From Thunnus maccoyii (taxonomy: Eukaryota; Chordata; Actinopteri; Scombriformes; Scombridae), in NCBI RefSeq assembly GCF_910596095.1, contig NC_056554.1, forward strand, positions 6,742,501-6,806,500: a stretch of DNA of 64,000 nt. The letters are read 5' to 3'. Below the pieces are notes generated by a model. The model was not told the origin of the DNA, did not search any database, and saw only the letters and a list, made by a program, of their open reading frames with translations. Below are positions 1 to 64,000 of this stretch, piece by piece. The translations under genes and the position numbers were made by a program. How positions within the stretch are numbered: position 1 is the first letter of the stretch; every line of letters begins with the position of its first letter.

Positions 1-327
1 AGAGAGCAGTGATTATGTCGAGGGGGTTTGGCATGTCACCTGAATTTGGACTGTTGACCAGATTCTTAAGATCTAACCTTGTATTCCCTGACATAGCATC
101 AAGGTTCTCATGTGCTGACTCACATACTGATGTATATTTCACATTCCTAGCTGTCACATTAACCATCATCAGTTTCTTCAGAAAATACCACGGAAGATCT
201 GAATTACACTTAACAAGTTCATCAGTAATGGTCCTCTCATCAATTTGAAGTATTGTCCTCAGGGATAGCTTCTCTTTGTAGTGCTGCTCCAAGCCCAGAT
301 CCCCCAATAATGTCTCCAGCTGATTCT
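1..327 (-). CDS. Gene A giant exon, N-terminal part (cut by window edge)
   Basis: The acceptor ...tccacag lies immediately upstream at 328-330; the exon opens in phase 1. It encodes the segment that in B and C begins ESLL.DL.LEQH..KLSLSTILQI and continues through WYFLKKLMMVNVTARNVK, open to the window edge. It is close to B and C, with a few-residue difference around 110 (extra ENL-type residues). This is the N-terminal helical region preceding the VLIG G domain. Confidence 0.85.
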
Positions 328-3300
328 CTGTGGACATGAATGACAATAATTATTAAAATTGTGTTTGGTTGTTTTAATGTATGAAAGCATACATCCAAAC
401 ATAATTTGGTACGTAAAATAAGTGCACTTGTAATGTTGATTGATGTAACCTGAAACCCCTGGTAAATCGTCACAGTGCACAATTTTGTGTGGTGCCTTCC
501 AACCTTACTAAAATATAAAGCACCCATAAAAGCAACACACGTCTTGACACACATCATCGTACGTTGACCTGCTTCAGCTAATCAGGATACACCACCGTCC
601 TAATTCAACCTTTCAAAAAATCAGTAATTTTATTAGATTTGCTCCCATGATTGGCATATGTAGACCAGTTAATAGAGGGCACAGTCCCAGGCATGCAATA
701 CACACCAATAGGGATTTTCCATAGTGGTGGGGGTTGTCAAACGGAGTCATGCCTTGAACAGCCATGAGCATTCAAGTCACGCTGGCAGTGGTGCAAGTGT
801 TTTTCCACTGGCAAGGTGAAATAAGTTGTTTACCTTGGTTAAGTGTGGGAGGTGTGGTGGTTTGTAGAAAATGTAGTAAGAGCCTGTCATCTGCAGCTCT
901 TCATCTAAGATCTCACTGTGGCTGTTTTTGCTTGTGCTACTCCTCCCTGCAATATTCAAAACTGAGACATTGAGTCAACTGTTAGATTCTGGTGTTCTCT
1001 TTGGTATTCTTTGGCATACGGGCAGCAGTTCAGCATGTATGGGAAGTAAGTATATATGAGAGCATACCTGGCAACATTTAGGTTTCAAAAATCGGGAGGT
1101 TTTTTTGGGGGGGTTGAAGTGAAAGATAACGTTTTACTTGAGTTGATGATACGCTTGTTAGGCTCCTGTAAGTGCAACAAAACCTTCACAAGTAGAAAGC
1201 CAGTAAGTACTTTATCAAACCACGTGCTGAACAAGTATGAAATATGTAGAAAAACAATATTTTCAACTGCTTTGCCCGCAGTGTCCCATCCACCGCCGGT
1301 ATGTTTTACACAACCACAGTGCACCACAACGAAAGCTGTCTGTATTTAGCCTAACTGTTTATGTGAGTTTGGCACATATCTTAACATTTGGCAAATTCTT
1401 GTAAATTTTACTTCTGGCTGAGACAAACCAGTACCTCCTCTCTCCACCAGCAGTGCCTGCAGGCAATCAATCACATCAGCAGCAGAGGACAGGGGACAAG
1501 ATGAAAGACTGCCTGTGCAGAGAGCAGCTGCGCACACACGCTGTACAGTGCCAGAAACATGTTGTGATAACGAAAAAGAAAAACTATGAAATCGGGAGAA
1601 TAACAGGAGTAATTACCAATTGGGAGCACAGTGGGAGAAAGGGTTAAAAATAGGGAGACCCCTGCAAAAATCCGGAGTGTTGGCTGGAGAGAGAGCAGCA
1701 GTTGACTCATCAGGTTGAATTGAGTATACGGGTTTGTACTAGTACTGAATAATCTCAGTAGCAAGCACAATTTGGACAAATTGGATTGGAAGATGGAAAA
1801 GGGATCACAAATGGATTGCTCAAGGAGCAGAGTCACTTGTGCTGATTAACAATGTTTATCATCACCAGGCACGGACATGTTACTCTACCCAAAACATCTC
1901 CTGTAAATGCGTGGTAGAGAGCAGATTTTACATTTGTTTTCTGTAACAATTTAGTTGGTTAATATTGACAGGGAAAAGAGTAATTGATGATCAGCTTTTC
2001 AACCTAGCTGACAGTTAGTTTGATGAAATATACAAGCAGAGTAGGCAGTCAGTGTCTGACTTTAGAGTGTGAGCATATGGCTATTTCCTGGGGGCAGTAG
2101 GTATCAGTGTAAACTCAGTACAAACCAAACTCGAAAAAGAATTGTTCATTAATTTTTTGCCGGCACCAGTTCAAACTAATTCTGTTCAAGCATAACCAAA
2201 CCCTAACGACCACACAAACATCTAAATTGACCAAAACGACAGTTGCAGGTTCGTTTTTAAGGTGTCTAGTGTGCTGCAGCTGACAAGCTTATTGGCTATG
2301 GAGCCTGCAAACTGACATTAGCAGTGCAATTTTACCTAGTGGATGTTTTTTTTGCTGCTGATTCAGAAAGCAAAGCATAAGAGTCTACAGCCATGCTATC
2401 GACTCTGTAAGGTTTTATAGGCACAGTGAGGTCAGCATGTTCACAATGACAATGCTAACATGCTGATGTTTAGCAGGTATAATGTTCTATTCTCACAATC
2501 CTAGTTTAGCATGTCAGTATGTCAGCCACAACAGGCTGGTGGGAATGTCATTAGTTTCTTAGATACTTAGGTCATAAACCAGAGATTTGGATAAATTTTG
2601 ACCTGATGATGGCGCTAGATGCAAAGTCAAAGGGTCACCAAAGTCAGTAAGATTCTTCCTTTCAAAATTTCATGGCAATCTATTTAATAGTAGTTGAGAT
2701 GTTTCAGTCTAGGCCAAAGTGGTGGACAGACAGACCAACAGATTGACATTACCATCCACAGAGCCATACCACTAACAATGAGGAGGTGAACAATAAAATA
2801 AACTGTGAAAGGTAAATAGAAGAGTAAAATAAATAAAGTATTACTTTTTTTACTTAATATCAACTGATTGGAGGAAAGCTCTAAAGCTTTATGCTTGTTT
2901 TTATGTTCCATTTTCATTACCACTATTATTTATTAATGCAATGTGTATATTTTTGACTTGTCTGATCTTCTCCAGGTGCTTTAATATAAATATAATATAA
3001 AATATAAATATAAAATATAATATAAAATATAAAACTAATATCCCAGAGGAGCTTTAAACATATTTCTGCAGACAAGCTGGTATTTGCCTTTATTTGTTTT
3101 ATTTCTCTTTATTTTATTGCTTCATAATTCTTTTTCGTAATGTTTTTCTTTTACTTACTTGTGTGTACAGATGTTACGACTGGCTTGCTTCTTCTTCCAT
3201 TTTTCAGTTGTGAAGAAACGTGGAGAGAGTAACAAACCCCCGGCTTCAAGCTGCTGAAAGTCAGGCTGTTTGTGTCTGTTGTCAGCTCTTGCACACAGCT

Positions 3301-6300
3301 CTCTTCTTCACTGCAACAAGTCACAATGTAGTTCTCCACTTCACCAGCAGGAGTGTCCCAACGCAGAGAAAGTGACTCATTGTTGACCTGATAGACTGTA
3401 ATCTGTGCAGGAGGGCTGGGCTCTGTGGGAACAACATAATGGTTTCAGTTATAATTGAAAAGTTTCCTCTATATTTGTACTGTTTTCTGCCAAGCATAAG
3501 CATGGCATCAGATTTATATCATTTGTCGCGAGCATGGTAAAACATGCTCACGAGCAAATTATATTATTTCACGTGCAGATATTATCTGCCAGTCACACGG
3601 TATAAGTCCTCATGAACAAATTCAACAACCAAGAGTGGTACAGGCAGCTGCGAACGAGAAACAAAACATAAGGAGAAGCAAACAATGGCACCTGCGTGTT
3701 TAGAACTAAGCAGCAAGCGCACAAAGCAGCCACCACGCACGATAGAGTTTCTGCATGGTAAGCGCTGGAGGGCACACATGCTCCCACAGGTTCACTCTGC
3801 TCTCGAAGCTGAGTTCTGCTCGCACGAACAGATCTGACTTTTGACAAGATCAAACTGCAAACTTGTCTACATTTCTCTGAAGGTCTATGCTAAGGATGAC
3901 ATTTATTTGTTTTATTTTCGCCAAGGATTATAAACTTGAATCATTATGAATGCCCATTTTCATCAACAACTTGAGGGCAGTGATACATGGAAAACTCTCA
4001 AAACAGAAATGGATCAGTGTTGATGGTATTTGAACGAGGGACAGAATGCCAGTCATCAGTAAGTAGCTGATGCAAGAGCCTCATAATGTTGTTAATGTTG
4101 TCTGTGTACCATAGTTATGACTTTCTGGTTTTATGAAGGCCTATTTATTTATTACAGTATATAGACTGTATGTCAGCAGAATTAATTACAAGATGATTTA
4201 TTAATGATGAGTTTTCTTTTTTTCTGTATTTCTTGTTATTTCACCTAAAAGGTAACTAGTTATTACTTGAATCACAATAGATTTTTATGTTTTTAAAACA
4301 TGTTACATTTCAAATTTTGCTTGAAATAAGCAACATGATGAACAAGGATTTGTCCAGACAAGTTGTGCGTTAAGTTTCCACCACAATGAAGTTAGTAATA
4401 TCACCAAACAATGTCAAACATAAAAATCTTTCTATAAAGATGAAATTTTCCCCTGTCGCCTTTCACTCCAGACTAAAGTTAACACTAAAGGTGTGTGAAA
4501 GCTCGTCAGATTATGATGAATCTATGTCGGACTGTTGGGGACTTCTTTTTTTAAAAGTCTAGCTAGATTTTGAGTCCTAAATAATGTATTATAGGTTTTT
4601 AACCATTTTTGTGTTATTATTGTACTTCTATGTAAAAGAATAAAGTGAAATATTATTGGGTTATATTTGTGGGAAGATTATTTTGGTGTGGGTTTCAATC
4701 TGTTTAGATGCAACTATACATTCATTTTTCTGGATAGACCTAATCCTAATCTAGATCACATTTATTATTTCACCTACAACACTTCTACATTCGCTGTAAC
4801 ACTGTTTTTCTGATAACTGCCTCATAAGTAACCCTGTGTGTACACGCAGCAGCCTGGGCTGTCAGTAGTTGGTGCTGTCTACTGCTGTCTGTTATGTCTG
4901 TTCTCCTTGCATATTTTACCTTTGTTTTTATTTATTTTGATTTGATTGTATTTGATTTTATTTCTTTGACTACGAAGCACTTTGTAACTGATGTCTATGT
5001 TGTTATATATATATAAACTTTGCTTGCTTGCTTGCTGTTGCTTCATGCTCTGAGCAGCTAGGCTCAGTATTCACAGCTCACTGCAGGTTGGTGAGTTTTA
5101 TGTACATTAAATCCATCATATAAAAATAAAACATCATGGTAATGATATGAGTAATGTGTACTCAGCTGTTGGGAATATATCTAAACACAAATGCCCTGAT
5201 TTGATGCTGTCCTTTTTAGTTACATGGCCAAACAGTCTGCCTGTTCAGTTAGTGACAGCTGTCAGTCACGGTGAAAGGAGGTCCATGTGGGTGTGATCGT
5301 GTTGCAAGTGACCAATCATAAGAGGGCCAGTGCCTTCCTTGGTTTCTGCCCCCAAATTGTCACAAGTCAGGTCTATTCCTATACAGTCTATGGCATGGAT
5401 ATCTTTATAAGGAGAACATCTTTATAAATCCATGGTCTATGGTCTATTCACACGAGCAGAACTCAACTAAGAGCAGCTTGTGAGAGCGTGTGTGCGCTCG
5501 CTAAGCAGAAACTCTCTGGCCTGCGGTGGCTGCTTTGTGTGCCTGTTGCTTCATTCTAAACAGGGCCGCTGCTAACCATTTGGAGGCACTAAGCATGATT
5601 GGTCATGGGGGCCCAGTTTTCTCTTCTTCATTTTTCATCTTTTTTTCAGAGATTCATGTTCTCTCTTACTTGCCATTATGCCTCATTCAGGGGCAGAGCT
5701 AGACTCTCAGCACAGAGGGGGCAAAGCATTCTCAAGGGGCCTTTCTAAAATGGTCATTTAAAAAAAAAGAAAACAGGTTGCCAGCCGCGTTCAAATGTTT
5801 CAGCGCTGAGGACAGCATGCGGTGCTCTACAGACTTTTTATATATTAGGTAAAAACATCTTATTTGCCTGAATTGAGTGATAGGGTACATACAATGAAAA
5901 AACTAATGGTCGGCCTGTCCATTACTAATTTATATATTTTTTCAATTTGTGTTCAAATTTAATAATGTGATAATTATCATGACATTTTATCAACCTTAAT
6001 TTTGGGGGCCCCCGTCTGGTACTTGAGGCCCCACGTGCTCTGTGTACTCTGCGTATGCGGAGCAGCGGCACTGGTTCTAAACACGCAGGTACTTCTCTTT
6101 TATTCTCCCATTTGTTTTGTTTTTTGCTCGTAGGTGCCTGCATTACTGTTGGTTGTTGAATTTGTGTGTTAGGGTCTATGTTGTGTACCAAACGCGAAGC
6201 AAATTTTCGGCCTTGTCCACGCCGCAGGATCAATTGTGTTTATTCGCCCCAAACAGCCAGCGAGCAACAGTCCCCACCGGAACAATAGGACGCGGCATGG

Positions 6301-7283
6301 CGATGTTACTGAAGCTCAGCCTACCTGCCATCATGACGGCTAACAACAGTCATACCGACACTTATCATTAAACACAGAGATACATTAGCAACTCTTCTCT
6401 GTTCGTTTTGCTGTGATAAACTGCATTAAGCCATCACACAAAACTCCCCCTAAAAACTGTATCATGAACTGACAGTGTAAGAAGTACATTCATGTATGTT
6501 AAAGTTCTCAGGAAACATTTGTTGAGCTCAACAACCAGTCAGCCAAAGCTTTACTGTATTGATAAAAAATTTCATTTTAATTCCAGCAACATTTTTTTAA
6601 TTTCAGATTTACCTGTGAAGACAGATAAAGAAGCTGTTTCACTTTGATTTCCATTTTCTGCTCTCCTTGTGATTCTGAAAGTATACTCAGTCCCAGGATG
6701 CAGTCCATCAACATCTACAGTGCTGGATTCTTCCACAGTCACACTTCCTTCATGTGTGTCACTGGAGTAATCTATATGTAGTTTATACCTAACAGGTGTC
6801 AAGCCAAGAGAAACAGTCTCAGTGCCAGCATGGAGAACTGTTACTTCTCCTGGTGGAGGAACATCTGTCATGAGAATAGAAGAAAAATACCTCTTAGGAA
6901 CTCCACATTACAACATGTTTTAAGTAGTAAAAATGTGTACAATTTATTGGCTTGAATAGTATTTATTTCTTCCTCTCTGCTGGACAATAGATTGCTTAAG
7001 GCCAACCTTCTACACCTGCATCACTCACACTTACAGTCAGACTGGGGTGTTTCAGGAGAGTCTCCTTCCTCACAGTCAAGGAAGGTATCGGGTGCATCAC
7101 AGAACTCCTTGATAATTGAGAAAAATATGCGTTTTTGGTGTAATGAACAATCAATAATCAATAACTGATAGCACAATATGTATTTACCATGTAATTTCAT
7201 TATTTTAACTATTGTCAATTATCCATTATTTTCTTTACCTCCTCTTCTTCAGTGTTATCCATTGTGGGTGCACTCTCAGTCAT
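1..7283 (-). CDS. GVIN/VLIG-like giant GTPase gene A (3' part outside window), FN3-containing
   Basis: Five coding exons are visible on the minus strand: 7239-7283 (start, 15 codons, MTES... ending in an EEEE run), 7035-7107 (acidic, 24 codons), 6613-6864 (FN3), 3159-3422 (FN3) and 327 down to 1 (start of the giant last exon). All junctions have AG/GT sites and the phases fit (0, then 1-1-1), so the reading frame stays open. The giant exon begins K-NQLETLLGDLGLEQ, clearly paralogous to genes B and C. The GTPase core must lie left of the window. The family (interferon-induced very large GTPase) is cytosolic/nuclear and interferon-responsive in vertebrates. A role in cell-autonomous immunity is inferred from family and promoter. 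The gene is large mostly because of insertions in its introns. Confidence 0.8.
1064..1690. mobile_element. Degraded non-autonomous DNA-transposon-like repeat
   Basis: The segment opens with catacctggcaacatttagg and closes with a roughly complementary ...ccggagtgttggctgg, with 'atcgggag' words repeated near both ends. This arrangement is typical of a fish repeat that I recall but cannot name with certainty. It lies in intron 4 of gene A. The ORFs across it look spurious. Confidence 0.35.
2395..2725. repeat. Interspersed fish repeat (gctaacatgctgatgtttagc family)
   Basis: The words gctaacatgctgatgtttagc, gatggcgctaga, aaagtcaaagggtcaccaaag and tttcatggcaatc occur in the order I know from a very abundant repeat in percomorph genomes. 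It is diverged and has no coding capacity. Its exact class is not certain to me. The rest of the 328-3158 intron shows only AT-rich unique-looking sequence. Confidence 0.5.
2981..3034. repeat. AT-rich simple repeat (ATATAAA-type)
   Basis: Tandem tataaatataa/tataaaa units, about 54 bp, in intron 4 of gene A. Confidence 0.8.
3159..3422 (-). CDS. Gene A exon: fibronectin type III domain (second FN3)
   Basis: Acceptor ..ttcccacag and donor gtaag bound a 264-bp phase 1-1 exon, the usual class for FN3 modules. It encodes an FN3 fold: ITVYQVNNESLSLRWDTPAG (strand A/B with the core Trp), ENYIVTCC, and the LKPGVCYSLHVS F-strand signature, then KNGRRSKPV. It also has an acidic EEESC loop. Gene C has a closely similar exon at 33722-33985; gene B has none. 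Confidence 0.85.
4850..5036 (+). mobile_element. LINE-like 3' tail
   Basis: A T-rich stretch leads into gaagcactttgtaactg and ends in (cttg)n. This layout resembles the 3' ends of fish CR1/L2/Rex-type LINEs, with a short tandem tail. No coding part remains. Assignment is by word similarity only. Confidence 0.4.
5561..6073. mobile_element. Non-autonomous hAT element (513 bp) with 8-bp target duplication
   Basis: The ends are imperfect inverted repeats, cagggccgctgct at the left and agcagcggcactg at the right (CAGNG-type hAT termini). They are flanked by attctaaa (5553-5560) and gttctaaa (6074-6081), 7 of 8 bases equal, the 8-bp duplication expected of hAT. The inside is non-coding. It sits inside the right inverted arm of the larger 3503-6466 insertion, so it is younger than that insertion. 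Confidence 0.85.
6613..6864 (-). CDS. Gene A exon: fibronectin type III domain (first FN3)
   Basis: This phase 1-1 exon lies between acceptor ...catgacag and donor gtaaat. It encodes VPPPGEVTVLHAGTETVSLG, a VRYKLHIDY strand, then LHPGTEYTFRITRRAENGNQ, the classic FN3 L-PGTEY-F-V pattern. Four residues (TDSS) present in the C homologue are absent between strands. Joined to the preceding exon it gives ...QSD-Y-VPPP. Confidence 0.85.
7035..7107 (-). CDS. Gene A acidic linker exon
   Basis: A 73-bp exon (24 codons plus 1 base) from acceptor ttatcaag to donor gtaagt. It encodes EFCDAPDTFLDCEEGDSPET then PQSD, an acidic, low-complexity linker before the first FN3. Homologues sit at 34754-34832 (C) and 17724-17802 (B). 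The frame is in phase with both neighbours. Confidence 0.75.
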
Positions 7284-7299
7284 CCCACACTGCTTCTCA
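7239..7299 (-). CDS. Gene A start-codon exon
   Basis: Acceptor cctttag precedes tgagaagcagtgtggg and then the ATG at 7281-7283. The 15 codons read MTESAPTMDNTEEEE and end on a phase-0 donor gtaaag at 7238. The same exon occurs in C (MTESVSTMDNSEEEE). In B it is altered so that the second ATG must be used. Confidence 0.75.
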
Positions 7300-7407
7300 C
7301 TAAAGGTAAAAGGAAAGAGGCCTGTAAGTTTGCAGCCAACAACACTAACAATAACACAAACAATATGGACCAAAAGCAAGAATCACAACTGTAATCTGTT
7401 GTTAAGG

Positions 7408-8042
7408 TGTGAAAGTAAATTGAATAGTAGGTTATCATTTTATAAATCTTTTGTATATATGTTACAAATGTTTTCAAACTAAAGAGTCAATGTTTGTTAT
7501 CAAGTGAATGTGATGTAATGTCATTGTCATTTTAGGGATACATGTTGGTGAAGAAATCCTACTCCTAGGCTAGTTGAACTCTTGAACCTGTTTCTATCTG
7601 AGGATTGCTTGCTGACCTCTGGCGTTAGCTAGAGATATCTTTGTCTTAAGCCGACTGTTTTAGAGACTGTGTGGAGGTACCTAGACAAGCTAAAGTTGAA
7701 GGATTGCCATGTTTGAAGTTACTGATTGACCATGAGGTCTGTTAGACCTGTGTTAATGGAAGTGTCCATTTAGGGACCAGACTGTTTTTAGCTTTGCTTC
7801 TGGAGAGGTATAAAGCTGTCTAGTTTGGGTTCAAAATCTTTAGGGAAAGGGCCAGCTGAACATAATGCTTTCACTCCAAAAATACAAGATGATTGTATTT
7901 TTGTTTGTGTTTGGACATTTGTATAATTGTTACTGATGATGTGATGGATTGTACAGTGTCTACAACTGCTTCAACAAGTAACAATGTTTAATGCTTTCTT
8001 TGTGTCTCCATGTGCCTCTTTCTCAAGAAAATTTCGACAACA
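7408..8042. mobile_element. Solo LTR of an LTR retrotransposon (635 bp)
   Basis: The element starts TGT and ends ACA, is flanked by a 4-bp direct repeat AAGG (7404-7407 and 8043-8046), and carries an internal TATA-like ggtataaagc. The equivalent intron of gene C (near 35116) reads straight through ...gttaaggcc, so C is an empty site. No internal coding region or second LTR is present. A short target duplication fits Gypsy-type elements, but the family is not certain. It entered after A and C split. Confidence 0.7.
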
Positions 8043-8169
8043 AAGGCCAGGTAAAAACAAAGAAAAATGAAAAGAATTTGCTGATTCATGCATATCTTTC
8101 AGGCTATGGAATAACTATTCCAATTCATTTTAATTGATTACCCTACAGGTGGAAGCCCTGAAAGGTGAT

Positions 8170-8535
8170 AAAAGACCACTTATATGTAAAAATACTCCAT
8201 TACAAGTAAAAGTGCTGCATTCATGATACTACCGCTTTATATATCTATTCTAAAGTGACAGAACAGAAGTATGATGAGCAAAAACAGTAAAGGTATCTGT
8301 TACACAGACAACAGTCCTGGTGATTAAGTTAGTATTACTGTTAGGTAGTTTAATCTAAAACAGTGCATCATGTTTTATGAGCTACTCATTTGTTTTGAAT
8401 GTAAAATCAGTGTAATCAGTTAAGTAGTAACCATAGCTGTCAAATGTAATGGAGAAAAAGGTATAGTACAGCTACTTATATTAAGTGGGCTACAGGATAA
8501 GTACATGTACTTAGTTACATTCCATTACTGTATTT
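8170..8535. mobile_element. hAT-like MITE remnant of the gtacttagttac family
   Basis: Words such as tacatgtacttagttacattcc and agtagtaac match the ends and middle of an abundant fish MITE. Copies lie in the same relative place in the 5' intron of gene C (35240-35670) and between its first exons (36640-36880), so this insertion predates the A/C duplication. Confidence 0.5.
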
Positions 8536-8633
8536 TTCCATGTTTTCTTTTGCTTTTTTCACTTTGCTTTTCATGTCATCCACATGAGAAAGACAGAAAA
8601 AAACACAGAGGAAGCAATAACATGGTGACCTAC

Positions 8634-8837
8634 CTTTGTAAGACTGATTTGTCCATGTCACGATGACATCCTTCTTTTATCCAGGAGTTTATATCTACTC
8701 TATATGCAATATTTTATAATAGGTCAAGAGTTTGGCCTGAAATGAAAGCACTGCACCCTCCTGCAAATGCCAAAGCACCACCTCAGGCTTCTCCTTTTAT
8801 ACTGCAGTTGGGTGCAGTCGCTTTGTGTTTCATTTCC
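8634..8837 (-). promoter_or_regulatory. Gene A first (5'UTR) exon and promoter: TATA box plus ETS-IRF composite element
   Basis: The donor gtaggt (8628-8633) closes a non-coding exon ending ...cttacaaag, starting near 8770 by inference. On the minus strand a canonical TATAAAAGG lies at 8793-8801, and GGAAATGAAAC at 8827-8837, about 25 bp upstream. The latter fits the ETS-IRF composite element (GGAANNGAAA), bound by PU.1 with IRF4/8, or a weak ISRE. This fits an interferon- or leukocyte-inducible gene. The transcription start is not shown by sequence alone. Confidence 0.6.
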
Positions 8838-8969
8838 TAGGAACAGCGGGCAGTTATGTAAGTTAAAAGAAAAGGAAACTTAACTCTCTGTTTGCATGTT
8901 CAAACCACATTGGAACACATGACTAAACCTGTCTGCCCCCATTAAATGTTTGTTTTTTTAAAAAAATAT

Positions 8970-10640
8970 TGTTGAAAGCTCCACTGTAAGTGGCTTGAGT
9001 CTATTCAAGCCTACTTCTAACTCATTTAAACTAAATTTTAACCTCAAATGTGAAAAAGAAAAATGTTCCACAGGGTGTGGTGTAATTAACAGTTAAACCA
9101 AAGGTCGCTATTCTGTGTAATGTCAGATAACATCAACACGTAACTGATGGATGTCCTAGAGATAAAAAACCATATATGGACATAAGAATGTCAAGAAGAG
9201 GAAGTTGTATGGTTATAAACAAAACAAAACAAAACAACGGCACTCACTAATCCATCTTCTTTTATATTTTGATGTGGACAGAAAACAAATGCATTTGTTT
9301 AGTTTTGATCGCAACTATGCACCCAACATCATCTTGAGATTTGGAGTTGTGCGCACCGTTTCTAAGTACCAGTTCTCTTTAAAAAATGCCAAGAGAGACT
9401 CAGGGTTCCTTTTTTCTTTTTGGGACCTTTTTCCTTAGAGGCTTTTTGAGGAGTTTTTGAAGATCTCTTTTTGAGACTCGCTGTTTGGTCCTTTTGCTTT
9501 TTGCTGTTTTAACTTTTTACTCAAGTTTTACTCAGGTTTTTGTATTTTACTTGTCTTATATTACTTATTTTGTAAAAACCAAATAAAACTGGTTTGTATT
9601 TGTATACACTCCTACCAAAGTTCCTGACTTGTGCTCATCTCTGAGGTCTTCTGGTGTCTCCATAAGGTAAGGAGGACGCCCCTTTGGGATAGGCTGACAT
9701 TAGTTTCAAATTTATTTAGATCACAAATTATAATGAACTTTGCTAAGGATAAACTTGCAATGTTTATTGAATAACAGAATTTAAAGGTTCAGATTTAATG
9801 ACTGAGGTCAGCTTACAGCTGTGCATGTGATAGAGGTATGATTTCAGTGCAGAATTAGGTTGAAAGGTTTCAAAAGTTAAGTTCCAAAGAAGTTGGACTC
9901 ACCACAACTTAACCGACTTCCTCACCTATGTGTTATACATAGGGATATAAGGATTGTCCTAAAATGTACGTCTTTTGGCAAAAACTACATACAAAAGTGT
10001 TGGGAAGGCCACAGTTACCCAATTATTCTATGACATCTATGGACTGTAACAATTTCAAAGTCTTAGGTGTAATATTAACTCGAGTAATTATCAGTAATAC
10101 GTAACTTGGTGGTTCTCATGTAGCTTTTTCATAAAATAGTTCATAACAAATATACAGATGTTTTTCAAGAGAGGTACACATTTTTTGTACATGTAAGGTA
10201 ATATTCAATCCAGATCTGCATGACAGATGAGTTTAAAAACAAGCCACAATATAAACATCACAAGTAAACTATAAGAATTTTTTAAACTGATCAATACATT
10301 TACCTTAGATCTTGATATGACCTGGTATCAGCAGGAATAAAATAAGGAGCACAAATGTGACATAAGATGACTTTATTAAATATTTAGGCAAACTAATTAA
10401 TTGCAGTATTAGGTGAATGAATGTGGTATCCTACATTAGCATAAATAAAACTGTTATATCAGATGTTATTGTTATTAACACCAGGTACCAGGTGGTCAGA
10501 TCGGGATGGTGGTGAATTCCCCTCCACCCTGAGACTGGTCCCCAGTGTCTCCACTGTCATCTCTTTATGCAGCTGTTAAAATAAAATGAAGATAAGATCA
10601 AACGTCATTGATATCAGGAGGGAAACTTATTATTACAGCA
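8970..10640. other. Flank between gene A promoter and gene B 3' side; no gene seen
   Basis: AT-rich DNA with no credible coding exon. 9840-9960 (ccaaagaagttggactca...) matches 36545-36630 upstream of gene C, so the A/C homology continues to about 9960. 9200-9680 looks like an inserted repeat with an AATAAA-type tail, not identified. The 77-codon ORF at 9205-9438 has no recognisable features. Confidence 0.5.
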
Positions 10641-10981
10641 GCACTAGAAGAAACCTGAGAGGTAGATAGGAACATGATACAAATAGGAGAAAAAGTAATA
10701 ATAATAGAGAGAGAGAGAAAAAAAACACAACAAAACAAAACAACAAAAAAGATTACATTTAGAATGATGTGTACAGTATGTAAGCCTAACTGATGGGCAT
10801 GAATATATGTGTAAAATCAATATTGCAATTATCTTAAATCCAGATCAGGTTTGACAGCAGATAGTAGTAGATACAGTATGTTTGGAATTAATGTTAATAG
10901 GATCTCATAGAGACTTTTGGAGAGAGAATTTATACACTGTTTAGTATTTATGCATAATGAATGAAGTCTAATGTGAAGAGA

Positions 10982-11157
<176 letters not shown>

Positions 11158-11235
11158 AGATTACAGAATAGAATAAAACAGTACAGTAGCATAGTGTAAA
11201 AATGATATGACATAATATAAAGAAGGACAGTATAT

Positions 11236-11470
11236 TATGTTATTTTACAGTAACATTATAGAGTTGTTCAGTCGTTCTGTGGTATTTATTTATTTGGGAG
11301 CCTGTTGCACACACTGAAGAATCACGGTTTCCTCAGGAACAACAGCCTGCTCTGACCCTTCCTGAAGAGGGTGTTGATGTTATGAGACCAGTTCATTGTT
11401 GAGTTGCACCCCAAGTACCTTGTAAGAGTCCCCCATCTGTACTCCCTCTCCCTGAATGATAACATTGTGT
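11236..11470 (-). mobile_element. LINE coding remnant downstream of gene B
   Basis: On the minus strand it resembles the end of a fish LINE reverse transcriptase ORF: the region complementary to gttgcaccccaagtaccttgtaagagtc corresponds to the usual '..YLGV-L-' segment. The same fragment, longer, is at 25080-25610 downstream of gene C, so it predates the B/C duplication. It is probably Rex1/CR1-L2-like. Confidence 0.45.
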
Positions 11471-12675
11471 GTTACCTATAATCCAAACTCATGCCATCAA
11501 TGCAAAGTACCTCATATTTGTCTGATGTGTTACGATGATGAAAACTGGCTAAAAGTAATTGAAAAATTTGATAATAACTGCAGTTCAGTGACTCACATCA
11601 GTGCTGTGGTTCACACAGCTGGGGCTGGATTTTGGTTTATACTTATTTCAACACACATGAAACACATTTACATGACTCACATCTCACAATGAAAAACACA
11701 CACACAAACACACACACAACTTAAGCTGTGTTTCTACAGCAAATGTGTGCTTTGTCTTGTATCAACATTCATTTTCAAATTTAAAAACCCAAGACAAATG
11801 AAACATTAAAGACATTCATAACTGATTTTGTTTCTTTATTTAATCAGTTAACAGAAGTATGTAATGTAATCATTTAATACACAGTCTATGGTACATTATG
11901 ACAACACCACATACATGCTGTATGATATTTTAATTCATTTAAAAATGTAAATACATGGCACTAGTAATGTCACAGAAATAAAAACAAAGCTATTGTGAGT
12001 TTGAAAAAACACATACCTTACTTGATTCGATTTTAAAAACTTTATGTATACATGTTGACATATGGACTAAATTATCTTTTAATTCACTAAGAAAAAAGTA
12101 AGTATTTGACACCAAAAACTTCACAAACACATAAACAAACAATTCTATATTCTAAGTAAAAATCACAAAAAAAACCTTTCTATCCTGCATACATGTTGAC
12201 AATACCACATATATTCGATCTTTCATTTAAAACTGTATATATTTCATATATCAGGTACTTCACTGTCAGTTTGATACTTTGAATAACTGCGTACATCTTT
12301 CCAATTGCAATATGATGAAAGTAATCAGTTGCACAAAATCATGAAATGCAAGCTCAGATTTAATGATTGCAATGTTGTAACATGTGCTCCTAACATATGT
12401 TGACTCAAAGAATAAAGTAGTCTAAAGAATAAAAACATTTTTTATTAAACACGTTACATGAAATCGTAGGTAGAAGTGAGCACTACATGTAGTGATTTTT
12501 TCTTTTGTTGTAGTTAAATATCCTTGTCATCTTATATACAGTATGTTACTATTTCTGATTCTCTTCTATGTAAAATTTTTTTAAAAAGCACGGACAATAT
12601 GAAAGGAGGATAAATGAACATAAGTAGAAGGATGTGCACATGTGTAAATCACGAGGAGGAAATGTTAGTCGTTTC
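11470..12675. other. 3' flank of gene B with poly(A) signal
   Basis: AT-rich, no genes. A minus-strand AATAAA (plus tttatt at 12441-12446) lies about 230 bp after the gene B stop and is the best poly(A) signal. The block is paralogous to 25610-26690 downstream of the orphan tail by gene C. Confidence 0.5.
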
Positions 12676-15600
12676 TCATTTGATGTTGAATGACTCTTTC
12701 AGGCTTACTTTTGCCTGCTTAAGTGTGATATTCTTCCAAGTTGGAGGAATATCAGCAGGCCTTGCTTTATATGCATTAGCAAATTCATGGTTGAACTTTG
12801 CCATTACATATTTCCAGTAGTCTGAGGCCTCAAGGCTTACATCTGGAGCAATTTTCCAGTCTGGGAAAATTTCTTTGTAACGCTTGTAAGGGTGCCATTC
12901 ATCCTTAGTAGCATCGCAGCGGAAACATGTGTCACTGATCACAGCAGAAGAACATATGTCAGTGACAAGTTTTTCTGTGGCATTCCACCTGTATCTACCA
13001 AAACCCTCTGGCCGATGTAGTGAAGTCCAATGCTCAGTATGTGCTTTTCCTCCTGCCTCACAAGGCGCTTTGCAGAATGGACACTGTTTACCACATCCAA
13101 TCAGTCTGCTGAAAAGCTCATTCTGAGGATTCACATGGAGATTTATTAGTTTCATTTCAATGTTTGTCTTTTTAAACTTCTCTCTAAGAGCTTGGGCCAT
13201 CTCCTTCACGCACTGTGTGAGCCAGTGAGCAAACTGTTCCTTGTCAGCATTGTTCAGGATCATGAACGCTCCAAGAGCATCCTGGGAAATTACCAGTTTA
13301 TCACCAAGTGCTTTGCAGATGTCTTCAACAAATGTCTTCAAGTTGCCACTCCTTCCTGTTTTGGCCTTGTTGATGACATTGTTTATGCTATTGATACTTG
13401 ACTGAACGTGTCGATCCTCAAACTCAAACGCTTTAGACGGGTTAGAGAAGTGTTCTTTTATTTGGTTGAGTGTCCATTCCTTTACATAACCCTCATATGA
13501 GCAAATGTAGCGCCGATAGTTTTCAAAGTCATCCTTGGAGAGCAAATCCTGTAAAACTGAATACTGGAAGAATATCCGGGTGCTGAACTGATGGCATGTC
13601 AGCATTTCACCAATGATGTCAGGACCCAAGGAGCGGTTGACAAAGTCCTCGACTGCAGGCTTCAAGCATCTGTCAGTGAATTCTTCTGCCTTCTTCTGGC
13701 ACTGATTTCGTTCATTGAACACATCTTTGAAATCTGCACGGAACTTTTCTTTGTTTTGTTTGAGGCATGTTTTGGGATCATTCACATGTATGAAATCTTC
13801 ATGCATTTTCTGAAATGTTCTAGCTGCAAATCCACAAATGTACTGTTTCAGAGAAACTTCAAACTCAATGTCTGCCTTCAGATTTTGGTTGTTTTGCAGC
13901 CTCTCATCAATCATGCGTAGGATCTCCAGGATGTAAGTTTCATGGTAATTGGTTTTTCGTTCCATTTTCTGTGTCAAAATGTCTTCACAAGCAGCTATGA
14001 TGCTGTCAGCCATTTGTTGCATAGCCACTACTTGATCTTTGTTAAACCACTTTTTCACAGTGTGTTTAACTTGGTTGAAGGCTCCTTCAACTGTAGGCTT
14101 ATATTTGAAAGGCATTTGTCCACAATTTTTCAGGTCTTTTTTATTCAGTATTTCATTTGCATGACTGCCCTTATGTAAGAGATTTGCTCTCAAGTTGTGA
14201 GATACACTGGTGAAGACATCTGTTACCTTTTGTTCACAAAAAGATAGTTCCTTCAAAGTTTTATCCCACATCTCATCAAATTCTTTGTCTAGCTCTGTGT
14301 CTGTCATCTTGACTTTTTTCTTCCGACAGTCCTCAATTAATGCACACACTCTCTCCTCTAATTGTTTTGTGTGATTCTTCTTGACTCTATCAAGTTCTGC
14401 CATTCCCTGTTTGATTTCTGCTGCTGCTGTGAGCTGATTGAGTACAGAGCTCTGAATTTCTCGTCGAAGGCTTTTTGCACTGTTTGAGAATTCCTCTTTG
14501 TATCCTTCAACTAGGTAGACATGACCCTCTGTTTGCTTGAAGTACTTTGTCAGGTTTTCAAGAATCTTTGTCTCCCATTTAGACAGCACTGTGCAAGCTT
14601 CATTTTTTAAACTTGTGAGAAGTTCTCTCATGTCATGTTTCCCAGATTTCAAAGCAAATTTACCAAAATTGGAAATTCTTGTTTCAGCATTTGTGACCCA
14701 GGTGTACATGTCTTTTTTGAATTCCCATTCCCATTTGTTGAACTCTGTGCAAAGCCTCATGTAGGCATCAGCCACCAGGCTGTTTCTGAAGCTGAAGATG
14801 AAGTTTTCATGCTTTACTGCATTCCAGAGGCTTGACATCCACTCTGTAAACTCAGAGATTTTGTTAGCAGATGAGTTACAACTTCCCAACATTTGGATGA
14901 TGTTCTTCTTGAGCTCATATACAGCTTCACTGTACCCTGCATTGACTGGTGCCATTGGTGGGTTTCCATTCCAAAGTCCAGGAATGTACCAGTTCCCAGT
15001 GTCTGGACTGTACTCCATCACATCAGTGAAGCTCTTGTTCTCCTCTTTCTTTTCCATTTTGGCTGCTGCCTGGGTCATCTCATTTAACTGTTGCAAGAGC
15101 AGTTTCCTGTCTCGTAAGTTCTTCTCATGGGCTGAAACATCTGACACATTCTGGTGAACAAACTGACATTTGGGCTTTTTGCCTACCTCCTTCATCCTGA
15201 GAAAAGCATGCACAACTATTTGTAGGATGTCTTTCATTTCTGTTGAATTCTCCATTGCAATATTGATAATGGTGATATCACTCAGCCCCACAACAAGTGT
15301 TGCAAGCTCATTGTCATGCTCATGGCTATCATCCAGTTGTGCAAGCTCTGGTGACTTTAAGCCCTCAGTGTCAATGATCACCATGAAGTCACAGTTGAGT
15401 ACTTTTTTGACATCTTCATTGACTCTGATGAGCAACATGAAAGCACCTCGAGTGCATCGGCCACTGCTGACGGCAAACTGCACTCCAAACATCGTGTTAA
15501 GGAGAGTGGACTTTCCTGTGCTCTGAACTCCAAGAACTGTGACCACCAATATCTTGCTCTTAGGAGACACCAAGGCATTGAGCTGAGAGAGAACATCACT

Positions 15601-17960
15601 CACCCATCTGAGAGGTATGTTGGATGCATCTCCATCAACAAGCTCAAGAGGAAAGCCATCAAGTAACAATCTTGCACAGAGTCTTGGAAGATGCTGTAAT
15701 TGTTGACGTGATGGGTGTGTTTCTGGAAGGGAAACTGAAGCTTCATAGATTTGACCCATTTCACGGAAGAAGTGTTCAGTCCCCAGTGAGCTGTTGGAAA
15801 GTTGTCTGTCAATGTCTTTAATCTCTTCTTTGTTGTCAGAACTTTTGCATTTCTTTTTGTACTGCTCCCTGAGACCAGACAGTTTTTCTCGAGATAGGTT
15901 ATCAAGGTTTATGCGCATCCATTTCAGGAAATAGCACCTCTCTATTCCTGGGCTTGATACTGCGTTGATGAAGCAAGTCATAGCAGTTGATATGTCATAA
16001 GAGTTCTGTTTTCCCCGAAGTTTTGTTTTCTGTACCTTAAGATTACCTTTGTACATTTCTATGTTTTCAGATCCAACTTTTTGAAGACGAAATTCTTCCT
16101 TTTCTAAGCAAGTCAAATCTTTCCATATTTTCCCTTGCCTGGGAAGCTGAGCTTCTTTGTATTTAAGGGTGTCATGAATTTCTGCAGTGATGGCATCTGC
16201 ATTTTTCTTGGCAGTCTGGCACTCTGGAGAGTCTTCATCAACCAAGATTCCCAGTTCATAGGCAATGTCAGTCATTTGCTCTATTCGCATTTTCTTCTTG
16301 GAGCTCTCAACTGCATCCCTGACTGTTTTCCGCAGATTTGACACAAAGTCTGCATCATTCATGCGCTTAGTCTTCAAAATAATGTTGCTGTTAGTCAAGC
16401 CCAACTTGGTTGCTACCTTTTTCAGAGCATCTAAACTGAACTGCTTGCTTTGATGGTTGCCCACCAAGTAGATCTGTGCCTTGTGGTGTTGGTTGGTCAG
16501 TAGCCTGCACTCAGAGTCCAAATTGTCAAAGAACACAAAAACTGCTGTAGATGTCTGACACAAAAAAGAGTATTGTGTTTCAAATGAAGTAATGTCCCCA
16601 CGAAGGTTAGCTACAGCAACTGGCTCACTGAAAAGATCCATGTTTTTGTTTCCACAAGGGAGGTACCAAGAAACTTCAACCAATCCATTGGATATTCTCC
16701 TTGGGCTGTCGCCACACTCCATATTGCAGTGAACAAAGGTGTCATGGTACTGCTGAGAATTGCTCAAAAGCTTATTGAGAATCTCCGACTTGGACAAGGA
16801 GCATTCACCCAGCCTCACAAAAGATATCATTGGAAGATTCGAGAGAACAACTCTGTCTTCAATGAAGCCCTTGGATTCAGAAAGGGACTGAGGTCTGTAC
16901 TTTTTAACAATGTCTCTCATTGCCCACAGCATGAGTGTGCACTGTTCTGTTGCACAATTGGGAAGCAGTAGAGGCACAGAAAACTGACACATAGACATTT
17001 TGAGTGCCATTTCCTGCTGTACAAAACCATCAGAACACAGAAAGAGAGCAGTGATTATGTCGAGGGGGTTTAGCATATCACCTGAATTTGGACTGTTGAG
17101 CAGATTATCAAGATCTAACCCTGTATTCCCTGATGCAGCATCACAGTTTGAGTCACATACTGATGTACATTTCACATTCCTAGCTGTCACATTAACCATC
17201 ATCAGTTTCTTCAGAAAATACCATGGAAGATCTGAATTACGCTTGACAGGTTCATCAGTAATGGTCTTCTCATTAATCTGAAGTATTGTGCTCAGGGATA
17301 GCTTCTCTTTGGAGTGCTGCTCCAAGCCCAGATCCTCCAATAAGCTTTCCATTTGTGTCTCTGTGAATATATAGACAATGATTATCAAAATCAGGATTAT
17401 CAAAATCAGGATTGCATTTATAATTTATTAATTAAACGCACAATATGTAATTTCAGCCACTAGGGGTCTCTCAATCAAAACAAACAATAACAATCAAAAC
17501 GGACTGTTACCTTGATTAAAATTAAGGATAGTGTAAGTACACAACTTAACAAAATATATAACATAGGTCTAGTTGTTTTTAGACATTTTAATGCGGAATA
17601 GTTACATATTATAGCTTTAATGTCAAACTTGCTGCCAATTCTTTAACAGTATAGGCTGGCTGCTTGCTAATCCACACCAGTTTGTCTTCTGTTTACCACT
17701 TGCATCAATCTGTTGACACTCACCCTTGCAGCCAGTCTGTGGTGTTGGTGGAGTGTCCTCTGCACTGTACAGATCAACAAATGAATCTTCATCACTGACG
17801 TCCTTGACAAATAAGAATAAGAATATGCATGTTCAGGTGTGTTAAATCAACTCATCCAGTCATTAGGTGATAGCTTCTCACTGAAAATAATAAGAGACAA
17901 TTTTGCAATTTTATTTTAATTTCTTCTTCTGAAGATGTACAAGGAGCAATTTACCTCCAT
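12676..17960 (-). CDS. GVIN/VLIG-like giant GTPase gene B (no FN3 domains)
   Basis: Three coding exons: 17955-17960 (ATG GAG), 17724-17802 (26 acidic codons) and 12676-17360 (giant exon), giving about 1589 residues in frame. The VLIG-type G domain has its P loop GVQSTGKST at about residues 639-647, an RCTRGAF switch region, DTEG (G3) and the family's unusual FVHQN in place of NKxD. A long, mostly helical charged middle follows, then a Cys/His module CGKQCPFCKAPC with two following His (about 1450-1475). It ends ...SLKESFNIK. Mammalian members reach about 2400 residues, so this is a shorter fish form. The open frame upstream of 17360 (MIIL...) is intron. Cytosolic/nuclear interferon-induced GTPase role is from the family. 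Confidence 0.88.
17724..17802 (-). CDS. Gene B acidic exon
   Basis: A 79-bp exon between acceptor tttgtcaag and donor gtgagt. It encodes DVSDEDSFVDLYSAEDTPPT then PQTGCK. It must be entered in phase 0, because the other phase meets stops at once. That requirement fixes the start codon at the second ATG of the upstream exon. It joins directly to the giant exon; there is no room for FN3 exons in the 363-bp intron. Confidence 0.75.
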
Positions 17961-18016
17961 TGTGGAAACACTCAGTCATCCCACGCTTCCAGTGCAGATA
18001 TTCAAGCTGCTTCTCA
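17955..18016 (-). CDS. Gene B start exon with shifted initiation codon
   Basis: The exon runs from acceptor ctttcag to donor gtaaat. Relative to A and C, two bases are missing just after the ancestral ATG (17977-17979), putting that ATG out of frame; it would end in a stop 11 codons on, inside the next exon. The second ATG (17958-17960, ATGGAG) is in frame. B therefore has a two-codon first coding exon and a short overlapping upstream ORF. Confidence 0.6.
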
Positions 18017-18179
18017 CTGAAAGTAATAAGAGACAAATCTGTAAGGCTTTATTACCAAAGAAGTTTAAAATACCATGCAGCCTGCTTTACTATGGACCCA
18101 AACCAGAAAATCCTTGCACAAACCTCAGCCAGAACCACTGCTTGCATGGGCATATATGGACCATTTCTAATACTGGTGG

Positions 18180-18700
18180 ACTCAGGGGGGAGCAGGGGAG
18201 GCAACCGCCACCCTGGTGCCCCTGAGGACAACAAAATACTGTGAAAGTGCCCTCTAAGGTGCCCCCACAGTAGAGCAAACATTATAAAATTTCCCCCAAG
18301 GTGCCCGCACAAAGGAGAAAACACACCAAAGGGTAAATCAGGATGCAGTGCCCTATAGAGTGCCTCTCTATATATGACAATCTGGAATGAAGTGCCCTCA
18401 TAGATGCCCTTTCAGTGGAAGAACATGTGATAGTGTCCCATAAAGAACCCCCACAAGATGTAATGCAATGCCCTATGAGTTGTTGTTGTAATGGGGTAAG
18501 CTGGAGGTTCTGTATGGTTTCCTCTGGGATGCCACGAGTTGTGAGAAAACATGATGTCATGATGAAATTTAATGAACAAAAAACATGGTGAATGTGCTTT
18601 GTAGGGTGCCCTATATGTGAGAAAAACATTGTGCCCTCCCGCTGAAGAACATGAGATACTTTGCCCTATAAGATGCCCTAACGATGGAACAAACTGACCA
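18180..18700. repeat. Degenerate tandem repeat (gtgccct.ta.a.atgccct units)
   Basis: About a dozen diverged units of 40-45 bp share agtgccct, (t)agatgccct and gtggaagaacatga words. It lies in the 5' intron of gene B, with no counterpart seen in A or C. An opening gcaaccgccaccctggtgcc run precedes it. It has no open frame across units. It may be a minisatellite or the inside of an old DNA transposon. Confidence 0.6.
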
Positions 18701-20554
18701 TTATGGTAGAGATTAATGTATTCTTTATGTTTGGCTGACCATTAGGTAATTAAAGCACCTTAAAAACAGTTTGTAGTTGTTGTAGCTGACATTATTCCAT
18801 TCAATTGATTTTGGTACAGTATTACTCACTAGTTTTCTCAGCCACACCCATTTAGATTGTTCTGTTGTCTTTGGGTCAGCACAGCCTATTTTAACAGTAA
18901 AAACTGCATCAGTCGACAATCATTCTCAAACTGAAGCTGCTCGAGACCCAGTTTGGAAAAAGATGTGGAGAAGGAAGGCTCTCAGATCTTCTGCTGTTGT
19001 CCATTGAGAGGGACAACGCAACTGACCATAACAAGGTCATTAACATTTACAAACTCATGGCAAAAAGAATTCTCCTTTGATTTCACTAATCTTGCTTCAT
19101 GTTTCCCTGACAAGACTGCTCAAAACAGCTAATTCTCAAAACGTTAATAGTTCCATGTTTTTACCACAGATGTGTTTGAGAAAAAAACATTTAAAACATT
19201 GCCCATTCCCTGTGTTTTATTGCAGAGATATTAGTAAAATAAATGTTTAAAGAGTAAATACTTTTTAATACAACGGTATTGTTTTCTTTATATTCTGAGT
19301 CACCCTATAAAATTTTATTCTTAATTGGGAATGAAGCCTTTTTACCAAACATGCATCGTTGCTCTCTGCTGAAGGGGGCCCATTAAATGTATCCCCTCAG
19401 ATAGTCTGAGTCCCCCACTGATTTCTACACTCTCTAATCCTGTGCAGTGTCATGGTGGGCTGGAGCCTATCTACCATGCAGTAAGAGGAAGGAAGTAGAA
19501 TACACCCTGCATCATAAACAGGAAGCAGGTTACAACAACATGCACAAATATCCACACTGACACTCATATTAACACTTGCAGGCTGTAGTAAATTCACTGA
19601 CATGTTGGGCTGTGGGAGAAATCTGGAATAGTTGTACATTATTTTCCAGTTCACAACGATCATTTATCCCAGTCAGCCTTTAAATATTAAGGGTTTGAAA
19701 ATATGTGATTGATTATCTGTGTCCTTGCAAATACAAAATACCCACAATTTTTTAAAGGCATAAATACCGATTTGTCGTGCGCAGACATTATTGTTTGGGT
19801 GAAAAAAGTGGCATTAAATTACTAAACCGCCCAGAGCCCCTCTCAACCTATAAATAGGATCGCAATCTCCCTTTATGATTGAAATTTGCCTGGTGAGTAT
19901 CCCGCAGTGAATACTTCAATTGTTCTAAATTCAACAAATATAGCTGAGAATCTGGTCTAAAAATGCGGGCTGTCTTTTTCTGCTGAACTTGTGAAACCAG
20001 ACATTGTTATGATTTTTAAGGCCACCGGTTCCGCAGAGACTTTCCAACAATGCCTTCGCGGTCCGCAGTATACTCATGTACTATCATCGGTATATAGAGG
20101 CCGGATGAATACACATGAATCATTAAAATCACTGCATTAACGATGATAATGTTTTCTTTAGTATCTCTGAGAAGACTCGTGGGTAACATTTTCAGTTGCC
20201 CCGCCTGGTATAGAGACTGAGACTGTGAATAAGAGCAGTTAAACAAATCGATATTTGATCATCTGAGAAAGATTATAGTCAACCAGACATAAAAGAATCA
20301 GGTTTGTCAATAAAAAATATTGAAAACATTTAGAAGTAAAAAAAAAAAAGAAAAAAAAAAGTGTGCATGATTCAGCAGCACGTGCGAGGCTGAAGTTGTC
20401 ACAACAAGGTTGAACGGACAAGTTTACTGAGTATCAGATTACATTCATAATCTGTTGTGCGAACACTTAGACATTGTTCGGCTTGTTTTTCAGGTCCTCC
20501 CATCATCACATAACGGACAAATCACATCAGTGACGAAGCAAAATTATAACTCAC
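18700..20554. other. Gene B 5' intron, remainder; nothing recognised
   Basis: AT-rich unique-looking sequence with an A-rich run at 20339-20360. No coding exons, RNA genes or clear transposon ends were seen. Confidence 0.4.
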
Positions 20555-20760
20555 CTTTAAAGAGAAGATTTCCCCATAGTAAAAATACGTTCTTCTATCC
20601 AGGAGCTGGTTTCAACTAAACTGCAGTACTTGTTCAAGCGTCTATTTGTCCTGAAGATAAAGCGTCGAACATCACTGCATGCTGTATGCCGAGACGGTCC
20701 TCCAGAAGGTGCATGACTCTTTTATTCCGCTGGGTGAAGCCACTTTCACTTTTGGTCTCC
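20555..20760 (-). promoter_or_regulatory. Gene B first (5'UTR) exon and promoter with PRDI-like IRF site
   Basis: The donor gtgagt (20549-20554) closes a non-coding exon ending ...ctctttaaag. Upstream on the minus strand are a TATA-like GGAATAAAAGA (20718-20728) and CCAAAAGTGAAAGTG within 20741-20755, closely similar to the IFN-beta PRDI/IRF element. The same pair occurs at 38463-38679. Interferon/IRF control is inferred. Confidence 0.6.
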
Positions 20761-21485
20761 AGAGAAATTTTCAGGATCACCTGGTTTCCCGGAAAACGAA
20801 ACTTAATTTTACAGTAAATCACATGATAAAACTTAAAGCCACCACAGATGGCTTAATTCATGCACAGAGTTGTTTTCCCTGCTGTGCTGCAGAATTCAGT
20901 AAAAATATGTGGAGACCACGAGAATCACACAATGCTGATTTCATGTCACAGTTTCTCCATAAAATAAAGGAATATACATGTAAACACAAAGTCTTCCACA
21001 TGATTATTGTCTGACATACACAAACACATTTTGGTGCAGTAATAGTAATAGCAACTAAGTAAGCGATATAAAAATGATGTACAGTACAACTGTATTTTAA
21101 TAAGCAAATGAGAGGAAATTCCACCTGGATTTATTCTAAATTTTAAAAAGCACAGTTTTGTCATGAATGACTTTTTAAGGAATTAAATCAAAATTCAATT
21201 AACTAATTAATATAAACCACTTTTTTTTTTTTTAAACTTCTGATTCATGTTCATACTAAACCTACATGGGTCTGATCATTAACTGGTTCACCTGCTATAA
21301 TTGAAATTTTAATGCAGAGGGAGATCTGCATTTCAATCACCCTTAAAAATGAAAGTAGACATGGTGATAAAATGATCCAAGTGGAGAATATGTATCTTCA
21401 CTTTTTGTGTAGACTAAACTAATGATTGTAGTTTTTTATACAGTTACAATAAATAGTCTCAATGGTCAGAACAGTACATTAAACA
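20761..21485. other. Intergenic DNA between gene B promoter and pop7 copy
   Basis: Paralogous to 38680-39085 and 39745-39870 by gene C. The middle of the C copy is replaced or extended by other DNA and a piggyBac-type element. No gene seen. Confidence 0.5.
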
Positions 21486-21800
21486 TCATGAATAAACATG
21501 CTGTGAACAGTATGTGGAGCATTTATTTTTATACTGTCCTAGATATCAACAAGAGAGACAGACACTTAAAATTACACTCCAAAGGAATCACATGACACTT
21601 GGTATTAGAGAAATGTTGCAGAGGAGTTCAGGTGATGTAGGGTACAGGGATATTTTCAGATTTTTAGAAAACACAGGAATTAATAGAAGAATTGAATGTA
21701 ATAGTATAGCAACTTTTGTGGTCTATACTCCAATCCAGTAGGTGGCGGTAATGCGCCTAAAAGGTGTTTGTCAACCGCCATTAAACAACAGAAGAAGAAG
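21486..21800 (+). mobile_element. LINE (I/Nimb-type) 3' end, truncated
   Basis: An open stretch encodes EHLFLYCPRYQQERQTL and then EMLQRSSGDVGYRDIFRFLE, the C-terminal Cys/His tail of an I-clade LINE polyprotein. It is followed by the characteristic ccagtaggtggcggtaatg and caaccgccattaaacaac hairpin-like 3'UTR with a gaagaagaagaa tail. The longer copy at 40935-41755 sits in the homologous place, so the insertion predates the B/C duplication. Confidence 0.75.
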
Positions 21801-21814
21801 AAACAGTCTGTTCT

Positions 21815-21947
21815 GTTGGTACCATTGATGTATAAAGAGAGTTCTCTTCATACATCAATGCGTGGTGCTAGATAGCCGCTGTTGAAGAAAACAGTGAACC
21901 GGAAACATCATTAGCATCGACAAAGTGTTCACTTGTTGCTGTCGTCT
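21815..21947 (+). pseudogene. 5'UTR exon of duplicated pop7 copy, with inserted hairpin
   Basis: Homologous to the pop7 5'UTR exon near 41755-41853 and ends at a gtaagc donor. About 40 bp at 21823-21860 (cattgatgtat...atacatcaatg) form an imperfect palindrome absent from the other copy, probably a small MITE remnant. Confidence 0.5.
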
Positions 21948-22213
21948 GTAAGCGTTTTAATTGTTTGATTTAAGCTAAACGTTGGTTTTTGGACAAGATG
22001 AGATGTTGTTATGAAGCAAGAAACACGTTTATTTCCATTCACTCACACGTGGGACATAATTAAAACAAACACATCCTGCCAGTAAAAATGTCTCATTTGC
22101 ATTCAGCATCTTTCACTATTTTATCACACTTTATAGACAAAAATAATGAATCAAGATAATGATAAGCAGAAAAAGAGGTAATGATAATAATCAATCAGTG
22201 GCAGCCCTACTAT

Positions 22214-22214
<1 letters not shown>

Positions 22215-22246
<32 letters not shown>
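22215..22246. repeat. (GT)n microsatellite
   Basis: About 16 GT units; the paralogous place at 42861-42875 has about 7. Confidence 0.95.
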
Positions 22247-22249
<3 letters not shown>

Positions 22250-22479
22250 GTTTGTTTGCACTTGACTGGGTCACAACTGGGGACTTTCATCAGCACACAC
22301 ACCAGTTGATTGGGGACACCTTTCCTTTGGGGATCAAAACCACTTTCCCCAATTAGATTTAATTTTTATTGAATTCAACATGCTCCAAATTGTATTTTGG
22401 TCTTAAAATCTCAATTGTCCCGAAAAGTGACTTTTTTCATATTTTTTATGTGTGTGTGTGTCCCCCACCCACCCATCTG

Positions 22480-22800
22480 TGAAGAAGCAAGTCAAGACCT
22501 CCCTGAAGTCTAAACATGCGATGATGCTGTATTTATATTGTAAATTTATACTGTTCATTTATACTATTCTTGCATTTTACACATTTATAGATCCCATTTT
22601 TCAGAATCATTATTTACACTATTATATATTTTTGTAATATGCACTTTTTTTTTTTACATCTCTTACTTTCTATTTTTCTGTATATATTGTAGTATAATGT
22701 TCTCTTTTTTAAATCATATTTCTTATTTTCTACTTTCTTATCATTTCTCTATACATAAGTATATTTCTATTCTAGAATGGGAGCAACTGTTACATGACCC
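22480..22800 (+). mobile_element. T-rich LINE-like 3' tail, B copy (truncated)
   Basis: The T-rich run ending gaatgggagcaactgttacatgac is paralogous to 43110-43545. There it goes on into tttccctctgggatcgataaagta with a gattct tail, a Rex1/CR1-like LINE 3' end. In this copy the tail and the following roughly 200 bp, including the pop7 splice acceptor, are missing. Confidence 0.45.
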
Positions 22801-22851
22801 ACAGAGTGTGTGTGGATATGAGCACACATATTCACACACACTCTGAGGGAC

Positions 22852-23307
22852 ATGACAGAGCCGCGCAACCCAGGGATGTCCTCCATCCCTCAGACAGCCC
22901 CTGTACACACTGACTCCACCTCCCCGGCTGTAGAGATGGATCCAGTAGAGTACACCCTTCGGAAACGGCTCCCCCGGAAACTCCCCAAGAGACAGAACGA
23001 TGTCTACGTCAACATGAAGACTGATTAACGGGCCCAGCTGGCACGTTGTCAGAAGCTGCTGGAAGGTGGGGGTCACAGGGAGATCTGTGTCCATGGCCTG
23101 GGCCTGGCCATCAACAGAGCTATCAACATTGCCCTTCAGCTGCAGGCCAGCAGCCAGGGGGCGCTACAGCTGGCAGCCAACACCTCCACAGTAGAGCTTG
23201 TGGATGACCTGGAACCTGAAGATCCTGATGAGGCTGGGGAGCCCATGACACGTACACACAACAACTCGGCCATTCATATTGAGGTTTTCTACCCTGACCC
23301 ACAGTGA
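22852..23307 (+). pseudogene. pop7: Duplicated pop7 (RNase P/MRP subunit p20), inactivated
   Basis: It aligns along its full length with the intact pop7 at 43746-44201: same ATG context, and same tail HNNSAIHI.VFYPDPQ. An in-frame TAA at 23026-23028 replaces Phe59 (TTC), so only 58 of 151 codons would be read. The upstream acceptor region is deleted and the downstream poly(A) region of the intact copy has no counterpart. Flanks and the 5'UTR exon are duplicated as well, so this is a segmental, not a processed, copy. Few substitutions elsewhere suggest recent loss. Confidence 0.88.
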
Positions 23308-24523
23308 CTTGGATAGAGGTTTCCCTGATGTGTGTCAAGCAGAGGTTCTCTATTAGTCCTCTTTGTTCCCTCATTAATCAGTAGACACATATTACAGAGT
23401 TATCTGATGGGGCTGAGTGTGTGGAGACCTATGATGGCAGCAGCAGAATGGAGCGACATACAGTGTGTTGGCTGTACATGTATCAGTAAACTGTGTAGGA
23501 ATACTCCAGTTGGACTGAATATATTATGCTCTTTTGTCACGCGTTTTGTGTCTTGTCAAAAATTGTTAGTGTCATCACTTTTTATGTTTGCATGTCTTGA
23601 AGCAACAGTGATGTTTGCCGGATGAAACCTCAGTGTAATTTAATACTTGTAGACATGGCTGTGCCAAATGTAAATGTACAAGTGTCTTTAATTTTAAGGC
23701 CTAAGAGCTGCACAAGTGTTCACAGTTTCATGTCTGTTTTTAAATGTGGAAATATTTAGGAAAAACTGAGAAATCCTAAGTTTACAATTCAGGCAGGTGT
23801 TGTTGTAGTGAATGTCCACTAGATGTCAGTAGTTTACTACACATACACATGCCAGGATGTTATCATTCAGCAATCTTGCTTCCATGGCACCATGTGGCAA
23901 CAACTTACTCTCAAATAATGTTTATGGCATGTGTACACATGTGTTCAGTGTTACACATGAGAACATGAGCCCAACTAAAATCCTAAAGATCTGACACACA
24001 CAAAAAAGACTGGAGCTTAAAAGTAGAAAATCTGTTTGAATAGCAATTACACCAATCAATCAATCAATCAATTAATTTTTATTTATATAGCGCCAAATCA
24101 CAACAAAAGTCATCTCAAGGCACTTTTCACATAGAGCAGGTCAAGACCGTACTCTTTACTGTTTTTGTGAGGCATGGTTGAACAATGTTAAACTCATGTG
24201 GGTCAGGCTTCATTCATTTTTGCAGTGATATTGGAAATAGATGCCCTGTCGCAACCTAACAGGCCTCCAACTTCTAGGTGCAATCAATATTTTCTAGGTG
24301 TTCCACTCCATAGTTCACTCTAAAGATATAAGTGTAGGGGTCAGACTCACTGGAAACAGACACATACACACTACGTACAGATTTAAACTTGCAGTCTTAA
24401 CTCACACACACAAGTACATCCGCACACAAAGTGCAAGAGCAGTGCTTCCCAAAGGCCTCATTTTGGTCATGGTGTGCTTCACCATTTCCATGTTTAACAT
24501 CTACATTTCAAGGTGCAATCATT
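23308..24523. other. Duplicated pop7 3' flank and epo-side flank
   Basis: 23308-23925 matches 44202-44825, and 23950-24523 matches 45838-46367; about 1 kb present by the intact pop7 (44826-45837) is missing here. The homology ends at 24523/46367, about 180 bp from the epo stop codon. Confidence 0.7.
24050..24165. mobile_element. Short repeat insertion (tttatttatatagcgcc family)
   Basis: After a (caat)n run comes ttatttatatagcgccaaatcac, then gcacttttcacatagagcaggtc, a well-known fish interspersed repeat end. The paralogous sequence at 45950-46010 lacks it, so it arrived after the duplication. Its LINE/SINE class is uncertain. Confidence 0.55.
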
Positions 24524-25079
24524 TCAGAGTGTGTGTGGGTCTATGTGCTGAAGCCCAAATAATAGCTGAGAAATAAGTTGAGGAACTGTGGTCATAAGAA
24601 TAAACCTGAGAAGTAGATAGAAACATGATGTAAAGAAAGAAAAAGGTAAAAATAATGGAAAGAGGGAGACAGAGACAACAAAAAAGATTAAAATTAGAAT
24701 GATGTATACAGCATATATCTCTAACTGATGGGCATGAATATATGTGCCAAACCAATAGTGCAATTATCTTAAATCCAGATAAGGTTGGACAGTAGATCGT
24801 GGTAGATACAGTATGTTTGGAATTAATATTAATAGTCTGTTTTATAGATTAGAATTTATACACCCTTTATGCATAATGAAGTATAATGTTAAGTGAAACT
24901 TTTTACAGTACACACAAAAATACACGTACATATGTACTGTACATTGTGATGTGTCTATACAACATATTAATATGAATATGCATTACATATAATAAATATG
25001 GGATAACAGAATAAAACAGTACAGAAGCATAGTGTAAAAATGATATGACAATATAAAAAAGGACAGTATATTATGCTAT

Positions 25080-25610
25080 TTTACAGTAACATTGTGGAGT
25101 TCAGTCATTCTGTGGTATGGAGTAAGACATTTAGTAGTTGCAGTAGTAATTTCAATATACATAGTGGACAAAAAGTGCATTGCAATAACTGTTAGCACAG
25201 TAACTACTGGGTTCAGTATATGTACTGTATATGGGGAGGGTATGTGAGCCAGTGTATGGTTGAAAAGAGGAGTGGAGGGAGGTCAGACCTGGCTCGATCT
25301 GGGGTCACAGTTGCTATTGTGCAGTCTGATAGCAGTGGACATCAACGAGCACCTGAAGCGTTCTGTCTTACACTTCAGTTGAATGAGTCTGTTGCAGAAG
25401 GAGCTCCCCATCTGCCATCAGCCCAGTTACAACCTGACCACAGAGCCGGTCCTCTTTACCAGCTTATTTAGTCTGCTGGCATCTCCAGCCTTTTGTCAAG
25501 ATGCACCCCAAGGCCCTTGTAGGAGTCCCCCATCTCAACTACCTCTCCCTGAATGATAACATTGTGTGTTACCTACAATCCAAACTCTTGCCATCAATGC
25601 AAAGTACCTC
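25080..25610 (-). mobile_element. LINE coding remnant downstream of gene C
   Basis: The minus strand reads as the end of a fish LINE ORF, including an ARRLNKLVKRTGSVV-like stretch near 25440-25480. It shares its end with 11236-11470 downstream of gene B. Probably Rex1/CR1-L2-like; broken. Confidence 0.45.
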
Positions 25611-26690
25611 GTAATTGAAAATTTTTCTCTGTGTAATTGAAGTATTTAGGTAATTGAAAAAGTAATTGAAAAAATATTGAAAGTAATTTTTAAAATTTTT
25701 TATCATAACTGCAGTTTAATGACTCACTGCAGTCCTGTGGCTCACACAGCTGGGGCTGGATTTTGGTTTATTCTTATTTCAACATGCATTAAACATGTTT
25801 ACATGATACTCATCTCACAATGGCAAACACACACACAACTTAAGCTGTGTTACTACAGCAAATGTGTGTTTTGTCTTGTTTCAACATTCTTTTTCAAATG
25901 AAAAAACCCAAGACTTCATATAAAACATTTAAGACATTCATAACTGATTTTGTCTCTTTACTTAAGTTAACAGAAGTAAGTAATGTATTCATTTAATACA
26001 CAGTCTCTGGTACGTTATGACAATACCACATATATGCTGATATTTTAATTCATTTAAAAATGTACATACATGGCACCAGTAACAGTATGTAACCAGTATG
26101 TATACATGTTGACATATGGACTAAATTATCTTTTGATTCATTAAGAAAAAGTAAATATTTGACACTAAAAACTTCATAAACACATAAACAAACTATTCTA
26201 TATTCTAAGAAAAGTAAAAATCACATATCAATCATAATTTGATCAAAAAACAAACTTTCTATCCTTCATACATGTTGATAATACCACATATAGATTGAAC
26301 AGTCTTTCATTTAAAACTGTACATATTTGGCATCACATACTTCACTGTCACTTTGATGCTTTGATTAATTGCATACATCTTTTCAATTACATTATAATGA
26401 AAATCAACAGTCACAAAATTATACAATGCAAGCTCAGATTTAATGATTTTAATGTTTGCAACATGTGCTCCTAATATTTACATTGATTTAAAGTATTTAA
26501 ACATGTCTTCATCAACATCAATATACAGTTAAAGCAGATTGTTTTTATTTAACATTAAATGCAATCTCAGTTAGAGATGAGCGCTCAAAAACAATACTAT
26601 TTGTGTCCCCTCTCTTTCATATAAAACAAACCAAGATCAAAATATTCATTGGATGATGATAGATGAGCATAAAGAGGAGGATGTGCACCT
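25610..26690. other. 3' flank of the orphan GVIN tail
   Basis: Paralogous to 11470-12675. A minus-strand AATAAA (plus 26544-26549) lies about 185 bp after the orphan tail's stop and may also serve gene C. No gene seen. Confidence 0.5.
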
Positions 26691-26732
26691 CTGTAACATC
26701 AAATCACATGAGGAGGAAATGTTAGTACTATC

Positions 26733-27913
26733 TCACTTAATGTTAAATGACTCTTTCAGGCTAGCTTCTGCTTCCTTATGTGTGATATTTTTCCAGGTTG
26801 CAGGAATATCAGCAGGCTGTGCATTGTATTCTTTAGCAAACTCATTGTTGAACTTTGTCATTACATATTTCCAGTAGTCTGATGCCTGAAGGCTTATATC
26901 CGGTGGAATTTTCCAGTCTGGGAAGATTTCTTGATAACACTTGTAAGGGTGAGATCCATGATTTGTCGCTTCACATAGAAAATTCTTGTCACTGGTCACA
27001 AGAGAAGAACATATGTCAGTGACAAGTTGCTGTGAGAAAAAAGACCTGTATTTCCCCAGACCCTGTGACCGATGTAGTGAAGCCCAGTGCTCAGTATGTG
27101 CTTTTCCTCCTGCGTCACAAGGCGCTTTGCAGAATGGACACTGTTTACCACATCCCATCACTTTGGTGAAAAGTTCATTCTGAGGCTTCATGTGGAGATT
27201 TTTTAGTTTCATTTCAATGTTCGTTTTTTTTAAATGTCTCTCTAAGAGCTTGGGCCATCTCCTTCATGCACTGTGTGAGCCAGTGAGCAAACTCTTCCTG
27301 GTTGGCATTGTTAAGGATCATGAAAGCACCAAGAGCATCCTGGGAAATGACCAGTTTATCACCAAGTTCCTTGCAGATATCTTCAACAAATGTCTTCAAG
27401 TTGCCACTCTTTCCTTTTTTGGCATTTTCCATGACATTGTTTATGCTTTTGATACTTGACTGAAGTCGTTGATCTTCAAACTTAGACACCATTAATAGGT
27501 CAGAGAAGTGTTTCATTATTCGGTCAAATGTCCACTCCTTTACATAATCCTCATATGAGCAAATGTAGCTCAGATACTTTTCAAAGTTATCCTTGGTGAG
27601 CAAATCCAGTAAAACTGCATACTGGAAGAAATACCGGGTGCTGAACTGATGGCATGTCAGCATTTCACCAACGATGTCAGGACCCAAGGAGCGGTTGACA
27701 AAGTCTTCGACTGCAGGCTTCAAGCATCGGTCAGTGAATTCTTCTGCCTTCTTCTGGCACTGGTCTTGTTCATTGAACACATCTTCTTCACGAAACTTTT
27801 CTTTGTTTTTATGCAGACATCTGTAAGGATCATTCACATGTATGAAATCTTCATGCATTTTCCGAAATGTTCTGGCTGCTAATCCACAGATGTGCTGTTT
27901 TAAAGAAACTTCT
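26733..27913 (-). pseudogene. Orphan GVIN C-terminal tail (about 390 codons) with frameshift
   Basis: Two overlapping-register ORFs (27214 up to about 27913, and 26733-27212) match the last quarter of genes B and C, including CGKQCPFCKAPC and the final SLKESFNIK. One extra A in an eight-A run near 27222-27229 shifts the frame, ending the first part at ...FKKNEH. Two residues are also missing in FREEDVF. It stops abruptly at about 27913, where it meets DNA repeating its own 3'UTR (ctctgtaacatcaaatcaca at both 26692 and 27915). It is diverged from both B and C. I read it as the leftover of a third paralogue after unequal crossing-over; it probably lies in the 3'UTR of gene C. Confidence 0.85.
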
Positions 27914-27959
27914 ACCTCTGTAACATCAAATCACATGAGGAGGAAATGTTAGTAGTCTC

Positions 27960-30900
27960 CTATTTGTTGTTAAATGACTCACTCAGGCTTGCTTCTGCTT
28001 GCTCAGGTTTGATATCCTTCCAAGCTGAAGGAATATCAGCAGGATTTGCATTGTATTCTTTAGCAAACTCATCGTTGAACTTTGCCATTACATATTTCCA
28101 GTAGTCTGAAGCCTCAAGGCTTACATCTGGAGCAATTTTCCAGTCTGGGAAAATTTCTTTGTAACGCTTGTAAGGGTGCCATTCACCCTTAGTAGCATTG
28201 CAGCAAAAATTCACATCACTGATCACAGCAGAAGAGCATATGTCAATGGCAAGTTTTTTTGTGGCTTTCCACCTGTATTTACCAAGACCCTCCGGCCGAT
28301 GTAGTGAAGCAAAGTGCTCAGTATGTGCTTTTCCTCCTGCCTCACAAGGCGCTTTGCAGAATGGACACTGTTTACCACATCCAATCAACTTGGCGAAAAG
28401 CTCATTCTGAGGCTTCACGTGGAGATTTATTAGTTTCATTTCGATGTTTGATTTTTTAAACTCCTCTCTAAGAGCTTGAGCCATGTCCTTCACGCACTCC
28501 GTGAGCCAGTGAGCAAACTGTTCCTGGTCAGCATTATTCAGGATCATGAATGCACCAAGAGCATCCTGGGAAATGACCAATTTATCAAGTTTCGTGCAGA
28601 TATCTTCAACAAATGTCTTCAAGTTGCCACTCTCTCCTGTTTTGGCCTTTTTCATGGCATTGTTTATGCTACTGATACTTGACTGAAGATGTCGATTTTC
28701 AAACTCAAACACAGTAGACGGGTTGGAGAAATGTTCCATTATTTGGTTGAGTATCCATTTCTTTACATAATCCTCATATGAGCAAATGTAGCTCAGATAC
28801 TTTTCAAAGTCATCCTTGGAGAGCAAATCCAGTAAAACTGCATACTGGAAGAACATCCGGGTGCTGAACTGTTTGCATGTCTGCATTTCATCAATGATGT
28901 CAGGACCCAAGGAGCGGTTGACAAAGTCTTTGACTGCAGGCTTCAAGCATCGGTCGGTGAATTCTTCTGCCTTCTTCTGGCACTGGTCTCGTTTATTGAA
29001 CACATCTTTGAAATCTGCACGAAACTTTTCTTTGTTTTGAGTCAAACATCTGTAGGGATCATTCACATGTAAGAAATCCTCATGCATTTTCTGAAACTCC
29101 CTGGTTGCAATTCCACAGATGTGCTGTTTTAAAGAAACTTCAAAGTCAATGTCTGTCTTCAGATCTTTGTTGGTTTGCAGCCTCTCATCAATCATGTGTA
29201 GGATCTCCTGGGTGTAAGTGTTATGGTAATTAGCTTTTCTTTTCATTTTTTCACTTACAAACTGTGTGCAAGCAGCTATGATGCTGTCAGCCATTTTTTG
29301 TGCAGCGATTGTGTGACCTTGAATGTTGAATAACTCTTTACATCGGTTAAAGAATCCTTCAGCTGTATATTTAAAAGCCTCAAGTCCACAATCTTGCAGA
29401 CTTTTTTGGCTTAATAATTGACATGCACGACTCCCCTTATGTGAGAGATTTGTTCTCAGGTAGTGAGACACACTAGTGCAGACATCTGAAGCCTTTTGTT
29501 TAGAAAAGGATAGTTCCTCAACCATTTTAGTCCACATCTTATCAAATTCTTTGTCTAGCTCTTTGTCTGTCATCTTGACTTTTTTCTTCTGACATTCTTC
29601 AATTAATGCACACACTCTCTTCTCTAATTGTTTTGTGTGATTCTCCTTGATACTATCCAGCTTTACCATTCCCTGTCTGATGTCAGCTGCTGCTTCGAGC
29701 TGATTAACCACAGACCTTTCCATTTCTCCTCGAAGGCTTTTTGCACTGTTTGAGAATTCCTCTTTGTATCCTTCAACCAGGTAGACATGACCCTCTGTTT
29801 GCTTGAAGTACTGTGTCAGATTCTCAAGAAGCTCTGTCTCCCATTTAGACAGCACTGTGCAAGCTTCATTTTTCAAACTTGTGAGAAGTTCTCTCATGTC
29901 ATGTTTCCCAGATTTCGAAGCAAATTTACCAAAATTGGAAATTTTTGTTTCAGCATCTGTGACCCAGGTGTACATGCCTTTTTTGAATTCCCATTCCCAT
30001 TTGTTGAATTTTGTGCAAAGCCTCATGTAGGCATCAGCCACTAGGCTGTTTCTGAAGCTGAAGATAAAGTTTTCATGCTTTACTGCAGTCCACAGGCTTG
30101 ACATCCACTCTGTAAACTCAGAGATTTTGTTAGCAGATGAGTTACAATTTCCCAACATTTGGATGATGTTCTTCTTGAGCTCATATACAGCTTCACTGTA
30201 CCCTGCATTGACTGGTGCCATTGGTGGGTTTCCATTCCAGAGTCCAGGAATGTACCAGTTCCCAGTGTCTGGACTGTACTCCATCACATCAGTGAAGCTC
30301 TTGTTCTCCTCTTTCTTTTCCATTTTGGCTGCTGCCTGGGTCATCTCATTTAACTGTTGCAAGAGCAGTTTCCTGTCTCGTAAGTTCTTCTCATGGGCTG
30401 AAACATCTGACACATTCTGGTGAACAAACTGACATTTGGGCTTTTTGCCTACCTCTTTCATCCTGAGAAAAGCATGCACAACTATTTGTAGGATATCCTT
30501 CATTTCTGTTGAGTTCTCCATTGCAATATTGACAATGGTGATATCACTCAGCCCCACAACGAGGGTTGCGAGCTCATTGTCATGCTCATGGCTATTATCC
30601 AGTTGTGCAAGCTCTGGTGACTTTAAGCCCTCGGTGTCAATGATCACCATGAAGTCACAGTTGAGTACTTTTTTGACATCTTCATTTACTCTGATGAGCA
30701 ACATAAAGGCACCTCGAGTGCATCGACCACTGCTGACTGCAAACTGTACTCCAAACATTGTGTTAAGAAGAGTGGACTTTCCTGTGCTCTGAACTCCAAG
30801 AACTGTGACCACCAATATCTTGCTCTTAGGAGACACCAAGGCATTGAGCTGAGAGAGAACATCACTCACCCATCTGAGAGGTATGTTGGATGCATCTCCA

Positions 30901-33900
30901 TCAACAAGCTCAAGAGGAAAGCCATCAAGTAACAATCCTGCACAGAGTTTTGGAAGATGCTGTAATTGTTGACGTGATGGGTCTGTTTCTGGAAGAGAAA
31001 CTGAAGCTTCATAGATTTGACCCATCTCACGGAAGAAGTGTTCAGTCCCCAGTGAGCTGTTGGAAAGTTTTCTGTCAATGTCTTTAATCTCCTCTTTGTT
31101 TTCAGAATTTTGGCATTTCTTTTTGTACTGCTCCCTGAGATCAGACAGTTTTTCTCGAGACAGGTTATCAAGGTTAATTCGCATCCATTTCAGGAAATAG
31201 GACCTCTCTATCCTTGGGCTTGATATTGCATCAATGAAGCATGTCATAGCGTTTGACATGTCATAAGAGTTCTGTTTTTTCCGAAGTTTTCTTTTCTCTA
31301 CCTGAAGATCACTTTTGTACTTTTCTATGTTTTCAGATCCAACTTTTCGAAGCCGAAATTCTTCTTTCTCTAAGCGAGTCAGTTCCTTCCATGTGTGACC
31401 TTGCAAGGGAAGTTGAACTTCTTTGTATTCAAGGGTATCTTGAATTTCTGCAGTGATGGCATCTGCATTTTTCTTGGCAGTCTGGCACTCTGGAGATTCT
31501 TCATCAACCAAGATTCCCAGTTCATGGGCAATGTCAGCCATCTGCTCTATTGGAATCTTTATCTCTGATTTCTCAACTACATCCCTGACTATTTTCCGCA
31601 TATTTTTGATAAAATCTGCATCGTTCATCTGTTTAGTCTTCAATATGACATTTTTAGTCAATCCCAACTTGGTTGCTACATTTTTCAGAGCATCTAGTCT
31701 GAACCGCTTGCTTTGATGGTTGCCCACCAAGAAGATCTGTGCCTTGTGGTGTTGGTTGGTCAGTAGCCTGCACTCAGAATCCAAATCGTCAAAGAATACA
31801 AAAACTGCAGCAGATGTTTGACACAAAAAGGAGTATTGTGTTTCAAATGAAGCAATGTCCCCACGGAGATTAGCTACAGTGACTGGCTCACTGAAAAGAT
31901 CCATGTTTTTGTTTCCACAAGGGAGGTACCAAGTAATTTCAACCAATCCATTGGATATTCTTCTTGGACTGTCGCCACACTCCATATTGTGGTGAACAAA
32001 GGTGTCATGGTACTGCTGAGAATTGCTCAAAAGCTTATTGAGAATCTCTGACTTAGACAAGGAGCATTCACCCAGTCTCACAAAAGATATCATTGGAAGA
32101 TTCGAGAGAACAACTCTGTCTTCAATGAAGCCCTTGGATTCAGAAAGGGACTGAGGTCTGTACTTTTTAACAATGTCTCTCATTGCCCACAGCATGAGTG
32201 TGCACTGTTTTGTGTCACAATTAGGAAGCAGCAGAGGCACAGAAAACTGACACATAGACATTTTGAGTGCAATTTCCTGCTGTACAAAACCATCAGAACA
32301 CAGAAAGAGAGCATTGATTATGTCGAGGGGGTTTACAATGTCACCTGAATATGGACTGTTGACCAGATTGTCAAGATCAAACTCTGTATTCCCTGACATA
32401 GCATCACAGGTTGAATCATATGCTGATGTATATTTTACATTTCTAGCTGTCACATTAACCATCATCAGTTTCTTCAGAAAATACCATGGAAGGTCAGTAT
32501 AACACTTAACAAGTTCTTCACTCATGGTCTTTTCATCAATCTGAAGTATTGTGCTCAGGGATAACTTCTCACTGTAGTGCTGCTCCAAGTCCAGATCCTT
32601 CAATAAGCTCTCCAGGTGTGTCTCTGTGGATATGAATGATAGTGATCATTAAAATCATGGTTGGTTATTTTAATGTACTAAGCATGGATCCAAACTGAAT
32701 TGGTGCATAGAAGAAATACATTTGCAATGTTGATTACCCCTGGTAATTTGTCACAATGCACAATTTTGCATCTTTACTGATATCCTTCGATAAGTATAAA
32801 GCAATCATAAGGGTGTCAGTTGCAACGAGGCTTTAGTTAATCGGCATACTTCACTGTCCTATTTCCCAGCTTTGATGCATGTCAACTTTTCAAAAAAGCA
32901 ACAATTTTATCACCTTTGCTCCCAAGATTGGCTCAAGGGAGATATTTACTAAGCCTGTAACATATTACCTTCCATGGCGCAAACTTTTGCGTTGCCACAA
33001 TTTTTTAATTTAGCAGGGTACTGAGACTGAAAAGGACTGGAGCACAAAACAAAGTGTATTCTGCTGTTGAACATGGTATACTGGTTGAAGAGCAGAGACG
33101 TTCGATCCGCAAGTGCATAGTCATCCCGCAAAAGAAACACTACATGTCAGGAAATATGAGTTAAATATCCTGATGTTGCCAGCTCAGCAAAAAGATCAGT
33201 GATTGAATGAGTTATGAAAAATCAGTGGGAGAGTTTTGGTAAAACTTGTAAAGTCCTTTCTCAAGATTGTTTTTGTAAACAGATAATATAACAGTTAATA
33301 ACTAAAACTGCCTCAGTCATGATGCGCTGGATTGGGGCAGCTGTGAAACATTAAGTCAGGGAAAACATGCAATCTGCAAACACAGAAATCTGTGAACATC
33401 TCTCAAGTTGTATGTCTTGAATTTCTGCAGTGATAACCCTCATATTTTTCTTGCCATTCTGGTACTCTGAACAATCTTCATCAAGCAAGATTGCCAATTC
33501 AGGGGCAATGCCAGCCATCTGCTCTAATCACATCTTCCACCGTGAAAAGGAAAAAGGATCCATCGCGTCTCTTTGTATCCGCAAATCCGTTTTATTCTAC
33601 TTTATTTTTATAATCCTTTGCAGAGTCAGGCTATTTCCCTTAACTCAATTAACTTTGTGACTTTATTTTGAGTATTTCTTTATAATTTGTTTTTTCATTG
33701 TAATGTTTAACTTTTACTTACTAGTGCGGGAAGATGTTACAGTTGGCTTGCTTCTTCTTCCATTCTTCAGCTGTGCAGAAACTTGGAGGGAGTAACACAC
33801 CCCTGGATTCAGGCTGCTGAAAGTCAGACTGTTTGTGTTCGTCGTCAGTTCTTGCACACAGCTCTCTTCTTCACTGCAACAAGTCACAATGTAGCTCTCC

Positions 33901-35003
33901 ACTTCACCAGCAGGAGTGTCCCAACTCAGAGAAAGTGACTCACTGTTGACCTGATAGACTGTTATCTGCACAGGAGGGCTGGGCTCTGTGGGAACAATAT
34001 AATGGTTTCAAGTATAATTGAAAAGTTTCCTCTATATTTGTGCTGTTTGCCTGCCAAGCATAAGAGGTGTGATAGACAGAAAAGCAATATACAATCACCT
34101 CACACAATTTATACACATACACATTTTGCAACCTCTTTAGTCTGACACAAACCTTTATAACAAAAACTGACAGAATATCTCAGTTGTAAGAAGTACATTC
34201 ATGTATGTTAAAGTTATGAGGACATATTTGATGAGCTCAACAACCAGACAGCCAAAGCTTTACTGTATTGATAAACAATTTCATTTTAATTTCAGCAACA
34301 TTTTTTAATTTCAGATTTACCTGTGAGGACAGATACAGAAGCTGTTTCACTTTGATTTCCATTTTCTGCTCTCCTTGTGATTCTGAAAGTATACTCAGTC
34401 CCAGGATGCAGTCCATCAACATTTACAGTGCTGGATTCTTCCACAATCACACTTCCTCCATGTGTGTCACAGGAGTAAACTATATGTAGTTTATACCTAA
34501 CAGATGAATCAGTGGGTGTCAAGCCAAGAGAAACAGTCTCAGTGCCAGCATGGAGAACTGTTACTTCTGGTGGAGGAACATCTGTCATAAGAGAAAAGAA
34601 GAAAAATACCTCTTAGGAACTCCACATTACGCCATGTTTTAAGTAATAAAAATGTGTACAATTTATTGACTTGAATAGTATTTATTTATTTCTCTCTGCT
34701 GGACAATAGATTGCTTAAGGCTGACATTCTACACTTGCATCACTCACACTTACAGTCAGACTGGGGTGTTGCAGGAGAGTCTCCTTCCTCACAGTAACGC
34801 TCAAGGAAGACATCTTGTGCATCATAGAACTCCTTGATAATTGAGAAAAATATCCATTTTTGATGTAATGAATCAATCAATAACTGATAGGACAGTATGT
34901 ATTTGCCATGTCATTTCATAATTTTTATTTTTTTTCAATAATCCATTATTTTGTTTACCTCCTCTTCCTCAGAGTTATCCATTGTGGATACACTTTCAGT
35001 CAT
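27960..35003 (-). CDS. GVIN/VLIG-like giant GTPase gene C, FN3-containing
   Basis: Five coding exons: 34959-35003 (start), 34754-34832 (26 acidic codons), 34321-34581 (FN3), 33722-33985 (FN3) and 27960-32623 (giant exon). They total 5313 nt in frame, 1770 residues. Order: acidic N-terminus, two FN3 domains (about residues 43-215), a helical region, the VLIG G domain with GVQSTGKST at about 826-834, RCTRGAF, DTEG and FVHQN, long charged helices, the Cys/His module CGKQCPFCKAPC, end ...SLSESFNNK. All splice sites are canonical. The G domain is almost the same as in gene B, while the C-terminal third differs more. An interferon-inducible immune GTPase role is inferred from the family. No stops or shifts are seen in the five exons. 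Confidence 0.88.
33408..33535 (-). pseudogene. GVIN coding fragment stranded in gene C intron 4
   Basis: About 125 bp (ttgaatttctgcagtgat... to ...gccatctgctctaat) match gene C's own coding exon at about 31437-31548 at roughly 80 percent by eye, same strand. It has no splice sites and no continuation. It is a relic of an earlier GVIN giant exon between today's giant exon and FN3 exons. Confidence 0.75.
33722..33985 (-). CDS. Gene C exon: fibronectin type III domain (second FN3)
   Basis: Phase 1-1, acceptor ..ttcccacag, donor gtaagt. Encodes QITVYQVNSESLSLSWDTPA, the EEESC loop, and LNPGVCYSLQVS. It differs from the gene A exon at few positions. Cysteines CC...C...C are conserved between A and C, unusual for a plain FN3 and possibly structural. 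Confidence 0.85.
34321..34581 (-). CDS. Gene C exon: fibronectin type III domain (first FN3)
   Basis: Phase 1-1, acceptor ..ttatgacag, donor gtaaat. Encodes VPPPEVTVLHAGTETVSLG, TDSSVRYKLHIVY, and LHPGTEYTFRITRRAENGNQ. Compared with A it has four extra residues (TDSS) and lacks one Gly after PPP. Confidence 0.85.
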
Positions 35004-35239
35004 CTCACACTGCTTCTCACTAAAGGTAAAAAAGAAAGAAGCCTGTAAGTTTGCAGCCAACTACAACACTACAATATAGACCAAAACCAAAAACCACAAC
35101 TGTAATCTGCTGTTAAGGCCAGGTGAAAACAAAAAAATAAAAAGAATTTGCTGATTCATGCATATCTGTCAGGCTATGAAATGATTACTGCAATTCATTT
35201 TAATTGAATACCTTACAGGTGGAAGCGCTGAAAGGTGAT

Positions 35240-35670
35240 AAAAGACCGCTTTTTTGCTGCAAGTAATATTTTTCCAGTGGCACAAGTATTCACATCTTTT
35301 ACTTAAGTAGCAATATGTAAAATACTCCGTAACAAGTAAGGGCTGCATTCATGAATCTACCACTTTACAAATCTATTCTTACATGACAGAACAGAAATGA
35401 TCAGCAAAAACAGTAAAGGTATTTATTATGCAGACAAACAGTCCTCTTGATTAAGTTAATGTTACTGTTAGGTAGTTTAATCTATAACAATGCATCATGT
35501 TTTATGAGCCAATCATTTGTTTTGAATGTAAAATCAGTGTAATCACTTAAGTAGTAACTATAGCTGTCAAACGTAGTGGAGTAAAAGGTATAATATAGCT
35601 ATTTACATTGAGTGAGCTACAGGATAAGTACATGTACTTAGTTACATTCCATTACTGTATTTTTTCATGT
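35240..35670. mobile_element. hAT-like MITE remnant in gene C 5' intron
   Basis: Same family and place as 8170-8535 in gene A; words agtggagtaaaaggta and gtacatgtacttagttac. A partial further copy lies at 36640-36880 because the promoter block is tandemly duplicated. Confidence 0.5.
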
Positions 35671-35761
35671 TTTCTTTTGCTTTTTTCAGTTTGCCTTACA
35701 GGTCACCCACATGTGTAAGCAAAGAAAAAAACACAGAAGAAGCAATAACATGGTGACCTAC

Positions 35762-35920
35762 CTTTGTAAGACTGAGTTTATATCTACTCTATATGCAATA
35801 TGTTGTAATAGGTCAAGAGTTTGGCCTCAAATTAAAGCACTGCGCCCTCCTGCGAATGCCAAAGCAACACCTCAGGCTTCTACTTTTATACTGCAGTTGG
35901 GTGTAGTCGCTTTCTGTTTC
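35762..35920 (-). promoter_or_regulatory. Gene C first exon/promoter 1: TATA box plus ISRE
   Basis: The donor gtaggt ends a 5'UTR exon like that of gene A. On the minus strand a TATAAAAG box lies at 35883-35890 and GAAACAGAAAG at 35910-35920, a match to the ISRE core GAAANNGAAA about 20 bp upstream. It is the nearest and best-formed promoter for gene C. Confidence 0.6.
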
Positions 35921-36978
35921 ATGTCCTAAGAACAGTTGGCAGTTATGTGAGTTACAAGAAAATGAAGCTTAACTCTCTATTTGCATGTCCAAACCACATA
36001 CTAAACTTCTCTGTCCCCATTAAATGTTTTTTAAAAGAAATATCATACTGTAAAGGGATTGAACTTAAACATTTACTAAATAAAGGGTTAAGTTGATATG
36101 TTTCATTAATAAGGACAAGCTACTTTTCATTTTATCAAAATAATGTAAGAAACAACAAAAATATGACTTTTCTGTGTAAATTTCACTGAAGTTAATGGTC
36201 TGCTCATAGAACTTTGGATTTAATTCATGTGTAAGTATTAAACACTATATGACTTTATGTTACATATTAACCGTTCATCTTTCATAACCCACCTTTTCCT
36301 GCCCACAACTTCTTATTACACACCCTGCTGTGGGGGAGGGGTGAGTTTCCTCCATCCTGTTTGTTTGTTTTGCATTTTCTTTTCCTAATAGAAGAAAATG
36401 CACAAACCCTAACATGTGTAGCAGCTCTGATTTCAGTTTTTCAGCCTGACGTCTCCCTTTTTCCAATTTGTTGGAATTGATTTGAGGCATAACTTGACTG
36501 AAGCTCTAATTTCTGATTGAAGTAATTATAACAAGATTTTCAAACAGTTCCAAAGAAGTTGGACTTATCACAACTTTACCAACTTCTTCACTTATGCATG
36601 ATAGATAGGGATATTAGGACTGTCAGTTTAATCTGCAACGTTTTATGAGCCAATCATTTGTTTTGAATGTAAAATAAGTATAATTAGTTAAGTAGTAACT
36701 ATAGCTGTCAAATGTTGTAGAGGTAAGGTACAATATTTCCCTCTGAAATGTAGTGGAGTAACATAAAAAGTCAAATATAATAGAAATACTCAAGGAAAGT
36801 ATAAATAATTCACATTCTACTTAGATTAAGTGGGCTACAGGATAAGTACATGTACTTAGTTACATTCCACCAATGTATTTTTCCATGTTTTCTTTTGCTT
36901 TTTTCACTTTGCGTTTCAGGTCATCCACATGAGTAAGACAGAAAAAAACACAGAAGAAGCAATAACATGGTGACCTAC

Positions 36979-37182
36979 CTTTGTAAGACTGATTTGTCCA
37001 TGTCACAATGACATCCTTATTTTATCCAGGAGTTTATATCTACTCTATATGCAATATTTTGTAATAGGTCAAGAGTTTGGCCTCAAATTAAAGCACTGCG
37101 CCCTCCTGCAAATGCCAAAGCAACACCTCAGGCTTCTCCTTTTACTCTGCAGTCAGGTGCAGTTGCTTTCTGTGTCATTTCC
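36979..37182 (-). promoter_or_regulatory. Gene C first exon/promoter 2, probably decayed
   Basis: The donor gtaggt is kept, but the TATA box has become AGTAAAAGG and the IRF site reads GGAAATGACACAGAAAG, breaking both the composite and the ISRE pattern. It is a tandem copy of promoter 1; likely weak or silent. Confidence 0.5.
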
Positions 37183-38462
37183 TAAGAACAGTATGTGGTT
37201 ATCCATGTTATAAGAAAAGGAAACTTGACTGCAGGTCCAAAGAATATTTGAATGCATGACCAAAACTGTGTGCCTCCATTATTTTTTTTAACACACTGTA
37301 AAGGGGTTGAACTTAAACATATACTAAATAAAGGGTCGTGTTGACATGTTTCATTGCTTGTTTTCATAGACAGAGACACAGATTTTATCAAAACATGTAA
37401 GAAACAAAAAAATATGGACCTTTCTGGATGTATTTCACTGAACTTAATGGTCTGCTCATAGAACTTTGGATTTAACTCATATGTAAGTATTAAACACTAT
37501 ATGGCTTTATGTTACATATTAACCGTTCATCTTTTATAACTCGCCTTTTCCTGCCCACAGCTTCTTATTACACACCCTACTGTCGGGGAGGGGTAAGTTT
37601 CCTCCATCTTCTTTGTTTGTTTTTGCATTTTCTTTTACTAATAGCAGAATATGCACACGTGTGGCAGCACTGATTCCAGTTGTTCTGACAGAAATTTACT
37701 GAACCTAAATAGTTTTCATGTCGGCTCCACGTGAAGAAATCAACAGTGTTTATATTTATTGATTCACTGACTTTATTTAGCGAGTGAATATGCCTGTAGT
37801 GAAACAGGCGAGCTCACAGACAGACTGGGAGTCTTGATCGGAGAAGAAATATTTAAGATTCTGCACTATTTCTGGGTCAGCAAATTTGTGGCATCGACCA
37901 ACTTAACTCGCTTGTACAAAAGGTCAGATTGAGTTGTTGAGTTGTAATCCCTCCATAGAAGCGTTCAGATGACACTCAAGTGGATTTGATCTACTCATCA
38001 GAGGCTCGTTCAAGTGACTCAACTTGCAGCCAGTGTTCACCTTCTATAACTATGGCTTTAAAATATAAATATAAATAAATATGGTTTCTTCTAAATTTTT
38101 TCTTTGTCAACTTCATTTGTATGTCATATTCAATTATTTTCATTTATTGAAGAGTCACATTTAAGGAAGGCTGTGTTAAACTGAGTTAAATTGCCATTTC
38201 TGTGTTGTTTTGACATAAGCTTACATTTGGGCCAACAAAAATGTAAAATATTGAAAACAGTTAAACGTAAAAAAGTGTCCTCTGTGCATGATTCAGCACG
38301 TGCGAGGCTGAGGTTGTGACGACAAGGTTGAACAAAGTTTACAGTGGAAGCCCAGAGTATCAATCTGTTGTGTAAATAGCAATGCGTTATTCGACTTGTT
38401 TTTCAGGTCCTCCCATCAACACGTGACGGACAAATCAATGACGAAGCAACATTATAACTCAC

Positions 38463-38679
38463 CTTTAAAGGGGAGATTTCCCAACGCTAAAATGCATTCT
38501 TCTATCCAGGAGCTGGTTTCAACTATACAGTACTGCAGCAGTTGTTCAGGCGTCTATTTGTCCCGTAGATAAAGCGCCACACTTCACTGCATGATGTATG
38601 CTGAGGTGGTACTGCAGATGTAGATGCACTGCAAACCCTTTTATTCTGTTGGTTGAAGCCACTTTCACTTTTGGTTTCC
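38463..38679 (-). promoter_or_regulatory. B-type first exon/promoter upstream of gene C, PRDI-like site
   Basis: The donor gtgagt (38457-38462) closes an exon like the gene B first exon. Upstream are a TATA-like AATAAAAGGG (about 38635-38644) and CCAAAAGTGAAAGTG within 38660-38674, as in gene B. It could splice to the 35019 acceptor as a third alternative first exon, or be a remnant of the original B-like promoter. Confidence 0.55.
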
Positions 38680-39084
38680 AGATGAATTGTCAGGATCACC
38701 TGGTTTCCCAGAAAACGAAACTTAATTTTACAGTAAATCACATGATAAAATATAAAATCACCACAGATGGCTTAATTAATGCACAGAGTTGTTTTCCCTG
38801 CTGTGCTGCAGAATTAAGACAATTCAGTAAAAATATGTGGAGACCACGAGAATCACACAATGCTGATTTCATGTCACAGTTTCTCCACAAAATAAAGGAA
38901 TATAAATGTAAACACAAATTCTTCCACATAATCATTGTCTGACATACACAAACACATTTTAGTGCAGTAATAGTAATAGCAACTAAGTAAGCGATATAAA
39001 AATGATGTACAGGACAACTGTACATGAGTTGATGTTTCACAAACCTACAACAGCAAATGAGAGAAAACACGTCTGGATATTTGG

Positions 39085-39745
39085 GTTTTGTTTTTTGTTT
39101 TTTTGTAACTTTTCTTTTTTTCAAGATAGTTTGCTACTGTTTTGCTTATGTTCTTGCCTTTTTGTTTCCTTTTTGTTGTTGTTGTTGTTGTTTCTTTTGC
39201 TTAGTTCTATTTAGTGTTATTTTTGTCTCATCTGGTTCAGTATATTTGAACTGCGCCCGCATGATCCTGTCGACTGTACTTAATGCTGTCTCTGCGCTCC
39301 TTATACTTATCGGGGCTGTAGCCTACTGTTGGGGGCTCTGGTCATCTGGATTGCTGTGCACCGGCATGCAGATGAGTATTGTAGACACCTAGGGGTGTTA
39401 GCTTACGGTGTGTGTGTTCGCGCGGTGGTGGTAGTGCTGTGGATACATGGTTAAATAGAATTGGATAAAGCCTATCCTGCACCAGTCAGCCTGGCTTGTT
39501 AATTATATCTTTTTTTCTTTTGTAAGAGTGAAAATAATTTAAATCTACAGCATGGCATGTGAGGATCTGCGTTTGGTGTTTTAAAATCTTAATACCTGCT
39601 TTGGCAGTTATTAATTTGCTTTTATATTAATAAAGTTGTCTCTAGTTGTAATGCAACATTGCTACTCTTTAAATTTATCTTTTTAAATAAATTTTGATAC
39701 AATTTGCACTTGAAGCCATGTCTCTGTTTAATTTTCTTTACACAT
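39085..39745. other. Stretch present only in the C copy; not identified
   Basis: No match in the B copy, where a different 190 bp lies instead. It has poly-T runs, a GC-richer middle (39240-39450) with an 111-codon hydrophobic ORF (39057-39392), and ttaataaagttg near 39630. It may be an inserted repeat or retrocopy. I do not trust the ORF. Confidence 0.3.
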
Positions 39746-39871
39746 CTGAGATCTGCATTTCAGTCACCTTAAAAATGAAAGTAGGCTAGACAGTGGTGAT
39801 AAAATGATCCAAGTGGAGAACATGTATTTTCACCTTTTGTGTAGACTAGACTAATGATTGTAGTTTTTTAA

Positions 39872-40333
39872 CCTCTTAACACCGCTTAAGCCAGTTGTAA
39901 GCGGTAGCATCACGCAGTAATGAGTAAAAGCAATTAGCACAATTTGGCCAATTGGAGATGATTGGAGAGGTTCGGGGACACCAGTGACACCACAAAGGTG
40001 AGGTCTGGAATTTTACACAGGTTGAAAAGACGTAGAAGTCATGTGGTGTTCTGCATAGTTGTGGCATAAAGCATGTCCTAATTATTGTTATTCAAATATG
40101 ACTCATTATAGATGAGGACCAAAAACACTTTTTTGAGCCTTTTTTGAACTGATGTAGTTTTGTTTGTGTTTTGACCACATGCTAAACAAACACATTTCCA
40201 GAAACTAGAAGATGTCACTTGTCAAATGAAGCATGTACACGTATCATGGCCTTACAGTTCTTCTGTTATAAGCTTTTCCATTTCAATGTTCCAAATAGGC
40301 GAAAATTCTATAAAAAGGGTGGATGTTAAAGGG
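39872..40333. mobile_element. piggyBac-type MITE (462 bp) with TTAA target duplication
   Basis: The inverted ends are cctcttaacacc at the left and ggatgttaaaggg at the right (reverse complement ccctttaacatcc). Both sides abut TTAA (39868-39871 and 40334-40337). The paralogous B sequence at about 21432-21450 (gttttttatacagttac) is the unfilled site. The inside is non-coding. It inserted after the B/C duplication. Confidence 0.8.
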
Positions 40334-40403
40334 TTAAACAGTTACAGTAAATAGTTGCCATTAATGATATAAGTCGTAGGTCTGTTCAAAAGAAAATCCT
40401 ACA

Positions 40404-40620
40404 GACAGTGGTTGACAGTAACTAATTTCATTTACTGAAGTACTGTACTGAAGTACAATTTTGAGGTACTTGCACTTGAGTATTTCCATGTGATGCTACT
40501 TTATACTTCCACTCCACTACATTTCAGAGGGAAATATTGTACTTTCTACTCCACTACATTTATTTAACAGCTTTAGTTACTCTTGAGATGAAGATTTGAT
40601 GCAATGGATAATATAACAAG
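40404..40620. mobile_element. hAT-like MITE, 5' part (cagtggttgacagtaact)
   Basis: It starts cagtggttgacagtaactaa and contains aagtacaattttgaggtact and ctactccactacattt, the terminal words of an abundant fish MITE. It is absent from the B copy. Confidence 0.6.
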
Positions 40621-40934
40621 CTTTTTAGATACAACACATTGTTAAAGATGAAACCAGTAGTTTCCAACCTTTTTGGCTTTTGACGTCTTACAAAAAGCAA
40701 TGTGTAGTCAGGGTCACATTTCAGAGATGCTGCTGCTGCTTCTGCATTACTGCCAACTACTACAATGGAGTGTGGACCAGCGTTTCTACCCCCTTTTACA
40801 CCATAGATGTATTAAACAAAACAAACATGAAAATAGTGGAATAGACTCCCTAATCCAGTGATAAATACATTTTCTAGACTCAGTGACTGTCAGAAGATAC
40901 TATTTCTTGTGCACAGAAAATAAACAGCTTGTTA

Positions 40935-41755
40935 AAGTATTTACTGCAAAGTATATGATGCATCTAAAACATTGGACAACAGAGAAAGGATAAAGTTTAT
41001 TATTCCAGAATTAAATATAATGTCAAATGAAACGGTTAGTGATGACTTAGCAGTATATACAGAGGAACTGTTAGCTACTCTACTCACTCTAAGCTGGATA
41101 GAAGAAGTCAAACCAATCAAAGTTTTGATAGGTTGATTCCAGTAGAACACTACCATGTTTTAAATAAATGCAGTCAGATACAAAGCATGACATAGTACTT
41201 GACATAGCTCAAATAATAATCATAATTAAGAGGGCAGGAATAGAAATTAAATTCATGTGGATTTCTGAACATATTGGTGTGGATGAAAATGAGCTGGCAG
41301 ATAAATATGCAAAAGAAGCAACCAGAAAAAGAGAAATAAGTACGGTTGTAAAATATAGCAATGCTGAGGTTAAAAGTATAATCAAACCAGAAATGAGAAA
41401 GACATGGCAGGAAGAGTAGGATATAGGAAATAAGGGCCAAATAGAAATATAAAGGAGGAGACATATCAAAGATGAGGTTTGGTCTCAACAGTCTGAACAG
41501 TACATTAAACATCACAGACAAACACTCCAAAAAAATCACATGACACTTGGTATTACAGAAATGTTGCAGAGGGGTTCAGGTGATGTAGGGTACAGGGATA
41601 TTTTCAGATTTTTAGAAAACACAGGAATTAATACAAGAACTGAATGTAATAGTATAGTAACAGTTGTGATCTAAACTCAAATCCAGTAGGTGGCGGTAAT
41701 GCGCCTAAAAGCTGTTTGTCGACCGCCATTAAATAACTATAGAAGAAGAAACAGC
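40935..41755 (+). mobile_element. LINE, I/Nimb-type, RNase H and 3' end (5'-truncated)
   Basis: Readable fragments resemble an RNase H domain: ISDDL-like SDDLAVYTEELLATLLTLS, then KFMWISEHIGVDENELADK with KEA (HxG...N.LAD signature). They are followed by the C-terminal region and the ccagtaggtggcggtaatg / accgccattaaataac 3'UTR with gaagaagaaa tail. Coding frames are interrupted. A shorter copy lies at 21486-21800. Confidence 0.75.
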
Positions 41756-44201
41756 CCGTTCTTCTGGTGCTAGAAAGCTGCTGTTGTAGAAAACAGTGAA
41801 CCCGAGACATTAGTAGCGTTGAGAAAGTGTTCATTTGTTACTGTCGTCTGTAGGTAAGTGTTCATCTGAATGAACTATTAACGTATTTACGCTTCACCAC
41901 GAATAACTCTGCTAATATCTGCTGCTGAGCTCATAGTGTTAGCTAATTTATCTGATGTTCGACTAACCGTCCCAGGTTCAAATAGCGTTTTTATTGTTGG
42001 ATTTAAGCTAAACATCGGTTTTAGGAGAAGAGGAGATGTCGGTACGAAGCAAGAAACACATATTTATTTCCATTCACTCACACGTGAGACACAAATAAAA
42101 CAAACACATCCTGCCAGTAGAAATGTCTCATGTGCATTCAGTGTCTGAGCACTGAGGTTAATTAACATGCTCATCTGTAACGTTACACACTATAAATGCA
42201 GAAATACAGGTTTTTATTCAAGTGCAGATGTTTGTTAAACAGTTAAAGGGGAAACATACAGAGTGAAGACACTACTGTTAACTGTGTGCCCTTGTTATAT
42301 GTGGACAGTGAATATATGTGCAAATAACTCCACAAACTAATACTAGTAGTTTTCTTTTTGTGTTAATTTTCTACAGATGTACCTTAACATTACCACAGGG
42401 ATATAAATCTGTGTATAATTAGTGGTGTTTGGTTTAGAAGTGCATTTTTATGGTGATTTGCTTTTATATTTGCGTAGTATTCTCAGTCAACTTATTTCAG
42501 GATCTCAAAGATATAGAGCTGAAACATTTAGTCGATTGATAGATTGAGGGAAAGTTAGAAAGAAGGGCTACTACTTTAAGAGTAGAATCATTTAAGTCTG
42601 TTTTCGAGCAAAAATATCAAATGTTAACTACTTCCAGCTCCTCGGTTGTTTGGATTAGTCTGATATTCTTCTTATGTTGTAGTAAAATACATTTCTTTAG
42701 ATTTCAGCAAGCAATTTTAAGATTAAACTTTGGGTTTAAGGAAATTGTGAAGGGCATCTTTCACTATTTTATCACATTTTATAAGCAAAAATGATGAATC
42801 AAGGAAATGATAAGTAGAAAAAGAGGTAATAAGAATAATCAGTCAGTGGCAGCCCTAATATGGTGTGTGTGTGTGTATGTTTGCACTTGACTGGGTCAAA
42901 ATTGGGGACTTTCATCAGCACACACACACCAAATCCCCAATTAGACTTAATTTTTTATTGAATTCGACATGCTCCAAAATGTATTTTGGTCTTAAAATCT
43001 CAATTGTCCCTAAAAGTGACTTTTTTCATAAAAATTGTGCAAAACTCTGCATTGCCCCCTAGTAGAAGTGTGTGGAATTGCCTAGGACCCACAGGTAACC
43101 CCCATTATGCCTGATTATAAAGCCATGTAGCAGCAATTCAAGAACTCCCTTTAGTCTAAACATGCAATGACACTGTATTTATACTGTAAACTTATACTGT
43201 ACATTTAAACTAATATTTTTTATTATTCTTGCATTTAACACATTTATACATCCCATTTCTCAGAATTATTATTTACACTGTTATATATTGATGTAAGATG
43301 CACATATTTTTTTTTACATATCTCTTATTTTCTTATTTTTCTAATTTCTATTTTTTCTGTATATAATGTTATATAATGTTATTTTTATTTATTTATTTTT
43401 TAACATATTTCTTATTCTCTACGTTCTTATTAGTTCTCTATATGTATATATATTTCTATTCTTGAATGGGAGCAACTGTAACGTGACTTTTTTTCCCTCT
43501 GGGATCGATAAAGTATGACTGATTCTGATTCTGATGATAGCTTAGCAAAATACAGCTTGGCTCTGAAATGAACATTCCTACAGCAGAACGTTAGCAATAT
43601 TTATATGTGAGTGTGTGTGTTCAGGCTGGGGGTATCATGTTCTTATACAATCTGACCACAGTTCCTCAACTTATGTCTACTACTCTGTTTCCTCAGCTTC
43701 ATTATCTGGGCTTCAGCACACATATCCACACACACTCTGAGGGAAATGACGGAGCCACGCAACCCAGGGATGTCCTCCATCCCTCAGACAGCCCCTGTAC
43801 ACACTGACTCCACCTCCCCGGCCGTAGAGATGGACCCAGTAGAGTACACCCTTCGGAAACGGCTCCCCCGAAAACTCCCCAAAAGACGGAATGATGTCTA
43901 CGTCAACATGAAGACTGATTTCCGGGCCCAGCTGGCACGTTGTCAGAAACTGCTGGAAGGTGGGGGTCACAGGGAGATCTGTGTCCATGGCCTGGGCCTG
44001 GCCATCAACAGAGCTATCAACATTGCCCTTCAGCTGCAGGCCAGCAGCCAGGGGGCGCTACAGCTGGCAGCCAACACCTCCACAGTAGAGCTTGTGGATG
44101 ACCTGGAACCTGAGGACCCTGATGAGGCTGGGGAGCCCATGACACGTACACGCAACAACTCGGCCATTCATATTAAGGTTTTCTACCCTGACCCACAGTG
44201 A
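41755..44201 (+). CDS. pop7: pop7: ribonuclease P/MRP protein subunit p20
   Basis: The coding exon is 43746-44201 (151 residues), after a non-coding first exon ending near 41853 (donor gtaagt) and an acceptor ...tttcctcag at 43696. It matches vertebrate POP7/RPP20: DPVEYTLRKRLPRKLPKR, NDVYVNMKTDF.AQLARCQKL, HGLGLAINRAINIALQLQ, ANTSTVELVDDLEPE and RNNSAIHI.VF. This is an Alba-type fold; p20 pairs with p25 to bind the P3 arm of RNase P and MRP RNA in tRNA and rRNA processing, in nucleus and nucleolus. Length is normal. An AATAAA at 44953-44958 is a plausible poly(A) signal. epo follows tail-to-tail, as expected from vertebrate synteny. Confidence 0.95.
41854..43745. other. pop7 intron with LINE-like 3' tail
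   Basis: Contains a short GT run (42861-42875) and, at 43110-43545, a T-rich segment ending ccctctgggatcgataaagta and gattctgattctgat, a Rex1/CR1-like LINE 3' end with a microsatellite tail. Otherwise unique-looking AT-rich DNA. Confidence 0.5.
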
Positions 44202-46547
44202 CTTGGATAGAGGTTTCCCTGATGTGTGTCAGGCAGAGGTTCTCTATTAGTCCTCTTTGTTGCCTCATTAATCAGTAGACACATATTACAGAGTTATCTG
44301 ATGGGGCTGAGTGTGTGGAGACCTATGATGGCAGCAGCAGAATGGAGCGACATACAGTGTGTTGGTTGTACATGTATCAGTAAACTGTGTAGGAATACTC
44401 CAGTTGAACTGAATATATTATGATCTTTTGTCACGAGTTTTGTGTCTTGTCAAAAATTGTTAGTGTCATCACTTTTTATGTTTGCATGTCTTGAAGCAAC
44501 AGTGATGTTTGCCAGATGAAACCTCAGTGTAATTTAATACTTGTAGACATGGCTGTGCCAAATGTAAATGTACAAGTGTCTTTAATTTTAAGGCCTAAGA
44601 GCTGCACAAGTGTTCACAGTTTCATGTCTGTTTTTAAATGTGGAAATATTTAGGAAAAACTGAGAAATCCTAAGTTTACAATTCAGGCAGGTGTTGTTGT
44701 AGTGAACGTCCACTAGATGTCAGTAGTTTGCTACACATACACATGCCAGGATGTTATCTTTCAGCAACCTTGCTTCCATGGCACCATGTGGCAACAACTT
44801 ACTCTCAAATAATGTTTATAGCATGAGTTCAGCTGAGGGTTAGAGAGACTGTCAAAGTCTATTTAATTTGGTTTCAGATATTTAACTGCAGGTGGTGTTA
44901 ATGTGTTAATGGGCAGCTTTCATGAAAACTATGTGTTTGATTTGTGGACAAAAATAAAATTAGCTGGAATGTCTAATTCTTAAGCATTTATTTAACTATC
45001 ATCTAGATTTGGTGATAGTTACTGCTGAATGACACTAACCTGCTGAATGACACTAACCTAAAACCAATGAAGACTGTTATAGCATCTTGTATTTAAGCAT
45101 CTGAACTGCAGTAACTTGTCTATTAACATAACTGACTGGAGCAAGACACAGATAATGAATGAAAGGACAGACTTCCCCTTGTTGTGTTTCCATCTATCCT
45201 TTCTTTATCCAACAATAATATTTTGTATTTAAATAGCAAATTATACAGTGATGGGACAAAACAATGCAAAAAAACAGGAAAGAAAACATGTACAAACATC
45301 CTTAAAAACATCTTGCACTTGCACAACACGGTATAAAAATACGGAAAACAACAAGGAAGAACACTTAACTAGTTTGAAATGGTTGAGCATCCACTTTACA
45401 GAAAGCCGCAGGTTCCCAGGACTAACTGATTGCCTTTCTGCCGGCTGATGACGAACAATAGAGAGGGGGCAGAGACAGTGTTAGCGTCAGATTCTGGAAA
45501 ACTATTTGCACTTACAGGATGTGAACTGTAATGGCAAAACATGGCTGGCTATCAGTGTAGACTCTGGTTGAGTGTTGGTTAGACAGATAATAACAAAGCA
45601 GCTTCACAGTTCTCATGTAACCCTCCACCCTCCTCCTCACTGACCTTTTGCTCCCTCGTTCACTGTAACTGAACCACTGCATTAACTTTATAGTCCTTCT
45701 TTCTGTTATTTGGAAGAAATACTCAGTGTGAAACAAACAGCTAGTTGGGTACATACAATCTTAATAAAAAAAAAGGAAGACAGCAGCGTTGCACATGTTG
45801 CACATCATTGCAAATGATGTCAACAAACACCTTTGCGCAAGTGTTCAGTGTTACACATGAGAACATGAGCCCAACTAAAATCCTAAAGATCCAACACAAA
45901 AAATACAAAGACTGGAGCTTAAAAGTAGAAAATCTGTATAAATAGCAATTATACAACTTATAAAATATATTAACATTATATTAACAAATCTAATAAAAGA
46001 GACTGTTTCTGTGAGGCATGGTTGAACAATGTTAAACTCATGTGGGTCAGGCTTCATTCATTTTTGCAGTGATATTGGAAATAGATGCCCTGTCGCAACC
46101 TAACAGGCCTCCAACTTCTAGGTGCAATCAATATTTTCTAGGTGTTCCACTCCACAGTTCACTCTAAAGATATGAGTGTAGGGGTCAGACTCACTGGAAA
46201 CAGACACATACACACTACGTACAGATTTAAACTTGCAGTCTTAACTCACACACACAAGTACATCCACACACAAAGTGCAAGAGCAGTGCTTCCCAAAGGC
46301 CTCATTTTGGTCATTGTGTGCTTCACCATGTCAATGTCTGACATCTACATTTCAAGGTGCAGTCATCTCCTGTCCATCCAAAGCCCAGCTGGGACTGTCC
46401 TTTCCTTTCAGCTTGCTCCAGTTACACAAGGATGGCTGTGTCTTTCTTACTGCTTCCAGCAACCAGCAAGCAGGTCAAAAGTGTCAAGTCCCTCCTCTTC
46501 CCTCAGAAACACAAATCAGCTTTGCCTGGAGTAGGGAGATGAGCTGA
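44202..46547. other. pop7-epo convergent intergenic region
   Basis: 44202-44825 is the likely pop7 3'UTR. 44826-45837 has no counterpart by the duplicated pop7. 45838-46367 is shared with 23950-24523. The last 180 bp before the epo stop are unique. No further gene seen; ORFs at 46142-46534 are unconvincing. Confidence 0.5.
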
Positions 46548-46700
46548 TCAGCTGACATCTTGCTGACAAGCCTGTGCAGCCGAAAGAAGGAGATGCACTT
46601 TGCCTCGCAGGAAGTTGACATGAACTTGAAGCAAATCTGTTGCTGAGGACACCCTCCATGTCCCCTCAAGTCCTGCTGCACTTGCTGGTGGGGTATATTC
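46548..46700 (-). CDS. epo: epo exon 5 (last helix)
   Basis: Acceptor ctctttcag, then [20 protein letters not shown] and the helix D segment [19 protein letters not shown], ending ACQQDVS and TGA (46548-46550). Helix D carries receptor-binding surface in EPO; the FLRGK motif is conserved with human FLRGKLKLY. Confidence 0.93.
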   Translation of the reverse strand, partial: EYTPPASAAGLEGTWRVSSATDLLQVHVNFLRGKVHLLLSAAQACQQDVS

Positions 46701-49700
46701 CTGAAAGAGAATACAAACAAAAATGTTGCTCTTATCTTTATTTGGAAAGTTAATCTTTTTTTTAGTGTTTCCTCCACTTTCAATTGGCATCTCAAAAACC
46801 TGTGCTACAATATGCTACATTTTCCCCAGCAGGGGGAAAATGTAGCATTCCCCTTTTATAGTATAGTTAAACCTTCAGATATCCACACAATTCCACTATA
46901 TCATCAGTGTCAATTTGATCTTGTCTCTGATGTTGACTGAATCATGGTATTGAAAAGATCAATTTTCTTTCTTCTCAATTGTTTCTTTTCATTCAAAATC
47001 TGTCCTGGTTTTCCATGAGTGTAAGAACCCTGTTAACTGTTCCCAGTTTAAAATGATGAAACATGTATTTCAGTGACCCTTGAGCCTGAACACAGGCTGC
47101 TCTTCAGCTTTAGTTTGTCTTTCTGCAAGGCCTGAGTTTTGACCTGAATGATTCATTTCAAAGGCTGTGTAAGAACAAGCCTGTACAGCAGCATTAGTGC
47201 CCACAGCCTTATCATGAAAAACTTCCAGAGAATGTCCCATGACATCCCTCCGTTTCTCTATTACCAGAGAAACCATTATTATTTACTTACAGGAAACTCA
47301 GGTTGAGCTCAAGTGTGAGGATGTCAAATAGGCAAAGAAGCACTGGCTGTAATAACCTGGGGCCAATTAATATAATCAATCAGAGAGATTATTCTCATTA
47401 CATTGTTTACTTTATCACTGCACACAATTATCAGTTACAGCACACCACATCTTAGAGAATCCAGCAAAAATGTGGACCTATGTCAAGTACTTGGTTTACT
47501 GTGGAGCATTTGTATACTGATACAACAGAGTTTGTCAGAATATCCTGCTTTTGGACTCACTGAACAGAAATCAAACCTTTTGCTTATCACCCCAAAACTA
47601 CTAAATGCAACCTTTTGTAAGCAGAGAACGATGAACCACTTAGAAAAGTGGTCAAGAACAGGTGTAAAAGACAAACAACAGAAGAGAGAGAGAGAGAGAG
47701 AGAGAGATCTTTTCAGGAGAACATCTTTGACTCATCTCAAGTGGGGTGGTGAAAAGAGTTATGCAGTAAAATGTGCCAAAAGTTGGGTGAGCATTCCTAT
47801 GGAAGCCCAATATACACGTGGATTGATGTTCTGCACATCATTAGGCCCTGCATCTACGTTGTATCTGCTTAGGCTAACATGCATTGTCTGGCCCCATTGA
47901 CTTGATAGGCAGTATCATCTGAAAGCCACTGACTTGACCAACCACCATCACTGTTTATCTAGTTCCACTTGTCTTACCAATAGACACTAGTTAGTAACCC
48001 CTCTGGTCTCTACTCTCATCAGGAGGGCACTCTCTCAATAACTGGTGTTTTGTTGAGTTGAGCCCATGAAACTGAGATCATTGTGTGTGTTCCAGTGTCC
48101 CAAAACAACTCCCCTCTTTACCTTCACCCACAGACTCAACACAGCCCTCTGAAGTGAAGCAAGTGATACTCACTGGACTTTGGCTGACGTGAAGTGTCTA
48201 TGTTTGCTTGGTTTTTACAGGCACTTCCGTATTATTGAATGTGGAGCCTTGAGAAAAATCAGTTTCCCAGTCGTAATTACAACTTGGATGTTGATATAAA
48301 CATTATTTACAAGTCGGAAACTCGTAATTAAGATAACTCTGAGCCACCAAATAAACCAATCTTCTTGAGCAACCCACCTTAACATTCAACAAAGCATTCA
48401 CCTGTCTATGATATCACCGGCTAAATCCAACAGTTAACATCATGCTTGCTATGGTTAAGCCAATACAGCATGTTAAGCTAACAACTAGCAGCATGCTGGT
48501 GGTGATGTCAGCAAGCTGCTCAAACAAACTAACAAAACATCTTTAGCTACATCATCCTAGCAAGCAACACAACATACACTTCTGTTTGTAACATCACCTG
48601 TTCACATGGTAAGATTCTGCACTTACATATCTTTTGTTCCAGTCACTAACCTTTCTTCTTACCCTTATTAATATCTCAACTAGATAATAGTCATGTACGG
48701 ACAGGTGACAAATTAAAGGAAAAACCAACATAAAGTTTCTTAGGTGGTGGGCCACCAAGTGCCACCAGAACAGCTTCAATGCATCTTGGCATTGATTCTA
48801 CAAGTCTCTGAACTCTTCTGGAGGGATGAACACCATTCTTCCAAAAGATATTCCCTCATTTGGTGTTTTGATGATGGTGGTGGAGAGTGCTGTCTAAAAC
48901 TGTCGAAAATCTCCCATAGGTGTTCAATTGGGTTGAAACCTGGTGACTGTGAAGGCCATAGCATATGATTCACATCATTTTCATACTTATCAAACCATTC
49001 AGTGACCCCTCGTGCCCTGTGCATTGGGGCAGTGTCATCCTGGAAGAGACCACTCCCATAAGGATAGAAATGTTTCATCATAGGATAAAGGTGATCATTC
49101 AGAACAACTTTGTATTGATTTGCAGTGACCCTTCCCTTTAAGGGGACAAGTGGACCCAAACCATGGCAGTAAAATGCCCCCCAAAGCATAACAGAGCCAC
49201 CGGATCCCATCACTGTAGGGGCCTTAACCTAACATTCAGGCCTGTATGGATTTTTCCTTTAATTTGTCACCTGTCTGTATATGATCTTTCAGGATTTTAA
49301 AAGGTCTAAATGAATCCTTCAATGTGAATTACATTTATTTTGGAATGTGCCAATTTATTTAGATTAAGGTTTTTCATTCATTTTGTTCTAATTAGGCTTT
49401 TCTCTTACTAGGTGGTAAAAAAATGCAAGTAATGGAGCTGCAGTTGTTTTGAACCTTGTACCTTTGAACCTGCTGTAACTCACCTGGATGTTGAGGCTAC
49501 GCAGCACAGCATTGATGCTAAGCAGATTTCTGATGGAGTTGTCTATGTGGCTGTGCAGTGCTGTGTTGGTGACTGAGGTTCGTAGCAAACTGAGGGCCTG
49601 TTGTAAAAGCCATAAGCCACACTGCACCTCCTGGGCTTGCTCCAATGCCTTGCCAAAAAATTAAGAGAAGGCGAGAGTTTAAGAGTCTCATCATGTAAGC

Positions 49701-50837
49701 GATATGGAACAAATACAGCAGGTGATCAGCACTCTCCTAAAGTTACAGGAGGTCCCTCAAATAAACCTGTGGTGAAAATTATATCTAGGATTGTCCAAAA
49801 AGTATGATTCTAAGTAGACATTTGTGGTTAAAAGATTATACACTAAAAGGCAGCACATTTCTATGAGGTAGCACACATACACTTTATAGACATTACAAAT
49901 CATTACATGTATGCATACATAGGAACCTAAATCTGTTGTCAGCTCTTAACACTCAAATGTTTTCAGTGGTTACTTACATTTTTCTTCTCCCAGACATCAA
50001 AGTCTACTGTGGTTTGGGGAACAGTGACAGACTCTGACAGGCTACATCCTTCTCTACATGACTTCTAAGGAAACAAGAGAGTAATAATGTTACAGTGTTT
50101 AGGGTACTTTTATCTAATGGTACATAAAACATTTTGTATGGGTGATTCCAGGACCATAGTATCTCAGCAGCAACCTTCACCTGCTCCTAGATCTGAATGC
50201 ATGCATGCATTTTCCTCTCACCATAGCGACTTCTGCGTCTCGGGCTTCCTTAATGAAATGGTTCAGGACCCTCAGGTCACAGATCGGCTTCAGTGGGGAT
50301 GGTAGGCCTGGCCGGGTCCACTCCAACACTATCAACAGCAAGGCAAGCAGTCCTGCCATCACAGATACAGCAGAGACAAAAATACAGTCACTCAAAGGCT
50401 GCTGATAACTGAGCATCAAAACAGGAAGCTCAGTTGATCAGCGCTAGCAAGTAAGCAGCAGCTGGAGACAAAATTTGGGACCCCTTTGACCTGTACGTAA
50501 TTACATGAACTAACTTTTGCAGACTGACATGATCAGATTTGAGGGAGCAAGACCGTTCACAAGCTTTCTGCACTATGCCTCATGGTTGGGGTACTAATTT
50601 ATCACTTCATGACCTTTACAGAACAATCACTCTACGAGAAAGTAGTGGTGAAGCTGATTTTCTTCCATTTGTTTCACTTATATGCATGATTGTGGAGTGA
50701 TGGGATGTTTGAAGATGGCTCATGATCTTAAACAGCTGTTCTTCAGAGACTTCCTCATGCATTCAACAGTTAAACAAACTATTTGAAGGAGTGCAGTGTC
50801 AATACAGACACTCTATTCTGTGTGGATTTTACTGGGC

Positions 50838-50882
<45 letters not shown>

Positions 50883-53800
50883 CTGGGTAATTTCTAACAG
50901 TATCAAACAGTGTTCACCCAACTGTAGTTTTGTGATGTTGTGGGTGGGTGTGTACCAAAACAAAAAGTTCATGGTAAATCAGATGGTATATGTAGAGAAA
51001 TGTGGGAAATTAACCAAGAATCAGAGCAATGGCAAATCAGTCTAAGGAAAGGTTTACTGTTGATGCATTCTCACTTTCATCAATACACTATGTTCAGATT
51101 CATATAGCCGTTATTATAGACTGGCCGTTATTATAGGTTTGGCTACAAGGCTTAACCTGGTCATGACCAGATCACCCTACAATACCATAATAAAAATATG
51201 ATTTGTTTAAATCCCACCGATTAATGAAAACTCTTTTAGTATATTCTCTTTCAGTACAGTTTTTTTTTTAAAAAAAAGAAAAGCTAGGCTAAAAGCAATC
51301 CACTTATCAATTAACTTTTTTCACATTTTAAATGTATGGGGACCCCAAATCCTTAATAACAACTGTGTCTCTACCCACCACCCTCATCTAGTGACATCAG
51401 TTGAGGTCTTTCTATGTCTATTTCTTTCTAAATCTGGTGACTCTTCCATGCATACCTTCAGGGCTACCGATGTATGATTTTTATTTTTGAATTCAATTAT
51501 CAACAAACACTTAGAGTACCAGTTACAAGTTTGGGCACACTTTCTCATTCAAGGGAATGGAAAGGTGTGTCCAAACTCGTGACTGGCACTGTAGTTGTCC
51601 TATATGTTGTCCTCTTCAATAGTTTATCAGATAACATACAGAATTAATGAAAAATGAGAAAAATATTAATGTTGCAGATTATTCATCCCCCGAACAAAAT
51701 TACATTTTCTGTTCACCCACAGCAAGGACAGATGTTAATACCTTATACCAAACAATATCCTTTGATTTGCTGTGGATACTGCTTGCATTTATTTCTGTCA
51801 TCTGGATAAATTAGCTGCTCAAGGATCAGTCTTTCATACACATTATTACATATAAGAAATTTCTGAATATAGGTGTCAAAGTTTTGCCAATATACAGTAA
51901 ACATACACTTTGCATAGCAGTTGAGGACCGTTAGTGCTGTACTGTATATCATGTAGAATTGGCATGAGTCAGCATGATAAAGCAGTATTTTATTCATTTA
52001 GTTTCATTCTTGCATATGACACAAACAAAACCACATGATATCCGGGATTATGAACAGAAACCTGCAGATATAATGACAGTGCAGAAATGCCTGTAGCCTC
52101 GTTTAACCCTAATTATATATGGTGGTTCTATAATTGGGCCATTAGTCGGCTTTATTCAGAAATGCAGACATTACTTCCAACATCCAATGAATGCACAGCA
52201 CACTCTGAACTCTAAGGATATACTTGGAAATGAATGGAAATGTTCTACTGTTGTGGGTCATGTGGGCATCCAGCCTCGTTCCTCTTTACCACATACTGAA
52301 TGCACTCTTTCACAGCAGTCTAGATGCATGACGCACAAGGATGACAGAAAATACAGATGATCTTCCAAAGCAGACAGGTCAGATAAAGGCTAGATTAAGT
52401 TCTCAGACTCCCACTTAACTAGCACAAATTGAGCTGAACTGGAAAAACTACAACTGAGGGATAATAACAAATAATGTCAAGAATTATAATACCATTACTA
52501 GTACTACATTAGTAGTGGTCCTTAAAGAGGTCACTACTGTAATCAGCTTAACTTCCATGCAATATTTTCTCAAAAGACAGCGTCACTGAGGGGGGACTCT
52601 TAATGACACTTAGGATCTGTAGTCTGTTTATCAAACTGCACATCTCACTCATATCACCCCTATGTCTCACATAAACCTTCTGTAAACTCTGTTTGTACAT
52701 AGTGCTGGTGGTGTCCCACAACAAGCTAATAATTGCTCCATATACATTAGTAACCTTTTTTAGGCTCAGTGTTCCCCTGAGCAAGCACTTATAATCCTAG
52801 TAGATGCACATAAATAGTGTCATTGGGTGGACATGCATTTTGGTCATTCATAGTCTCATTGGAAATTATTACTTACTCATAATGAATACAAGCCATAACT
52901 ATGGCAGGAAATTAAGACAGAATGGGACTTATTAGGAAGTATTTCACAGAAAATGAATCCTACTACACTGAGTCTGTTTTCATCCTGTTGACTACTAAGT
53001 GGCTGCTCTAGTAAATTTATTGGGGGACTTTTATAGAATTTGTCCACTTCAGTGGACAAATCACAAACTTTTAAATCTTTTTCAGACCCCCTGTGATACT
53101 TGACATTTATACAAGCCCTGGAGGTCTTTCCACGTTATTATTCAAGAGCAAAACATTAGATCAACAATGTGGTCCCAAGTATACTAATGTAGGATGCACA
53201 CTTAAATAATTTTTAACATATACTATTTATGTACTAGTTGGAGAAGCAAAGCGATATCTGCATAGACAAACTAATGGCCTCCTTTCCATACATTCTTACA
53301 TTTTTCATTTCCCAAAATGCGATCACTTTGTTAAAGAAGTGTGTGTGACTCAGCTTGAGGATTAACTGTGACCTTTTCACCTCCACCACTGCCTACGTGA
53401 GAATGCATCAATCTAAACTGTGTAAACACACACATACACTCTCTGCATTCTCACCATGGTGGTGGAATTTGCAGTCCAGGACTGTGGCCAAACTAAAAGA
53501 TAACAGCTTTGTCTGCCAACATCGGCTGCCAAAACCATGTTGCTATTTTAAATTGGAAGCAGCAGTCCACAAGTGGTGGTACTTTGGATAATGGCAAGCG
53601 TTACACCAGGTATGTGACAGATGCTTTGGAAAGGTGGCGGGATGCTCATATGAGGTGATGCCTTTGATATGCTATTTTAACCAACTCGTGTCAAACAGGT
53701 GCACAGACAGCACTCAGCAATTTAAACCAACTAGTTGGGGTAGTCGTAATGACTAAATGACACAGTGGGCCGATGAGGAGATGCTATTTAAAGCACATCT

Positions 53801-55200
53801 CAGTGGTGGGAGGATTGCTTTTGAATCCTTTCAATCCCCCTCTCCTCATTTGAACATGTCTTCCCCATGACAAAGTGCAGACTTGTAAGTAACTAGATAT
53901 CAAATGACACAGGTGTGACATAATTTCCTGTTTGACTTCACTGGAATCCCTTATAGCTGTCAGCCTTTGATAAACTCTTGCTCTTTTCTGCTGACACACG
54001 TATGTGACGACTGTGCCAAGAACTGCAGATTCAGCTTTCGCATTCAGTAATCTTAACTTTCCAGTCTGCTGAGTCATGCTAGATCCTCTGGAGATGATTT
54101 TGTAGCTTACAGTAACAGGAAATAATACATCTTTAGAATGAGTGGGAAAAACTCCCACACAGATTAAGCGCTGTGCTCAGCTCACTAATGTTCAGGACCA
54201 ACATGATGCCTTGAATCAGTTTCATCATCTGCTTCAAAAAGATGTCTGAATAGTGTCTACTCTCCCAGTTGCCTGATTAGGTTTCTTCAGTGTCTATCAC
54301 CTGACAGTAATTTTGTTTCATTTAGAAGTGACATTTCAATAGCTTAAATGATTAATTGTTATTGAGAGGCTTGTAGTTTGGCAGTATAGCTTGATGTACA
54401 GCAGCATTCTAGGAGGTGGCATTAAACAATCTATTTCCATGAACTGTGGTGAATAAATACAATCCTGTACCATGCAGAAATAAGTCTTAGAATATGTGGG
54501 ATGTGGAGTTTGGCACAAATCAGAGAACAGGCATAACTGTTCAAAAAACCCAAACCTCCAGAAATGCCTTAAATAATCTCAATATTCACCTCAATATTCA
54601 ATATTCACCTATACATCTAGAGCCTATATAATCAATGTGATGAACGTGTTTTAAAATACTGAGCACAGAGACAGTTTGCAGCACACAGATCATTCACACA
54701 AAGTTACCTGACTAGGTAATATTACAAGGGCGCTTACCTCTACCCGTTTTCTGCAACATTCGCAAACAGGTGCCGCATCTTTTAAAATCATTGTGAAAAA
54801 TTAAATATTTGCCCAAGCGTGACGGCTCAAAATAAAGGCACCAGTGAAATCCAACAAGTCCAGCATACACCCAAGTGCTCTGCTGCCAGCGCTAGTCCGA
54901 CCCGCATGTAGGTCTGTGTCAAAAAGATCTGCGCTGCGGGTGAGAGCAGTCACCTACCAGACTTTGCATCACTGCTGTGCTTTGGCTAAACCTTTTATTT
55001 GCCTCCCCTAAGGATATAGCGATAACGTGATAGCCCGCAAGGACGAGGACGCGCCTTTTTACGCACCACGGTGAGCGATTAAACATCAACCCATGCATGC
55101 AGTCCCCCTTTGCGTAAAGCGTGAAAATAGACTAACTACTAAAGCTAGTGTACAGAGAAAAAACATGAAGGCATGTCCATAACTCACTGGGAATCTCCAT
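46548..55200 (-). CDS. epo: epo: erythropoietin
   Basis: Five coding exons with canonical sites and matching phases: 55188-55200 (MEIP + 1 base), 50222-50352, 49978-50064, 49484-49648, 46548-46700; 182 residues. The signal peptide is [19 protein letters not shown]; helix A reads [20 protein letters not shown]. Then [16 protein letters not shown], a second helix [42 protein letters not shown], and the last helix [20 protein letters not shown] ending ACQQDVS. Four cysteines match the two EPO disulfides; a fifth (QCGLW) is extra. No N-X-S/T sequon is present, as I recall for pufferfish epo. EPO is the secreted four-helix cytokine driving red-cell production through EPOR. The five-exon layout matches the family; intron 1 is long (4.8 kb). 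Confidence 0.93.
47684..47707. repeat. (GA)n microsatellite
   Basis: About 12 GA units in epo intron 4. Confidence 0.9.
48698..49277 (-). mobile_element. Tc1/mariner element, internally deleted (580 bp)
   Basis: Inverted ends cggacaggtgacaaattaaa / tttaatttgtcacctgtctg lie between TA dinucleotides (48696-48697, 49278-49279). The minus-strand ORF 48776-49213 is the C-terminal part of a Tc1-type transposase: [45 protein letters not shown] (second D and the final acidic residue of the DDE triad region). The N-terminal DNA-binding half and first catalytic Asp are missing, so it cannot move itself. It sits in epo intron 4. Confidence 0.88.
50841..50878. repeat. (GT)n microsatellite
   Basis: Nineteen perfect GT units. 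Confidence 0.97.
51517..51593. mobile_element. Miniature palindromic MITE (77 bp)
   Basis: Left arm taccagttacaagtttgggc and right arm ccaaactcgtgactggcactgta are near-complementary and meet around ctcattcaagggaatgg. Ends are TA. This is the 'cagtcaaaagtttggacacacc' family common in fish, probably Tc1/mariner-derived. Confidence 0.75.
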
Positions 55201-56346
55201 AGCGGTATCCGCATAGCCCCTCATAGGGTCCTCGCGGTTTGGCCCATAGGTCCGTCTATTGCCCATTAATTGGAAACGAAGCTCTTTTGTGGATCTCCTG
55301 CACTTATCCGGTAGGTGTTTCTAAAAACTGATCCTGTTTGATTTTTTATTGATGACTTTGAAAATAAAGTTGCATTGTTTCTATGATGACAATCAAAACT
55401 ACCTCCTCCCTTAAGGCAAATTGTTTTCTTTCATTGTTATCCAAATAATAGGCAATCTCTGTTTATAAAACACTGGTCCTAAAAAGTAAATAATGTCTCA
55501 AAAACGACGTGCGGAGACTTCCCATCCATTGTTCTGATGATTTTCAGAAACGGTCATTAGAGTAGTATAGGTTAAAAAAAACTGAAAGATTTATTGTCGA
55601 TAAATATCAAATGAAAAATTTAGTTCTGATTGTCAAAATGATAAGGTTTTTAATATAGGACTATCACTGCTATCTGTCATATGCCACGGTGCACTATTGA
55701 CCACAGAGGGTAAATAGTGACAGAAATCAAACTTTGCCATAAATGGACGTTTTTCATGAATTTTTCCATCATCTGAAATATGGCTTTGAGATGAAATATG
55801 TATACTGATTAAGCATGTACAATATTTGTTAGTTATAGCATATCAATGAACACTGTAACTGCTGAGATGCCACACTGCCAGTCCAGTCGGTAAATACATG
55901 ACGCACAGGTGTAACTTTAAACACCCAGCTCCTCTTTCCCACTGTGAGATCCTCAAATGTTTACTGCTTGTGATCATCCAAAACTTTCACCTTAATGTCG
56001 TCACCGAGACGGTCGTGCCTCAAGGTCGTTGAAATTTTTTTTTTCAAGGCAGGATACATTAGATTACAGCACGTACCTTTAACAGTATGTTGCTATTAAA
56101 AGAAACGCACGATAAACTACACAAATGTGTTGAAAATAAGGGTGGGGGATAGCCAGAGGGTTAACACTGACACTTTCATTTCCAGTCTTAACTACTTAAT
56201 CAACTAGTCGTATCACACAAAGGCGCTACAAATAAATAAATAAAAAGGTCTGTTGATGTGCAGCTCCAAAAGATAAATTACAGGTGGTTGAGGGCAGCGG
56301 TTTATTTTGTTATGATTCTTTTTTCTTTGAATTTCTGTTAATTTTC

Positions 56347-56398
<52 letters not shown>

Positions 56399-56900
56399 TG
56401 TGTTGTGAACTGTAAAAGAGGAGCAGGTTAAACTTGAACTTATAAGTTATGTATGGTCAGTGATACGTTGGCTCTACATACAAGCAGGTGACATGTTAGA
56501 CAGTGTTTTCCACCACCACCATCAAAACACCAAATGAGGGAAGATCTTTAGAAGAATTATGTTCATCCCTCCACCCAGTGGGGCCCAACACCTTTCGGAG
56601 AAATGTGCTTCCTCTGAACTTGCTGGGGCCTCCTTGGTGTATTTTCTCTGTACCTGTACAGAGTACATATTCACTTATTTCACTGTATTCCAGTTGTCAT
56701 TATTTCCTGCTGTGTGATGAACACCAGCTTTGCAAATTTCAATTGAAAAATGTTTATGACATACATCATCTTGTGATGCACCTGGACACGTCATCAGCGA
56801 TGTTACCCGGGGTCACTGGGTGTCTCAAGTCTTTCAGATACCAGATACCAGATACCCTCACCCAGGCGACCCAGCAGGGGTTGATCAAGCCCCAGCTTGT
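55201..56900. other. Upstream region of epo; promoter not resolved
   Basis: The 5'UTR and promoter of epo should start just above 55200. Several minus-strand ATGs occur within 60 bp upstream of the chosen start (ctatggg, ctatgag, ctatgcgg). I see no clear TATA or GATA/HRE cluster. An (ATT)n run lies at 56348-56398. No other gene seen. Confidence 0.4.
56348..56398. repeat. (ATT)n microsatellite
   Basis: About 17 perfect units. Confidence 0.97.
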
Positions 56901-56904
56901 GTCC

Positions 56905-57860
56905 AGGTAGCACTACCCTACCCACGGCTCTCGTCTCCTGATCCACAGCCACCTTGATGCAACTTCTGCTGCCTTGGTGGCCAACTTGATGGCCCTTTGC
57001 CTACTGGCCCCTGTGATGCCCAGCATGCTGTAAGCCCTGCAGAGGGACTGGCCTGTGAACCCTCTGCATCCCAGCTCAATGGGCTCTCACTTGCCACGTG
57101 TTGCTTTGGCATTCTTCCACTAGCTCAGTGTACTTTGCCCTTTTCCTCTCTTTGGCCTCCTCAATGCAGTCTTTCCAGGGAATGGTGAGCTCCAGGAGAA
57201 TGAGCTGCTTGGAGGCTTCCGAGATCAGCACCATGTCTGGCCTTAGCGTTGTTGTGGCAACAGTTTCTAGGAACTTCAGTTGCTTCCCCAGGTCAACTTT
57301 CAGCTCCCAGTCTTGTGCCATTGCTAGCAGACCAGAGGAGGTGGTCCTGGTAGCTGATGTTAGCCTCTTCCCAGCCCCGACAAAAGGGATGGTCTTCTTT
57401 ATGGGACAGAGATGCTTTCAGTGGACAATCCCACTACAGATTGTGTCCGCTATGGCCTTCGGGACTTGGTCATGGTGCCAGTGGTAGCGCCCCTCACTCA
57501 GGGCCTTCAAACAGCAGCTGAGTATGTGCTCCAGGGTTCCTCTCTTCAGGCACAGAGGGCAATCTGGTGACTCCAATTTCCCCAGCAAAACAAGTTAGAT
57601 GGACTTGGTAGAACGTCATAGACCGCCTGGATTAAGAATTTTATTTGATGGGGCTCAGCTTTCCATAGCTCAGCCCATGAGACTTTGCACTCCACTGCTC
57701 CCATCTTGTCCAGACTCCCTGCTGCATTCCAATCATCCTGCTGTCTCGCTCCTCCTCAACTGAAACTTACACCTTGTCCTGAATTGGCGACCTCTTGTCC
57801 TTGCCCTGTGCCTTGTTGTAGCAAGGTATTAAACTGCTACCTGGGCCAGCCCTTCCACGA
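56905..57860 (-). mobile_element. Degraded LINE 3' coding end with restriction-like endonuclease (R2/NeSL-like)
   Basis: Read on the minus strand in more than one frame: KVSWAELWKAEPHQIKFLIQ, AVYDVLPSPSNL, DCPLCLKRGTLEHILSCC (CCHC-like knuckle), LRPDMVLISEASKQLILLEL (PD-x-ELT nuclease-like core), AKYTELVEECQ, GFTGQSLCRAYSMLGITGA and ASRWLWIRR. This is the C-terminal layout of RLE-type LINEs. At least two frame breaks and one stop are seen; the 5' part with the reverse transcriptase is absent. Group assignment is from memory of similar fish and coral ORFs. Confidence 0.65.
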
Positions 57861-60800
57861 GATACTGTGCCCAACAGCACTCTGTGCCTTAGCCGCAACT
57901 CAGAGATTGAAAAATGTCAATAAAGGCAAACACTTTAACAAAGTTTTCTTATCAAACCTACACAGTGTGTACAAAGTCAACATCGTGACAGAACAAATAG
58001 TCAGGAATTTAAAGCCCACTTGAAAAATCATTTCACACCTAACCACTCTGGACAATAGTTGTACAGATTTTGAAAATGCTAGTTTTGCAAAGTAAAATGT
58101 CTCAGAAGCACTTTTCTGGTTCAACTGGTTCACTGGAAAGAAACTTGGTACTTGCAGTATTGGTTATAACGTACTGTAGGCCTAAAAGCAAGTTGTTTGG
58201 TTTTTCCCACCACTGTTTTTGTAAAACACACCACTTTGCATCTAGTTCAGTATGCCTCCTTTGTGGTTTGTGCAGAATTATAGAGTTGTACCACTACTAC
58301 ATTTGAGAGTTCAAATTTGTAACACAGAATTCACAAATTGGCTGGTGATTGTGCAGTACAGTAATCAAAGTAATTAAAAAAAAAAACAATAAATGGCTGA
58401 ACTACAGTATTTATACTGAAAAGTGTGTGCTCTCAAATTTGATCACCCAGATTTTTGTATAATGGATATTTTTTTAAATCTGATTTTCATTTTTCACATT
58501 CGGCAGATCAACAAGGTCATTAGAAGACTCATCACTCTTCTGCTGTGAGCACTTCCCTCCCATGACCTGATCTAGGACATAAAAATTGTTACTAATATCC
58601 CTGATACACAGTATATTGGTCAAATGAACAAAACTGTCCCTAAAGCCAATGTTAAGAAGGAAATTAAGCCAGAATAATGTGAGATGTCAACATCTAGGAG
58701 ATGCCTGGCCTGATGGCCAATAGACACTGGCTCCAAGAAAACTACAACTGTATTGAAGTGACTGGGAAAATCCCAGACTTCTGCCATGAAATAAAAGGTG
58801 AGACAGTTCTACAATATGTTAGGCTGTGAATATATAACTTTCAACTTATGACAGTACTGATCTTGAACAATATTGTTTCATCAAGAAGTTATCAATGCCC
58901 TTTGGAGAAATATGTCTGGGAAATGCAGTCTAGTCTGAAAGAAACTTGTACTTCCAAGGTAACAAATGTTACACATTAATGCTATAGGCAGACTTTTATC
59001 CAAGAAAACTTCTTTAAAATTTGTGACCAGGATTAGTTATAAGGATACAATGCAATTTACACATAATGTGATAATAATAACAGTTATTTTTGCAATATTC
59101 AAATACTGTAAATCCCCACCCCCTCTTGTGAAACCCTACCTCCGGTAAAAAAGAAATTTCAATGAACTTGATGACAGAATGACATTGGCCCCAACCGAGG
59201 TATGCGGAGTAGCAATGAGTTATCTGTGCCATCATCAAAACAAAGTTTCTGCTCAAGGAAGATGCAAGCTATTTCAAGAAATCTGTCAATATCAACTATT
59301 CTTAGAATAGTTGAGTCTTGATATGGCTTCCTTGTGATACAATGAAACAAATAGGCCCAAGACAAACACGAGGGAGCCAGGATGGCATTACTTACTTAGT
59401 GTACAATATTGTATTTTTATTAGCTTTGTGGATGCAGTTAGTTATCATTCATAAAAATAGACATGTATGTTAACACATTGTGAATATCCAATGAAGAAAA
59501 TTGATCAGCTGAGTGTAGGATATGTTAACAGATGTCATACATCAATGATATTTTCTGCACTTGTAATTCTTCACACAGGCGTGTTTATGGCCCATGTCTT
59601 CACCCCGACCCTTGACAGCCCTGTGGAGCCAGAGTAAAGGAAATACATTGAAATTTCCTGGAAGTCCCCTTTATGTGTCATCAAGGACGGGGTGTCTCCG
59701 AGGACCTACAGGAGGCTTTTCCATCAGACAGGAAGTAAAAGTATGTTTGCACATGCACTATCAGGAGCCAACATGCAATGTCAATTGACACACATAGCTT
59801 CACTCACTAAAATACTTGGAAACACTGATAAAACTTACACATTTGTATGCTTACCATTTCACAAGCCTATGTAACGTGCATTACAGCACACATACATACA
59901 CAAGTGTGCGCACACAACATGGTGAGAGGGTAAAATATGTAAAACTACTGAAAATATTTCAATTGTAAAAAGAATATATTAGAATATAAATATTAGATTA
60001 TGTCTAATATAAGATGTCAATATGAGCTACTAGGGAATTCATTGATCAGTGCTATAATATCCATTAATAAATTACCTTGTACCCAAGAGCCATGACAAAT
60101 TCTCTAACATTTCTAGATTTTTCCATTGTTTCTCTTCTCAGAATTGTGATACAAAAATGCCAAAAACTAAATGTCATAAGTGGAGGACTAATATGATTTT
60201 AATGTACATTAAGCCCCCTCCTCTTTAATAAATTTACATATCTATACACCTTCTGATATGAGTCATCTTTATATTGGTCACTGCAGTGCTAAGCTCAAGA
60301 CAATGTTGACAGATTGTTGCACTGTTTGCTCAAAGGACTGTTTGCTTACGTCTGAGCCAACATGAGAGAGAGGAGAGGGAGACAAGGTACGTGCTGTGAG
60401 CCATGCTTTGTGACAAGGGCAGGGGATTGGGGTGGGATGTGAGGGATGTGTGGGGAGTGCGGGGGCAGGGGAGTCCAGTCACAGTGACTCCTTGGTTGGA
60501 ATGGTACACAGTTATTGAGTTTAGCATGATTTAAAAGAGCTAGGGAAATATAAAGTGGGGATGAAACCACATGCTCTTTTCCTGTGCCTCACTTACACTC
60601 ACACTAGTTAATAAACAAAGTTGGTCAGGGGTGATGCCAACAACCTAATGAGGGAGAGGCATACTATAAAGAGAGCAGTGAAAGTGCACAGATGTTATGC
60701 TAGTGTGCGTGTGTGTGTGTGTGTGTGTTTTGCATTCTGATCCCGGTTTTTGGCTCACAGCCAGCTAGGTCTACTCCTCTGGCGCGACACAAGACAGGAA

Positions 60801-63800
60801 GCTGACATAAAAGAATGGGGGGGGCCGACTGTGAGGGACACAGGAGCCAAGACAGGAGCCACTGACGAGGTCGGAAGTTATTGTTTCAGCTTACAGACAT
60901 CCACAGTGACAAGAATCTTATCACTCTGTTGAACTTATTGTGATCCCACGGTGATGGCCACAAGTGTGGAGAGCATTCCAGGACAGGAACCTCATCACTG
61001 GAGTTTCTCCCTGGCTAAATTTCTGTCTACTACATGTCTGTCATTTGGCCAATAAGTAAAGCACTTAACCTTGCAAATACTCCAGTGAAACTCCTTGCTC
61101 GCCAACAATACAACACGGTGGTTGCCAAAAAAAAAAAAAGACAGTGTGTAACTGTATAGACGACTCCTCTTGCAACTATTCCTGCACAATGTAAAGAGAA
61201 TTGTTTCATGTTTCATTGTTTAAGAATGGATTAAATACAAAATCAGTCATTCTTTGTCTAGTCATTCTCAACTACTACTAAAACAGTAAGTAGAGCCAAA
61301 TATTTCATTAGATTGATCTGGAATTTTAGTCAGACAGAATGTAATCAACCAAGTACAAAACGTTCAACCGCTCATTAACTTTTCAGAATACTTAATTACT
61401 TACTTAATTTACAAATAATTGCTATTTGAAAAGGACTGAATCATAACTGGCCTTAATACCACCGAACCTACACTACCTGAAGCCAATGTGGAAGTACCAT
61501 AAAGTGCAATACCACAGATGGCCACTAGATGCTAGCCCCAGTTGATTCCAATTCAAAAAGCATCAACTTCTCTCCAGAAATACTAAGTCAATCACTTTTT
61601 TCAGTACATCAGTATGGTCACAATCGGTACTTTTGGGCACACTAATAAGTATGCTGGTGGTCATTTTGTAAATTATTGCTCCGCTAGTAAGATGTGAAGA
61701 CTTGTAGTAGCTTTGATGTCTGCCGTGTGAGCATCGATTGACAGCTGTGACTGACAGTTGGCTCACCTGCTGCTCTCCCTGGCTCTGGGACTCGCACTGA
61801 GTCAGACTATTGTCCATAATGTTACTTAATTATGATACCTGCCCTGTTTGATAAGTATCAAGACATTAGCTAAAGTAGCTGACATTAACCCCAGTGTGCA
61901 GTGCTCGGTGTTCCCAGTAAACTAGCGTTAGCTTCAGTCTTATCTTATACAGTCTATGACTGCCACCAACAACACCCCATCCTCCCTCTGATCTTTCTCC
62001 CTTCTTTTCATCTCTGCTGACCACAAATCAGTCCTCAGATATGTCCCTGTTTATCAGCTGACCTGTGAGCAATTCATTGGTTGTATTATCTTTTTTTTCA
62101 TGTGCCTGGTATTCTTCCTGTTGCCAAGTTGCCTTGTGTGGTATTTCTTTCTACCGAGTTGCCTGAGCCTCACACCTTCTGTTATCCAATGGGCCTCTCA
62201 TCACTTGTGATTTCCACTTCACACTCTTCTCCCCTCTTTTGGCTGTCCTGTCTGGTATTTCCCTGACTTGACAGTCCTGGCTGTAAACCCTGTACTGCTT
62301 GAGACTGCAGGTTTAACTTTTCAACTCAACCTTTAACCTGTATTCTGTACTGTGTGGATATGAACACACATTTTATAATGATGTGCACACATTGTTCTTT
62401 ACTTTCTTTTAGTTTGTCTTTGGTTTGGTTGATTTATTTACAAATTCATGTCCAACAACTGGCCACATAATCATGATACACAATAAAACAATTGTCTAAC
62501 ATAAAGTGATAATCTGATTACTCCAGTGACTGTGTGCTTTAGAAATTTACAGCCATGGGAAGTGAGAGTAAAAACACTTGAGCATTCTTTGAGGCTCAAC
62601 ATCTCCCCTTTGCCTTCCTCTTATTTACCTTTTTTATTTCTCCATTTACACCAAAAGAAAGCCTTAAAAAGTATTCTGATCCAACCTTGCTGTTCTGACT
62701 GAAACCCACGTATTGTTTTGCATCCAACTAAGCCTTTCGCTTTTGCACCTTGTTTTTTCTCCAGTTGCATCTTAGTCAGCTCCACACAACAGCCTGCTGG
62801 TACTGTGAAGAAACACTCTCATTAGTTATGCTAGCTTTCACCCTGATAATCTCTGTAAATGCATTTCATTCTGTTCTCAAAAAACTCACAGTCATGGTTT
62901 CATATTGTGGTCATGTGATCAATGCTATGTATATCACTATGTGTGTGTTTTTTTTAATTAAGAGGACATGTCAGTGAAACTGTGTTGATCATGTCACAAT
63001 TATATTTTTATTTTTGTTCAATTTATTACATAAAACATAGCTATGCCTTAATGTTTGCAGAAAATATTGTGTTTTTTTCCCCAAACAACACCAAAATATA
63101 TTATTTATCAAGGGGTGCCAAAACTTTTGCATACGCCTGTATGCAGGAGGCAGGTGCAATGACTGAGAGGTAAAGGAAAGAATAGGGAGGGCCCTTTCAT
63201 TGTGGACCTGGGCAGCAGACTGGCTTATAGAATGTGAATGCAACACAAGGAGATAGGGGGAATTTGAGTTGTTGCAGTACATTGGGAGGTACTGCCAACA
63301 TATGTTAAGCACGTGTGAACACCCATGCAAGTCCAAGGCAGTGAGTGGGGTGCTAGATAAGACCACCTAATGACTTAAGTCCTGAAAGGAGACTTAAACC
63401 CTCACACTGGCAATGATTTGGACAACTAGAGTGGCATGTCTGAGGAATGGCATCCTTGTTCTGAACCTAAACAATGTTCAAAATGACCATAAACATTTAC
63501 ACTAAATTCCAGGATCACTCTGGAGTACTGTGCTACTCTTCTGAGCCATTTGGCTTTTAGTGAGTAAATTAATCTTGTTCACCGTGGGCACTGGAGTCAA
63601 ATGCTCCTAGAGTCTTTTTGAAATTACAGTAGATCTTATCAAAATCTGGATAGTATCCAGCTCGGTGATTTAAGACACATCTTTGCCAATTTCATCTTTG
63701 TAGCATTATTAGGACAAGTTCTCTTTTGCACTCTAGATCAGTTTGCAGGAGAGTGCAATGCAGCTGAGGCCATGAAGCTTAATACTTCTGCATTAAGGGG

Positions 63801-64000
63801 ATACAGTGTACATATAGCGGTGTAGCTGATGTGCTCCTCCTCAAAACACAACCACACAGTAAGGCTACAGCCACTACAGAGTTACTGTGATTGGTCTGCT
63901 TAGGCTCATTGTATTTGCTTCTACAAGTTTCTGATGCTGGTGGAGACTGTTGAGAAACAGCAGGAAGCAAACTGAATCAAAACTCAATTATATTCTTCTT
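57861..64000. other. Right end of window; no gene recognised
   Basis: AT-rich DNA with a (GT)n run at 60703-60728, a G-rich/CT-biased patch at 60360-60480, and near 63110-63140 an aggggtgccaaaacttttgcat end resembling a fish DNA-transposon terminus. None of the ORFs up to 125 codons has a recognisable domain, and no convincing splice-linked exons were found. Confidence 0.45.
60703..60728. repeat. (GT)n microsatellite
   Basis: About 13 GT units with one GC interruption. Confidence 0.9.

Follow-up and report, generated by a model that had tools for sequence, protein, structure and literature searches.

Tandem GVIN/VLIG-type genes with giant GTPase exons predicted with and without upstream FN3 exons

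Mammalian members of the GVIN/VLIG family bear the Pfam domains URGCP and URGCP_GTPase. According to passages of a 2025 preprint, its finding on human GVIN1 is the first biological function reported for a GVIN protein: GVIN1 forms coatomers on cytosolic bacteria and, in concert with further interferon-induced factors, blocks actin tails (PMC11974893). In the same passages, the modelled dimer of human GVIN1 makes contact through the GTPase domains, the model includes a second large GTPase-like domain and a C-terminal domain, and the choice of targets among GVIN members is left unsettled (PMC11974893). The mouse and human GVIN ORFs are described in passages of another paper as a single colossal exon (PMC6855407). 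In salmon, VLIGs are expressed in response to type I IFN or virus according to passages of PMC4337061, whose gene table for type I IFN and virus includes a VLIG-1-like gene with the values 917 and 421.

No connection between this family and fibronectin type domains (FN3) emerged from the literature considered. The word fibronectin had 0 occurrences in the text of the GVIN1 paper (PMC11974893), and no paper joining FN3 and GVIN was found among the matches listed, as judged from titles and the starts of abstracts. The statement of a preliminary description of this DNA that mammalian GVIN/VLIG proteins are not described with FN3 domains was uncontradicted in passages of PMC11974893, PMC6855407, and others. 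Apparent links were rejected: in the matching passages, the FN3 of PMC4337061 was part of an accession number, and the terms in PMC6047052 and PMC10706248 belonged to separate genes or to a reference. Predicted FN3-VLIG proteins may already be present in public protein databases.

Gene layout and the giant exon

Three GVIN/VLIG-type genes (A, B, and C) were found on the minus strand of the 64-kb window, that is, the whole stretch of DNA that was analysed; all coordinates of exons and promoter-like blocks given below refer to this strand. From the gene content, the host is probably a bony fish. The start of the window cuts through gene A, leaving only the 5' part of its giant exon. In the open-frame listing of the minus strand, the giant frames lie at 12676-17424 (B) and 27960-32645 (C), and a frame at 2-349 is the 5' end of the third (A). 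Exon ends were set by motif search and sequence reading and were then verified by in silico joining.

In genes A and C, two small acidic exons (ac1 and ac2) are followed by FN3a, FN3b, and the giant exon, whereas ac2 of gene B leads directly and in frame to the giant exon, without FN3 exons. Gene A consists of ac1 with the start codon(s) (7239-7299), ac2 (7035-7107, phase 0-1, 73% to ac2 of gene C), FN3a (6613-6864), FN3b (3159-3422), and the 5' part of the giant exon (1-327), recognised by a phase-1 acceptor and an open frame. In gene B, ac1 (17955-18016) contains the start codon and codes for Met-Glu only, and ac2 (17724-17802) joins straight to the giant exon (12676-17360) in phase 1. Gene C has ac1 with the start codon(s) (34959-35019), ac2 (34754-34832), FN3a (34321-34581), FN3b (33722-33985), and the giant exon (27960-32623); all ac1 and ac2 exons were placed by exon joining. 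The giant exons (4,685 nt in B and 4,664 nt in C) make up most of each protein. The claim of the preliminary description that A and C have two phase 1-1 FN3 exons, as against a direct acidic-giant join in B, is borne out by exon joining and Pfam matches, and with it, from the exon anatomy of A, B, and C, the presence of two architectures within one cluster. Its single 'acidic exon' has to be amended: an acidic stretch does precede the FN3 or giant exon, but it is divided between two coding exons, ac1 and ac2.

With the exons connected at GT-AG sites, the reading frames of all three genes were free of internal stops. The ac1-ac2 junction is in phase 0, and all junctions from ac2 through FN3a and FN3b to the giant exon, as well as the direct ac2-giant junction, are in phase 1. 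Scored by a donor frequency matrix, the ten donors ranked between the 96.8th and 99.8th percentile (top 3.2%) among all minus-strand GTs. The predicted products, counted from the second ATG, comprise 1,763 aa (C), 1,589 aa (B), and at least 313 aa (A, partial). In A and C, the earlier (first) ATG keeps the reading frame; since it is out of frame in B and soon runs into a stop, B relies on the second ATG. An untranslated first exon is likely to lie upstream of the coding exons. Transcription and splicing of the three genes as laid out here are predictions from the sequence.

Both full giant exons (2/2) matched URGCP and URGCP_GTPase (PF25683) in Pfam with E<1e-120, the respective values being 1.7e-123 and 3.5e-199 for B and 8.1e-121 and 1.5e-201 for C. 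The GTPase motifs GVQSTGKS and DTEG were read by eye in the giant exons, and the P-loop is intact. The giant exons of B and C are 90% identical, with a dN/dS of 0.42 overall; in 100-codon windows, the ratio falls to 0-0.07 over codons 551-800, which are the GTPase core, and reaches up to 0.73 elsewhere. For the giant exon of C, no PDB sequence was matched at E<=0.01, and the structure prediction of residues 1-419 was unusable (pLDDT 34.8). NCBIfam gave matches only far below the curated cut-offs, and Rfam gave none at the gathering score. Viral contigs and prokaryote genomes were scanned with the alignment of the B and C giant exons as the query; by two short peptide patterns, no relative was found among 153 and 584 pattern matches, respectively, in these collections, which are not meant for vertebrates.

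The cluster resembles GVIN/VLIG genes, such as human GVIN1 and mouse VLIG-1, in its giant coding exon, its tandem copies, the presence of both URGCP and URGCP_GTPase, and its ISRE motifs at promoter-like blocks. It differs in that separate small exons are predicted to encode the N-terminus, together with two FN3 domains in A and C. By prediction, the whole ORF lies within a single exon in neither B nor C; the single exon belongs to the descriptions of mouse and human and need not be a defining trait of the family. The matched Pfam domains bear the name of URGCP (up-regulator of cell proliferation), the other candidate for comparison; however, the genes studied here form a tandem cluster and have interferon-type promoter motifs. 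Within the GVIN/VLIG family, A and C likely represent a variant with FN3 domains, a placement made by Pfam domains.

FN3 domains in genes A and C

The translations of 4/4 FN3 exons matched Pfam fn3 above the curated cut-off, in agreement with the earlier assignment, with E values of 1.5e-7 and 8.4e-8 for FN3a and 5.1e-14 and 2.7e-15 for FN3b (A and C, respectively). A profile built from these four exons picked up no further FN3 in six-frame ORFs of at least 25 aa, the next match having an E value of 0.39. FN3a and FN3b share 25-27% identity (tblastn) and are, therefore, not recent copies of each other. The best PDB matches of FN3b of C were fibronectin 1fnf (6.8e-15) and titin 8q6t (1.2e-12), and FN3a of C, for which the FN3 fold would be a seven-strand beta sandwich, was predicted with low confidence as all-beta with six strands (mean pLDDT 50.7). 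While FN3b of C in this respect resembles the FN3 domains of fibronectin, titin, and tenascin by matching fibronectin and titin structures, the FN3 domains of this cluster are predicted to reside on a cytosolic GTPase. The proteins of A and C start with MDN[ST]EEEEE, judged by eye not to be a signal-peptide-like start, which makes cytosolic FN3 domains plausible.

Between A and C, FN3a is 86% identical and FN3b 87.5% identical. FN3b is under purifying selection in this pair: dS was 0.296 and dN 0.069 (dN/dS 0.23), with 14.8 silent changes in 60.7 sites and 13.2 replacement changes in 200.3 sites (Fisher p 5e-4 on rounded counts). FN3a, with 1 silent and 7 replacement changes (dN/dS 2.4, p 0.68), was indistinguishable from neutral. 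Separately, the dS of FN3a was 0.016 (one silent change), as against the far higher value in FN3b, and this low value hints that the 5' part was recently converted between A and C.

These observations bear on the question of whether the FN3 exons are part of the GVIN message at all. The region has been rearranged, given that the last intron of gene C carries an old relic of another giant-exon sequence (33414-33581, minus strand; tblastn 49-52% identity, E 4e-8 to 6e-8), and the FN3 exons might accordingly be a separate small gene or dead exons outside that message. However, a phase-1 FN3b donor faces a phase-1 giant acceptor in both A and C, FN3b is constrained, the acidic exons of the same kind in B lead straight to the giant exon, and no terminal exon was noticed by eye between FN3b and the giant exon. 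We consider a separate or dead origin of these exons very unlikely.

Assuming that the FN3 domains are joined to the giant GTPase, they would provide it with a binding or spacing arm. The role in 'binding or oligomerisation' proposed in the preliminary description is still a guess. The FN3 domains could instead be structural spacers without a binding role, baggage tolerated in a fast-evolving family; FN3a, without significant constraint in the A-C pair, fits such a role, whereas the constraint on FN3b speaks against it, although a spacer could show constraint as well. We regard this spacer reading as a minority possibility and, on balance, prefer a protein-binding or spacer arm that would bring the FN3-bearing members another partner or target.

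Promoter-like blocks and ISRE motifs

Five duplicated blocks in the window resemble a promoter with a first exon and fall into two types, P1 and P2. The block of gene A (8182-8969) is of type P2, contains an ISRE at 8869 and a TATA-like box, and is similar to 35313-36043 and 36817-37281. The latter two, assigned by block similarity and motif search, are the P2 blocks of gene C: the nearest copy (35313-36043), which is without a strict ISRE, and a second copy (36817-37281) with an ISRE at 37214. Gene B has a P1 block (20362-21094) with an ISRE at 20792, 85% to a block at 38283-39022. This last block, recognised in the same way, is an orphan of the P1 (B-type) kind upstream of gene C, with an ISRE at 38711 and a TATA-like box. 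No B-type gene body was found for it, and it could be an alternative promoter for gene C or an orphan.

The strict form GAAANNGAAACT of the ISRE consensus occurs exactly four times in the 64 kb (8869, 20792, 37214, and 38711), in 4/5 of the blocks, this form having been chosen after the motif had been spotted by eye. In 300 simulations under a first-order Markov control, its mean count was 0.30 and its maximum 3. The looser motif GAAANNGAAA gave 10 sites against about 4 expected, and 6/10 of these are not strict ISREs. Because the ISRE motifs sit in promoter-like blocks, interferon induction of these genes is likely, as far as such motifs can indicate it.

Origin and possible meaning of the two architectures

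The FN3 exons are symmetric (1-1), and their skipping, gain, or loss would keep the frame. In the preliminary description, FN3 was viewed as a cassette that neighbouring paralogues can gain or lose. The junction phases permit such a cassette; nevertheless, a recent event of this kind is at odds with the mismatch of the introns, the other promoter of B, and the lack of a relic at B, as detailed below. At E<=1e-3, the introns of B, including the 363-bp ac2-giant intron, matched none of those of A or C, whereas the introns of A and C can be aligned in part with one another (74-93%). In the comparison of introns and upstream regions, B and C shared the P1 block upstream only, and the promoter of B is of type P1, whereas the nearest promoter blocks of A and C are of type P2. 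No FN3 relic was found near B by similarity search or by an FN3 profile on six-frame ORFs.

The 5' exons and the giant exon group the genes differently. In ac2, which is short and gapped, A and C share 16 sites, A and B 2, and B and C 3. For the 5'-most 327 nt of the giant exon, the numbers are 13 (A and C), 24 (A and B), and 14 (B and C). The difference in grouping between ac2 and the giant 5' end had a Fisher p of 2e-4, and the preference of the giant 5' end alone for A-B over A-C had a p of 0.10. The shared sites in ac1 were 4 (A and C), 1 (A and B), and 2 (B and C). The discordance between ac2 and the giant 5' end points to an exchange, or to homogenisation, near the last intron. From these comparisons, the 5' ends of B and of A and C look like two old, distinct modules on exchangeable giant exons.

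A recent, clean intron-to-intron event, in which B lost the two FN3 exons or A and C gained them, would have been frame-silent, since all introns from ac2 to the giant exon are in phase 1, and the 90% identity of the B and C giant exons agrees with it. It is weakened by the unmatched intron and different promoter of B, by the missing FN3 relic at B, and by the grouping of ac2 of A with that of C; we judge it improbable. Old 5' modules on exchanged giant exons, as set out above, are preferred. A recent conversion between the giant exons of B and C was considered as a main claim and was toned down, as the permutation test was weak: measures of the clustering of silent changes gave p values of 0.019, 0.064, and 0.19.

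We consider it probable that the locus as a whole is a two-architecture GVIN/VLIG cluster with ISRE-mediated induction, an FN3 arm, and exchanged giant exons. The course of events would be as described below. Interferon would induce the genes via the ISRE promoters. If human GVIN1 is a guide, the giant GTPase part would assemble on intracellular targets in a GTP-dependent manner. The tandem FN3 domains, as a cytosolic protein-binding or spacer arm, would give the FN3-bearing members another partner or target, while the FN3-less members would retain the core activity. The giant exons would have been exchanged or homogenised between the two old 5' modules at about the last intron. A more speculative extension, which we hold to be rather doubtful, is that the tandem FN3 domains are a recognition arm on a coat-forming GTPase, that neighbouring paralogues swap the 5' module by recombination at the last intron, and that FN3-bearing and FN3-less subunits may co-assemble on different intracellular targets. 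The two forms hint that some members of a defence family have an extra binding or spacing arm, and paralogues with and without FN3, side by side in one cluster, would allow a direct test of whether the target or partner of such a GTPase depends on an added cytosolic FN3 arm.

A decayed partial copy of the giant-exon 3' end (26655-27918, minus strand) lies in tandem directly after gene C; its positions 26687-27912 are 86% to 27914-29141, in two overlapping frames. The duplicated P2 block and the orphan P1 block are further rearrangement scars. In view of the orphan P1 block and the partial 3' copy, we considered whether an A-type gene had replaced a B-type gene at the C locus. This was not adopted, as the partial copy shows no preference between B (60 shared sites) and C (65 shared sites; p 0.72).

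An Rpp20/POP7-like gene (PF12328) is present in two copies, at 43656-44201 (+) and 22821-23937, in blocks that are 97% identical; the former reads through, and the latter has an in-frame stop. These copies and the GVIN genes seem to form one duplicated unit. A Tc1-like DDE_3 transposase fragment was found at 48776-49228 (-), and at 41168-41419 (+) lies an RNase H fragment below threshold that may derive from a retroelement.
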